A DNA stretch of 64,000 bases, taken from the NCBI GenBank assembly GCA_024516035.1, contig CM044957.1, positions 1,632,613-1,696,612 on the forward strand. Direction: 5' to 3'. The position numbers and the translations under genes were made by a program. The stretch is from Bactericera cockerelli (Eukaryota > Arthropoda > Insecta > Hemiptera > Triozidae). This document shows, piece by piece, positions 1 to 64,000 of the stretch. The stretch's first letter is position 1, and the number at the start of each line of letters is the position of its first letter. The notes beneath the pieces were generated by a model that saw only the letters and a program-made list of their open reading frames with translations, did no database searches and was not told the origin of the DNA.

Positions 1-400
1 TGTATATCCCTCCCACTCTGTTCTGTTCCATCTAAATACGTGAGGCTAGCTTTTCTAGCCTTGCCCAAGCTGGGTGCGGTTAATGTGGGTAGCTGGTACG
101 ATTCCCAGCGAATGGAGGATAAAACCCCCATCCTGACTATCTATCTCAATCAGGACGTTAAAACCAAATAGAATCAACTGGTTACAATAGATTTAATTAG
201 GTAGATAGATTTAATAAAATAGATTTAATTGTAAGGATTTCACTGAAAACCCTGCAACCAGGTCAGATAATAATAAGTGATATGTCTTAATGTGATCTAC
301 CAGCCATAGACGTTGGTTTTCTGTTACCCCTCTACATCTTGTGTGTATGATTGCAGGGTCTGGAAGTGATAGATACTACATCATGTGTGTATGATTGCAG
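1..400. other. TRRAP intron, 5' edge of window
   Basis: This is non-coding sequence upstream of the first visible TRRAP exon. Positions 57-175 carry a degenerate copy of a dispersed repeat (aagctgggtgcggttaatg, later cgttaaaaccaaa) that recurs at 14345-14490, 29385-29485, 42003-42130 and 61890-61985. Positions 335-400 hold a duplicated 3' splice site. Confidence 0.7.
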
Positions 401-410
401 GGCCTGGAAG
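335..410 (+). repeat. Duplicated 3' splice site before TRRAP exon
   Basis: The segment tgtgtatgattgcagggyct plus the following ggaagtgatag occurs twice, at about 342-372 and 382-416. The second copy contains the real acceptor at 399-400. The first has an equally good AG acceptor at 355-356. Its reading frame soon reaches TAG (agtgatag), so using it would insert a stop. Confidence 0.75.
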
Positions 411-497
411 TGATAGAGCACACCAACCTAACTTACCTGACCAAGGAAATGACGGCAGAGTTCTATGCTCTCAAGGGAATGTTGCTCGCGCAAATAG
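401..497 (+). CDS. TRRAP exon 1 of 8 visible (FAT domain)
   Basis: The exon is read from frame 0: GLEVIEHTNLTYLTKEMTAE, then FYALKGMLLAQI and one base of a Gly codon. The acceptor is ttgcag at 395-400. The donor is AAATAG|GTAAGG. That donor is the first unit of a long tandem array. Confidence 0.9.
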
Positions 498-3400
498 GTA
501 AGGCACCCTCAGAACAAGCAAATAGGTAAGGTACCCCCAGAACAAGCAAATAGGTAAGGCACCCTCAGAACAAGCAAATAGGTAAGGCACCCTCAGAACA
601 AGCAAATAGGTAAGGCACCCTCAGAACAAGCAAATAGGTAAGGCACCCTCAGAACAAGCAAATAGGTAAGGCACCCTCAGAACAAGCAAATAGGTAAGGC
701 ACCCTCAGAACAAGCAAATAGGTAAGGTACCCTCAGAACAAGCAAATAGGTAAGCAGCCTCAGAACAAGCAAATAGGTAAGGTACCCTCAGAACAAGCAA
801 ATAGGTAAGCAGCCTCAGAACAAGCAAATAGGTAAGGCACCCTCAGCAAATAGGTAAGGCACCCCCAGAACAAGCAAATAGGTAAGGCACCCTCAGAACA
901 AGCAAATAGGTAAGGTACCCTCAGAACAAGCAAATAGGTAAGACGCCCTCAGAACAAGCAAATAGGTAAGGCACCCCCAGAACAAGCAAATAGGTAAGGC
1001 ACCCCCAGAACAAGCAAATAGGTAAGGCACCCTCAGAACAAGCAAATAGGTAAGGCACCCTCAGAACAAGCAAATAGGTAAGGCACCCTCAGAACAAGCA
1101 AATAGGTAAGGCACCCTCAGAACAAGCAAACAGGTAAGGCACCCTCAGAACAAGCAAATAGGTAAGGCACCCTCAGAACAAGCAAATAGGTAAGGCACCC
1201 CCAGAACAAGCAAATAGGTAAGGCGCCCTCAGAACAAGCAAATAGGTAAGGCACCCTCAGAACAAGCAAATAGGTAAGGCACCCTCAGAACAAGCAAATA
1301 GGTAAGGCACCCTCAGAACAAGCAAATAGGTAAGGCACCCTCAGAACAAGCAAATAGGTAAGGCACCCTCAGAACAAGCAAATAGGTAAGGCACCCTCAG
1401 AACAAGCAAATAGGTAAGGCACCCTCAGAACAAGCAAATAGGTAAGGCACCCTCAGAACAAGCAAATAGGTAAGGCACCCTCAGAACAAGCAAATAGGTA
1501 AGGCACCCTCAGAACAAGCAAATAGGTAAGGCACCCTCAGAACAAGCAACTAGGTAAGGCACCCTCAGAACAAGCAAAAGGTAAGGCACCCTCAGAACAA
1601 GCAAATAGGTAAGGCACCCTCAGAACAAGCAAATAGGTAAGGCACCCTCAGAACAAGCAAAAGGTAAGGCACCCTCAGAACAAGCAAATAGGTAAGGCAC
1701 CCTCAGAACAAGCAAATAGGTAAGGCACCCTCAGAACAAGCAAATAGGTAAGGTACCCTCAGAACAAGCAAATAGGTAAGGCACCCTCAGAACAAGCAAA
1801 TAGGTAAGGTACCCTCAGAACAAGCAAATAGGTAAGGCACCCTCAGAACAAGCAAAAGGTAAGGCACCCTCAGAACAAGCAAATAGGTAAGGCACCCTCA
1901 GAACAAGCAAATAGGTAAAGCACCCTCAGAACAAGCAAAAGGTAAGGCACCCTCAGAACAAGCAAATAGGTAAGGCACCCTCAGAACAAGCAAATAGGTA
2001 AGGCACCCTCAGAACAAGCAAATAGGTAAGGTACCCTCAGAACAAGCAAATAGGTAAGGCACCCTCAGAACAAGCAAATAGGTAAGGCACCCTCAGAACA
2101 AGCAAAAGGTAAGGCACCCTCAGAACAAGCAAATAGGTAAGGCACCCTCAGAACAAGTAAATAGGTAAGGCACCCTCAGAACAAGCAAAAGGTAAGGCAC
2201 CCTCAGAACAAGCAAATAGGTAAGGCACCCTCAGAACAAGCAAATAGGTAAGGCACCCCCAGAACAAGCAAATAGGTAAGGCACCCTCAGAACAAGCAAA
2301 TAGGTAATGTTGGTATTGGCCATTCTGTGGTGGCCGCTTTGATGTAATGTTGAGATTGATGAGCCAGTAGTCATTCTACAGTAGTCATTCTACAGTAGTC
2401 ATTCGATAAATAAACTTACTAAGACTTCTTAAAATATGGTATCGTGGTGTTTGAAAATTTTTCTGAAATTAGTGAATTTCCATTGAAAATTTTGTGATAG
2501 CATTATTTTGTTTTTCGATTACTAGTGATCATGGATAAACTCGATGAGAAAGTGAAGGAGATGGTGAAGACATTAGTTGAACAACAAATGAAGACTTTGA
2601 AACAAAATTTGGTGGAAGAAAACCAACCAGACAGAGACAGCAAACTGAGAGTGACGAGCGTACGGAACGTGCCGGTCCCGAGTGTGTTGAGTCTGGAGGG
2701 TAACATGAAAGAAAATATTCACCATTTTCAAAGAATGTTTAACAATTATGCGGTATCAAGTGGATTAAACAAAGAAGAAATGAATGTTCAGGTATCAGTG
2801 ATGATGACAATTATTGGTGATGAAGCCAGCAAGATGATTTATAAACTTATTGAAGACCCAGAAAAACAAACGGTTGAGAACATTATAAAAAGTTTGGAAC
2901 AAAAACTTTGTCAAGAGGTGAATGTCAGATACGAAAGATATATATTCAATTGTATTAAACAAGAAGACAATGAAAATTACAGAGAATACTTCATGAATCT
3001 AAAATCAAAGGTGAAGTTATGTGAATACAAGCAAATGGAAGAAGAACTTCTTTTAGATAAAATAACTTGTTCAATCAAAGACATAAACATGCGAGAAAAA
3101 TTGTGGCTCAAGAAAAATATGAACTTAAATGATGCAATGCAAATGTGCATTGGAAGTGAAGAAATGAAACAACAAATCAGCTGCATGCAAGATGTGACAA
3201 ATAACATCAACAAAGTTTACACAAAGAATAATAAAAAGTATGTCAAACAAGAAAATAAAAAGTGCAATTTTTGTGGAAATAATTGGCATTCAGACTTGAA
3301 GATGTGTCCTGCTAAAGAAAAAGAATGTAATTACTGTCACAAAACTGGACACTTTGCGAGTGTATGTAGAAAGAAACTCAGTGTAAAACAAATTGAATAT

Positions 3401-6400
3401 TATGAAAATGGCAAAGAAAGTGACCAAGATGAAATTCTGAAAATTGAAAACACAAGCAAGAATGGTGTTTTTACAACACTGCAAGTGATCAATGATCAAA
3501 GTCAGGTATGTGATGTCAAATGTCAGCTTGACACTGGAGCCTCCTGTAACATAATCGGTGAAAAGAATCTGTTAAAAATTATAAACAAAACCAAAGTGTT
3601 ATTAAAACCTTGTTACACAATATTGAGAGCTTTTGGAGGTACCCAGATAAAACCTAGAGGTATTTATGCCCTGAAAATACGCAGACTAAATAAAATATTT
3701 TGCCTCGATTTCATAGTTGTTGAATATGAACACTGTCCTCTGTTATCTGCTCAAGCTTGTGATGAATTAAAACTCATTAGTTACTGTAATAAAGTAAAAG
3801 AACAAGAATCAAAACCACTTGATAGTAATATTCCTATGTCCACAGCAAATATTATGAAGAAATACAGTCATGTCTTTGAAGGTTTGGGGAAGATAAAAGG
3901 AGAAGTCGATTTGGAATTGACTAATGAAGTGGTCCCTGTGAGGCAAGCTCCTAGAAGAATACCAGTAGCACTAAAAGATGAATTGAGAAAAGAACTAGAT
4001 GATATGGTTCAACAAGGAATAATAATTGAGGAAGAAGGTTATACAGACTGGATAAGTAACCTCACAATGGTAAAGAAAAATGGAAAATTGAGAATTTGTC
4101 TGGATCCTAGTAATTTGAACACAGCATTGAAAGATGCAAAGCAACAGTTACCTACACTTGATGAAATTCTTCCAGAGCTGAACAATGCAAAAGTATTTTC
4201 AACAATGGATGCTAAAAAAGGATTTTGGATGATACAATTATCTGAAAAAAGCAGCAAAATGACAGCTTTTTGGACTCCATTTGCCAAATATAGATATCTT
4301 CGACTACCATTCGGAATATCAACTGCAATGGAAATATTTCAAAAGAAGATGTTGGAGATAACTAATCGATTGCGAGGTATTCATGTATTAGCAGATGATA
4401 TACTTATTGTTGGATATGGTAATACACATCAAGAAGCACAAAAAGATCATGATAAAAATTTGGAAAATTTGTTCGTAAAATTAGACAAAGCAAATGTCAA
4501 ATTAAATAAAGAAAAAACAAAACTATGTAAAAATGAAATAAAATTTTACGGTCACATACTAAGTGAAAATGGAGTGAAACCAGATGAATCAAAAGTATCC
4601 GCCATACTGAATATGCCCAAACCAACATGCAAAGAAGATTTATTCCGATTTCTAGGAATGGTGACATACCTATCGAGATACATTAAGAATCTATCAGATA
4701 TCAGTGAAACCTTGAGAAAAATAACACATCAAGATGAAATGTTTGTATGGAAAAATGAACAAGAAGAATGTTTCAAAAATATTAAAAAGAATATTGCTAA
4801 TGCAACATTGTTAAAATATTATGACCCTATAAAACCAGTTACCATTCAGACCGATTCATCATCATTTGCAATGGGATGTGCTTTAATTCAAGACAATGTT
4901 CCTGTGGCCTATGCATCAAAAACTCTCACAGAAACTCAAAGAAACTATGCACAAATAGAAAAGGAGATGCTAGCCATCGTATTTGCCTGTAATCGTTTTG
5001 ATCAGTATATCTGTGGAAGATCTAATGTAACAATTGAAACCGATCACAGTCCTTTAGTGAGCATTTTTAAGAAGCCATTATTGAAATCTCCAAAGAGACT
5101 ACAAAACATGATCCTTTCATTACAGCGATACAATATTATTGTTAAATATAAAAGTGGAAAAACAATGTACTTGGCAGATACGTTGTCACGTGCACCGGAG
5201 AGCATGAGCAACCAAGAAAAACAAATTGACATATATGAAATTAATACTGTTATGTTTGATCAAGTACATGTATTGGATGAATTGAACACTGGTATATACT
5301 ATACTGATGACAGAAGTGTTAAAATAAGTGATCAATCAATTGAAAAAATAATTGCAGAAACTATGAAAGATGGTCAGTTAAAGAAACTCAAAGAACAAAT
5401 CCTCAGAGGATGGCCCGAAAACAAGAATCAAGTCAGTGAAGACTTAAAATGCTACTGGAATTTTCGAATGGATTTAGTCATAGAAAATGGAGTCGTGTTA
5501 AAAAATAATCAAATTTTAATTCCCATATCACTACGACAAGAATTTTTGAAGAAAATACACAGTGGTCATCTTGGTATTGAAGCAACAAAGAAATTGGCAA
5601 AAGAAGCAGTATTTTGGCCGAATATGTTATCAGAAATTGAAGATACTGTGAAAGGATGTGAAACATGTGCTAAATTTGGCGAAAATCAGAAACGACTAGA
5701 AATGATGTCTCATGATGTAGCAAAATATCCATTTGAAAAAATAAGTATGGATGTATTTGAAATAAATATCAAAGGAAAACAAAGAAAATTTTTGGTGACA
5801 GTCGATCATTACTCAGATTTTTTTGAAATCGATGAAATTCATGATCTAACTCCAAAAACAACAGTTCTTATGTGCAAAAGAAATTTTAGCAGATATGGAA
5901 TACCAGAAAAAGTAATAACAGATAATGCAACAAATTTTACTGGAAGTGAATTTAAAATGTTCAGTAAAGAATGGGAATTTGAACATATAACATCAAGTCC
6001 ATACTACCCTCAAAGTAATGGTAAAGCAGAAGCATCTGTAAAAATAATAAAAAAGATGATAAAAAAAAGTATAGAAGAAAATGAAGATTTTTATAAGATG
6101 TTGCTCGTATTTAGGAATACTCCAAATAAAACAAATATGAGCCCTGCCAAAAGAATGATGTGTCGATGGCTAAGATGTCAGATCCCAAACTGGAATAAAT
6201 ATCAAGAAATGATAACTCTAAAGAATGTGAAGAAAAAATCAATGAAAATAGAAACAGAATAGCAAAGGTATACAATAGAAGCTGTGTGAAGAGAAGAAAT
6301 CTACAAGAAGGTGAACAGGTTTGGTACAAGAAGAAAATTGAAGATGAAAAATGGGAAAGAGGAAAAGTTATTAGTTGTGAGGGAAAACGTTCCTATCAAG

Positions 6401-9400
6401 TAGAAGATGAAGATGGAGCGGTATACAGAAGAAATGAAAAATTCATCAAACCAAACATATGTATAACTGAGAGCAATGAAACCGAAGAAGAATCAAGAAG
6501 TGATATTCAAGAAAAGGATGAACCAGAGATAAGAAGATCAACAAGAAAGAAACAACAACCTAGCCGGTATGGAGACTTTGTCATGCATTAAGAAGAGGGA
6601 TGTTGTGTGAAAGAACAAAGAAGAGGGGATGTTGGTATTGGCCATTCTGTGGTGACCGCTTTGATGTAATGTTGAGATTGATGAGCCAGTAGTCATTCTA
6701 CAGTAGTCATTCTACAGTAGTCATTCGATAAATAAACTTACTAAGACTTCTTAAAATAGGTAAGGCACCCTCAGAACAAGTAAATAGGTAAGGCACCCTC
6801 AGAACAAGTAAATAGGTAAGGCACCCTCAGAACAAGCAAATAGGTAAGGCACCCTCAGAACAAGCAAATAGGTAAGGCACCCTCAGAACAAGCAAATAGG
6901 TAAGGCACCCTCAGAACAAGCAAATAGGTAAGGCACCCTCAGAACAAGCAAATAGGTAAGGCACCCTCAGAACAAGCAAATAGGTAAGGCACCCTCAGAA
7001 CAAGCCCCCTTTTCAATTCAGCTTGGCTGGACACTATCCACCCCAGATGTAGTCACGCTGGTTACAAAAACAGCAAGTGTCAAGTGGTTAACGCGACTAC
7101 ATTGGTAGTCAAGTGCTTAACGCGCTAGTCTGGTAATCCAGTTAGCGCAGGGATCCGTTGGTTCGAATCCCACCCAGTGCATGAATTTTTCCTCCTTAAT
7201 TGGAGTTTGTGATCACATAATAATAAGACTCTAAGGGTTTGGTAGTAGAGAATACTTTGAGCATTAACCTCGCCTGGTGGTTAGCTTTCACTAAAGAGTG
7301 TTACAAAAATTATCAGAGTATCGGAAGTACAAATTTTTTCAGAGTATTGGAAGTACAAATTTTTCAGAGTATCGGAAGTACAAAATTTTCAGAGTATTGG
7401 AAGTACAAAATTTTCAGAGTATTGGAAGTACAAAATTTGACCGAGGAACGAAGAGGACAAGGAAAGTAAGTAGGTGAGTTCATAAGAGATAACTTGATAT
7501 AAGAAAAAAATCTATATATATCGACTGCGTCTATTTTAAAAAATCTATATATCTAGTTCGACTAAATTTTATTCCTCCCCCCGCCCCCTCTGTTCCAGGC
7601 CGCTCGAACGAGGCCAACAAGGCGTTCTGCCAGGCGGTGGAGACCCACGACGTGCTGGTGAAGGCCTGGGCCCTGTGGGGAGACTACATGGAGGCCCAGT
7701 TCACCTCCTCCACCCCGCTCAGTACGCCCCTGGGCGTCGCCGCCATCACCTGCTTCCTGCACGCCTGCCGCCACCAGAACGAACCCAAGAGCCGCAAGTA
7801 CCTCGCCAAGGTGAGCAGCTAGCTGCCTCCTCGTACTTTCTTTTACTTTTAAATTGAGTGTTTACTTTTCCGTAAATCCCTACGGATTCAGGGAAATACC
7901 CCCGTCGTGATAATATGAGCATGCAGTTGAAAGCGACGTATTACGCAATATGATTAAAAAAAGTAGTTCAGCTGTTCCTTTTATGAACACACTGTATGTT
8001 GGGTTGGGTGGAAGAGATTGCCATAGGTAATAACCCCGCCCTTTAGTTAGGACATATGATTCTATATATTTTTCTATTCTTTTTCATTTTTATTGTATTT
8101 ATTGTTTCCATTTTTTTTTTTCGTTGTTAAAATAATTATTTGTATTGTACATATGTCCATTTATATCTAATAAAGTGTTGAATAATAATAATAAATTTAC
8201 TTGAATATTCCAACTTTTTCTCTGACAAAGTTTTTCACCCCAAGTGGTGCTTGGGTGCGCGGGGCACTTGTCCGTGTGCTTGCAATTGATCCTCACAACT
8301 TCCCTAGCTTCATTTCTCTCTTTACCTACAGTTTACTTTTTAAATCTTACCGACCTCAGTAGCTTGAGCGATAAGGCAGCGGACTTGTAACCTGAAGGTC
8401 GGTGGTTCAAGTCCCGGTTTCAGCGTAGATTTAGTAAAGCGAGTTTGGGTAGTTGTGATATCACGAAAGTGATTAACACAAATATGATAACTTACTTTTT
8501 AAATCTTTATAATATTAAGGATTTAAATTGTTAACAATTGTGTTCAAATATTACGTTACAACTTGTCCAGTTACACTCAAGTAGCATATCCATGTGGATC
8601 TGAGCGAAGCCTTTGACAGATTCAACCATCAACTTCTACTCAATAAACTTCATGGTTATGGTCTCGTGGGTACTCTTCACAGTTGGTTCGCTCGCTAGTT
8701 ATCTTAATGAAAGGGTCTTGTGTTGTTCGTGTCGACTCTGCCTTACTTTTCTCTTCCAAACATCTATTCTCAGGTGTTCTGGCTGCAAACCTCCTTAATT
8801 ACTTTTCTCTTCCACACATCTATTCTCAGGTGTTCTGGCTGCAAACCTCCTTAATTACTTTTCTCTTCCACACATCTATTCTCAGGTGTTCTGGCTGCAA
8901 ACCTCCTTACTTACTTTTCTCTTCCAAACATCTATTCTCAGGTGTTCTGGCTGCAAACCTCCTTAATTACTTTTCTCTTCCAACATCTATTCTCAGGTGT
9001 TCTGGCTGCAAACCTCCTTAATTACTTTTCTCTTCCAACATCTATTCTCAGGTGCTCTGGCTGCAAACCTCCTTACTTACTTTTCTCTTCCACACTTCTA
9101 TTCTCAGGTGTTCTGGCTGCAAACCTCCTTACTTACTTTTCTCTTCCAACATCTATTCTCAGGTGTTCTGGCTGCAAACCTCCTTACTTACTTTTCTCTT
9201 CCAACATCTATTCTCAGGTGTTCTGGCTGCAAACCTCCTTACTTACTTTTCTCTTCCAACATCTATTCTCAGGTGTTCTGGCTGCAAACCTCCTTACTTA
9301 CTTTTCTCTTCCACACTTCTATTCTCAGGTGTTCTGGCTGCAAACCTCCTTACTTACTTTTCTCTTCCAACATCTATTCTCAGGTGTTCTGGCTGCAAAC

Positions 9401-12400
9401 CTCCTTAATTACTTTTCTCTTCCAACATCTATTCTCAGGTGCTCTGGCTGCAAACCTCCTTACTTACTTTTCTCTTCCAAACTTCCATTCTCAGGTGTTC
9501 TGGCTGCAAACCTCCTGAATTACTTTTTCTCTTCCAAACTTCTATTCTCAGGTGTTCTGGCTGCAAACCTCCTGAATTACTTTTCTCTTCCAAACATCTA
9601 TTCTCAGGTGTTCTGGCTGCAAACCTTCTTAGTGACTTTTCTCTTCCAAACTTCTATTCTCAGGTGCTCTGGCTGCAAACCTCCTTACTTACTTTTCTCT
9701 TCCAAACTTCTATTCTCAGGTGTTCTGGCTGCAAACCTCCTTACTTACTTTTCTCTTCCAAACATCCATTCTCAGGTGCTCTGGCTGGAAACCTCCTTAC
9801 TTACTTTTCTCTTCCAAACTTCCCTTCTCAGGTGTTCTGGCTGCTCACGTTCGACAGCGGCAAGGGCGGAGACGCCCACGGGCCCACCCTCATGGACCCC
9901 TGGACATGTACTCCGTGGGCATGCCGCCCATCCAGTGGCTGTCCTGGATCCCGCAGCTGCTCACCTGTCTGTCCATGAGCCACGGCGCCCCTGTCAAGGA
10001 TCTGCTCACACAGGTAACACGAGGGGCGGTTTCTCGCTGGGGGCAACATTTTGTTTCGAACCGTTGTGCAACATTTTATGCTCTGCTTTTTCTGTAAAAT
10101 TTATTTATGAGATATGGAAATCCTCAATTTGAGGATAGTTTACAGTACATTTTTTTTTTTACATTGTTCGAAGTTTTTCTTTAATATACTGTACAGTACA
10201 TTAAATAAAAACACAATACTTCCAATTTCATTTAGATACAGTTATTTTTAATTTTAAATACTATTTATAAAATTAGACTATTACTAGATACTACTTTTAA
10301 TACTAAAAATTATGGTACTTAAAATCAAATGAGATCGATGCCCACTGACCAAAAAATTTGCTTTGTTCCACATTGCATTAAAATTTGAGACATTGCGCTC
10401 AGTAGAAAACCTACGTTGAGAATTATTTGAAATCGATAACAGGATCTGAGTGAGATCTATAGTTCACAGAACTACTAGTAATAGCACTCTGAGGGTCAGA
10501 TGGTGAAAGATGCTGTAAGCGATCACCTCGCCTAGTGGTTGTCTTCCACTAGTCTATTAATATTGTTATTGTAACCAGCTGGGGGAGTGGTGGTCTCCAG
10601 TCAACTTAAGTGGAAAAGTTGGCTCGTTTTGAAGCACATATTTCTATGTGCGATCAACCATCCTGAGAACTTGGGTTTTTTTTATAAGCCATTAAACCTT
10701 TGGGAAACTGCAAGCTAGTCTGGCTTGTTAGCGTTCTCTGTTTATAGTCCTCTAGCGAGACACTAGTTACAAACAAGCGTTCGTTGATTGTGTGTTCTAT
10801 CTTTGTCATCATATAGTTACAGCCATAGCTCAGTTGGTGTGTTCTATCCTATTCCAATATACTTACAACCATACCTCCGTTGGTGTGTTCTATCTTGTTC
10901 CAATATACTTACAGCCTAGGTGTGTTCTATCTTGTTCCAATATACTTACAGCCTAGGTGTGTTCTATCTTGTTCCAATATACTTACAGCCTAGGTGTGTT
11001 CTATCTTGTTCCAATATACTTACAGCCTAGGTGTGTTCTATCTTGTTCCAATATACTTACAGCCTAGGTGTGTTCTATCTTGTTCCAATATACTTACAGC
11101 CTAGGTGTGTTCTATCTTGTTCTAATATACTTACAGCCTAGGTGTGTTCTATCTTGTTCCAATATACTCACAGCCTAGGTGTGTTCTATCTTGTTCCAAT
11201 ATACTTACAGCCTAGGTGTGTTCTATCTTGTTCCAATATACTTACAGCCTAGGTGTGTTCTATCTTGTTCCAATATACTTACAGCCTAGGTGTGTTCTAT
11301 CTTGTTCCAATATACTTACAGCCTAGGTGTGTTCTATCTTGTTCCAATATACTTACAGCCTAGGTGTGTTCTATCTTGTTCTAATATACTTACAGCCTAG
11401 GTGTGTTCTATCTTGTTCCAATATACTCACAGCCTAGGTGTGTTCTATCTTGTTCCAATATACTTACAGCCTAGGTGTGTTCTATCTTGTTCCAATATAC
11501 TCACAGCCTAGGTGTGTTCTATCTTGTTCCAATATACTTACAGCCTAGGTGTGTTCTATCTTGTTCTAATATACTTACAGTCTAGGTGTGTTCTATCTTG
11601 TTCTAATATACTCACAGCCATGCCTCTGATTGTGACTCTGCCCTCAGGTCAGTCGTGTGTACCCTCAGGCAGTGTACCTCCCCATCCGCACCATGTATAA
11701 CACACTCAAGATAGAGCAGAGGGCCCGGCTCAAGATTTCCGAACAGAATGGAAAACCTGTGAGTCTATCACTAGAGAACTATAGTTAGTTAGTTTTTTAG
11801 TTATCATATTTGTGTTAATCACAATCGTGATATCACAACTACTCAAATTCGCTACACACGTCCCGGTAGCTCAGTGGTAAAGGCGGCACTATGTGAATCC
11901 AGAGGTCGCGGGTTCGAAACCGAGCCGGGACATGACAAGTTTTCCTCCCATTTGGGATTTTTACCACATAATAATACGTCTTGGGCTTACTGCTGGAATA
12001 GTGGGACCTAATAGTCCTAATCAGGCAGTATAAATAAGGCGATATTATTATTATTACTAAATATTTGCTTAACTTGGGACTTGAACGGTTACAACGCCAT
12101 ATCGATCAAGGTAATTTTGTAATTTGTAATTTATTTTTGAATACTATTGGTAGTGGTAGTATGAATAGACCAAACTTTGTTCATAAAATGCGTTGTTAAC
12201 TTTTTTTCTTCCCCAAAAAATACTTTAACCCAGATGGGGCTGACGTCCCTCCAGAAGGACGCTTCAAAGGTACTACGCTGTGGATTTTTCTAATTAATTC
12301 AACTTGTTGGGAATAGTTGGCGACACCTCAAACTCTTTGTTTAGATTCCGAGTGAAAAGTTGACACCACTTTTATTTTGATTTATTTTTGCGTGTGAAAG

Positions 12401-15400
12401 TTTGGATAGCTGTGAATTTCAATGGATGAAAGAGACAAAAAATTCACGGCGTTATCTGGGTTAAAGGAACAGAAGGAAAAATGTTTTCTTATATTTTAAT
12501 TAAAATCGAACTTATTATTTTCAGCCCGACTCAGGGAATTCCTTGAACAGCCATCAGCTACCGTCCCCAGGTGAGTCTATGAAAGAAGAAGAAGGGTTGG
12601 GTGGAAGAGATTGCCATAGGCAATAACCCCGCCCTTTGGTTAGGACATACGGGGTCCGCCAAAAAAAAGGAGCCACTCGAAATATCAAGAGAACTGATTA
12701 AAATTTTAAAAAATGCTAAAACTCGTGTACCATTATATTGAGTGGGAAACCTTTACTACTAGTTTTTGATTTTTTATCATTACTAGGGGCTGCCCCAGGG
12801 GAGTTAACTTTCGAATCTTAAATGGAACCACCCTATTTGTAATAAATTTATGAAAACTAGTTGACATTAAAAGTATTTTAAGACAAGTTTGAGATTTTTA
12901 TTGAAAACAGGGTCGAATATTCTACATTTGATTTCACAGCTTTCAGATTTTTAAAGAAAATAATTGTATTTTTGTTAAAAAAAAAATTAAATACATGTTT
13001 TCCATTTGAAAGAATTGATTTTCATGCCCTTTTGATACCATTAGCTTTACCAGGGGAGGGGTCAATTTTTTTTTTTAATGGTGTAAAAACCATCATTTTT
13101 CGAGTATAATTTGTGCTAAATAAACGCAATTGCATATGTCCTAAATTACATGTGTCCTACATTACATGTCCTAAATTACATTTGCCCTGTTAATAATAAT
13201 AACGATATGTACGTCAGGTTCCCTAGAGGGGGGCAAGCAGGACGGGGATGCACTGAGAGACACCCCTGCCATGCGGCGCTGCCTCAGCATCATGCAGACA
13301 CAGCGGGAGATAGACCCGCCGGTCATGATAGCGCTCAAGACCATTGTGGATCAGGTATGCAACATATTATTATTATAGTATGCTTTATTAGGTAAGACAA
13401 AAATATACACAGTAAAATATAATGAAATTAAAAAGAAAAATTAAATAGATTGAACAAAAAAACAAGAACAAAAAAAATGATGAAGCTAATGTCCTACCTA
13501 AAGGGCGGGGTTATTGCCTGTGGCAATCTCTTCCATCCAACCCAACATACGAGGGGGGACCCAAAAGTAACGGGAATTAGGTGGTGGGGGGAATACGGAC
13601 GGGGGGATCGGGTTCTCCAGTGATTCTTTTCCAAGCGGCTACTCTTAGAAGTAAGTGTGCAAAGTTCATTTGATGTAAGTGCATTCGTTCGTCCGTGAGA
13701 ATTTTTCTAGTGAAACGACTTTTTTCGTTTCGGCGAAAACGTGAAGTGGCTTCAAGAACGGACAAAAACATTGAACAAATCGACACTCTTGTCCGTGAAG
13801 ACCTTGCAGAACCATCGATCAACTTTATGAAATGTCTGGATAGTCATGGAGTTCAATTCAGAGGATTTTAACTGAAGATTTGATCATGAAGGGGATTGCA
13901 GCCAAATTTGTTCCTCGCCTCCTCTCCGACGATCAAAACAAGGAGCGTTGAGACTTCAGGCCTGTCTGGAGCTGAAAAATCAGTTGGATGAAGACCCAGA
14001 TTTTTTTCTCAAGGTTATAACTGGCGATGAATCATGGCGCTACGGCTATGACACCGAAATTTTTACAGCCGCTCGTTGCTCGCCGCACTCAGCCATTTCA
14101 CGGTGCCATTTCACTTTTTCGCCGAAACGGAAAAAGTCGTTTCACTAGAAAAATTCTCACGGACGAACGAATGCACTCACAGCAAATGAACTTTGCACAC
14201 TTACTTGGGAGAGTAGCCGCTTGGAAAAGAATCACTGGAGAACCCGATCCCCCCCTCCGTGTTCCCCCTACCACCTAATTCCCGTTACTTTTGGGTCCCC
14301 CCTCGTACAGTGTGTTCAGTGTTCATAAAAGGAACAGCTGAACAACTTTTTTTATCATGTTGCGTTAAACGTCACTTTCAACTGCATGGTCATATCACGA
14401 CGGGGGTCTTTCCCTCCATTCACAGGGAACTCACAAACCTCCTACTCACATTAACCCAGCCTGGGTTGGGCCGGAACTTTGCTTAAATTCGGTGATCCTA
14501 CGAGAACCGGTGTATTCAACGCGCCATCGATGCTGGCGAAAATAATTTAATATTAATTAATTATCTCAGCGGTCTCAGTCAGTGTGACTGATTGTGTCTA
14601 AGAATTTGGAAAATGTGTTTTAATTTTAAGTTTTTTTTCTTCTCGATTGTAATGTATTCTTAAACAAATTTCTCGCCCATCATAGGGGAGCCATACTAAT
14701 GGTTGGACAGGCTACAACACAGACCGCAAGCGTCTGCAGTAGCTCCTGTTCCATGGCTACGAAAAAAAAGCTGTGAAACTATCTTTTTTTTTTTTTTTTT
14801 TTTTTTTTAAAGGCTGTGAAACTCTCATCTTTTTTTTTTTTTTTTTAAAGGCTGTGAAACTCTCATCTTTTTTTTTTTAAATGCTGTGAAACTCATCTTT
14901 TTTTTTTTTTTTTTTTTTAAAAAAAGGCTGTGAAAGTCTCATCTTTTTTTTTTTAACTATTCTTTCTATGTAAATATCTCCCCCTTGTCCAGATGTCGTG
15001 GTTCCGGGAGAGCTGGCACGAGCAGGTGCTGACTCAGGTGCGCATGGCTCTGGCCAAGTGCCACGGGCTGGCCTTTGAGAAGAGGGACCAGGGGAGGGGC
15101 GCCAGCATCACCGTGCACACCTTCAACTTCCTCACCAAGCTCATCTCCACCTTCGGCATAGGCGTGGGTGAGTGGTTCATAGGCGTGGGTGAGTGTTTCA
15201 GAATTCAGAGGCGTGGGTGAGTGTTTCAGAATTCAGAGGCGTGGGTGAGTGGTTCAGAATTCATAGGCGTGGGTGAGTGGTTCAGAATTCAGAGGCGTGG
15301 GTGAGTGGTTCAGAATTCAGAGGCGTGGGTGAGTGGTTCACAAATCAGAGGCGTGGGTGAGTGGTTCACAATTCAGAGGCGTGGGTGAGTGGTTCACAAT

Positions 15401-18400
15401 TCAGAGGCGTGGGTGAGTGGTTCACAATTCAGAGGCGTGGGTGAGTGGTTCAGAATTCAGAGGCGTGGGTGAGTGGTTCAGAATTCAGAGGCGTGGGTGA
15501 GTGGTTCACAATTCAGAGGCGTGGATGAGTGGTTCAGAATTCAGAGGCGTGGGTGAGTGGTTCAGAATTCAGAGGCGTGGGTGAGTGGTTCATAGGCGTG
15601 GGTGAGTGGTTCAGAATTCAGAGGCGTGGGTGAGTGGTTCACAATTCAGAGGCGTGGGTGAGTGGTTCACAATTCAGAGGCGTGGGTGAGTGGTTCAGAA
15701 TTCAGAGGCGTGGGTGAGTGGTTCATAGGCGTGGGTGAGTGGTTCACAATTCAGAGGCGTGGGTGAGTGGTTCAGAGGCGTGGGTGAGTGGTTCAGAATT
15801 CAGAGGCGTGGGTGAGTGGTTCAGAATTCAGAGGCGTGGGTGAGTGGTTCAGAATTCATAGGCGTGGGTGAGTGGTTCAGAATTCAGAGGCGTGGGTGAG
15901 TGGTTCACAATTCAGAGGCGTGGGTGAGTGGTTCAGAATTCAGAGGCGTGGGTGAGTGGTTCACAATTCAGAGGCGTGGGTGAGTGGTTCACAATTCAGA
16001 GGCGTGGGTGAGTGGTTCAGAATTCAGAGGCGTGGGTGAGTGGTTCAGAATTCAGAGGCGTGGGTGAGTGGTTCAGAATTCAGAGGCGTGGGTGAGTGGT
16101 TCATAGGCGTGGGTGAGTGGTTCAGAATTCATAGGCGTGGGTGAGTGGTTCAGAATTCAGAGGCGTGGGTGAGTGGTTCACAATTCAGAGGCGTGGGTGA
16201 GTGGTTCAGAATTCAGAGGCGTGGGTGAGTGGTTCACAATTCAGAGGCGTGGGTGAGTGGTTCAGAATTCAGAGGCGTGGGTGAGTGGTTCAGAATTCAT
16301 AGGCGTGGGTGAGTGGTTCAGAATTCAGAGGCGTGGGTGAGTGGTTCACAATTCAGAGGCGTGGGTGAGTGGTTCAGAATTCAGAGGCGTGGGTGAGTGG
16401 TTCACAATTCAGAGGCGTGGGTGAGTGGTTCACAATTCAGAGGCGTGGGTGAGTGGTTCAGAATTCAGAGGCGTGGGTGAGTGGTTCACAATTCAGAGGC
16501 GTGGATGAGTGGTTCAGAATTCAGAGGCGTGGGTGAGTGGTTCAGAATTCAGAGGCGTGGGTGAGTGGTTCACAATTCAGAGGCGTGGGTGAGTGGTTCA
16601 CAATTCAGAGGCGTGGGTGAGTGGTTCAGAATTCAGAGGCGTGGGTGAGTGGTTCACAATTCAGAGGCGTGGGTGAGTGGTTCAGAATTCAGAGGCGTGG
16701 GTGAGTGGTTTAGAATTCAGAGGCGTGGGTGAGTGGTTCAAAATTCAGAGGCGTGGGTGAGTGGTTCAGAATTCAGAGGCGTGGGTGAGTGGTTCAGAAT
16801 TCAGAGGCGTGGGTGAGTGGTTCAGAATTCAGAGGCGTGGGTGAGTGGTTTAGAATTCATAGGCGTGGGTGAGTGTTTTCAGAATTCAGAGGCGTGGGTG
16901 AGTGGTTCAGAATTCAGAGGCGTGGGTGAGTGTTTCAGAATTCAGAGGCGTGGGTGAGTGTTTCAGAATTCAGAGGCGTGGGTGAGTGTTTCAGAATTCA
17001 TAGGCGTGGGTGAGTGGTTCAGAATTCAGAGGCGTGGGTGAGTGGTTCAGAATTCAGAGGCGTGGGTGAGTGGTTCAGAATTCAGAGGCGTGGGTGAGTG
17101 TTTCAAAATTCAGAGGCGTGGGTGAGTGTTTCAGAATTCAGAGGCGTGGGTGAGTGTTTCAAAATTCAGAGGCGTGGGTGAGTGGTTCAGAATTCAGAGG
17201 CGTGGGTGAGTGTTTCAGAATTCAGAGGCGTGGGTGAGTGTTTCAGAATTCAGAGGCGTGGGTGAGTGGTTCAGAAGCATAGGCGTGGGTGAGTGGTTCA
17301 GAATTCAGTGTAATAGTTCAAGAAGGCGTGGGTGAGTGGTTCAGAATTCAGTGTAATAGTTCAAGAAGGCGTGGGTGAGTGGTTCACAATTCAGTGTAAT
17401 AGTTCAAGAAGGCGTGGGTGAGTGGTTCAGAATTCAGTGTAATAGTTCAAGAAGGCGTGGGTGAGTGGTTCACAATTCAGTGTAATAGTTCAAGAAGGCG
17501 TGGGTGAGTGGTTCAGAATTCAGTGTAATAGTTCAAGAAGGCGTGGGTGAGTGGTTCAGAATTCAGTGTAATAGTTCAAGAAGGCGTGGGTGAGTGGTTC
17601 AGAATTCAGTGTAATAGTTCAAGAAGGCGTGGGTGAGTGGTTCAGAATTCAGTGTAATAGTTCAAGAAGGCGTGGGTGAGTGGTTCAGAATTCAGTGTAA
17701 TAGTTCAAGAAGGCGTGGGTGAGTGGTTCAGAATTCAGTGTAATAGTTCAAGAAGGCGTGGGTGAGTGGTTCACAATTCAGTGTAATAGTTCAAGACGTA
17801 GCCATCGAAACCCTGTTGCATCACCACAATGACTTAGGAGGGACTGTCGAAGGCATTATCACCACCCCTGATCAGGCCTTGCATGCAAGCCTCCACTCGG
17901 CTAAGTTAATACCCATTCAATTCTCATTTCTCTAAGAGAAGCTCCAGTCCAATATTTTTTGTTTTAACCAGCATGCTAGGGGGAGAGTGATGGTCTCTAG
18001 CCAAGTTCATTTGGTTCGATGTGAACCACATTATATTATCTGCGATCAACCATTTAACCCTTGGGAAACCACAAGCTCTCCTGGCTTGTTAGATTTTGCT
18101 GAACTGTTCTCTGTTTATAGTCCTCAAGTCTTCTCCTTATACAACGTCCCCTAGCCAGTCGTTACGAGACTGGGCACATGCGTTATCTTCCTAATATTCA
18201 ATCATCTCTCGCGTTCCCCTTACAGAAAGCGCAACATCAGAGAAGACGCGCGCCACTAGCGCAGGCTCCGAGAGCCTGGCAAAGCGCGCGCTACAGAGCA
18301 TGCAGGACCCTGCGTTCCAGCGCATGAAGCAGCAGTTCAGCCGAGACTTCGAGTTCCGGGCGCCGGGCGCGCGCAAGCTGCACCACCTGATAGCCACCCT

Positions 18401-19567
18401 GCGCAAGTGGGAGAAGATCCTGGAGGCGAAGAACCGGCGCGCGCCGCGCTGCTTCCTCCTGGAGGAGAACTGCCGCTACCTGAGCAACTTCACCCTGCAG
18501 ACGGCGGAGATAGAGCTGCCCGGGGAGCACCTGGCCCCGCGCCACTGCCACGCCTACGTCTGCATCGCGCGCTTCCTGCCTCGCGTCCACATCGTGGAGA
18601 AGCACCACCGCGCCGCACGGCGCCTCTCCATCCGGGGCCACAACGGCAGGGTCTACCCCTACCTGGTGATGAGCGACGCGGGGCTGATAGACAGCGGCCG
18701 CCGGGAGGAGCGGCTGCTGCAGCTGCTGCGCATGCTCAACCACTACCTGGCCAAGCAGAAGGAGACGGCCAAGCGCGGCCTCCACTTCACCGTGCCGCGC
18801 GTCGTGCCTGTCTCGGCCGAGTTCCGCCTGGTGGAGGATAACCCCTCCTCCCTCTCCCTGCGCGACATCTACGCGTCCGGCGTGCCAGACGCGGAGGCGC
18901 CCGTGCGGCGCTACTACGAGGCCGCGCCCCAGCCGCCCCTGCGGGAGCTCTACGAGGACATCCAGCGCCGCCTGGTGCCCAAGGACTTGCTGGCGGGGTG
19001 GGCGGCCGCCACCTTCCACTCCGCCACTGACTACTGGAGCTTCCGCCAGCGCACCGCCCTGCAGCTCGCCCTGGCCTGCTTCGCCCAGTACGTGTTCCAC
19101 CTGAGCCGCCTGGCCCCCGACATGATGTACCTGCACCAGGACACGGGCCGCCTCAACGTGTCCTACTTCAAGTTTGACCTGGACGCCGCCGGGCGCCTGG
19201 GCGGTCACCAGCCGGTGCCATTCCGGCTTACGCCCAACCTCGCCCACTTCCTCACCGGGCTGGGGGTGGAGGGGGGTGTGCGGGCGAGCGTGGTGGCGGC
19301 GGCGCGCTGTCTGGCGCAACCCAACTACCAGGTGGCGGCTCTGCTCAAGGCCATCCTACGAGACGAGATGATCGCGTGCCAGAGGAAGGGGGAGAGGAGG
19401 AGGAGGGGGGGGAGGTCACCATCTCCATGGTAACGCACGCCGTGGCGGCCATCCGGGCCAGGCTAGACATAGCAGGGCAGGACGACAAGGTCAGTGACCT
19501 CCTGCGCGTGGCGCAGTGTCCTGACCAGCTTAGCAGGATGGACCCGTGCTGGATGCCTTGGCTCTAG
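401..19567 (+). CDS. TRRAP / Nipped-A, C-terminal eight exons
   Basis: TRRAP is the very large PIKK-family pseudokinase scaffold that lets transcription activators recruit the SAGA and NuA4/Tip60 histone acetyltransferase complexes in the nucleus. Eight exons are visible: 401-497, 7599-7810, 9832-10013, 11648-11758, 12525-12570, 13218-13354, 14993-15167 and 18226-19567. Exon phases join cleanly and give about 767 residues. The order is FAT-domain helices (for example VKAWALWGDYMEAQF, TCFLHACRHQNEPKSRKYLAK, VYPQAVYLPIRT), then the PI3K-like pseudokinase in the last exon (ARRLSIRGHNGRVYPYLVM, RLVEDNPSSLSL), then a FATC tail ending MDPCWMPWL. The N-terminal bulk lies outside the window. Two exons (9832-10013 and 18226-19567) each lack one base in a C or G run. 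Adding one base to each makes the summed length 2304, a multiple of three. The call is by family recognition and is very secure. Confidence 0.93.
491..2307. repeat. 28-bp minisatellite copying the TRRAP 5' splice site
   Basis: The unit is caaataggtaaggcaccctc followed by agaacaag (28 bp), with about 65 copies. The first unit is the real exon end CAAATAG|GTAAGG, so every unit carries a consensus-like donor. Variants (ggtacc, ggcgcc, agcagcc and a 26-bp form reading caaaaggtaagg) recur at intervals between 1560 and 2210. That pattern is a higher-order structure left by block duplications. The array continues at 6759-7004 beyond the Ty3/gypsy insertion. Confidence 0.95.
2308..2436 (+). repeat. 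5' LTR
   Basis: This is a short 129-bp LTR beginning TGTTGGTATT and ending TTAAAATA. It holds AATAAA at 2409-2414 as a likely polyadenylation signal, and three direct copies of a cagtagtcattc-like segment at about 2365-2405. Confidence 0.9.
2525..6262 (+). CDS. Ty3/gypsy Gag-Pol polyprotein (3' end frameshifted)
   Basis: A single 1245-residue Gag-Pol frame encodes replication and integration of the retrotransposon. Gag occupies about residues 1-245. Two zinc knuckles start at residue 247 (CNFC...H...C and CNYCHKTGHFASVC). The aspartic protease motif is DTGAS at 336-340. The reverse transcriptase catalytic motif is LADD at 622-625. RNase H starts around TDSSS at 776. Integrase has an HHCC region (HSGHLG, then C-X2-C) and a catalytic triad D1076, D1133, E1169, with the expected 35-residue D-E spacing. 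Gag and Pol are fused without a frameshift. The frame ends early at 6262. The expected downstream coding sequence continues in another frame from about 6217, so a one-base-type shift lies between roughly 6100 and 6217. Confidence 0.92.
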   Translation: MIMDKLDEKVKEMVKTLVEQQMKTLKQNLVEENQPDRDSKLRVTSVRNVPVPSVLSLEGNMKENIHHFQRMFNNYAVSSGLNKEEMNVQVSVMMTIIGDEASKMIYKLIEDPEKQTVENIIKSLEQKLCQEVNVRYERYIFNCIKQEDNENYREYFMNLKSKVKLCEYKQMEEELLLDKITCSIKDINMREKLWLKKNMNLNDAMQMCIGSEEMKQQISCMQDVTNNINKVYTKNNKKYVKQENKKCNFCGNNWHSDLKMCPAKEKECNYCHKTGHFASVCRKKLSVKQIEYYENGKESDQDEILKIENTSKNGVFTTLQVINDQSQVCDVKCQLDTGASCNIIGEKNLLKIINKTKVLLKPCYTILRAFGGTQIKPRGIYALKIRRLNKIFCLDFIVVEYEHCPLLSAQACDELKLISYCNKVKEQESKPLDSNIPMSTANIMKKYSHVFEGLGKIKGEVDLELTNEVVPVRQAPRRIPVALKDELRKELDDMVQQGIIIEEEGYTDWISNLTMVKKNGKLRICLDPSNLNTALKDAKQQLPTLDEILPELNNAKVFSTMDAKKGFWMIQLSEKSSKMTAFWTPFAKYRYLRLPFGISTAMEIFQKKMLEITNRLRGIHVLADDILIVGYGNTHQEAQKDHDKNLENLFVKLDKANVKLNKEKTKLCKNEIKFYGHILSENGVKPDESKVSAILNMPKPTCKEDLFRFLGMVTYLSRYIKNLSDISETLRKITHQDEMFVWKNEQEECFKNIKKNIANATLLKYYDPIKPVTIQTDSSSFAMGCALIQDNVPVAYASKTLTETQRNYAQIEKEMLAIVFACNRFDQYICGRSNVTIETDHSPLVSIFKKPLLKSPKRLQNMILSLQRYNIIVKYKSGKTMYLADTLSRAPESMSNQEKQIDIYEINTVMFDQVHVLDELNTGIYYTDDRSVKISDQSIEKIIAETMKDGQLKKLKEQILRGWPENKNQVSEDLKCYWNFRMDLVIENGVVLKNNQILIPISLRQEFLKKIHSGHLGIEATKKLAKEAVFWPNMLSEIEDTVKGCETCAKFGENQKRLEMMSHDVAKYPFEKISMDVFEINIKGKQRKFLVTVDHYSDFFEIDEIHDLTPKTTVLMCKRNFSRYGIPEKVITDNATNFTGSEFKMFSKEWEFEHITSSPYYPQSNGKAEASVKIIKKMIKKSIEENEDFYKMLLVFRNTPNKTNMSPAKRMMCRWLRCQIPNWNKYQEMITLKNVKKKSMKIETE
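6217..6591 (+). pseudogene. Displaced C-terminal end of the Ty3/gypsy integrase
   Basis: This is a frame +1 continuation of Pol. It is a basic and acidic tail containing an SH3-like stretch (GEQVWYKKKIEDEKWERGKV), as in the C-terminal domain of gypsy integrases, and it ends SRYGDFVMH. It is separated from the main frame by a frameshift. Either the copy is defective or a base is missing in the assembly. Confidence 0.75.
6630..6758 (+). repeat. 3' LTR
   Basis: The 3' LTR has the same 129-bp length as the 5' LTR and one mismatch to it. It is preceded by the polypurine tract at about 6611-6629 and followed by the ggtaa target duplicate. Confidence 0.9.
6759..7004. repeat. Distal part of the TRRAP donor minisatellite
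   Basis: About nine more 28-bp units of the array that starts at 491, separated from it by the retrotransposon. Two units read aagtaaatagg instead of aagcaaatagg. Confidence 0.93.
7005..7598. other. Rest of TRRAP intron: SINE and short tandem repeat
   Basis: Positions 7084-7290 hold a tRNA-headed SINE (box B ggttcgaatcc at about 7158) in plus orientation. Positions 7313-7437 hold five copies of a unit of about 25 bp (cagagtatyggaagtacaaa). A pyrimidine-rich tract then leads to the acceptor ttccag at 7593-7598. Confidence 0.7.
7599..7810 (+). CDS. TRRAP exon 2 of 8 visible (FAT domain)
   Basis: The first two bases complete a Gly codon. The exon then reads RSNEANKAFCQAVETHDVLV, KAWALWGDYMEAQF and so on to SRKYLAK. 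The acceptor is TTCCAG and the donor is AAG|GTGAGC. The exon is far richer in GC than the flanking introns. Confidence 0.92.
7811..8742. other. TRRAP intron with LINE tail, SINE and RT fragment
   Basis: Positions 7870-8200 are a composite dispersed repeat: a cgacgt-bearing segment, then a LINE-like 3' end (ttgggtggaagagattgcca, ending in AATAAA-rich DNA). Positions 8345-8500 are a tRNA-headed SINE (tagcttgagcgataaggcag, ggttcaagtcccgg). Positions about 8593-8720 encode a broken LINE reverse-transcriptase piece. No gene of the host is seen. Confidence 0.65.
8593..8720 (+). pseudogene. LINE reverse transcriptase fragment
   Basis: The translation VDLSEAFDRFNHQLLLNKLH, then GYGLVGTLHSWFAR and a stop, is the FSKAFDxVDH region typical of Jockey/CR1-like non-LTR reverse transcriptases. 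It is interrupted by stop codons and runs straight into the acceptor minisatellite. Confidence 0.7.
8743..9831. repeat. 55-bp minisatellite copying a TRRAP 3' splice site
   Basis: The unit has a pyrimidine tract and acceptor (ctattctcag|gtgttctggctgc) followed by aaacctccttacttac. There are about 19 copies, then the genuine acceptor with GTGTTCTGGCTGCTCACG. Each unit therefore duplicates the polypyrimidine tract, the AG and the first 13 exon bases. Variants such as ggtgctctgg and cacacttctatt are interspersed, showing real divergence between copies. Confidence 0.95.
9832..10013 (+). CDS. TRRAP exon 3 of 8 visible, one base short
   Basis: It starts VFWLLTFDSGKGGDAHGPTL and must end MPPIQWLSWIPQLLTCL...DLLTQ, which is in a different frame. 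The switch lies at the C run near 9897-9900 (gaccccctgg expected, gacccctgg present). The exon is 182 bp, but 183 is needed to keep phase with both neighbours. Either an assembly deletion or a damaging mutation is possible; the first is favoured. Confidence 0.88.
10014..11647. other. TRRAP intron with dispersed repeats and 37-bp array
   Basis: Positions 10565-10760 match a dispersed repeat also seen at 17985-18125 (tggcttgttag, ctctgtttatagtcctc). Positions 10850-11620 hold a tandem array that ends shortly before the acceptor ccctcag at 11641-11647. No coding sequence is seen. Confidence 0.65.
10850..11620. repeat. 37-bp minisatellite near a TRRAP acceptor
   Basis: The unit is cctaggtgtgttctatcttg followed by ttccaatatacttacag, with about 20 copies. 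Each unit ends in a pyrimidine-containing ACTTACAG that resembles a 3' splice site. Unlike the other arrays it does not contain bases of the neighbouring exon. Confidence 0.93.
11648..11758 (+). CDS. TRRAP exon 4 of 8 visible (FAT domain)
   Basis: This exon of 37 codons reads VSRVYPQAVYLPIRTMYNTL, then KIEQRARLKISEQNGKP, in phase 0. The acceptor is CCCTCAG and the donor is CCT|GTGAGT. Confidence 0.9.
11858..12058 (+). mobile_element. tRNA-headed SINE (family B)
   Basis: The head reads gtcccggtagctcagtggta with box B ggttcgaaacc, and the body contains ccacataataatacgtc and a gattattattatt tail. It sits inside an older minus-strand SINE. A relative is at 58707-59080. Confidence 0.7.
12225..12464. 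mobile_element. piggyBac-type MITE
   Basis: A 240-bp segment is bounded by TTAA on both sides with inverted ends CCCAGAT and ATCTGGG. This is the target-site and end pattern of piggyBac-family non-autonomous elements. A second copy is at 46547-46795. Confidence 0.75.
12525..12570 (+). CDS. TRRAP exon 5 of 8 visible
   Basis: This 46-bp exon reads PDSGNSLNSHQLPSP plus one base. It corresponds to a poorly conserved linker of TRRAP. The acceptor is TTTTCAG and the donor is CAG|GTGAGT. The phase fits both neighbours. Confidence 0.82.
12571..13217. other. TRRAP intron with dispersed repeats
   Basis: Positions 12593-12655 hold a LINE-like 3' end (gttgggtggaagagattgcc). Positions 12650-12790 match, in inverted orientation, a repeat at about 28460-28605 that also contains a gagtggctcctt-like segment. 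Nothing coding is seen. Confidence 0.6.
13218..13354 (+). CDS. TRRAP exon 6 of 8 visible (FAT domain)
   Basis: Reads (G)SLEGGKQDGDALRDTPAM, RRCLSIMQTQREIDPPVMIA, then LKTIVDQ. It aligns in position with the segment of TRRAP before the conserved WFRE-WHE motif. Acceptor CGTCAG; donor CAG|GTATGC. Confidence 0.9.
13375..13547 (-). mobile_element. LINE-like 3' end, split by mariner
   Basis: This is the reverse complement of the repeat at 7985-8200 (gggcggggttattgcc, cttccatccaacccaacata). The matching continuation resumes at 14308 after the mariner insertion. Confidence 0.65.
13550..14305. mobile_element. Defective mariner with long inverted arms
   Basis: Flanked by TA at 13548-13549 and 14306-14307. 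The ends begin cgaggggggacccaaaagta and are inverted at the far side. The inverted repeat extends well beyond a normal mariner TIR, to about 190 bp per arm (13550-13745 and 14110-14305). The middle keeps a fragment of mariner transposase (LKNQLDEDPDFF, VITGDESWRYGYDTE) interrupted by stops and deletions, so the copy is not autonomous. It lies inside another dispersed repeat. Confidence 0.85.
13860..14070 (+). pseudogene. Mariner transposase remnant
   Basis: Pieces in shifting frames resemble the mariner helix-turn-helix linker and first catalytic segment: ILTEDLIMKGIAAKFVPRLL, then LELKNQLDEDPDFFLKVITG and DESWRYGYD. The first catalytic Asp is present in GDES. The rest of the DDD domain is missing. 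Confidence 0.78.
14308..14992. other. TRRAP intron: repeat remains and poly-T minisatellite
   Basis: Positions 14308-14490 continue the composite repeat (acagtgtgttca, ttcataaaaggaacagctga, then aactgcatggtcatatcacg). Positions 14700-14760 match 36740-36795 (ctgtagtagctcctgtt-like). Positions 14765-14955 hold five copies of ggctgtgaaactctcatc followed by long T tracts. They end about 35 bp before the next acceptor. Confidence 0.65.
14993..15167 (+). CDS. TRRAP exon 7 of 8 visible (FAT domain)
   Basis: Reads MSWFRESWHEQVLTQVRMAL, AKCHGLAFEKRDQGRG, then ITVHTFNFLTKLISTFGIGV plus one base. This is the conserved WFRENWHEEV-type segment of TRRAP. The acceptor is GTCCAG and the donor is GTGG|GTGAGT. 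The donor is the first unit of an array of more than 2.6 kb. Confidence 0.92.
15161..17797. repeat. 28/42-bp minisatellite copying a second TRRAP 5' splice site
   Basis: The unit is aggcgtgggtgagtggttca followed by gaattcag (28 bp), repeated roughly 75 times to about 17285. It then switches to a 42-bp form with an added tgtaatagttcaag, about 12 times. The first unit is the real exon end GGCGTGG|GTGAGT, so every copy holds a strong donor. Variants include gtggttcaca, a short ttcata form and tgtttca units. Confidence 0.95.
17798..18225. other. TRRAP last intron, 3' part
   Basis: Positions 17985-18125 are a dispersed repeat shared with 10565-10760. The acceptor cccttacag at 18217-18225 precedes the terminal exon. 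Nothing else is recognised. Confidence 0.6.
18226..19567 (+). CDS. TRRAP terminal exon: pseudokinase and FATC, one base short
   Basis: A 1342-bp GC-rich exon. After two bases completing a Glu codon it reads SATSEKTRATSAGSESLAKR and continues through the pseudokinase (VEKHHRAARRLSIRGHNGRV, VEDNPSSLSL, DTGRLNVSYFKFDLD, PVPFRLTPNLAHFLTGLGVE). The frame is open to 19433. The true C-terminus (EVTISMVTHAVAAIRARLDI, then QLSRMDPCWMPWL and TAG at 19565-19567) lies in another frame. The switch is within the G-rich run at about 19386-19413. One missing base accounts for it exactly. The FATC end is a conserved PIKK feature. The kinase-like domain lacks catalytic residues in this family. Confidence 0.93.
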
Positions 19568-19798
19568 AGCTAGACTCGAGTCATGTATGTTATGTATGAG
19601 GTTACTTGTGTCGAATTTTTTTGTTGTTGCTTAACCTCTAATAACACTTAGGTCATCCGAGAAGGGGGTTTTACCCTCCATTCGCAGGAAATCCTGTAAG
19701 AATGAGAGTAAAAAGTTTTTTTTACTGAGGCTAAACTTCAGTGAGTAGCTCAGCATAGCAAAAATTCTAATGATGTACATGATATACCTAAGTAGCTC

Positions 19799-20047
19799 AG
19801 TAGTCACCGTGACAGAGTGGAGTAGCGTGCTTGGTGACTTGGGTTCCAATCCCAGCGGAGTCGGAAATTTTAGACTCTCTACTTTATATGTGACGAGGTC
19901 CACTCATACCTCGGAAGGAAAAGTGATCAGCTGCTTTGATATGAGCAGTGGCGTCATTCAGACAAAATAAGATAATAGCATTGAAGTTAAAAATACAAAA
20001 AAGTATAATAATTCTGTGCTACCCACTAAAATTTTATTGTGATATAA
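19799..20047 (+). mobile_element. tRNA-headed SINE (family C)
   Basis: The head reads gtcaccgtgacagagtgg with box B gggttccaatcc. The body has ccactcatacctcggaagga and gagcagtggcgtcatt, ending ttgtgatataa. The same family occurs at 31279-31432, 31591-31815 (minus) and 62980-63175. Confidence 0.75.
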
Positions 20048-20957
20048 AGTGTATTTTCTGTACTTAATCTCCCCCAATCTCGCATCAGCTGATCACAGAT
20101 TAAGGATTTCTCCTCACGGCTTGTTCTTATTTCTCCTCCAATCTTAACCCGACGTTTTCGTCAGATCGAGATCAACGCCATTTTGAAATCAATTTGACTT
20201 TGAGGTTGACCTTCAGCAGATCTTTATTATTTGTTTATGTTTTCATAAATTTACATTGAATAAACTTTTTTGATTTTCTATTGATGACTAGGTTACTTTA
20301 AACCAGTTTAGGTATTAGGTTCTAGTTTGAATTTTGAGCCAGATTTAAGATTAGGAATTGTACAGGTATCAAAGTTCATTGTTGATAATGAAAGTACCTT
20401 TTATTAACATCCTCAATTTACATATTTCGCCGAAAATGAATGCATAATGTACAGAATGCTAGCTCGAGTTTCTCTTTTGCATTACCTTTATAAATCTCAA
20501 GTGTACATTATTTGTTCTACATCTGGAAAGCAAGACGCTGTGTAGTATAAGGATAATCACGTCTGAGAAATTCTCATGAAAAAAATCAAGGCAGTTTTCA
20601 ATTTACAAAAGTGCACTGGTTCAAGCTGCAGTGATCGTTAACTCTGCTGTTTGTTGCATGCACCAAATTTTCTGAACAGTCTATGGAATAGTAACTTGAT
20701 TTACATCAAAATTTGAGAAAAAGTAGGTAATGAAACTCTCGCAGAAATCTAAATAGTCATAATAAGGTATTCAGATAGTTCAAATTTCCAATTCTCTGAA
20801 ATATTCTTATCAATCCTTATCAGTAATCTTTATTTACATTTCACTGTGAGAAGCTAGCCCTTAATTTAAGTTTCTCTGATATTATCGCTGGAGCGCGTCG
20901 AGGCGTTCTGATCTCTACAGATCGAGATTGGGGGAGATTAAGTACAGAAAATACACT
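20048..20957. mobile_element. Unclassified 0.9-kb TIR element
   Basis: It has perfect terminal inverted repeats of at least 34 bp (20049-20082 and 20923-20956, beginning gtgtattttctgtacttaat). The interior is AT-rich and has no reading frame of useful length, so it is a non-autonomous DNA element. It is inserted at or next to the 3' end of a SINE. No clear target duplication can be assigned, so the superfamily is left open. Confidence 0.75.
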
Positions 20958-23018
20958 AATAGTTTAAAGAAAGACTTTAATTTACGTAACTCATTACTTT
21001 GCCGCCACTGGTCGCTATTCACACAGATAAAGTTAAAGTATCCCTGTATAAGATAGTACGCAATCTGACTTAGCTCCACAGAGCTATAACAAAAACGTCT
21101 ATTAATTACTTATGGGACTACCATAATGGGACTACCTGTCTTGCGCTGACAGTCTAAATAAAGTACTACTTATACTTATACTTACTTATATTTATATGTT
21201 TTTAGAAAATCTTTCGATGTGACACGTAATATTCCAAGGCCTCAAACATGTCTACGGGCATAATAATACTCTGGAGTAGGAGTGTCAGATTGAATTAAAT
21301 TAAACTTTAGAAAAAATGTGACTTATACATGCAGTTGAAAGCGACGTTAAAACCAAAATAAACATGACGGGAAACCTCACTGGACGTTGCTTAACTTCAG
21401 TGACAAAGCGACGCTGACTCTGTGAAGTAGCAATTTTTTATTTTGAATTGCTGAATTAATTTTCTCAAAAAATGGGGTTCAAATTGAACGAATTTGTATT
21501 TAGTTGAAATTACTACTGTTCCTGTTAAAGGATTATTTTATTGCTGTGATATTGTCTAATTTATTTGTACATAATATTCTTCATGTTTATAACTGTTCAG
21601 TAAAAGTAGAATAACTTCATGTTTTTGAAACCTCAATAGGTTGTCTCATACTATTTTTAAAAGCATCGGAAGAAGTCAGTTAAACTGGCAAGTAAAATTG
21701 AAAATATCGCTAAATAGATCTTGTCTTCAATGTTTTTTTTTTTTTTTTTTACTTTCATTAAGTATAGGTATCTATTGATATGGGATATATAATGTATATA
21801 CAGTTCGTTTTTGTATTTTATACTCTCCTTATCTAATAGAAAGGAAGGTAATGAGATCACCTAAGGAAAGTAATGTTTTACTTCTATTAAACTTTATTAA
21901 AATATTTTCTTTTTATTTATTTGAAATTTACTGTAAAAAGTGTAAAAATAAATTGTCAAGTAAAAATATTACATCTTTTCTATTTAAATGAAACTATTGT
22001 GAAGTTGTTTTTTTCTTGTGTAGATTACAAAGTAGAATAATTGTAAACATTCCTGTTTTCTTCTTCTCTTTATTTTCTATTATTTCATGGTTTAACATCT
22101 CTTAAGGTCATGCGAGAAGGAGGTTTTACCCTCAATTCGCTGGACTCAGAGTTGAAAATTTTTCTTTAGTTGAAAAGTTGACTCGTTCTGAACCACATAT
22201 TCAAAAAAAAATATGTGTTTCAGAACTAATATTTGTAAAAAAATATTATATTTTAAAAAAAAAACATATTTCAATGTGCGATCAATCATCATGATAGTCT
22301 TAGCAGTGGTGAAGCAATATTCGATCATTAGAGCAACATCGCTCATGCTCAGAGGATCAAGAAAGAGAGTGAAGGCCCTTCCTTATGAAGATGGTGCGGG
22401 AATAATAATAATAACACTTATTAATGGAAGGTAACCACCACGCGAGGTTAATGCTCAAAACATTTTCTACCACCCAACCCTTAGTCTGATTTTTATGTGG
22501 TCACAAACTCAAATTAATGAAGAAGAATGCATGCACGATTGATTCTGAAATATTCTATATAAAAAAAAACATGGATACGTTTTATGTATTTTGTTTCATA
22601 AATATCGATCTTTCATCCCACCACAAAAAAGAACTCGACATTAGTATGGTAAAAAAATCATGTATTGATTAGTTGACGAAACAAGATGAACTCTAAATAA
22701 AAAGTAAATCTAAGACAAAAGAACAAACAACTTGGTGAAAACTTTTTAAAATCAAAATTCATCAATTTAAAACTTTGATGAATGCATTTTAATTAACGTG
22801 TTAAAAATAGCGAAAATTGTTGCCTACGATACATGACAAAAAGAAATTAAAATAATATATTGAAGATAATACGGGGTGGCCCAGTCAAAAAAAAAAACCA
22901 ACGGTGCCCCCTACTGACAGTTATTCAGCTTTGCCCCGGGCGACAGAAAGTCGAAACCTATCCCTGATGGCGAGACGATTCTTACATGTAAATTAAATTT
23001 CTAGTTGCAACACCTAGC

Positions 23019-23185
23019 CAACCTCCATGGCTCAGTTGTTAAGAGCATTGGTTACTGACCCAGAGGTTGCGGGTTCGAATCCCGTTCGAGGCGGAAAATT
23101 CTGACCGAGTTTTTCCGTTTCCCGGAATGGCATGCATGTAAAGATAAAATGACCTGAGGTAATGCGAAAGGAGTTCCGGCGCAGA
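23019..23185 (+). mobile_element. tRNA-headed SINE (family A)
   Basis: The head is accctccatggctcag-like with gcgggttcgaatcccg as box B. The body reads ccgagtttttccgtttcc and ends aatgcgaaaggagttccgg. This is the commonest SINE of the window. Copies are at 30135-30300, 37468-37648, 42338-42484 (minus) and 46944-47137. Confidence 0.75.
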
Positions 23186-23858
23186 ATTAAAAACTTTAAA
23201 TTAAAAGTTGCAACAAAAAAGCTGCAATACCTAATAATAAAAAATGGCAGGATAAAAAATATACTGTAAAGAAACAAAACATGCCTAGATGAATTTTCTA
23301 AAGGAAAATCACAAGCGCAATCTAATTGAATACTCTAATAAATGCACTCCTGGTTGCGACTGGAATCAAGTATATTATGGGAGGTTGCAGAGCCCACTTC
23401 TAATACCAATTAGCCCAGTTCCGACCACTAATGGAGTTTTAGCTAATGCTCCATGAACGGGGGTTCCATTATACATTTTTACTTAACATTATATTATTAA
23501 AAACTATATTTAAAAAAAAACTAAAATCCCAACTAACTTGACTGGTTGATATAATAGCTTAAAATAAAACAAAATAAGTTACTAGCATTAAATTAAAATT
23601 AGAGTTTAAATTTGAGGTGCTAAAGAAAATGAGGTAGCTTTCTTGATCTTGCTAGGTCCACTAACTATCCCGGAGGATCCGAAAAGATATCCACACCCCC
23701 ATCACTGGCTTCCCACAATTTTTTAACTCTTACAATGGCTGTATGTATGTATCTTTGTTGGTTCTGAATTTTTTAATGTAAAATAATTTCTTTTCACGGG
23801 TATTTCTAATTGGTACTCTGATGTTTAATTCGTTTATTATTTCCTGAAAAAAAAAATA

Positions 23859-24525
23859 GGTATACATAAGCCGGCTATCTAACTCGATTTCTTAAGGTAC
23901 GCAATGTACAATTGTACATAGGTACACATAAGCCGGCTATCTAACGCGATTTCTTAAGGTACGCAATGTACATAGGTACACATAAGCCGGCTATCTAACT
24001 CGATTTCTTAAGGTACGCAATGTACATAGGTACACATAAGCCGGCTATCTAACTCGATTTCTTAAGGTACGCAGTGTACATAGGTACACATAAGCCAGCT
24101 ATCTAACTCGATTTCTTAAGGTACGCAATGTACATAGATACACATAAGCCGGCTATCTAACTCGATTTCTTAAGGTACGCAATGTACATAGGTACACATA
24201 AGCCGGCTAGCTAACTCGATTTCTTAAGGTACGCAGTGTACATAGGTACACATAAGCCGGCTATCTAACTCGATTTCTTAAGGTACGCAATGTACATAGG
24301 TACACAAAAGCCGGCTTTTTTATTCGATTTCTTAAGGTACGCAGTGTACATAGGTACACATAAGCCGGCTATCTAACTCGATTTCTTAAGGTACGCAGTG
24401 TACATAGGTACACAAAAGCCGGCTAGCTAACTCGATTTCTTAAGGTACGCAGTGTACATAGGTACACAAACGCCGGCTAGATAACTCGATTTCTTAAGGT
24501 ACGCAGTGTACATGGGTATACATAA
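23859..24525. repeat. 54-bp intergenic minisatellite
   Basis: The unit is cataggtacacataagccgg, ctatctaactcgatttctta, aggtacgcaatgta, with about 12 copies. It contains AGGTACGC, a donor-like motif, in each copy. No exon is recognised beside it. Confidence 0.93.
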
Positions 24526-24916
24526 AATAAGTACATGAAAAATATATCTCTTAGCATCACATTGGTCACTGCCGAAGCGGAGGGAAGTGAGTCTCACCGA
24601 GAGGTCCTGAGTTCGAGCCCCGAGGGGGGTTGTGGATTTTCCTTGAATCAATGTTCCTTCTCTACTATCTTCTTGGAGTAATTAAAATCTAGAACAGAGA
24701 GGAGAAGGGGTCATTACAAGCGGGTTTTCGTTACACAAGATTATTTCAGGTGGATTTTATCGACATGGACTTACCGCTGTCTGGCTGGGGGACTTGAAAC
24801 AGGGAGAAGACCAGTGTCATTTTTCGTAAGATATCGCTGTCATGAGTCATGACCATGACACAAGGAAACGAAAAACATGTTTGATGATTGAAAGTGACAT
24901 TATGTGTATTTTTCTT

Positions 24917-25200
24917 TTGGATAATTTTTTTTCCAGGTTCGGTATTTCCAAATATTTTCATTTTATTCCAAATGTTTCCAGTTTAGCTTCCCCACTATTC
25001 GTGAAAGAAAAATGCGGTACTTTTAAAGATAAACAAGGGACTTAATCTATAAAAGAAATGGAAGCAAGAATTTTATAAATTCATTTTGGTTAACCAAACT
25101 GGAAGAAGATTTTTCGTCTTCCAAAAGAAAAATGACTTTCTTCCAGTTCGTTCATTTTATTCAAGTTGAATCCACATTGGTTAGAAAGAAAAATACAGCT
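24917..25200. repeat. Dispersed repeat, about 280 bp
   Basis: It is very similar to 38268-38549. Both begin ggataattttttttccaggt, contain ctattcgtgaaagaaaaatg and finish with ggttagaaagaaa followed by tgcagct-like or tacagct-like sequence. No reading frame or terminal repeat is seen. Confidence 0.75.
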
Positions 25201-25756
25201 ATTCTGTAACGAGGAAATGTTACGCACGGTCAGTCCCTACTGCAGGTAGGACCACGAAACTTGCCAAGAAAAATCGTTATTTTGGAGACTTATCAAAGCG
25301 GAAAAAAAGGTTAAATAAAAAAATGATCTAATTAAAAAATTCTAATTTTTTTATGGTTAATTTATTACCTTTCTTAAAATATAAAATGGTTCCATTTACA
25401 TTTCTGAAGAAAATGTTCAAGGTTACCATCAGTTTCCCCCTAGTTTTAAGGAAGATTTGGTTTGAATATTTTTTCTGTGAAATCAATATTTCTCTCAATT
25501 AGTGATATGACTCATCGGCAGATATGTAGTTAGGAGTTTATGTACATTTATCACGAAAGCGGATCATGTGTATGTGAAAAGCTGGTGGCAAAACATGTTA
25601 TGCGACATATTCATTGTTTTTCCTCAGGAAAAAAAAAAAAAAAAAAACAATGGAACACTTACACCTATTTTTTATTGGCTCTATTGAAACAGTTCATCGT
25701 AAAGATTTTGATGCGCGAAATGCCTTTTTTCTGGTATATTTACTATAGAATCAGTC

Positions 25757-25800
<44 letters not shown>

Positions 25801-25904
25801 ATACGAACAAAAATCCATTATTTTCAAGTGATGAGCATTTTCTCCCGTTTCCGGAATAGGAATGGATGTAAAGGTAAAGTAGCCTGAAGTAATGCGAAAG
25901 AGTT

Positions 25905-26075
25905 GGGTGGAAGTTAAGATTGCCATAGGCAATCCCCGCCCTTTAGTTAGGACATATGTATATAGTTATTTTGTTTATATTTTTCCTGTTTATATTAATT
26001 TTGCCAATCTTGTATTTTAATTTTTACCATTATTTGTCTGTATATATGTTTTTCTAATAAAGAGTTTCATAATGA
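25905..26075 (+). mobile_element. LINE-like 3' end
   Basis: A gttgggtggaag..attgccataggcaat segment is followed by ccccgccctttagttaggac and an AATAAAG-type AT-rich tail. Similar tails are at 7985-8200, 12593-12655, 13375-13547 (minus) and 27597-27760. This resembles the conserved 3' end of a non-LTR retrotransposon. Confidence 0.6.
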
Positions 26076-26485
26076 TAATGATTTTCAATGACAAACTGGT
26101 TGATTTACAAAAAATAACCTCATTGGTCGAATAATATTTATTATTAATTTTCTTGGTATTATTATCATCATTATCCTTTCTTTTTTTAACTTTTTTATTC
26201 TTGTTATTTCTTCTATAGTGTATACTATGTAATTGGGTGCTGGCTAACTTTTGTAAAGCCAACACCTGTATTGTACTGCACTCTAAATAAAATATACTTA
26301 CACTTATAATAATAATAAAGAGGTTCCGGAGCATAATAACCACTCATTAAAAAAAAAAGTAATTTCAACATGTAACTACGTGACGGCGAACATATGCATG
26401 TCAAGTGAAACGTCTAATAATTAGCTAATTACCAACGACAGACATAGTATTGTTTTTAAACATGTGCAAACCAACATTCTATCCG

Positions 26486-26493
26486 TTTATAAG
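26486..26493 (+). promoter_or_regulatory. Possible TATA box of the secreted-protein gene
   Basis: TTTATAAG lies 131-138 bp upstream of the ATG. A TCATTC initiator-like element follows about 30 bp downstream (26523-26528). The spacing is right for a focused promoter, but this is inference. Confidence 0.4.
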
Positions 26494-26623
26494 TGACGCA
26501 TAGGAACTTGGAAAGCACACTTTTCATTCTAGACGATCGAAAGCTAGACGATCTGAGTTTTGAAACAGTTGCCTCTCTGACATATTGCTGATTTAAACAT
26601 TGATGTTGGTGTGAGACAGGAGA

Positions 26624-26725
26624 ATGCGTAGTTTTTTGACCGCACCTTCTGTTGCCGCACTTTTAGTTGCGGCACTTTGTTCTAAAGCAATTGTTGCTGC
26701 GGACTCTGAAGCACCGCAAAAATCG
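26624..26725 (+). CDS. Secreted gene exon 1: signal peptide
   Basis: 34 codons from ATG: one Arg, then the hydrophobic core VAALLVAALCSKAIVAA and a likely cleavage before DSE. The donor is TCG|GTAGGT. Confidence 0.75.
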
Positions 26726-29700
26726 GTAGGTCAAAATTTTAACCTAATATTCTAATGTTTTTACTTCCGAGAAATTTCTAATATTAGAAATCGGAAGTAT
26801 TGTGTTCGTTTTTGTAAAAAAAAATATTTTTTTGGTCCGATTTCAATTTTTTTCATATTTCTGGACGTTTCATAACCTACTGAGTAAATTTGGTTTTGTG
26901 TCCGTCTGTCGATCCGTCGGTCTGTTAAAACGATTCCTTGTAACGCGCAAATCTCAGAAACTACTCGACCGATTTTGTTGAAGATTTTGTTGAAAAAAAG
27001 ACCATGCGCCTGACCACTAACTTTTTACTTAAACGCTTATATCTCGTGAACGGTACACCCGATTTTGATGAAATTTTGTATTAATATGCATATTACTGTT
27101 TTACTTAAGTTATTTATATTTATTTTTAAATTAATTATAATTTGACTCTGATATATAAGAAAATCCGAAATTTTGGACAAAAAAGTCAAAAAATAAGGAC
27201 CACGACTTGCCGATACAGAATTTTTTGTGGAATCTAGAATGTAGAAAAAACGGTTTTCTACCATATAAATCAAATTTGAAGAAAATCGGTTCAGTCGTTT
27301 TGGAGATACAACTAATTTTGTATAAAATCTCAAAATTGGCACGTGTTAACAATGTGAAACAATCACGAGGAAGTATTGTGTCCATAATTGGCAGTGTTTT
27401 TTTTTTTTAACGTCGCTTTCAGCTGCATGCTCACATCACATCTTTTCTTCTTCTCTGAATTATAAAATTTAATCTAATTTAATCCGACACTCCTATACCA
27501 GAGAATTATGCCCGAAGAAATGTTAGAGGCCTTGAAATAAGGTCGAAACACAGTGTTGAAATTACAATTAAAAAAATATATTATGTGTCAGCTCGAAAGC
27601 TTGCCAAAGGCAATAACCCCGCCCTTTAGTTAGGACATAATGTGTCTATATTTTATTTATTTTTTCTCAATATTTTTCTGTTTTTATTTTTATGTTTTTA
27701 TACTGTTTCCAATTTTGTATATTAATTTGTGATGGTGTGTTTGTATATAATTATACAAACACCACTACACACATACACTCTTACACACACCAACGCACCC
27801 CCCCCTCCCCCAACATACACACTCACATACAACCCTACAACCACCAACACCCCCCCCCCCCTATATACATACACACACACACACACACACACCACTACAC
27901 ATACACACACAGGAATCATTTTATAATAAAAGATAATTTGTTAATCACCCTCTTTTATTTCCCATAGAATCACCAGGATTGCAAAGATTGCGAAAAAGTG
28001 GGTGTGGAAGAATATAACTCATGGGAGGAATTTTTTGCTAGCGGAGGGGGCAAGGAGACTAATATGGAGGAGATATTGGAATCCGTGGCGAGGCTTCGGG
28101 GCAAAAATGAAACTATAGTAAGTGTTCGTAGGTCAATTTTTTACTTTCCTTATCCTATAGAAAGAAAAGTATAAAAACCCAACAACAACCTTCCACATGG
28201 CAAGCGAGTATCTTACCAATGCGCTATTATGCGCTCATCAGCTGTAAAAAAAAATGGATTCTTTTCCGACACTAACCTTTCTATTTGCGAACAAAATTTC
28301 ACACCTGATGAACCCACTAGACATTCGCTTCAGATAATTTCTAATATCAGATTGTGTTCAATTTTTTTTTTTTTTTTTTTTTAAATGTTTGTTTGCTCCG
28401 ATTTCAATTTTTTCATTTTTCTGGACGTTTCATAACATCCTGAGCAAATTTTCTATCCTATGGCACTGACAAAAATCCAAAAACCTAGTAGAAAAGGTTT
28501 CCCCCTCGATATAATGGTACACGCGTTTTAGCATTATTTAAAATTTTAATCCGTTCTCTAGATATTTCGAGTGGCTCCTTTTTTTTTGTAGACCCCTGTA
28601 TATATCTTTTTACTTTCCTTATCCTAAAATAAGGAAAGTATTGTATTCGTCGAAAATTTGACCTACCTAGCTTTTCACATTTCTGGACGAATCATAGCCT
28701 CAGGATACCAAAAAAGTTGTTTTCAGCCATTGGTCCGTGCGTCTGTCTGTGTGTGTGTCTGTGTGTGTGTCTGTGTGTCTGTGTGTGTGTGAACAGGATA
28801 TCTCAAGAACGGTAAGAGCTAGGGACTTGAAATTTGGTATGGTAATTAATTTTATACACCAGACGAACCATGAAACTTTTGGTTGAAATCGGCCGCATTC
28901 TGCGGCCGCAGGGCCGCAAATATTGGCCGCAAGCACCGCTTCTTTGAATTGGTTAAAGATACAAAAAATGTTAGAGAACAACATTTTCTCAAATTAAAAA
29001 AATAATGGGGGCTTACTCTGAGCATTTTTTTTGATATCTTTAACTTTTTGGAACCCGGCCCCAATTTACCGGTATTGTGGGGGGGACCCGCTTGGACTAA
29101 CTTTTTTATTATTCATCCTAGATGGGGGTTGTGACATATCAAATTCAATGATTTTGAAGTGCTGATTACGAATTTGACATTTATTTTTAGTTATCTGTTA
29201 CCTTTGAGTTACCAGTGGCGGAATTCGACTCCTTTTTGGGGGATAAGGAAAGTCGTGTGATGTTTACACCAGATTTTTTATTATGTATTTTTTGCCAGAA
29301 CGAAGTATATCTTGCGAATGACCACGCTCAGTTGAACAGATCCGAGGCCAACAAATCTATGCGGGTAAGATTTTTTTTTATATTATTCAACGTTGCTTTC
29401 AACTGCATGGTCATATCACGACGGAGGTGTTACCATCCATTCGCAGGAAACTCACCAACCTGCTAGCCACACTAACAACTTCAGTGCCATGCTGTTCTTA
29501 GAGAACTTCGCCAAAGAGAACTTCAACATGACAACACAATTAATGAGACCCCATTTGGAATGTTAAATGATGTTTGAATTTAAAGAAAATTTGTTCCAGA
29601 AGGCCATGAGAACCCATTTGGGGCCTCATACAATTCAGCCCTGAAATTTAATTTACAATTTATTGTTTTAAACCTCTGGAATTGCTCTCTTCGAGTTACA

Positions 29701-32180
29701 GCCAGAGCAGATTGGAAATAAGTATCATGGGTTGTTGAGAAATGTCATCCAAATATGGGTTTGGCACTTTGGTGAAGTTCTGTGAGACCCCAAATGGAGA
29801 CTCATAGCAGTCATATCTCAAACGAGCTCATATTAGCAGGCCAAGATGTGATTAACGATCTGATAGCCTTTCTTTACAACTAAGTATTGCAACAGTCTTA
29901 TTATTATGTGGTCACAAATTCAAACGAATGAGAAAAAATTTACGCACTGGGTAGGATTCGAACCAACGGATCCCTACGCTACCTGGATTCCCAAACTAGA
30001 CCCTTAACCACTTGATAGTATGTGCCTTTAATTTTATCTCCTGATTTATTTCCGCCAGACTGCAAGTGGTTCTGATGAAGAGCGGCAGTCAAGTGAAGTC
30101 CCCGCCGCTGATGCGTCCATTCAGGTAAGTATTCCCGAGTTCCGTGGCTCAGTGGTTAGGAGCATTGGTTACTGACCCGGAGGTTGCGGGTTCGAATCCT
30201 GGCCGGAGCGGAAAATTCTTACCGAGTTTTTTCGTTTCCGGAACGGTATATGGATGTAAAGGTAAAGTGCCCTTAAGTAATGCGAAAGCTGTTCCGGGGG
30301 GGAAAAAAATATTCCCGAGATTCTCCTGATTATAAATTCGTGAAATATTGCTTTTTTTCTGCTATGTTCTGCTATGTCTGGCTGGGGGATTATAAACAGG
30401 GAGGAGACCAGCTTTGGCTTGGTTCTGGGGGCCCTTGTTCTTTTCAACTGCTAAAGTAAATGTAGTTATAGCCAGAATAGTTACCGCAAAATAATGATGC
30501 ACGGTCGTAATTAAAATCCACTAATTTCATTCCTGTAAGATAAGGAAAGTAAAAAATGCCTGCGGCGTTTTTGAGTTATGCGTGACTTTAGGGGCCGAAT
30601 TATGAAACAGGCTTATGTTTGACATGCCCTCTAGTGGGAATTTCTTGCGCTGTGATTGGTTGAAATTTCCTCTATATCATAATTCGGGCCTACGACTAGT
30701 GAAACAGGGTTTAGACATGTTACACTGTGATACTTTTCAACACGTCGCGCGTCGGTGTTCTTCTGTTGCGCGGAGGGACGTTGAACAGATAAGAAGTAAA
30801 AGCCGTATTCATAAAAAAAAGCAAAAGGTTTTACTTTAAAAATTTGAAATAATTGCTTCAGTCGGTATTCATAAAGTTTTGAGAGTAAAAGCTTTTCCTT
30901 CTTTGAAAGTATTTTTTTTTTCTTTTCTTTTTATTAATAGCTCCTCCAACTTAAACATGGAGCGATTGCTTGCGAGCAAAAGCAAATATATAATGGTTAT
31001 GAATACGAAATTGAGCAAATGTTTTTACTTCTACTTTTTCCTTCGGACTTTTTGCTTTACTTCGAGCTTTTGCTCGTGAGCAAATGCTTTGTTTTATGAA
31101 TACGGCCCAATAACAAAAGCATTGGCGCCCTTAACAGGATTGGCGGTAAGAAGGCCAGCCAGGCGTAAAATGGTAAGCAGAAGCCAGAACCAACCAACCT
31201 CAACCATGAGAAAGAGGTTGAACAATTCCGACCCCAAGTAGGTTTGGGAAAAGAGCAAAGTGAAAAAATCAAAGTTACTCATACCTCGTGAGAAAAAATG
31301 AGTAGCTGCTTTAATGTGAGCAGTGGCGGAATTATAGGCAAAAATAAGATATTAGGATATTAAAAGTTATGAAAAAATCCTATAATTCTGCGCTACCCAC
31401 TAAAAATTGTGATATAATAACACAAAGAAGCACATTTATTTATTTAATAAAATTGTTCTATGTTTCAGTCCCACGAGGAATTCACAGGAGAACCGGATTC
31501 GGATTTAATTGGATCCCCTCGGGTAAGTACTGCTCATAGCTTAAATCAAAGTCAACTAACTATCCTAAACAAGTAAATAAATATATTAAATGTGTTTCTT
31601 TGTGTTAGTTTAGTGGGTAGCGCAGAATAATATAACTTTTCCGTAACTATAATATCCCAAAATCTTATTTTTACTTAATATTCTGCCACTGTTCGCTGCT
31701 CACATTAAAGCAGCTTCTCATTTTTCTTGACAAGGTGTGAAGTGGACCCCGAACATCCAAGTACAGATCAGGGATCGAACCCAGGTCACCATGGGATCAA
31801 GCGCGGCCTGTGGAGAAAATGTATAGGAGGTGCTGTGACATAAACCGGACTAAAATGGAATTTATAGTGTCGCTCTTTTAGTACCTAACGATTTTGAGTT
31901 TGTCAAGACCATCTTTATATTTAAAAAATTAATCATTTTAGAAATGTGTAATGATTTTCATTGTGTAGGAGCAAAGGTCTTTTTCCTTTTTTCCTTTTCG
32001 CCTGGGGGTGCTGCAGTTCCGTGACTCCTTAACACCGGCCACGCCTGGGTGGAATACCTAGTGCGCTAACTCACTCGGCCACGGTATCTACAATAAACAA
32101 GAACTTGTTAAGGATGATTAGAAAGTGAACAGAATAAAAATCCTGACGTCTAGGATGGGTGGAAACGGAGGAGAGAGGGG

Positions 32181-32234
<54 letters not shown>

Positions 32235-35200
32235 CTTTTTCACCCATTTCAGCGACTTAATTGTTTCAATTATAAGTTCAATTCAACACCCAACCCGTTA
32301 TGAATATGATTTTTTCCAAGTGGAAGTGAGTATTTTGTAGATGTAAAATGAACCTCATGGCAAACTAATCAATTTTTTTTTTCTGTTTTTTTTTTATCCT
32401 AGAGAAACGACTCCGTTGATGGGTTCGAAGCCAAGGAAAAAGAAAGCGAAGAGAAGGCGTTACAAAAGGTACAATCTGATGGTTTAGAGGAGGATTGTAT
32501 AAAACATAATCCAGTTATTATTAAACATATTAGATCAAGTTTTATTTACATAGAATAGGTATATACAATATATACATACATAGAAATTGAGATTAATAAA
32601 ACAAAACTTGATCAAGAGCGGTGCTAATGCCAACGGCATTCTCTTCCGTTAACAAAAGAGCAGTCACAAAAATCTTCCAGTAATTCAAGAGCTTTCGGAA
32701 ACCCGGGACATGACTTGGTCATGTTTCTGTCATCCAGAAAACAGCCTTTTCACCCGTTTCAGCGACTTAATCGTTCCAATGTTCATATGAATTGGTTGAA
32801 TCCTCTATGGTCGTCCATCTTGGTTCTTGTATGCCTTTTGGCTGATGGGGTCTGGCTGGGGGACTATAAACAGGGTGTAAACCAGCAGTCTGGCTGGGGG
32901 ACTATAAACAGGGAGTAGACCAGCATTGGCTTGGTTCTGGGGGCCCTTGTCAATTATTAGCCTCCTTGTTTATTGGTGTGGGACATTACTCCATAGCCAA
33001 AACCCTGACTTTGAACAAACATCTCTTTTTAGATTTTAATCGGTTTCATGAAAACTTGGGGAGCTATTTTCAGTGTAAGCATAGGCAAGTACTAAAAATA
33101 AAAGAAAATTACCTCACCCAGCCTGGGTTGGGCCGAAACAGCAAAATTTTCTTGATTATGTTTATTTAATTATTATTATTATATTTTAATTTATAGGTAC
33201 ATTTATGTCTCATGGTTTTTTTTGACATTGGCAAAAACAACTCAAAAGTTAAACACCAGGATACTTTAAACCAGCGGTCGGCAACCTGGGGTCCGCGGAC
33301 CCCCGGGGGTCCGCGAGAGCTAAATTGGGGGTCCGCGAAGCCATTTCAGGATTTCAAAAAAGGAGAAGTCCAAACGTGAATTTTCTCTTGTTTCTCCCAA
33401 GTCTCGGGAATCCCAATAATCACAATTCATAGGGAATGTTTATTAAGTTTAGTTCTCCTTGATTTGTGCGTTAGGTAGGTGGTAGATCAGTGATTATTAT
33501 TATTTTTTTTTTCCATTTTCTTGTTTCAATAAAGAACCAAATCCATTAAGAATCTTAATAACCATTTACATATCTACCTATTTTTCTTTCATACACCCCC
33601 CCCCCCCACGCTTTTGTAATGGGGGGGCCCTTAAAAAATTTAGAGATAAGCTAGGGGTCCGCGTAGTTCAAAAGGTTGCCGACCGCTGCTTTAAACCATT
33701 ATTTTGTTTACTTATGTTTCAGTCCAGCGAGAAATCTACGCTAGAACAGGAGTCGGATTCAGATGACCTTCCTCCTTTTGTAAGTACTGCTCAGAGCTCA
33801 GTTTTCACATCAAAGTCTCCTAACCATCCTAAACAAATACTTTAGGCCAGTGAAAGAATAAGTTGTAGAGGCGACGCAGACAACTGCTTCCAATACTTGT
33901 CAAGGTCAAGGAGGGCAAGGTTGTACATGTACACATACCAAACAGTCCTGACGTCTAGGATGGGAGAAAATGGAGTTAGGGGGGGGGGGGTAAAGGGATT
34001 TAAAAGGGATAAAGGAGGTAAAAGGAGGTACAATTTTTGTATTTCCGAATATACTCGTACCTCATGAACGATACATTTTTGTAAATTCCGGCTTTACCAA
34101 TTTTTTTTTTTTTTTTGACAAAATTCTCTTGGATTTGTTGGTTTTGGGTATGGCTTAGGGGGGGTCAACTCTCATGAACTTTATCTTCAATCGTTTAACC
34201 AAAATCCCCAATATCTACGAAAAACCGCCATTAATATGATTAATGGTGGTTTTTTGTTTATGAGAGTTGACCTCGTTTCAGTCCCCCGAGAATTTACGGA
34301 TTCAGATGAATTTCCTTCGGTAAGTATAGGTCAGAGTACTGCTCAGAGCTCAGTTTTCAAATCAAAGTCTCCTAACCATCCTAAACAAGTACTTGTTCAG
34401 GATGGTTAGAATTAGAATATAGAATCAAAATCCTTCCAAATTTTATTAGCTTCAATTAAACAACGTACAAAGCTTCTACAAAAACGTACCGTTCTTGAGA
34501 TGTAAGCGAAAATCCGAAAATGGGACCTCTTTTCACCTCCTTTGAACCACTTACACCCCGCCCCCCACCCTTACCTGCCGTTTCCTCCTATCCTAGGCTT
34601 CAGAACTTCTCACCCTCCTGAACTACTATCAGAAACATTTATGTCTCAAAAGTTTTTCTTTGACATTGGACAAAAACAACTCAAAAGTTAGACACTAGGA
34701 TACCTTATACCATTTGTTCTATGTTTCAGATCGCCGGGGATTTCACACAACCGCAGACAAGTATGGATGCATTACCTCGGGTAAGTACTGCTCAGTGCTC
34801 AGTTTTCAAATCAAAGTCTCCTAAACAAGTACTTTCAATCATCCTAAACAAGTACTTTTCAACATCCAAAACAAGTACTTTCAATCATCCTAAACAAGTA
34901 CTTGTTAACATATTAAACAAGTACTTTTTAAAATCCTAAACAAGTACTTTAAACCATCCTAAACAAGTACTTTCAATCATCCTAAACAAGTACTTGTTAA
35001 CATCCTAAACAAGTACTTGTTAACACCCTAAACAAGTACTTGTTAACACCCTAAACAAGTAGTTTAAACCTTCCTAAAGAAGTAGTTTTCAACATCCTAA
35101 ACAAGTACTTTAAATCATCCTAAACAAGTAGTTGTTAACATCCTAAACATGTACTTAACAAGTAATTTTTAAGATCATAAACAAGTACTTTTTAACATCC

Positions 35201-35647
35201 TAAAGAAGTACTTTTCAACATCCTAAACAAGTACTTTTTAACATCCTACACAAGTACTTTTTAACATCCTACACAAGTACTTGTAAAGGAAACTGAATAA
35301 AAATCCTGATGTCTAGGACGGGTAGAAACGGAGGGGGAAAAGAGGAAGAGAGGGAGAGAAGGAAAGAGGGGGGGGGGGGTGATAGAAATTGATTGATTGA
35401 TAAAATTATATATTATTTATTTGTTTTTTTCTTTTTTTTATCCTAGAATTTTACAAAGGAGGAGGATTGGTTGAAATCCAAGGAAAATACCAAAGAAGAA
35501 AGCAAAGAAAAAGATTTGCAATCTGCTTTAGAGAAGGATTGTAAAAAGCGTCATCCAGGAAGAAAGTGCATATTTAGCGATAGCAGAATCAAACAATTTT
35601 TTCAGCATCTCAAGCTCGGACATCGTAGTAAAAAAACTGGGGCATGA
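26624..35647 (+). CDS. Unrecognised secreted acidic protein, modular small exons
   Basis: No family is recognised. Exons inferred from splice sites and phase are 26624-26725, 27968-28117, 29191-29364, 30059-30124, 31469-31522, 32403-32468, 33723-33779, 34730-34780 and 35447-35647. All are phase 0, and together they give 306 residues and a stop. Exon 1 is a signal peptide (MRSFLTAPSVAALLVAALCS, then KAIVAA|DSE). Exons 2 and 3 carry CxxC pairs (CKDCEK, CIFCQ). Exons 4-9 are short, acidic and rich in Ser, Glu and Asp. The last exon is Lys-rich with two Cys (DCKKRHPGRKC). Exons 5, 7, 9 and an extra 38-bp copy are related, and so are exons 6 and 10 (the last), with homologous introns. The design resembles fast-evolving secreted effector or salivary gene families built of small exons, but that is an analogy. 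A polyadenylation signal AATAAA lies at 35814-35819. Confidence 0.7.
26726..27967. other. Intron 1 of the secreted-protein gene
   Basis: It contains a dispersed repeat (ctgtcgatccgtcggtctg, aactactcgaccgattttg), a LINE-like 3' end at 27597-27760 and a CA/C-rich low-complexity run at 27760-27912. No gene is seen. Confidence 0.6.
27968..28117 (+). CDS. Secreted gene exon 2
   Basis: 50 codons: NHQDCKDCEKVGVEEYNSWE, EFFASGGGKETNMEEILESV, then ARLRGKNETI. It contains a CxxC pair. The acceptor is CCCATAG and the donor is ATA|GTAAGT. Confidence 0.72.
28118..29190. other. Intron 2 of the secreted-protein gene
   Basis: It holds two partial copies of a repeat beginning ttactttccttatcct, an inverted copy of the 12650-12790 repeat at about 28460-28605, and a GT/CT microsatellite at 28738-28792. 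A distinctive segment (ctcaagaacggtaagagcta, cggccgcagggccgcaaa) is duplicated at 50190-50580. Confidence 0.65.
29191..29364 (+). CDS. Secreted gene exon 3
   Basis: 58 codons: LSVTFELPVAEFDSFLGDKE, SRVMFTPDFLLCIFCQNEVY, then LANDHAQLNRSEANKSMR. The acceptor is TTTTTAG and the donor is CGG|GTAAGA. A degenerate copy of the exon start and its upstream intron is at 50190-50690. Confidence 0.75.
30059..30124 (+). CDS. Secreted gene exon 4
   Basis: 22 codons: TASGSDEERQSSEVPAADAS, then IQ. Acceptor CCGCCAG; donor CAG|GTAAGT. A family-A SINE begins only about ten bases after the donor. Confidence 0.7.
30135..30300 (+). mobile_element. tRNA-headed SINE (family A)
   Basis: The head is gttccgtggctcagtggtta with box B ggttcgaatcc. 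The body ends aatgcgaaagctgttccggg. It is inserted immediately downstream of the exon 4 donor. Confidence 0.75.
31469..31522 (+). CDS. Secreted gene exon 5 (module copy)
   Basis: 18 codons: SHEEFTGEPDSDLIGSPR. The flanks atgtttcag| and |gtaagtactgctca are shared with exons at 33723 and 34730, showing tandem duplication of exon plus intron. Confidence 0.7.
31591..31815 (-). mobile_element. tRNA-headed SINE (family C), reverse
   Basis: Read on the minus strand, it begins with a decayed tRNA-like head at about 31815 (gatcgaacccaggtcacc on plus). It continues through the gcagtggcag-type body to an end at 31591. Together with 31279-31432 it forms an inverted pair around exon 5. Confidence 0.65.
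32403..32468 (+). CDS. Secreted gene exon 6, possible alternative last exon
   Basis: 22 codons: RNDSVDGFEAKEKESEEKAL, then QK, if spliced at AAAAG|GTACAA. Its sequence stays similar to the final exon beyond that donor. Read straight through, it continues in frame to TAG at 32556-32558. It may therefore serve as an alternative terminal exon. Confidence 0.6.
33272..33688. mobile_element. hAT-type MITE with 8-bp target duplication
   Basis: Its ends cagcggtcggcaacctgggg and ggttgccgaccgctg are inverted. It is flanked by ctttaaac on both sides (33264-33271 and 33689-33696). This is the classic 8-bp signature of hAT elements. The 417-bp interior has no coding capacity. Confidence 0.88.
33723..33779 (+). 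CDS. Secreted gene exon 7 (module copy)
   Basis: 19 codons: SSEKSTLEQESDSDDLPPF. The acceptor is atgtttcag and the donor is TTT|GTAAGT. The ESDSDDLP core matches the extra copy at 34282-34319. Confidence 0.7.
34282..34319 (+). pseudogene. Frame-breaking exon copy (38 bp)
   Basis: It has good splice sites (cgtttcag and G|GTAAGT) and the gattcagatgaatttcctt core of the module. It is 38 bp long, so inclusion would shift the frame. It is interpreted as a decayed or skipped module copy. Confidence 0.6.
34730..34780 (+). CDS. Secreted gene exon 8 (module copy)
   Basis: 17 codons: IAGDFTQPQTSMDALPR. The acceptor is atgtttcag and the donor is CGG|GTAAGTACTGCTCA. The surrounding intron is homologous to those of the other copies. 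Confidence 0.68.
34830..35285. repeat. 21-bp intronic array after exon 8
   Basis: The unit is close to tcctaaacaagtacttttaac, with about 20 diverged copies. It derives from the intron sequence that follows each module donor (catcctaaacaagtactt). It does not include exon bases. Confidence 0.88.
35447..35647 (+). CDS. Secreted gene terminal exon
   Basis: 66 codons and TGA: NFTKEEDWLKSKENTKEESK, EKDLQSALEKDCKKRHPGRK, CIFSDSRIKQFFQHLKLGHR, then SKKTGA. It is strongly basic, in contrast to the acidic middle. The acceptor is TTATCCTAG, shared with the exon at 32403. Confidence 0.72.
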   Translation, partial: NFTKEEDWLKSKENTKEESKEKDLQSALEKDCKKRHPGRKCIFSDSRIKQFFQHLKLGHRSKKTGA

Positions 35648-35813
35648 CAAATTTAGACATGAAAGGACCCTAGACACTGGATATGGGCGTCCATATAATC
35701 CTCTCACCACCGTGATATAGGTATCTGTGCCTATATCACGGACACGGAATTATTATTATTATTATGACGGAATCACATTTCAGTTGCAAACTTCACGCAT
35801 TTCGATATTACAA

Positions 35814-35819
35814 AATAAA
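35814..35819 (+). terminator. Polyadenylation signal of the secreted gene
   Basis: AATAAA lies 167 bases after the TGA. No other strong signal is nearer on this strand. Confidence 0.45.
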
Positions 35820-35919
35820 CTGGTGTAAAAATCACACGACTTTCAATTACAATGGAATTTTTTTTTATATTCTTTTTCTTTCATCGAGACATGGCCGGCA
35901 TGTAATTAATACATAACAA

Positions 35920-36445
35920 ACTAGTCACCTTGCACTCCAGGTGACCCGGGTTCAAATCCCGGTAAGGTTGGAAAAAAACTATTGGGGTATTTGTAAAGTG
36001 GGAAACGAACCATCATCGTCCCATTGATATTGGAATATGATGGTTGGTTGGAGATATGGTGCATTAGCTTTATTCCTTGTAGTGCAGGCGCTACACATTA
36101 AATTTTTCGACATATAAACACAAAGTTTAATCTTTATCTGTTTCTATAGAGAGAGCTGGTTATTTGTGTTATTATTTCACAATTTTTAGTGGGTAGCATC
36201 GAAATTATGAGAACTAATGCTTATGCATCATATCTCCAACCAATCATCATGTTCCAATATCAATCTCGTAATGCCGCCACTGGTCGTTGCCCCCTTTACA
36301 AGAACCCCAATTGTCCTCACGAGGCTACTAGGGTAGGCCCCGACATCCAAAGTACAGAGCCGAAAAATTCCGACCCCACCAGGATTCGAACCCGGGTCAC
36401 CTGGAGTGCAAGCCGAGCATGCTACCGCTAGGCCAAGGTGACTAC
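35920..36445. repeat. Inverted pair of tRNA-headed SINEs
   Basis: A plus-strand copy (35920-36110; ccaggtgacccgggttcaaa) and a minus-strand copy (36180-36445; gattcgaacccgggtcacct) face each other. They share body sequence (ggagatatggtgcatta and its complement). Transcripts would fold into a long hairpin. Confidence 0.75.
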
Positions 36446-36972
36446 TTTATCTGTATTTTATCTTTATTACATAATTATGTATTTTTTATTTTCCACAATA
36501 ATACAGTAGCTATTCTCTTATTCAAATTCGACAGTAGTTACTGTGGCCGAGTCGAGTGGTCTAGCTCAGCGGTGCTCAACCTAGGGGTCGCGACCCCCAG
36601 GGGGGGTCGCTAAGCTAAATCTGGGGGTCGCGAGAAAGCTTCAACCACTGAATTGGGGTCGCGGAAAAAGTTCAGGGTTCACATTGAATTGCACATTACG
36701 TTTGCACTTTATTATTAGTAAGTAACGCTACGGGATGTGTAGGCTACAACACAGACCACAAGCGTCTACAGTAGCTCCTGTTTCATGGCTACGAAATAAA
36801 AAAGGCTATGAATTAATCAGTTTTAAAAATCACACGACAACCTTATTCTTTCTGAGACCTGCAGCACGTTCCAGAAACACTTATATATAATATATAAGAA
36901 ATGAGAATTAAAATATATATCACAAAAATACATTCCGCCCATTTTTTTTTTTTTTTTTTATTTATTATATTA

Positions 36973-37003
<31 letters not shown>

Positions 37004-37467
37004 TTTATTTTTTTTTCTTAGTCATAAGTTAGATAGGGTGACTATGTTTTATACATTTTTAATGTCTAATAAACAATAAATATACTATACTATACTATAC
37101 TATACACTTTCCACTCTCAAAATATCCGAATCTCCGTTTTTTATATTAGCATTAAGGAAAAATTGTACACACCTAAAAAAAAAAAGTCAAAATTACAAAC
37201 CTGATTTTGTGTCACTCTGATTGGTTATTGCGTTGAAATTAACCAATCAGAGTGCGCTGTGTGACAGTTGAAAGGGAGATTTGGAGAGTAGAGACTGTTT
37301 CTGGAACGGTACACTGGACACTTTCAATTTTCTCATGCACAGAGACCTAGCATACAAGGTTTCTCCCTTCTAGTTGTTCCATAGGATTTTAGTGGTATGA
37401 CGTTACTTAATTGGCAATTAGCTATTTGATTATGTACAATTGTACATATACAGGCTGATAAAAAAAA

Positions 37468-37648
37468 GCCGACCTCCGTGGCTCAGTGGTTAAGAGCATT
37501 GGTTACTGACCCGGAGGTTGCGGGTTCAAATCCCGGCCGGAGGGGAAATTTCTGACCGAAATTTTCCGTATCCGGAATGGCATGGATGTAAAGGTAAAGT
37601 GCCCTGAAGTAATGCGAAAGCGGTTCCGGGGCACACTTACCTTTAAAA
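37468..37648 (+). mobile_element. tRNA-headed SINE (family A)
   Basis: Nearly intact: head gccgacctccgtggctcagt, box B gggttcaaatccc, body ending gcggttccggggcacactta. Confidence 0.78.
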
Positions 37649-38550
37649 AAAAGACCGATAAAAAATGTATGTACATTAGGGTGCTCCTTATTTTTGAAAA
37701 TTCAGAACTTTATTTCTCCGCCTCCGGAAAAATATAGTTCAAATAAAATACAAAAGTTTAGATCTGCAATTGGAAAGGGCAATATAGGTTCTCCCACATA
37801 TTATTGATCGTAACTTGGAACTAGTCATCATACAGAAAGAATTAATACGAGTAAAATGTAAAGAAATTTCTTGGAATTCTAAAAACATATCTTTGCATTA
37901 CTTTTTAATTACTTCATTGTGAAACTGATGCAATACATACATGTTTTTTTGAGACGATTTCAGTCAGTGTTTTAGTTAAATTTCTCAAGATTTCAAGAAA
38001 GACATCTTGAGGATTGATTTGTTATTGAGGTGTTCAATGCTCATAGTGTATTGATTTATATAATAAAAAATAAGAGTATATGTAAGTAATTTAAAATGGT
38101 TCATCACAGAGAATGTACAGATTGCAAGTCTTATACTTAGCAAAAGTAGCGTGCACGTTGCATCAGTTTTAAAATGAAGGCGCAATAAATAAGCCCCTTC
38201 AAATTTCAACACTTTTGTTGATAGCGTCAGTGAGTTCATAAGCAAAGAGATAGAAAAGCCGTTTTTTTTGGATAATTTTTTTTCCAGGTTCGGTATTTCC
38301 AAATATTTCTATTTTCTTCCAAGTTTAGCTTCCTCACTATTCGTGAAAGAAAAATGCGTTTCGGCACTTTTAAAGATAAACAATGGTCTTTAACTTTTAA
38401 AAGAAATGGAAGCAAGAATTTTATAAATACATATTGGTTAACGAAACTGGAAGAAAATTTTTCCTCTTCCAAAAGAAAAATGACTTTCTTCCGTTCGTCC
38501 ATTTTATTTCATTTCAATCCACTTTGGTTAGAAAGAAACATGCAGCTCAA

Positions 38551-39220
38551 GTGATCAGGATCCACTCGCCTGCCGGCACAGTGTGTTGATGCAGAAGTGT
38601 TAATAATAGGCAAAGAGAATCCTGATGTACTCACATGCCGGCACAGTGTGTAGATGTAGTGGTGTTAATTGGCAAAGAGAAATGCAGAGATCATGATCCA
38701 CTCACCTGCCGGCACAGTGTGGTGATGCAGTGGTGTTAATAGGCAAAGAGAAATAAAGATATCGTGATCCACTCACCTGCCGGCACAGTGGTGTTGCAGA
38801 GGTGTTAATAGGCAAAGAGAAATGAAGAGATTATGATCCACTCACCTGAGGGCACTGTGTGGTGATGCAGAGGTGTTAATAGGCAAAGAGAAATAAAGAG
38901 ATCGTGATCCACTGACCTGCCGGCGCAGTGTGGTGATGCAGAGGTGTTAATAGGCAAAGAGAAATGAAGTGATCCACTCACCTGAGGGCACTGTGTGGTG
39001 ATGCAGAGGTGTTAATAGGCAAAGAGAAATAAAAAGATCGTGATCCACTCACCTGCCGGCACAGTGGTGATGCAGAGGTGTTAATAGGCAAAGAGAAATG
39101 AAGAGATGGTGATCCACTCACCTGAGGGCACTGTGTGGTGATGCAGAGGTGTTAATAGGCAAAGAGAAATGAAGAGCTGGTGATCCACTCACCTGAGGGC
39201 ACTGTGTGGTGATGCAGAGG
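38551..39220. repeat. 71-bp minisatellite beside the PGAM5 last exon
   Basis: About nine copies. On the minus strand each unit reads ctctgcatcaccacac, gtgccggcag|gtgagtggat and then loop sequence, so each carries an acceptor-like AG fused to a strong donor. The unit nearest the gene continues the PGAM5 exon 26 bases past its stop codon. Confidence 0.92.
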
Positions 39221-39221
39221 T

Positions 39222-39372
39222 TTACGTACTTGTGATTTTGTCGGGCGCCATGTGGCCCACGTCTCCGTAAACCCGCAGCGTGACGCGCCCGTTGGGGTAG
39301 ATCTGCAGCCAGGTGATGCTCGCGTGGTACAGCGAGAACCGCAGCCATGCCTCGGCCGGGAATTGCATCGAC
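39222..39372 (-). CDS. PGAM5 exon 5
   Basis: Reads [40 protein letters not shown], then MAPDKITST and TAA at 39222-39224. The end matches the known family C-terminus. Acceptor TCGACAG. Confidence 0.92.
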
Positions 39373-42300
39373 CTGTCGAGTGAGGAGAAGAGTTATATTT
39401 ATGTGGCTTGTATTGCACTTTTTCCTCATTATAGCACTGCAACAGATTGATGATGAATCAACTCTATCCACTGAGATCATATAACATAGAGGGAACCTTA
39501 CCTATCTCGAATTGAACAAAATTGTGCGTCCAACTTTGAACAGCTGATGGTCCCTCTTTCAACAAATCCCGGCCTCTGATTGTTTCAATTAATTTGAATT
39601 TTTTGTTTATCTCATGCAGTGGCAGATAACTAAACATCCTTAATTTTAACGTCAGATACCAAATCTTATATTACTACATAATAATTAGAAAATAAGGAAA
39701 GAGGTTATGGGTGGGTGGTGTGTGTGTGACAGTGTGTGTTCAGCGAACTGGCTAACGACGGGTATAGGTGCAGACCCATAATGTGATTAAATACGAAGAA
39801 AATTAAAAAACCAACCATATAGGAAGGTTCTTACTAAAAATTAATTTCTATAAGAGAATAGAGAATTATTATCATGTAGAAATTGAGGGATTTTCGAATG
39901 GAATGTGACAGTGTGTATTACAGATAATTTTATTAACTAAAAATAATAATGAGAAGTTCTGCTTGGGTTTATATTACCATTAAGAAGGGTGATAAATCTC
40001 CGACTAGCACTAATCAACTGATTAGAGCTGTTGGTGTGTTTATGAATTACATTTTAATCAATACTTTCTAAAGATAACTATGGACCCTTACTATTACAAT
40101 AAAAGACACCTATTTATACAGCTCGATTAGTACTAAAGAGTCCTATTACGCCAACAGTTGATTTGGTGGCATTATGCCGTAGTCAGCACCGCCTTTGATC
40201 AAGTTTTGTTTAATAATTTTTTTTGTAAATGTGTACGTATACAGCTATACAGAGTGTCCCACGAAAGTTGGACACCTCAAATTACTCGGCCCGTGAAAGA
40301 GTTTTTGAAAAATAAAAAATCCAAGGGTATAGGTCCTGATCATGCGGTTTCAGTTGTGAATCTTTTTTTTTTTATATAGGGCGGTTCAAAAGTTAGAAAT
40401 TGAGGTGTCAACTTTCGATTTTTAAATGGATCGACCTGAATTTGATAATTTTACTTCTAAATAGTTCCTGAGTACATTTTTAAACTAAAATATTACATAC
40501 AGGGTGTTTTTTTTTCAAATTCGTTTAATTTTTTCGATAACAAGAATAGATAGTGTTTGTGTAATGAAAGCACACACTTTTAATCGGCAGCAAAAAAATA
40601 TACAGGGTGGGTTCATAAGTAAAAATATGACTACTTTTTTTAAACACAGTTAAAAAAAAAAAATATTACGGATTAATAATCCTCATCTAATTTTACACAT
40701 TTTTCGTTAGTCATATCGAAAAACAAAACTAAAGTGTTGTACACTGTACAGGGTGAGACATAATTGTTTTGCAACACCCTTTAAATGGGCAGTCAAAGAG
40801 ACACAAAATTGAACAAAAAGACTGAATATGGAAGAAATTTTTTTATTTTTAATGTAATTAAAAAGTTATGGTGTTTTAACTAATATTATCGCATGGACCA
40901 CCCTGTAGATATTTTCTTAAACCATCATATGGGTACTCGGAACTGTCTAAAATTCAACGGGGAGTCCAAATCTGAAAGAAAACAACGAATTTCAAAAGCC
41001 GTTTTCAATTTTGTGTCTACACCAACCTACTTTTTATTTCAAGTTTTTAAATCGTTCAGTGTGGGTGGACACCAAATTGAAAATGGCTCCAAAATTCGGA
41101 TTTTGTATTTGTTTTTTTTTTTTCTCCCCCGATTCGAAGTCTTCGTTGAATTTTATACAACATCGAGTACCCACATGATAAGAGAATATCTACAGGATGG
41201 TCCATGCGACAATATTAGTTAAAACACCATAACTTACTATTCACAGAATTTTTAATATTAAGTGGTCAAAGTCTCAAGTACATAATATGAGGATAGTAGG
41301 TAATTAATAACAACATCGCCTTTTTATATACTGCCTCGCTAGGTCTACTAAGTACCATTCTTAGTTCGACCAACAATGTGGATTTTGAGGGTTTTCCGAG
41401 GATTTTGGAGTTTTTGGCTAAACGGTTAAAGATATCACCTTAGAATCTGAATCTCCAAATCTTTCTTTGGTCTGTCTGTGTGTCTGTATGTCTGTTCCAC
41501 GTTAACTCTCGACCGGAATGTTCAAAATTGTCGAAATTTAGTGTACATGTTCATTGAGGTCCTAAAATTTAACCTACAGTTTTTGAGCCGAATTAGGCCA
41601 CTCGTGGCCGAATGGGGGCCATTTTGATCAATATTGAAAACGATTTTTCTACTTTTATTGAATAAAGGTGGGTGGGTGGTACTAACCGACAGACGAAGTA
41701 GCGGATCACGTTGGCGTGGCAGACCAGAAGCTCGTAGGAGTCTCTCTCCTGCTCGGGGTCGGCGCGGTGGAAGAAGTTGCGGAAAGCAGCCTCGATGCGG
41801 GGACCGTCCTGGAAGAACTGCTGCAATAATCCAAAACATGTGAACAACTCTTACCCAAAGGTCACGGGGTCGAAAATAAAAGCACAGCAAAGGCGAGGAA
41901 ATAAAAAAGGAAATGAGAAACGAAAAATAACGACAGGCCAAATAATGTCAGTAGGATCACCGAAGTTCAGCAACGTCCAGCAAGATGAAAACTGCGTTAT
42001 GCTTGCATTCTGGTCTAAACAAGGCTGGGTGAGGTTAATGTGGGTAGCAGGTTTGTGAGTTTCTTGTGAATGGAGGGTAACACCCCCATCGTGATATCAC
42101 CATGCATTTGAAAGCGACGTTAAACCCAAAAAAGAAAAAAAAAATCTTTATCTTTATGTACTGCATATTGCATATCTTTGCAACATAATTTGGGGTTTTT
42201 TTTAGACAAACCCTTGTTTTTACGTTTTCACTATTTTTTATCAAGACAGAGGCTTTTTCTTACACAGGGTATAGATTTTTTTTTTTTTGGTTAAAATTTT

Positions 42301-45300
42301 TCGTCGATTAACAGAGCCATCTTTTTTTAATGTAGTTGTGCCGCGGAATCGCTTTGGCATTACTTCAGGCCACAATACATACATGCCATCCCAGAAACGA
42401 AAAATACTCGGTCAGAATTTTTCCCTCCGGCCGGAATTCGAACCCGCAACCTCCGGCTCTCAACCACTGAGACATGAAGGTCGACTAACAGAGTCATCTA
42501 AAACATGATGCTACTAATTTGAAAAAGTGCCTGAAAAAGTCAGAATGTCAATAGGTATCTGTCTTAAACCGAATATTCTCTTTCATGTTTTAGTTCATTC
42601 TGATGTTACTACTAATTATTATTACAATATTGCATGACATGAGAAAAGTCTGCTCAAACTTGGAAACAAATTCAGGATGTCTGGACTATGGGCACTTGGG
42701 CAGTGTTAACAACCATTACACCTTAGAGGCAGTATAAATTCTGACTCAAACTTGTGATCTCAATTTTTTTATCTCTTAATTCTAGAGTTTGTAAAAATGG
42801 TGGTAGACTAATGGCAAGCCATGGACAAATTAAAAAAAAATCTACCCCCTCAGTGTGGAAAAAAAGAGGACCTTTAGAGGACTTTTTTTAAAGGACTTTC
42901 AAGGTCTTAATATCTGTTAGCTCCCCCCAGCTGTCGAGATAGTCCTCCCCACACTTACATAGACCTCCGGCTTCCAGTGGCCCACGGGCGGGTCAGGCGG
43001 CACCGGTGCCCCTCCTCCAGCAGTGCACACTGCTCCACCGGCACATCAGGCAGGGAGGTGGAGATCAGCTGGGCCGTCTCTATGGCGCGGCTCATGGTGG
43101 ACACGTGCATCTTGTTGAAGGGATACGCCAGGAGCTTGAGCCGCTGCCCGGTGGACATGGCTTGCGTACGACCTGCAGTAGATAATGATGATAATAATAC
43201 TGTTTTAGTGGATCCACCAGGCGAGGTTAATGCTCTAAGCATTTTCTACCATCTTTATGTAGCATACCATCAAAGCAAAAGTAAAAATATTTATGTAAAA
43301 AACCTATACATACATAATACCTTGTTCAACTGCTGGGATAATGGGACATGTTAGTCCTATGTGAGTAATATAATCAAGGTAATTCTATTCTATAGCACCT
43401 AATCCTTTATTACTTTACTCAAATAAATCAGGAAAATTCCAAGCACTGGGTTGGATCTGATCCACAGCTCACATAAGAATGAAACATTTAGGTTTAAACT
43501 ATATAATAGGATTATAACAATGTTTTATTACAAGTAAAACACATCTTCCAATGTTTGTGAAGAGGGAAGAGTTCCCATCATGCTCATTCAATGTCCTTGT
43601 TGAATGGAGAGAAATTTGTTCAACAAGGAAAAAGCATGAGCGGGCTCACCAGATGACCTGTTTAGGAGATTACAACATAGATTACCTAGTCTTCAAGTTT
43701 TTTTTTTAGAACATTTAGAATTTATTTGATGTTTATCAATTTACATTGTTAACACAAGTGAATATTATATAATTAGGTAGATATTAAATATACTTATATA
43801 TACTTAAAAATAAAATAAATTTAATGGGTATTAGCCAAACCCAATTTGCAGTCCAGGAAGTCTTTTGTCGAGTAATATGCTGACTTTTTCAAGAATGCAA
43901 CCAGGAGGTTTTAAATTGGTTATAAGGCAAGTATTTTACATAAGATGGGATTTTGTTGTAAAGTTTAATGGCATAATAATTGGGCCCTATTCTTGTTGCA
44001 TTTAGCCTATGTCTACTTGGGACTATTTCATTTCTGTGTCTCGTGTTATAGTTGTGGCCTCACTTTGTGTTGTGTAGCTCTGTCTATTTTATTAAGATAC
44101 AGGAGACATTGCAAGATATACATGGATGGAAGAGTGAGAATACCTAGTTTAATGAAAGATGGTTCTGCATGGTTGTTATAAGGAAGATTATCTAGGATTT
44201 TTATGACTTTCTTCTGTAAAATAAAAAGTTAATGGGCATGATGAGAATGACCCCCATAAGAGCAGTCCAGTTAGAGTAGTTAGACTATAGAGTGTGTGAT
44301 GGGTTGAAACTAAAAAAATCATAAGTTTGTAACATCCATATATTACTTCTCATAAGGCCTCCAGAGGTTGCCATCCATACAAATAGCTACTCAATTGGTA
44401 TTGGGTTTCAAAGTACAGAGAAGAAAAATTCTGCTCTGCTGGGAACAGGTGCATGCAAGCCAGTGCCTACCTACTCCACTTGACCATGGTCACTAATCTG
44501 ACCTTACAATACATATACTACACACCAAATTAAAAAAAAAAAAATATTATTGATACATTTACAATCTACAAAATAAAAGTATAATAAAATACATTTGTAA
44601 TAAGTAAATCTGATGAGAATAAATGACATGAAGGAGAAGTTGCCCAATGACAGCACTCCTAAAATTAATAAATGATGCTAAAGTGGAGACTGTTCACATA
44701 ACTGTTATCAGATACTTTAGTAACTGCTGTTCACCACAGCAGAGTTCATTGATTTGGCCCTACCTTTAGGAATGGCATAACTCATTTACTGTCTGAAATA
44801 ACACACAAATTTTTAGCAACTCACCTAACGGTGTTAGAATTCTCTCCTTGTCAGACTTTCCATCAAGATCATACTGTCCATGGCGGATCATGAAAATGTT
44901 CCGCACAGCTTTGGACTGAATTGGCTTCTCATCTTTTGTTCCCTTGAGCAGGTCCAAACTTTCAGGTAGACTTCTCTTCTTTGGATGAACCAAATGCTCA
45001 CCTTCACGTCTGTGGATGTTAGAATTATAGTCATATATAATTATGTTGATCACAATGGTGATATCACAACTACTGAAACTCAATTTACAAAATATTCATA
45101 ACTTGGGAGTTGAACCAGCATAATCAGATTACAAGTCTGCCAACTTAACAATCAAGCTACAGAGGTCAGTTCACTATGGTATCAAATCCAGATAATTTTC
45201 CTTAGCTTACCTCTAGCACAAATATTGATCAATTTTGTAATGACGTGAATTCAATTGAAATTTCTCAACATTTCTTTTTTTTTAATTTATGGAACAATGT

Positions 45301-45564
45301 TCCAATTTTAAACACAAAAACCATAAAACAAAGAACATAATCAATAAAAACAATTTAAACAACATCACTAGATTAGTACTTTCATTATTACCTGTCCCAG
45401 TTTGAGTCCCACTTGAGGTTGGATGGTTCATAGTTGGTGGTCCAGGAAGAATGTGCAACATGGGAGTAATAATAGTTGCGGGAAATCTCTATGAGTGTTC
45501 CCCCCGCTACTGCTCCAAGGCCAAACACTGCATACTTGTGATAGTATCGGGCAAATTTGGCCAT
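39222..45564 (-). CDS. PGAM5, mitochondrial Ser/Thr/His phosphatase
   Basis: PGAM5 is a phosphoglycerate-mutase-fold protein phosphatase anchored in mitochondria, where it acts in mitophagy, fission and cell-death signalling. Exons on the minus strand are 45392-45564, 44825-45009, 42959-43172, 41687-41820 and 39222-39372, giving about 285 residues, close to the animal length of 289. The N-terminus ([20 protein letters not shown]) is a hydrophobic anchor. WDSNWDRRE is the multimerisation motif. [12 protein letters not shown] carries the catalytic His. [22 protein letters not shown] and the tail MAPDKITST are conserved. Exon 42959-43172 lacks one base at 43009-43012; with it, the total is 858 bp, a multiple of three. 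The gene runs opposite to its neighbours. Confidence 0.92.
39373..41686. other. PGAM5 intron 4
   Basis: It is AT-rich. Positions 40245-41225 contain several copies of a cacagagtgtccca-like or cagggtggtcc-like segment characteristic of dispersed elements. One copy (41180-41230) is the inverted partner of 40880-40915 (gcatggaccaccctgtagat). Positions 41340-41530 resemble a repeat with a gtctgtctgtgtgtctg tract. No gene is seen. Confidence 0.55.
41687..41820 (-). CDS. PGAM5 exon 4
   Basis: Reads [40 protein letters not shown], then YFVCR. The CHANVIRY segment holds the second conserved His of the fold. Acceptor TTGCAG; donor CG|GTTAGT. Confidence 0.93.
42003..42130 (+). repeat. Dispersed repeat (cgacgttaaa family)
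   Basis: Reads ggctgggtgaggttaatgtg, gtagcaggtttgtgagtttc, cccccatcgtgatatcacca, ending gaaagcgacgttaaac. Other copies are at 57-175, 14345-14490 (inverted), 29385-29485 (inverted) and 61890-61985. It has SINE-like size and a 3' A-rich end but no clear tRNA head. Confidence 0.65.
42338..42484 (-). mobile_element. tRNA-headed SINE (family A), reverse
   Basis: On the plus strand it reads ccgcggaatcgctttggcat through gaattcgaacccgcaacctc to ccactgagacatgaaggtcg, the complement of the family-A consensus. It lies in PGAM5 intron 3, in the same orientation as the gene. Confidence 0.72.
42959..43172 (-). CDS. PGAM5 exon 3, one base short
   Basis: Reads [54 protein letters not shown]. The expected proline-rich stretch ending GHWKPEVY is then in another frame. 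The run gaggagggg (plus-strand cccc at 43009-43012) is one G short. At 214 bp the exon breaks phase; 215 would fit. Confidence 0.9.
43173..44824. other. PGAM5 intron 2
   Basis: AT-rich, with decayed SINE fragments (43200-43380 with ccaccaggcgaggttaatgc; 44340-44500). Short open frames here match no family. Confidence 0.5.
44825..45009 (-). CDS. PGAM5 exon 2 (catalytic RHG)
   Basis: Completes an Arg codon and reads [20 protein letters not shown] up to [20 protein letters not shown] and ILTPLG. The phosphohistidine motif RHG is intact. Acceptor ATCCACAG; donor TTAG|GTGA. Confidence 0.92.
45010..45391. other. PGAM5 intron 1
   Basis: Positions 45030-45180 are a minus-strand SINE of the 8345-8500 family (gatatcacaactactgaaac on plus). 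The rest is AT-rich. Confidence 0.6.
45392..45564 (-). CDS. PGAM5 exon 1
   Basis: ATG at 45562-45564 on the minus strand. It reads [20 protein letters not shown] and continues to NLKWDSNWD. The donor is CAG|GTAATA. The hydrophobic anchor and part of the WDxNWDRRE motif are here. Confidence 0.9.
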
Positions 45565-46546
45565 CAAACTGAATCAACTGTGAATGAATAAGATAGACAT
45601 ACAGGATTGTGATACTATCTAATTCTATTTTCAAATTTTAGACTAAGCAATTATGTAATGGATAATTGAATACATGAAAAACACATGAAGTTGGAATCAG
45701 CTTGCTCATTGTTTCATTGCCTACTGTAAAGTAAAATAACTTTTAAAAAAAAAATTGTTAATCAAAGATAGAAATGATTTTAGGGTTTATTAGACCAGGG
45801 GGGAGGGTCAAAACTGAAAAAAAATGACCCTGAATCCAGCAATAGTCTTGGTGCCATTATCATGTGTCTCAAATTTATGACAATCAACTCATGCATAAAG
45901 TGAGATTTGAACCTACAGAACCCTAAGCTACCTGGATTACCATCAGATTAGCACCACTGGACCCTACATGCATGTCAATTTCAAGAAACCATTCCCTTAC
46001 CATAATGGAGAGTGGTACAGCCACTTACCAAATCTTTGAGGATGCCTTCCTTTCTTCTTCTCCCTGGTATTGCCGGAAAATCGATGGTGTTTTTCTTGCA
46101 GGATGTGCAGGTTTTTAGGAAACAAGACTTGAGGATTCTCTTTCTTTCAAAATAACTCAAGTACACCCTCAACTTTGATCAAACTTTTTTGAAATTAGTA
46201 TTGGGGTGTTATGTGCTATAATGACAGGTTTTGTGTCTACTTGTCTCGGTTTTTTTACCAAATTACACACGTGCAAACCTCAGTGAAGAGTGATGTGTAC
46301 CGTGAAATCTGAAAGTTTGAAAAGTTTGAAAAGAAAACAAGATTTTAATTACGCCTGGTAAATTAGTAGTTAGACAATGTGCACTACCGATTTTTTTTTA
46401 ATTTCCAAGGGGGCTTGCTTAGTCAGACCTAAAGGTCTCATAATAATTAGGTATTAATTGACCGATTAAGCTCCTACTTGTTTTTTAAAATTTGAATTTG
46501 CGTCTCAAAAGTAAATCTAATAATATATTCAGTTTAGACGGCAAGC

Positions 46547-46795
46547 TTAACCCAGATGGGGCTGACGTCCTTCCAGAAGGACGCCCTTCTGGAAGCACGT
46601 CAGCCCCATCTGGTGGAAGGTACTACGTTGTGGATTTTACTAATTAATTCAGCTTGTTGAGGTTAGTTGGCGACACCTTAAGCTCTTTGTTTTGAGTCCG
46701 AGTGATAAGGTGACAGCACTTATTTTGATTCAGGACTCAATTTATATCACTCCAAAAAAATAAAACAAAAAATTTCACCGCGTTATCTGGGTTAA
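46547..46795. mobile_element. piggyBac-type MITE, second copy
   Basis: TTAA-flanked with CCCAGAT/ATCTGGG ends and the same interior as 12225-12464. It differs by a local fold-back: ccagatggggctgacgtcct near the left end is repeated in inverted orientation immediately after (up to about 46613). Confidence 0.75.
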
Positions 46796-46943
46796 TATTA
46801 TACATTTTAATTTTAGGACAAAAAGAGGCATAAATGTCTCCTTCTACCCGATACAATTTGTACTCTTCAAGCATTCCTCGTAGAGATGCCTGTCCTAATC
46901 TTCTAGGTATCATAATTATAATTATTATAATATTTTATACTAT

Positions 46944-47137
46944 GCCGACCTCCGTGGCTCAGTGGCTCAGTAATCAAGAGCATTAGTTGCTGACCCGGAG
47001 GTTGCGGGTTCGAATCCCGGCCGGAGCGGAAAATGCTAACCGAGTTTTCCGTTTCCAAAATGGCATGGATGTAAAAGTAAAATGCCCTGAAGTAATGCGA
47101 AAGCGGTTCCGGGGCACACTTAGCTTTAAAAAAAAAA
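46944..47137 (+). mobile_element. tRNA-headed SINE (family A)
   Basis: Head gccgacctccgtggctcagt with a small duplication (ggctcagtaatc), box B gcgggttcgaatcccg, body ending cggttccggggcacactta. Confidence 0.75.
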
Positions 47138-48373
47138 ATATTTTATACCTACTATGGTATATAATATTTTTTATACTATGGTATAAAATATTGTAATAGT
47201 AATACATAAAATTTATGTATTACTAGTACTAGGTATTACAAAAACGTCTATTAATTTTGGCCCTAGATGGGGAAATTAGTTCTCTGCTGACCCAATTTTG
47301 GTCGGGTGGGTACCACGGGTTCTCTCCTGCTCACGGTTTTATCAACACCAAATTCTCTCGCGTCGCTTGCATTTCTACCTAAACTATGTAGTTATTAATA
47401 TAGTCTGTTTAGGTCTAGTAAAATTTTATAATAGAAACACCTAATATTAGTTATCATTGATTACACTGAGACATGGCCTTCCATACTATGTATTTTCCTA
47501 ACCATGATAAACCCAGCTTGGCCTTCTATGTAATTTACCTAACTACTATTCCTGAAGGCATTGCTTTCATTATAGTTAGAGAATTAAGATTTCCTTGTAA
47601 AAGCTGATTCTTTTTAAAATAATGACATTTTCTAGTTTTCATTTTCCTAAATACTAATATGCAAAAAGCATGTTTTTTTTCCGGTAGAGGACTGTGGTGA
47701 CCCCTGCAAACAAGCGAAGACTCGGTAAGAAAAGGTCAACTAGAGTGAATCGTTACCTCCCAAAACAATGTTAAGCAATTAATTTATATCGATTTTGTCT
47801 ATTAATTCAGTCCTGATTGTTGCACAGTGTTGAATTTTCAGTCCAATTTGATTCCACAGATAAAGCGGTAAATGCAATGATGCGCAGTGCTGCGCAACAA
47901 AATGGTGCACCAAGAGGTATTCGCCGGCCCGAATTAGTGTTTTTTCTTCTGCAAAACGCTAAAATGGGATTTTTAGAGACCTACGGGAATTTTTCAGGTC
48001 TTCATCCGGCAAACCTGCATAAATGAAAACATTCAACAAAAAATTCAAAACGTGAAAAAGAATTTAAATTGTTTTTCCTTCCAAGAAAATTGACTTGAAA
48101 TCATTCCGATTACGGATTTTCAATTTTTCCAAGCTCTGACCGCCTTACCTTTTCAGTTTTCAGCAATGTGTAAGTTATACTTTTGTGAATTTTCTTGAAC
48201 ACTCAAGCGCTTGAACTCTGTCCTGAGTTATTGTAGCTTTTTCTGTTTTCTGTGCCCAGTACCCTGTATATTCACAGCTCTCAATAGAGGAGTATTAAAT
48301 TTTCATACCATAGGTATGATTACTTGCTAAGATCCCTCAACATCTGAACTCAGCTAGAAGAAATTTCAATCCA

Positions 48374-48408
48374 ATGTCTTTGGAAGCCAGCCCCAAAGAA
48401 TTTGTACT
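48374..48408 (+). CDS. Pcc1-like exon 1
   Basis: ATG TCT TTG start; reads MSLEASPKEFV plus two bases. The donor is CT|GTATCCTTT, a perfect minor-spliceosome 5' splice site. Confidence 0.75.
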
Positions 48409-51400
48409 GTATCCTTTATGTAATTTGAGTGCTTTGTTGTTGGTCTGAACTATGCATCATCAGAGTACCTATCAATAAAGACGTTTTTGGAGTGTAATTA
48501 GTCAAAATAGGTTTACAAGAACAGTCCTAGAGTTTCAAGGCATTGTGGTCAATACCAGAACCAAAACGTTCAGCCTAAAACCGTAAAACAATTGTATAAG
48601 AAGTCTGACATAAATTGGTGTCCCTGCTCTTGATTTCTTCCATTGTATAAGTAGGTACCTATGTTTGAAAATTTATTTGAAAATAATTTTGTCTCAATTT
48701 AAAATGTAAAAAAATCCTTAACTCCAATCATTGTCACAGATCCTTTGAATACCCATGCAGCAATGAGATTGAAGCAAACATTATCTGTGATGTTCTAAAG
48801 GTTGACAAAGAACCCAAGAGAAGTTCTGTTACCAAAACTTTGTCTGTTGTCAAGGATGTTTTGCACATGTAAGTGTTTGTATTACAGCAGTTAAGCTAGG
48901 GCATTTCAGCACATTGTTCATTGAATAATGAAAAGTACAGAAATTGCCACAGAATTAAACCAATTTGTAAAAATTTGGATTTCCAGAGCCATTGGCTAAC
49001 TCCTCTCTGGTGGCTTCTTAAATAGAGCAGTTTTTAAAAGAGTTAACAATAATTCATTCATATTTTGAATAAATTCCACTCTACAGGCTCCACCAATCAA
49101 TTATATGCCACAATTATGTTGTCTGGTCTTTATCAATTGTCCATATTCATATTTTTTTGACATCTTCAACCATTTAACCAAAAATACCAATATCCAACAT
49201 ATTTGGCAAAAATCCACATTTCAGTAGATTTTTGTTGATGACATAATATGTTTGTATGATAGTTGACCTCAGATAAACCATAGATAAAACCCAGAAATTT
49301 AACATAGTTTGTTATAAATGTCATTGGTGGAGCTGCCAGTGGAATTTTGACTAGTGGCAAGAAGACTCTACTATTAATTTAGAGATATCAAATATTCACA
49401 GGAATCAACCTCCCTTATTTAAAAGTAAATCTTCATGTTTTGTAAAAAAAAAAAATAATGAAGTTCTTATTGAAAGAACCTATGTGAAGTAACAAAATGA
49501 TTATATTGGAAAATGGCACCAGATGTGCTAATTTTGTGTTTTAAACTTAGACGACCGGGTGTACCACGGTGGTAACACGAACGTTTGTACAGAATGGACC
49601 GGTGTACCACCAGTGGTACACAATGTCGAGAGCCGTATTAATCGCCGTCCCACAAGAGAATTGACGAAAAACCATGCCGGTCGTCTAAGTGTTAAGAAAA
49701 ATTATTAAGAATATTTTTTATTAATACACCAGACAACCTTGAGCTGATAGCTCTATATCCAAAATTGTTTCTATTAAATTGGTCTACTTCATGCCAAAAT
49801 TTGGTGTTTTTATCATAAAATACATGATAAGTTTAGCTAATCTGATGCATTAAGGTATATACAGGGTGAGCATAAAGATACAGGTTCATATCCTTGTAAT
49901 TTCATGTACCACTCCAGATTTTCTTTACCAGTAGTTTGTAAAAACTGTAAACCTCCATAGACTCAACTATGGCATTATAAATGAATCAGTACATGCAAAA
50001 ACGACATCAATCACATTTTTTGGAAAATGGGGTTTCATAGATTTGGATCTCGGAAGGTAAACGCACAATTTTATATCAAAACCAAATCATTTGCTATCCC
50101 TTCTATATAAACACGTTCTATAATTCGTTCCATGCAAGAACGACATTAGATCGGGATTGATGCGGTTCTTGCATGTATCTGTAGAATTGTGTATCTGTCT
50201 GTGTGTGTGTGTGAACAGGATTCCAAGAACGGTAAGAGCTAGAGACTTCAAAATTTGTATGAAATCAATTTTATACACCAAATGTACCACAAAACTTTGG
50301 TTGAAATTGGCCGCAAATATGCGCCGCAGGGCCGCAAATATTGCCGAAGCGCCGCTTCTATGAATTGATTGAAGATAAAAAAAGTTAGAGAACAACATTT
50401 TCTTAGATTAAAAAATAATAGGGTCTCTTCATATCATTTTCTATTGATATCTTGAACTTTTGGACCCGCCAAATTACGGTATCTTGGGGGGGACCGCTTT
50501 GACTAACTTTTTTTAACTTTTTATTATTCATCCTAGATGGGGATTGTGACATATCAAATCAATGATTTGAGGTGCTGATTACGAATTTTGCATTTTTGCA
50601 GCTGTTACTGTTGAGTCACGAGTGCCGGAGTCAACTTCTTTTCGGTTAAGGAAAGTCTGTGATGTTTACACCAGATTTCTTTTTATACATATAATTTTTA
50701 TGATTCATATTTTTTTTTTTTTTGTTTGAAATAAAATAAAATTCGAAGTGTAGTGTGTTATTATTTAAATATTTTCGTTTGGCAAAAACAGCATCATTCC
50801 ACGACCTTGAACGGCTATTATTTGAAATGGCACTACATATCTGACCAAAAATTATATAAAATGGTTTCTTTTGGTAAGTCCTTACGATTACATATTTTCT
50901 TTTATTCTTATGGACAAAAGATGGGAAAGTTTTTTTTGATTTTCCAAAAGTTTACTCTTTTGGAATGATGTCGTTTTTGCATGTACCGATTCAAATGTTC
51001 AATCAAGTATGAGGACATCAAGACCTTTCATTCAATACCTACCCCACTCGATAGGTTTTAATAAAACATATTGACGGGCCCTTTTTTGAAATTATACCAC
51101 TGTGCGGCCCCCTTAGCATTCACCATCACAAAATTTCACTACCAAAATCAAATATTATTTTTTAATGACTCTACAAAATTTCAAGTCAAATAAAATGAGA
51201 AATATCATTTTCAATTTTTACCAAAACGACCCTCATTTGGCCCAAAAAAAAATAGGTAAAATTCTGGGACCCCATTAAACATGTATACAAAATTTCATCA
51301 AATTTGAAGAATCTGGTTGGGAGTTATCGTGTAACAGACAGACAAACAAAAGCCAAATCCAGTATCCAAGAACAGAACATCACTGAGTGCAGTCGCTTTG

Positions 51401-53264
51401 CTCCCTCACTGTGTTGATTGATGGCATGTGTTCCCATTTATTACAAGATTAAAATGAAAATACTAGTATTTCTCTGAACTGTAAATCTCACACAGATTCA
51501 ACTATTGCATTATAAATTTTCAATCAATCATGAGGACTTCAAGAGCTTTCATTCAATACCCCTCTAATATGTTTTAATTAAAAATATCAACTAGCCCTAA
51601 TTTTTGGCCCTTTTTCTATTTTTTACTACAGTACGGCCCCTTAAAGTTTCATGATTACAAAAATTTCACTATTAAATTAAAATATATTTTCTCTACGAAA
51701 ATATATTTTTGTTTTTTCTCAACTTTTTTGAAAAAAAAAAAATCTATTTCAATTTTCACCAAAATGGCCACCGTTTGGCCCTGAATGGCACGATTCACCC
51801 CAGAAACAATAGGTAAAACTTTAGAACACCAATGAACATGTATACTAAATTTCAACAATTTTGAAGAATCCGGTTGAGACTTATTGTGGAACAGACAGAC
51901 AAACGAAAGCCAAATCGTCCAGTAGGTACCCATGTTAAAACAGAACCTCACTTAGTGAGGTCACTTTACTCCCTCACTGTGTTCGGTTAAAAAAACAAAA
52001 ATCACATGCATAATTCATTTTGACAACAAAAAAATCTTATCTACTTTGTCAGCTATATTGTTCCCTAATTTCTACATTATGCTGGAGTGGGTGGGGGTTA
52101 TTTGCCTATTTTTGTTATATTATTCTGTCTAAGTTTGAAAGTATTTTTTTGTTTTGTTTTCTGGAGTAAAATTGTTTTAAATGTAAATTAAGTTGATCAA
52201 GTAAGTCTAGTATATTGATTTTACAAGCTCTTTCGTCCGGCCCGCGAACAGAACAAAATTCGAGACCCGAATTTTTTTTCTTTTTCAAAAAAAAAAAAAA
52301 AAAAAATCCGTCTGGCGAATGGGTGGATGAAGCCAATTCATTGTTTCATAGTCTAAAGACCCCATTCCAGATGGAAATCATTGATTTGCAAGAAGAAGTA
52401 GTCATAACAATGTGCAAAAAGACAGTATCGACCAAAGAGTTTTGGTGTAAGAAAGTTCGATAAAGTACGTTAACTTGCTAAAACTAGCTTACAACCTCCT
52501 CACTTTATTTGGTTCAACGTACATTTGTGAATCACTTTCCTCCAAAATGAATAGTGTTAAGAAATAGTATAGATTAATCCGGACCGCGGAGATTTTTCTC
52601 ATGTTAATCCGGACCCGAACAGGATTTAATTGCCGACCCATGTTCTAAGGGATTGATTTTGGAACCAAAATTTTTTGGCTGTGTGGCAATCATTAAGGCT
52701 GGGCAGCAACCAGCTCAAGAATTTTAAATGAAATGACCTATTTTGAATGAGGTTGTTTTAAAGGTAATGAGATAAGAGATATTCATTGGAACAAATTTCA
52801 GCTCTCTAAGAGTGCCTTTTCCTAAATTGTGGTTTATGTTGTTTGGTTCTGCTACTGCCAATGTCTTAATTTTAGACCTGTTTGGCCAGGGAATTTTAAA
52901 TAGGAAAAAGATCATTGTCTTGCCAGACAAGTATAAACAGAGACCAGACTAGCCAATCTTATCAAAATCCCAAGTAGTTCTCATGATGGTTAATTGCACA
53001 AAGGATTGCCTGGAAAACGTCTATTTATTTTCAATGGGCTGACTTTGCCTGATGCATTGCAATATGCAAGCCTAGCTTCTCTAGGGACCATCATAGTTCA
53101 CTATTATACTATGTCTAATTTTATTATATTTATCTGTTGTTCACAGAACTCTACGTACTTCTAATGTGAAAAACCTGAAACCAAGTTTCAACTCTCTGCT
53201 TGACTATATCATGCTCTCGAAAGAAACAATTGATCAATTTGGTCCTCCTGTTACCAAGACATAA
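48374..53264 (+). CDS. KEOPS complex subunit Pcc1 / LAGE3-like
   Basis: Pcc1 is the small dimerising subunit of the KEOPS/EKC complex, which makes the t6A modification of ANN-decoding tRNAs. Three exons (48374-48408, 48740-48868, 53147-53264) total 282 bp and encode 93 residues, the normal size. The protein reads MSLEASPKEFVLSFEYPCSN, EIEANIICDVLKVDKEPKRS and ends IDQFGPPVTKT. The EIEA...VDKEP and FGPP motifs are the Pcc1 signature. The first intron has U12-type splice sites. The second is 4.3 kb and full of repeats. The first exon is short (35 bp) but its phase and the beta-strand sequence fit. Confidence 0.85.
48409..48739 (+). promoter_or_regulatory. U12-type (minor spliceosome) intron
   Basis: The 5' splice site is GTATCCTTT at 48409-48417. 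The branch-point element TCCTTAAC is at 48715-48722. The AG at 48738-48739 lies about 18 bases after the branch A. No long polypyrimidine tract precedes the AG. All three are hallmarks of U12 introns, of the GT-AG subtype. Confidence 0.85.
48740..48868 (+). CDS. Pcc1-like exon 2
   Basis: Reads SFEYPCSNEIEANIICDVLK, VDKEPKRSSVTKTLSVVKDV, then LH. The donor is CAT|GTAAGT, a normal U2-type site. Confidence 0.88.
49545..49690. mobile_element. Small MITE with 14-bp inverted ends
   Basis: Ends acttagacgaccgg (49545-49558) and ccggtcgtctaagt (49677-49690) are perfect inverted repeats around a GC-richer 118-bp core containing two tgtaccac motifs. Superfamily not assigned. Confidence 0.6.
50190..50690 (+). 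pseudogene. Degenerate copy of the secreted gene's intron 2 and exon 3
   Basis: It is collinear with 28780-29280: GT-rich tract, aagaacggtaagagctag, ggccgcagggccgcaaata, catcctagatgggg, then an exon-like segment with ctgttactgttgagt, aaggaaagtctgtgatg and tttacaccagattt. The exon part carries deletions that destroy its frame. It could be a relic of a paralogous gene or part of a dispersed repeat that contains this exon. Confidence 0.7.
51000..51980. repeat. Tandem pair of about 450-bp repeats
   Basis: Two related copies begin near ttcaatcaagtatgaggaca (about 51000) and ttcaatcaatcatgaggact (about 51520). Both end with acagacagacaaac and a short imperfect palindrome (cctcacttagtgaggtcac). They are diverged, so the pair is old. 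Confidence 0.65.
53147..53264 (+). CDS. Pcc1-like exon 3
   Basis: Reads (I)TLRTSNVKNLKPSFNSLLD, YIMLSKETIDQFGPPVTKT and TAA. FGPP near the C-terminus is the family hallmark. The acceptor is GTTCACAG. Confidence 0.88.
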
Positions 53265-53522
53265 TTATCAAGAATTCACAAGAATACTTGTTCAGGTAAA
53301 GTTGATCTTCTTGGTGCAAGATTCTGGAGTATAGAAGAGACCTTCTCTCATTTAGCATTCATATAAAAATTATATTTTTTAATCTTAAAAGGAAAAAATG
53401 CCTCATTAAAGGGTATTTTCACTGCAGCAAAGAGCCAATCTCTTTTTTGTCTAGCACCTTTGTAGAACTAATAAGGTGTACCATAAGTTGTAGTTCATCT
53501 TTCATTATTTGTTACAATAACA

Positions 53523-55226
53523 ATGGATTCAGCAGAAATTGAGTTTGTGGGTAATGAGGACATACCAGAAAATTCTGAGTATGATGCCCTCAATGATGAA
53601 ACTTTTGGCAATGCAGAAGGAACAGATGACTGGGAGCAAGAACACGAGAAGTTTGCAATTATTGAAGAGAGCTTCAGAAAGTTCACTACACCATTTGAAG
53701 ATGAGGTTTGTGTTCCTAGTAGGGTGGATAGACTTGAAACTGCCCAATTGAAATCTCTTGAAGAAATCGAAGAAGAATTGATGAAGAACTCGAGAAAATT
53801 GTCAACACCACCACCTGTGCCACAGCACTTGACTCAGATGGTGTATACATCTCCTCCAGGCAAGCTTTTGCCACACTATCCTCTGCCAAACAACAGAGAT
53901 GTGCCAGCACAACCATTCAATCATATTATTGAACCAGGCATTGCTAGAGTGGACCCTGCTCAATTGTTGTCCATGCAGTACAAAGAAGACAATGCTCAAG
54001 GAAACATGCGCCCCCCACCGCCGCAATATGTTCTGCCACCTCAGTATGTCCAGCGGGAAGAGCCCTCTCATTTGTTGCATCCCAGTGAGCAAGAGTTGGG
54101 TGAAGAAGAAGGCTACGACCCTTACGCCGGACTCATGAACCAGAGAGAAAGGCGTTGGCTGGCAAACATCCAGGTCCTCCAACTGGAAGGTGATGATCCC
54201 GATTATGATTTCTACTTCAAGGAATACCAGAGAAGACACGGTCTGCACTACCGCAACCCAAACAATGACAAGTACAATGGACTGCACACCAATGACAAGG
54301 CATCCTACATCCCTTTGCAGTTCGAAAACTCCCTCGGAAAGGTCCAGGTGGGAAGCGTGCAAGCGCCTCGCAAAGTGATAGACAGAGAACTGTTCACCAA
54401 CGGAAGCCAGTCGCCGCTGGACGGAGATGCCAAGCAGAAGCCCAGGAAGAAACTGAAGCACATTCTGCTGGAGCTGGAGTATCTGTACGCCGCGTTGCAG
54501 CGCCTGGACACCCAGACCAGCGGCAGGAGTCAGCAGCGACGGCCTGCCCAGCCGCCGCCCCTGGAGGTGGGCGCCAGCTCGCAGAGCGAGTACCCCTCGG
54601 ACCCTGCTGTGCTCATGGGCCACTTCCTCAAGGACAGAGACCACTTCCTCGCCTACATGTCCATCCACAAGGGCAAAGTGCTGGGCTACCGACTGCTTCG
54701 GTTGCAACAGAGTGACCGGTTCTGGCTGATGCTGTTCCAAGACTTCCTTCTTCTGGTGACGCGTGACCAGGGGGAGGAGATCCTGCTCACCTACCTGCCA
54801 CTGCTCAGGTCCTGGCTGGGAGCCAGAGGGTCCTGGCATGTGCTCGGCTGCCTCCTGCCCGCCCTGCTGGATCAGAGCATGGACTATGCCCTCACCAACA
54901 AGTTTGGCATGTCCGTCATTGCCAGCATCATTATCACAGCAGAATGGCTGTACAATGCAAACACAGCTGTCAGCAAGGAGCAGCATGAGCTTTATGTCAC
55001 TTTCATAATCACATTGATTGAGAAAGCATCGCTGCACAAGAGTGAGTTACAGCGCCCTGTCATAGGAATTGATATGAAAACACTCGAGTCTCACTTCTTC
55101 CGCATAGAAAGTCATTTCTTCCGTGATCATCAGAGACTTGATGCAACCATGAAAGCCATTGCAGTGAATGCTCTAGCACTGCCTACCTACCAGAAGAAGA
55201 AAAATAAAATTGAACATAGAACATAG
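53523..55226 (+). CDS. PATL1 / Pat1, mRNA decapping activator
   Basis: Pat1 is a cytoplasmic P-body scaffold that links DDX6, the LSm1-7 ring and the DCP2/XRN1 decapping and decay machinery. This is one uninterrupted 567-residue frame. DETFG at residues 25-29 is the DDX6-binding motif. A proline-rich linker follows (MRPPPPQYVLPPQYVQ). The conserved middle segment includes GLMNQRERRWLANIQVLQLE. The helical Pat1 C-domain covers about residues 310-560 (RDQGEEILLTYLPLL, EWLYNANTAVSKEQHELY). It is shorter than vertebrate PATL1 (770 residues), mainly in the linker. The first part is AT-rich and the last part GC-rich. The start context is caataacaATGG. It begins 258 bp after the stop of the Pcc1-like gene on the same strand. 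Confidence 0.92.
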   Translation: MDSAEIEFVGNEDIPENSEYDALNDETFGNAEGTDDWEQEHEKFAIIEESFRKFTTPFEDEVCVPSRVDRLETAQLKSLEEIEEELMKNSRKLSTPPPVPQHLTQMVYTSPPGKLLPHYPLPNNRDVPAQPFNHIIEPGIARVDPAQLLSMQYKEDNAQGNMRPPPPQYVLPPQYVQREEPSHLLHPSEQELGEEEGYDPYAGLMNQRERRWLANIQVLQLEGDDPDYDFYFKEYQRRHGLHYRNPNNDKYNGLHTNDKASYIPLQFENSLGKVQVGSVQAPRKVIDRELFTNGSQSPLDGDAKQKPRKKLKHILLELEYLYAALQRLDTQTSGRSQQRRPAQPPPLEVGASSQSEYPSDPAVLMGHFLKDRDHFLAYMSIHKGKVLGYRLLRLQQSDRFWLMLFQDFLLLVTRDQGEEILLTYLPLLRSWLGARGSWHVLGCLLPALLDQSMDYALTNKFGMSVIASIIITAEWLYNANTAVSKEQHELYVTFIITLIEKASLHKSELQRPVIGIDMKTLESHFFRIESHFFRDHQRLDATMKAIAVNALALPTYQKKKNKIEHRT

Positions 55227-58200
55227 AAAAGTAGGTTGAGGAGTAAAATTGACACTTTATGAAATTCATATTTTTTAGAAGTTCTTTTTAAAAGTGGATT
55301 GAATAAAACAGTGAATATTCTTAGTAGTACACCACATTACAATAGAATAATTATTTAGGTTGGACACCTGACAGAATCAATAGCTACCTAAGATCTTTTA
55401 AAAACAGCTAAAGTATTGAGACAAGAGCTTTTTTACTTTTATTGGTTTATACTCTGACATTTAGTCAATCTTGAGAACGTCATTTTATACCCATTTTTCT
55501 GATTAATTTTCAAGATTATATTACAAAGCTGACACTGCAACAGCACAAGTAACAAATCTTGTGAATGTCATTCAAACACTTCATGGAAATCACTCAATTT
55601 TTACTGATATTGTACCCATTTTTCTTCTTAACTTTTGAGATTATACAGGGTGTTTAAAAAATATTGGACACCCCTATTCTAGTAATCTGTAGAAAATTTA
55701 GAGATATGCAATAACACTTTTTCTTTTACAGCAAAGGTTATGTTTTTTCTTCAAGAATTTTTGACTTCAGCAAGGGAGGCCGCAGGGGGTTCAACTCAGA
55801 AATCTTAATTTTAACCATTGAACCACCCATATTGCAATATATTTTTCAAAAAGCCATAGAATTCTTAATTCATTACAATAAATTTTGGTTCTGTCAGAAA
55901 CAGGACAATGACTGGAGTTTCGAAATTCTTGAAGTTGAGTATATTTTTGTGTTTCTGTGTTCTAATTTGATTTTGTCTTTGTAATGAACCTAAAATTAAG
56001 GCTCAAGGTCTCATAACTCTATTTAAATTACTCTCATAGATCCTTTTCAAACAAATGAAAACACAGATTTTTTTTTAAATATTTGATTACAAGACAGATT
56101 AGTAAAGCAGAAAGCTAAAATTTACTGTATTCAGCCAATCTTGTGAATTTCTAGTTTTAAAAAAAAAAAAAAAATCATAGAAATCACTTAATATTTTAAT
56201 GTCAATAATTCAGTAAATTGTACCCTTGATATTTCTATTGATCTTTTGAGAATTTATTTAGTATTCTCTCCTTGAGAAAATACCTGGAACTAAAAAGCAA
56301 CTGTTACATAAGGGTCAAAATTAGAGGGACGGAAGGTGTTTTTCACTTTGATGCCAAATATTTCCATGCAGCTGAAAAGTGATGTAACTTCTGTTGAAGG
56401 TAACATTTTCAAATAACTTATTTTGCATAAAATAAAACATTTTGAGTATTTTTACACTCACAAATCCAGAAATAATGACCGCGACTCAAGAAAAGAATAA
56501 TGAAATTTTGCAAAACTTACAGAGCATATTTCACAGATGTTATTATAATCGAGATTTTTAGGGACTTTTATTCCATAGAAAAAACTAAACAATCAAAAAT
56601 AAGCAGTACGCTAAGTTATATGTTTTCATCTTGATAATGTCTATAAGAAATTATACTGAAAAATCATGTGGAGTTATTTTAAAGAAACCAAATTTGGGGT
56701 TTTTTTTGGAGTATAGTTATATTAAATTTATGCAATTTAAACATTTTCAAGGTAGAATCTATTTTTTTTCATACCACCTATTTGACATTTCTTTTATTAT
56801 TGATCTATTTATTACTAGTTTGGAAGTATGTATGTATAAAATGTACCTAACCTGTGTAATCAACAAATTTAATATTATGTGAAACTACAAAATAAAGTAA
56901 AATATAGTTTATATATAATGCAAAAAATATATATTATGCATATGTTTTTCGTACAATTTTTTTTATTGGGTTCCTTTTCTGTTTTATTGAATTTTCGTGT
57001 TGCAATCGAAATACCTGCAATTTCATGGTCAAAAATGCTAGATTTGTAAATAATATTAATCCATACAAAATTTGAGCATTTCAGTAGATTGTGACAAAAT
57101 ATAGTAATGATAATAATAGTAATTGAATGCGTGTCCATGTTACGAATTTTGAAAATCTTCTACTTGAAAATAATGATCGAGGTTGGTTTTTGGAATACAT
57201 ACCTCCAAATTATTTTTTAACAAAAATGATTACAAGCCCTATCTTTAAAACATTTCTCAAAAAAAAAAAAATCGAAGCTAAATAATATATTCTCAACACC
57301 TCCCTGGTCATTATATTCAAACGTAAACCACTTCCAAAAGTTGTAATATAGATCGTTTTCGAGATACGCATTCAGTTATAGATAATAAGAGATACTTTTG
57401 TTTATATTGCCAATGAGGACTGAAAAGTACCATTATTCCCGCAGTTGATTTGGTGCCACTATTATGTAGTCAAAGTGTCAAGTAAATGAGATAAAATTCA
57501 TGCATTGAGTAGGATTCGAACTAACGGATCGATGCGCTAACTGGATTACCAGACCAGCGCCTTAACCACTCGACCAATGCAAAATGAAGTACGTTCATGT
57601 TTGTGCCCAAGTACCTATGGATTTCCTTGCTTCTTTTCCAGGTAAATCCCACTCATAGGTAAAGTATTGTGGGATCTAGTGTTGGAGTTGATTCAACTAT
57701 TATGAAGCACTGACGAGGACCAGTTGTGTTTCTAACGGAAAGCAGTGAGCAAGAGATCTGATTGTTAAGTCTCCTCTGTAAACAAATACATTTTATTACT
57801 ACTTTCCTTTCTATAGAATTAGGAAAGTAAAAAAGTGCCCGAAACACAATACTCTCTATACCTTACGAGGTAATGGAAAGTAAAAGAAGAGATTACAATT
57901 AGAAATATGTTAGTTTTTCTGCCGGTGCTGGACTAAAGAGTCCTTTTTTGTGAGCAATTTCAACTAAGTCAGTAACATTTATCTTTTCGTACTTATAAAT
58001 AAGTTAAATAAATGAGAATAGAAAGAAATAAAACACGTAAAACTTAAAGAAAAAGAAATTGAATTTAAAGCAAGAATAGAGCAAGGTCTGCTAACTGTCA
58101 AAGCAATAGAAGGAGTGACAACGTTAAAGAAGAACAACGAAATATTCATTCAGTAAGTATTATTATTATAGGCTGGTTGGAGTTCCACAAGAGAAGCACC

Positions 58201-58304
58201 AATTATCAAATCGTCCTCTATTAGATCTATTCTGACCAGTTGATTCTATTTGGTTTTGAAGACTTATTAAATCATTTGTGACCTTCAGTAGCATTTAGAG
58301 CAAA
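55227..58304. other. Intergenic region between PATL1 and PIG-P
   Basis: AT-rich with few recognised elements: an atacagggtgtttaaaaaat segment at 55645 similar to those at 40245-41225, and a minus-strand SINE at 57455-57585 (gtaggattcgaactaacgga). A lysine-rich open stretch near 58030-58157 ends in a stop and matches no family. It is not called. Confidence 0.5.
55302..55307 (+). terminator. PATL1 polyadenylation signal
   Basis: AATAAA 75 bases after the TAG stop codon, in AT-rich sequence. Confidence 0.55.
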
Positions 58305-58697
58305 ATGGTAGAAAGCACCCCGTCCCCCACCCCCAGCAGAGCTAACAAAGGCTTCGTCCTCTACTTGACCTCGAGCATCATGTTCGTGATCTATTTAATG
58401 TGGTCCTTCGTGCCGGATTCGCTCTTACACTACTGCGGTCTCTCGTACTTGCCGCAGAAATATTGGGCCATCGCCATCCCGATCTACGGCATGGTCTTTC
58501 TCCTGGTGTTCGTCCTGTTCTTCTACCCTTGCATCAACATGTGCCTGGTGCCCGCCCGGGACAGCGCCCACGTGATGGCGGACTCCTGTTCTCTGGCGGA
58601 TAAGAAGAACACCGCCCCGGGGGGTGTGCCCTCCGCCTGTGATATTCCCGTTTCGGTCGTAAGCGAAATGTTGTACTTGAAGAACAAGAAACTCTGA
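58305..58697 (+). CDS. PIG-P, GPI-GlcNAc transferase subunit
   Basis: PIG-P is a small ER-membrane subunit of GPI-N-acetylglucosaminyltransferase, the first enzyme of GPI-anchor synthesis. It forms a complex with PIG-A, C, H, Q and Y. The 130-residue single-exon frame matches family size. It has two membrane segments (about residues 18-35, FVLYLTSSIMFVIYLMW, and 60-85, IAIPIYGMVFLLVFVLFFYP), separated by the conserved loop ending YLPQKYWAIAIP. The C-terminal tail (CINMCLVPARDSAHVMADSC) faces the cytosol in the family. It is GC-rich in an AT-rich setting and has no introns in the coding part. Confidence 0.9.
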   Translation: MVESTPSPTPSRANKGFVLYLTSSIMFVIYLMWSFVPDSLLHYCGLSYLPQKYWAIAIPIYGMVFLLVFVLFFYPCINMCLVPARDSAHVMADSCSLADKKNTAPGGVPSACDIPVSVVSEMLYLKNKKL

Positions 58698-59822
58698 TTA
58701 CCGACAGTCCCACGGGGACTCAGTGGTCAAGGCGTCGCCCTCGGTCTGGACATGAGGTCACGGGTTTGAATCCCAGCCGGGACATGACATTTTTCCTTTT
58801 TTTTGGAAGAAGAATGTTTTATTTATTTTTATTAAATATAAAAAACTTGTCCCAGGGACCGTCCTTCTGGAAGGGAACCGAGGATGCAAGAAGCATTTCC
58901 TCTTTGAATGGCCAGACCAATTTTTTTGGTAAAGAAAATCTTTTCCTTATATTTGTGATATTGACCACATAATAATACGTGGCTTACTGCTGGAATAATA
59001 ATAATAATAATAATAGTTTTTAATAATAATAATAATAATAGTTATTGGGACTCAGTAGTCCTAGTCGGGCAGTACAGATACTTCCGGTACCCTATACCTA
59101 AGTATTGCTGTACTATTAGGGAATAACATTTGGTTCGTTGGTTGCTTGAGTTCATATCCATTCTCTAATTTTACCAGCCTCGTTACAGTTAGGGCTGCGG
59201 CGCGTTTACCGAGGCATGGTCGTATTTTTTTTTATTTAAGATTATCACTTTTCAAGAAGTGCTAAATACTTCTTTGTATTACGTATTCTCACCTAATAAC
59301 TGTGAATAAATTATTGTTCAGAAATCATGTTTGAGATTAAATACAAAGTAATTGCATTATTATTGGGGAAATCCTTTTTCTTTATTTTTCGATTCTACTT
59401 GGATGATCAGATTTTTTTGTGAAAAAGTAGCAACAATTACGGTTTGAGTATTCTAAATGTTCTCTTACACTGCCATTAGAAATCGTAGCAAATTTCAACT
59501 GGTTAAAAATATGTCGGTTTTTTGTGTGAAAGCTCAGTTAAATAGCAGCTCGACTTTTCAAAAAAGGATCAGTTTAAAAACCTCATATTCTAACTAGACT
59601 CAAATTATTTTATTAGTCAATACAAAATATTATCTCCTCCGAAGTCTTCCTACTGGTCTTGGTAACCATGTTGAATTTCAGCTCAATCCGACTTGTGGTT
59701 ATCGAGTTTTACTTGTTTAATTTAAACTTGCTTACAAGCCAGCGTTGAATATGTTCAGTGACAGAAAGAGAACCTATTTCCGTCACTGAATTTAAGCATC
59801 GCCCAGCAAGTTTAGGACTTGG
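58698..59822. other. Region between PIG-P and the reverse transcriptase
   Basis: Positions 58707-59080 are a family-B tRNA-headed SINE (gtcccacggggactcagtgg; box B gggtttgaatccc) with an internal insertion and a TAA microsatellite. The remainder to 59822 is AT-rich with nothing recognised. Confidence 0.6.
58707..59080 (+). mobile_element. tRNA-headed SINE (family B) with insertion
   Basis: The head resembles the copy at 11858-12058. The body element ccacataataatacgt is displaced by about 170 bp of extra sequence, and the end ctagtcgggcagta is retained. Confidence 0.65.
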
Positions 59823-61805
59823 GTGGGACCATTCAATTTTGACCATTCAATGCGGAAAAAAGAGGGAGGTTTGCGACCCATAGCTATTGGAAATGTTTTC
59901 CGACGCTTGGTCGGAAAGATAGCTTGCTTCCATGTAAGAAATATTTCTACCGATTATCTCCTTCCTCACCAAGTTGGTGTGTCTGCTAAAAGTGGTTGTG
60001 AGGCAGCTATTCACGCCACTAGGACATTTATACACGAAGAACAAAACGTTAACAAGATTGTATTGAAAGTTGATTGGAGGAACGCGTTCAACAGCGTAGA
60101 AAGAGATGTGATCTTGAAAGAAGTAAGAGATAAGTTTCCTACAATCTACCCTTTTCTCTATCAATGTTACAGGGACAAAACGTATTTGAATTTTGGAATG
60201 CAAAATATTTGGTCTGAAGTAGGCGCTCAGCAGGGAGACCCATGTGGAGCTTTGATATTCAGTGCAGCTATTCACCCTATTATAACAAAGTTGAAATCAG
60301 AAGTTAATATCTGGTACCTAGATGATGGAACAATAGCTGGCGAACACGATACGGTTCTGAAAGATCTTAATTTTCTCATCCGAGAGGCCAAAGAGATTGG
60401 ATTAGAAATTAATCCCAGCAAATGTGAGCTCTATTTCTGTTCCAATACTATTGTAAAAAATGTTCTAGATCAATTTAAGGAGTTAGCCCCTGACATCAAA
60501 CTAACTCGTAAAGAAGATTTCACTTTACTTGGTGCGCCATTGTGTGATGAATCTTTCAAATCTAACATTGAAAAGAAAACATGCAAAGTTTTAAATTTAT
60601 TAGAAAGAGCAACTAAACTTACTTCCCATGTTGCTTATACCTTGTTAAAGAACTGTTTGTATGTACCAAAATTTAGTTTTCTTCTACGCTGCAGCCCGTT
60701 TTGGAAGTTTCCTGATGTCTGTGAAAACCTGGACAACGCATTAAAATCTTCATTTGAAATAATATTGAACATGAATTTGAAGAACAATGAATGGGAACAA
60801 TCGTGTTTACCCATCAGTAAAGGAGGTATGGGATTAAGAAAAATTCAAGATATATGTTTACCAGCATTCTTAGCCTCGGTTCATAGTGTAGATACTTTGG
60901 TATCTAGAATTCTTCCCCCACAGGATACCAAAGTCAATATTCACATGTACACCGAGGCATTGGATACCTGGAGGAATGCTTATGTCACCATGCCTGAAGT
61001 GCTAGATTCGCAAAAAAGTTGGGATGACGTCAGTGTTTGCAACATCATGGACACAAAAATACAATTATCTACCCCGGAAGACTCAGCACGAATCAAAGCC
61101 CTTCAAAGAACAGAATCGAATGCATGGCTTCATGCAATGCCATCCACCAATGTTGGTACCAAACTAGATGACATATCCTTCAGATTTTGTGTGGGATTAC
61201 GATTGGGATGCCAGCTATCATATCCCCATGTATGTGTATGTGGTCAGCGTGTTGAGGGGAAGGGAGTGCATGGACTCAGTTGCTCCAAGAGTGCAGGCCG
61301 TTTTTCACGGCACTCAGAACTAAATCAAATCATCCATCGAGCATTGTCAACTATCGGTTTCCATTCCACATTAGAACCCTCCGGCATTTTCCGCAATGAT
61401 GGAAAAAGACCGGACGGAATGACACTTATACCTTGGAGCAAAGGCCAGCATCTTGTGTGGGACGTGACCTGTGTGGATACGCTCGCTGCCTCGTACATAC
61501 AAAGGACCTCACAAGAGGCTGGCGCAGCAGCAGAATTAGCAAGTGATAAGAAGACGAAAAAATACGAAGCTCTGACACATCAATACTGTTTCTATGGCTT
61601 GGCTGTCGAAACACTGGGACCATTTTCTCGGCAGTTCAAGTCTTTGGTAGACGCAATTTCAGACAAGTTACAACACACATGTGGTGATACCAGGGCCGGG
61701 GCATTCTTACGCCAACGACTGTCATTGGCAGTCCAGCGTGGAAATGCCTCGAGCCTGGTAGGCACCATGTGTCGTGAGAAGAATGATGACATGTTTGTTA
61801 TATGA
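59823..61805 (+). CDS. 5'-truncated non-LTR reverse transcriptase with R2-type endonuclease
   Basis: An open frame of 660 codons begins without a real start and enters directly in the reverse transcriptase fingers (KKEGGLRPIAIGNVFRRLVG), so the 5' part of the element is missing. RT motifs seen: LKVDWRNAFNSV (catalytic D84), AQQGDPCGALIF (136 onward), WYLDDGT (YLDD 165-168) and GLEINPSKCELYF. The C-terminal third holds a zinc-binding C-x-C...H...C cluster from residue 471 and a PD-(D/E)xK-like motif (KRPDGM with D531; VWDVTC with D547). This order, RT followed by zinc knuckle and restriction-like endonuclease, is typical of R2/NeSL-type elements. The uninterrupted frame suggests fairly recent insertion. 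No target duplication or 3' tail could be defined. Confidence 0.78.
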   Translation: MGPFNFDHSMRKKEGGLRPIAIGNVFRRLVGKIACFHVRNISTDYLLPHQVGVSAKSGCEAAIHATRTFIHEEQNVNKIVLKVDWRNAFNSVERDVILKEVRDKFPTIYPFLYQCYRDKTYLNFGMQNIWSEVGAQQGDPCGALIFSAAIHPIITKLKSEVNIWYLDDGTIAGEHDTVLKDLNFLIREAKEIGLEINPSKCELYFCSNTIVKNVLDQFKELAPDIKLTRKEDFTLLGAPLCDESFKSNIEKKTCKVLNLLERATKLTSHVAYTLLKNCLYVPKFSFLLRCSPFWKFPDVCENLDNALKSSFEIILNMNLKNNEWEQSCLPISKGGMGLRKIQDICLPAFLASVHSVDTLVSRILPPQDTKVNIHMYTEALDTWRNAYVTMPEVLDSQKSWDDVSVCNIMDTKIQLSTPEDSARIKALQRTESNAWLHAMPSTNVGTKLDDISFRFCVGLRLGCQLSYPHVCVCGQRVEGKGVHGLSCSKSAGRFSRHSELNQIIHRALSTIGFHSTLEPSGIFRNDGKRPDGMTLIPWSKGQHLVWDVTCVDTLAASYIQRTSQEAGAAAELASDKKTKKYEALTHQYCFYGLAVETLGPFSRQFKSLVDAISDKLQHTCGDTRAGAFLRQRLSLAVQRGNASSLVGTMCREKNDDMFVI

Positions 61806-62211
61806 AATATTAAATATTTATGTATTTACCCAGTTTTTCAATACATTGAAATAGCAGGTTTTGAACCCTCGTTTCAAAATTCCCGACCCCTAGGTGAGTA
61901 GCTGGTTTGTGAGTTTCTAGCGAGTGGAGGGTGAAACACCCGTAGTGTGATATGACCATGCAGTTCAAAGCGACTTTAAAAAAACAATACATTCACATAA
62001 ATTAAAAAATAAAAGTCTCCTGTTACGCGACATTGGCTGGAAATGTGTCGCCAAGATCTTAGGGTAGCGGCATTGACTTGAAATGTGTCGCCCAGATTTT
62101 AGGCGGGCGGCATTAGCTAGACATGTGTCGCCCAGATCTTAGGCGGGCGGCATTGGCTAGACATGTGTCGCCCAGATCTTAGGCGGGCGGCATTGGCTGG
62201 ACTTGTGTCTC
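61806..62211. other. Region 3' of the aminopeptidase and reverse transcriptase
   Basis: Positions 61890-61985 hold a cgacgttaaa-family dispersed repeat. Positions 62030-62211 hold four to five copies of a unit of about 55 bp (gggcggcattggctagacat, gtgtcgcccagatctt). The last copy runs into the aminopeptidase stop codon region. Confidence 0.65.
62030..62211. repeat. 55-bp array at the aminopeptidase stop codon
   Basis: The unit ggcattggctagacatgtgt, cgcccagatcttaggcggg is repeated about four times. The terminal version reads cattggctggacttgtgtct and then cctagacgtc, which contains the minus-strand stop codon. This array too is anchored at a gene boundary. Confidence 0.8.
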
Positions 62212-62370
62212 CTAGACGTCGTCGTTGCAGGTGTTATTCTTGAGCCACTGGGTCAGGGGCGCCCCGTGTTTTTGCACCCACTTGATGTTGTTCTGGATGG
62301 ACTCCAGGGCCTGCTTGCGGCCCGCAGCCCCTGCCCCGGCCTCGGGGTATTTGGCGAAGAAGCTTTTCAC
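62212..62370 (-). CDS. M1 aminopeptidase terminal exon
   Basis: 53 codons including TAG, phase 0. SFFAKYPEAG...ALESIQNNIKW is the conserved end of the ERAP1-like domain. Acceptor TGTCCTCAG. Confidence 0.9.
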   Translation of the reverse strand: MKSFFAKYPEAGAGAAGRKQALESIQNNIKWVQKHGAPLTQWLKNNTCNDDV

Positions 62371-63556
62371 CTGAGGACATGGAACAGGTCAATACAACAC
62401 TCTGTGTACAAGTCTTTCACCTGAGGACATGGAACAGGTCAATACAATACTCTGTGTACAAGTCTTTCACCTGAGGACATGGAACAGGTCAATACAATAC
62501 TCTGTGTACAAGTCTTTCACCTGAGGACATGGAACAGGTCAATACAATACTCTGTGTGTACAAGTCTTTCACCTGAGAACATGGAACAGGTCAATACAAT
62601 ATTCTGTGTACAAGTCTTTCACCTGAGGACATGGAACAGATCAATACAATACTCTGTGTGTACAAGTCTTTCACCTGAGGACATGGAACAGATCAATACA
62701 ATACTCTGTGTGTACAAGTCTTTCACCTGAGGACATGGAACAGGTCAATACAATACTCTGTGTGTACAAGTCTTTCACCTGAGGACATGGAACAGGTCAA
62801 TACAATACTCTGTTTATCCTACAAGAATGAGACTTAGGGTCACATTATAAACTAAGAATGACTGATAAGAGGGCGCAGCCATTTCAAATACCCCTATACT
62901 TTGAAGTCCCCAATAATACAGGCGCTTGATGTATATAACAACACTAATGACAATGACAGACCAAATATTATTATTTTATAGTAGTCACCGTGGCAGAGTG
63001 AGTTAGCCCGCTGGGCATTGCACGCACGGTGACCTGGGTTCGATCCCCAGCGGGGCAGGAATTTTTCTGCTCTGTACTTGGATGTTCGGGGTCCACTCAT
63101 ACCTCGTGAGGAAAAATGAGTAGTTACTTGTATGAGTAACGACCAGTGGCGGCATTACCAGAGTAAAAAGAAATTAATGTAATAGAATAATTCTCCTCCC
63201 CTCCCCTCCCCCTCACCTCCTGGAGCCTCTCCTCCCCCCCCCTCTCACCTCCTGGAGCCTCTCCTCCCTGTCTCCCCTCCCCCCCCTCTCACCTCCTGGA
63301 GCCTCCCCTCCCCTCACCTCCCCCCCCCCTCACCTCCTGGAGCCTCTCCTCCGTGGTGAACTTGCCGCACACGGTGGGCACGATGCGGCCGAACACGCGG
63401 CTGTTGAGGCCGAAGCGGCCCACCAGGTAGTCCCAGTGGCTCCGGATGAAGTCCCAGGCGAGCGGCAGGCCCGTGGGGTTGTTGCCCACCATGGCTATCA
63501 CGCTGAAGTAGTCCTGGGACCGGATGTTCTTCTCGTCCTTGGCCATCTCCAGGAAT
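62212..63556 (-). CDS. M1 family aminopeptidase, last two exons
   Basis: A zinc metallo-aminopeptidase of the M1 family (aminopeptidase N / glutamyl aminopeptidase type). Only the C-terminal ERAP1-like helical domain is in view. Minus-strand exons are 63334-63556 (FLEMAKDEKNIRSQDYFSVI, AMVGNNPTGLPLAWDFIRSH, then FTTEERLQE) and 62212-62370 (VKSFFAKYPEAGAGAAGRKQ, ALESIQNNIKWVQKHGAPLT, then QWLKNNTCNDDV). Phases agree and give 126 residues plus stop. The catalytic HEXXH domain lies beyond the right edge. All three splice boundaries present are embedded in minisatellites. Confidence 0.88.
62365..62815. repeat. 50-bp minisatellite copying the terminal-exon acceptor
   Basis: About nine copies. On the minus strand each unit contains gttccatgtcctcag|gtgaaag, the pyrimidine tract, AG and first exon bases of the terminal aminopeptidase exon. 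The linker is acttgtacacagagtattg. Some units have an extra tg. Confidence 0.94.
62980..63175 (+). mobile_element. tRNA-headed SINE (family C)
   Basis: Head gtagtcaccgtggcagagtg, box B gggttcgatcccc, body ccactcatacctcgtgagga and cagtggcggcattacc. It is in the aminopeptidase intron, opposite to the gene. Confidence 0.78.
63190..63333. repeat. Minisatellite copying the penultimate-exon donor
   Basis: Three to four irregular copies of ctcacctcctggagcctctc. On the minus strand this is gaggctccaggag|gtgag, the exon end plus the 5' splice site, separated by C-rich runs of variable length. Confidence 0.85.
63334..63556 (-). CDS. M1 aminopeptidase penultimate exon
   Basis: It completes a codon with one base and then reads FLEMAKDEKNIRSQDYFSVI and so on to EERLQE. 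The acceptor is TGATTCAG and the donor is GAG|GTGAGG. GNNPTGLPLAWDFIRSHW is typical of the family. Confidence 0.9.
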
Positions 63557-63985
63557 CTGAATCAGAATAATAATAATAAAAATAATAATCATAACACTTG
63601 GCCATCTCCAGGAATCTGGATCAGAATAATAATAATAAAAATAATAATCATAATACTTGGCCATCTCCAGGAATCTGGATCAGAATAATAATAATAAAAA
63701 TAATAATCATAACACTTGGCCATCTCCAGGAATCTGGATCAGAATAATAATAAAAATAATAATCATAATACTTGGCCATCTCCAGGAATCTGGATCAGAA
63801 TAATAATAATAAAAATAATAATCATAACACTTGGCCATCTCCAGGAATCTGGATCAGAATAATAATAATAAAAATAATAATCATAATACTTGGCCATCTC
63901 CAGGAATCTGGATCAGAATAATAATAATAAAAATAATAATCATAATACTTGGCCATCTCCAGGAATCTGGATCAGAATAATAACT
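63538..63985. repeat. 60-bp minisatellite copying the penultimate-exon acceptor
   Basis: About eight copies. On the minus strand each has a TAATAATAAT-rich tract, ctgatccag and |attcctggagatggccaag, the first 19 bases of the exon. The true acceptor copy reads ctgattcag. The unit also carries a variable number of ATA triplets. The array reaches nearly to the window edge. Confidence 0.94.
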
Positions 63986-64000
63986 GATTGGTTAACAATT

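Follow-up and report, generated by a model that had tools for sequence, protein, structure and literature searches.

Tandem Arrays Spanning Exon–Intron Junctions in a Psyllid Genome Window Resemble the Mirages of Amphioxus

Introduction

The closest described counterparts of the arrays analyzed here are the amphioxus 'mirages', minisatellite-like tandem duplications of exon–intron boundaries described in the globin genes BflGb6 and BflGb9 (PMC3087553), with an earlier case in Adh3, for which allelic length differences and somatic instability are reported (cited through PMC3087553), and further ones in PGBD5 and troponin C (PMC3902484). In the globin study, mirage units measure 10–160 bases, occur at donor and acceptor sites and leave splicing apparently undisturbed, and mirages are proposed as a source of new introns (PMC3087553). 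A second related group comprises introns gained by tandem duplication, such as the AGGT exon duplication of Rogers, the vertebrate ATP2A1 case, and potato RdRp, in which one tandem duplication crossing an intron–exon boundary is reported to have created an intron (PMC4974935).

The present analysis concerns a stretch of 64,000 bases from Bactericera cockerelli (assembly GCA_024516035.1, contig CM044957.1, positions 1,632,613 to 1,696,612), hereafter the window, in which 7 of 27 splice junctions lie inside tandem arrays whose units consist of exon bases plus the splice site. An initial annotation had been aware of no described system of this kind, but the same arrangement has been published as amphioxus mirages (PMC3087553, PMC3902484). 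Both have locus-specific units that span the boundary, at 5′ as well as 3′ splice sites; the psyllid units, of 21–59 bases, fall within the mirage range, the units of PGBD5 being of 60 and 108 bases (PMC3902484), and many amphioxus units are reported to retain the AG/GT signals and to vary in concert within an array (PMC3087553, PMC3902484). The differences concern the host, here an insect and there a cephalochordate; the copy number, up to 89 here versus 3 and 6 in two BflGb6 haplotypes (PMC3087553); and the density, higher here with 7 of 27 junctions affected in a single window. For amphioxus there are data on instability and on RNA, whereas the psyllid arrays are known from the sequence of one assembly.

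The cases of intron gain likewise involve copied splice signals and, in potato, a duplicate that crosses the intron–exon boundary, but there one or a few duplications yield a new intron (PMC4974935), whereas the arrays of the window set many copies behind a junction that is itself old and genuine. Neither an exonic unit, as in the Rogers type, nor related intron sequences at many loci, as in introners, were found in the window: the units comprise 6–19 exon bases, the remainder being intron, and are unrelated between loci. Ordinary intronic minisatellites (VNTRs) share the unit length, copy number, variant copies and multi-unit periods; the arrays of the window differ from them by their edges at exon boundaries and by units that carry coding bases and a splice site. 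Among the literature matches listed, boundary-spanning minisatellites appear in amphioxus only, although an insect report may still exist; so far as the search reached, the arrangement belongs to a kind already recorded in amphioxus, whereas its occurrence in an insect, its density and its copy number had no precedent.

Gene Content of the Window

The window holds the 3′ part of TRRAP and PAT1, the latter a single open frame, on the plus strand, and PGAM5 and the 3′ end of an M1 aminopeptidase gene on the minus strand; a further plus-strand open frame presumably resembles PIG-P. The joined exons of TRRAP and the aminopeptidase align to solved homologues, PAT1 and PGAM5 were identified against a protein collection, and the exon models define the 27 splice junctions (17 in TRRAP, seven in PGAM5, three in the aminopeptidase). 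When a gypsy element, PAT1 and PGAM5 were compared with named sequences, some of the best relatives came from Diaphorina citri, Cacopsylla melanoneura and Cyamophila willieti, all of them psyllids, and identity to D. citri is 54–56%, 61–64% and 88%, respectively. One-base breaks of the reading frame occur within otherwise conserved exons of TRRAP (9832–10013 and about 19380–19420, near its 3′ end) and PGAM5 (42959–43172); they are probably consensus errors, although real breaks are possible, and the sequence past the second TRRAP break is presumably the 3′ end of that gene.

Other elements accompany these genes. A 669-residue open frame (59796–61805) lies beside the aminopeptidase gene and presumably belongs with non-LTR reverse transcriptases, which it resembles, and a TRRAP intron contains, at 13560–14310, what we take from a peptide motif to be a decayed mariner-like element with inverted ends. 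Rfam and ARAGORN gave tRNA matches only (23021–23093, 37473–37544 and 57501–57580), possibly the heads of tRNA-derived SINEs.

Tandem Arrays at Splice Junctions

Tandem Repeats Finder (TRF) rows with a period of at least 10 and a score of at least 100 were merged into 17 intervals, which became 16 arrays when 6754–7005 was counted into array B (Table 1). Seven of the 16 (A, B, D, G, L, M and N) span a junction, with copy numbers from two to about 90; both types of boundary are duplicated, donors in B, G and M and acceptors in A, D, L and N, and the seven junctions of PGAM5 are all unaffected. The arrays make up 15.9% of the window; of this amount, 68% falls to the junction-spanning arrays, B being taken with both parts. 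The merged TRF row of array G starts at 15176, nine bases into the intron; the donor is crossed by another row, 15157–15200 (score 81), joined to the main one by hand.

Table 1. Tandem arrays of the window, with the element inserted in array B (window coordinates; exact site copies include the genuine site)
Feature	Position	Strand	Location	Units and copies	Exon bases inside	Exact site copies	Frame-shifting decoys
Array A	332–417	+	TRRAP acceptor, exon start 401	2 copies of 44 bases	17	2	1/1
Array B, part 1	490–2307	+	TRRAP donor after 497	28-base units, 65 copies	8	64 (donor, AGGTAAG; part 1 only)	42/63
Gypsy element	2308–6753		inside array B				
Array B, part 2	6754–7005	+	beyond the gypsy insertion	9 more copies			
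Array C	7306–7438		intronic, 161 bases from a junction				
Array D	8742–9844	+	TRRAP acceptor before 9832	56-base units, about 20 copies	13	20 (acceptor)	14/19
Array E	10811–11619	+	29 bases before TRRAP acceptor 11648, without spanning it	37/46-base units with acceptor-like motif			
Array F	14792–14954		intronic, 39 bases from a junction				
Array G	15157–17796	+	TRRAP donor after 15167	21-, 28- and 43-base units, 89 copies	11	87 (donor, GTGGGTGAGT)	56/86
Minisatellite	23913–24525		thousands of bases from any modeled exon	54-base units			
Minisatellite	34819–35286		thousands of bases from any modeled exon	23-base units			
Array J	38559–39221	−	edge one base away from the apparent PGAM5 stop	about 71-base units, about 10 copies			
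Array K	62027–62216	−	overlaps aminopeptidase stop codon 62212–62214	40-base units, about 5 copies			
Array L	62365–62813	−	aminopeptidase acceptor 62370	50/52-base units, about 9 copies	6	8	4/7
Array M	63195–63352	−	aminopeptidase donor 63334	G-rich 32/41-base units, 4 donor copies	19	4	2/3
Array N	63538–63983	−	aminopeptidase acceptor 63556	59-base units, about 7.6 copies	19	8	5/7

Of the eight boundary arrays claimed initially, seven are as described, whereas the eighth, array J in PGAM5, lies beside the coding end and is at most a candidate for a spanned junction. Its units hold CAG|GTGAGT, in seven exact copies, and the apparent stop (39222–39224) gives the protein a shorter end than in P0153 (D. 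citri) and P0154, two relatives that extend past the same point. An alternative donor, ACAA|GTACGT, derived by hand, could end the exon at 39230, in which case array J would begin eight bases inside an intron; a search for a downstream exon by the NYS motif of the relatives returned two matches (30482 and 24683), neither of them convincing. Array K at the aminopeptidase stop, the intronic arrays C, E and F, and four intergenic arrays did not figure in the initial claim. The two minisatellites far from any modeled exon may lie in truly intergenic sequence or else point to genes missed by annotation. The region of array D (8647–10132) contains long open stretches in all three forward frames, which could mislead gene predictors into calling coding sequence.

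Genuine Sites, Decoys and Splicing

The duplication of the junctions themselves was measured with a 24-base window centered on each junction, a displaced copy being sought within 300 bases. At the seven affected junctions 21–23 of the 24 bases match such a copy, with 23 at the two-copy array A, versus 12–15 at the other 20. In all seven arrays the genuine site is the outermost copy on the exon side, that is, the first in B, G and M and the last in A, D, L and N, and up to 86 matching decoys lie behind it. Decoys would shift the reading frame about as often as chance predicts, in roughly two thirds of cases (Table 1).

When the joined reading frame is aligned to homologues, the outermost copies are the ones used, and no insertion is found at these junctions; splicing thus probably uses the outermost copy, and the continuity of the frame in the modeled mRNA is consistent with regular splicing. 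The same alignments bear on the idea that the arrays represent transitional stages in intron gain or sliding, in which the duplicated junctions supply new splice sites. The potato intron, reported to come from a boundary-crossing tandem duplication (PMC4974935), and the proposal of the amphioxus authors that mirages lead to new introns (PMC3087553) provide precedents for it, but the TRRAP and aminopeptidase models align with the outermost sites only and display no exon or intron made from an inner copy, so that this origin is regarded as quite improbable.

The extra sites could also be useful in themselves, for example as a reservoir for the binding of U1 or U2 particles, by securing exon recognition, or by shielding long transcripts against early cleavage. 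In agreement with this, all eight alignments, drawn from six arrays (D, L, N and J, with B and G each split in two), show less variation in the splice core than elsewhere in the unit, and the non-junction array E shows more. Nevertheless, only array B comes near significance, with 0.04 of circular windows varying as little versus 0.14–0.79 in the other alignments, the copies of an array being non-independent and the arrays measured only six; besides, 20 of the 27 junctions do without extra copies. A function of the repetition is possible on the pattern of variation, but selection for useful extra sites seems very unlikely as the explanation of the arrays.

Placement of the Arrays

When the 16 arrays were placed at random in the non-coding sequence, the mean number spanning a junction was 0.14 at full length and 0.15 in the 60-base version, the maximum was three, and none of 3000 trials reached the observed seven in either version; array B was represented here by 490–2307 only, without 6754–7005, and for G the start 15157 was used in place of 15176. 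Under uniform placement of each array within its own intron, 0.5 of nine array edges would be expected to meet a junction, and six do (P about 1.4 × 10−6); array N, whose intron leaves the window, was left out, J, K and the intergenic arrays stand outside the test, intron lengths were entered by hand, and the limit of 20 bases of exon overlap was set after the overlaps of 6–19 bases were known. For seven of ten arrays, P is 4 × 10−8, 6 × 10−7 and 4 × 10−5 with 20, 30 and 60 allowed spanning positions per junction, respectively, 1.25 arrays being expected at 60. All these tests are descriptive and post hoc, since they were run on the same window that prompted the idea.

Counted per position, repetition ran against enrichment at junctions: at a cutoff of 18/24 or more, 43% of the intron control positions (1097 of 2553) were repeated versus 26% of the junctions (7 of 27), while outside the seven arrays the count was 171 of 1620. 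The arrays thus fill the introns they lie in, and their special feature is where they begin. The initial claim that arrays start at junctions non-randomly is accordingly sustained for array edges within the window, but not as a matter of repeat coverage per base, which is higher in introns. An array-rich genome whose ordinary intronic minisatellites, without any junction preference, reach exons at some edges by accident would account for this higher coverage, for the nine of 16 arrays that span no junction, and for the untouched junctions of PGAM5; it would not be expected to yield six junction edges in nine or seven spanning arrays in ten, and is for this reason judged unlikely. The G+C content of the exon edge was also tried as a predictor and rejected, the ranges at the seven affected junctions (0.48–0.70) and the 20 unaffected ones (0.43–0.73) overlapping.

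Origin and Growth of the Arrays

The units were initially said to have arisen independently, and this is borne out: the longest match between loci is 10 bases, by which a shared or mobile origin is ruled out within the window. The units of arrays F, N and I also have matches elsewhere in the window, those of F and N in low-complexity runs. Array A represents a two-copy stage, and TRF periods of several units were obtained in D (166), L (102) and N (233). In array D the similarity of copies drops with the distance between them, and in array B no such drop was found; in arrays other than these two the measure is blurred by truncated or mixed units. The boundaries between copies, inspected by eye, carry a two-base match (B) or a short filler (A and D) and no long homology, which would fit small duplications by end joining or slippage. 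Hairpin-driven expansion was considered by folding six two-copy units as DNA, and because five of them gave z values between −1.57 and 1.23, with N at −2.40, hairpins offer no general explanation.

The gypsy element is flanked by copies of array B on both sides, which makes the array older than the insertion; its LTRs differ at one of 114 compared bases, and its open reading frame is 99% identical to P0001. This insertion, with array on either side, also speaks against an assembly artefact, in which a noisy long-read assembly would have collapsed or invented repeats, as do the seven unrelated units, their internal variants and the multi-unit periods. The one-base frame breaks do suggest consensus errors, and hence copy numbers may be wrong, but an artefactual origin of the arrays as such is considered extremely improbable.

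The reading favored here, with a probability of roughly 0.7, is that the arrays are mirage-type minisatellites in an insect, that is, small junction-spanning duplications tolerated by means of the outer copy and then expanded. A short tandem duplication, with units mostly of 28–59 bases, would by chance straddle an exon–intron junction; it would survive because the exon-side copy still yields a correct mRNA, and later slippage or unequal exchange would enlarge the array inside the intron. The arrays would thus grow by one of these two processes and would be nearly neutral. The suggestion made initially, that selection tolerates duplications leaving a usable site, accounts for the survival of the arrays, but alone it cannot put them at junctions rather than within introns, so that a bias in the start site is also needed, and the first duplications appear to have been biased to junctions.

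Junctions might even be genuine mutational hot spots, at which this lineage gains tandem duplications through a process linked to transcription or splicing; for instance, a stalled RNA–DNA hybrid, or nascent RNA bound by snRNPs at the junction, could set off the initial break or slip. Mirages would then be a recurrent and mechanistically driven class of DNA in animals that arose separately in insects and cephalochordates. This stronger proposal is offered tentatively, as possible though doubtful.

Concluding Remarks

The arrays of the window extend a little-discussed amphioxus phenomenon to insects, where it is denser and reaches higher copy numbers; this suggests recurrence. Two questions become testable with them, namely whether duplication favors junctions as hot spots and by what means the spliceosome chooses the correct site among up to 87 matching ones. 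If the arrangement is general in psyllids, gene prediction and short-read assembly would be disturbed in this group.
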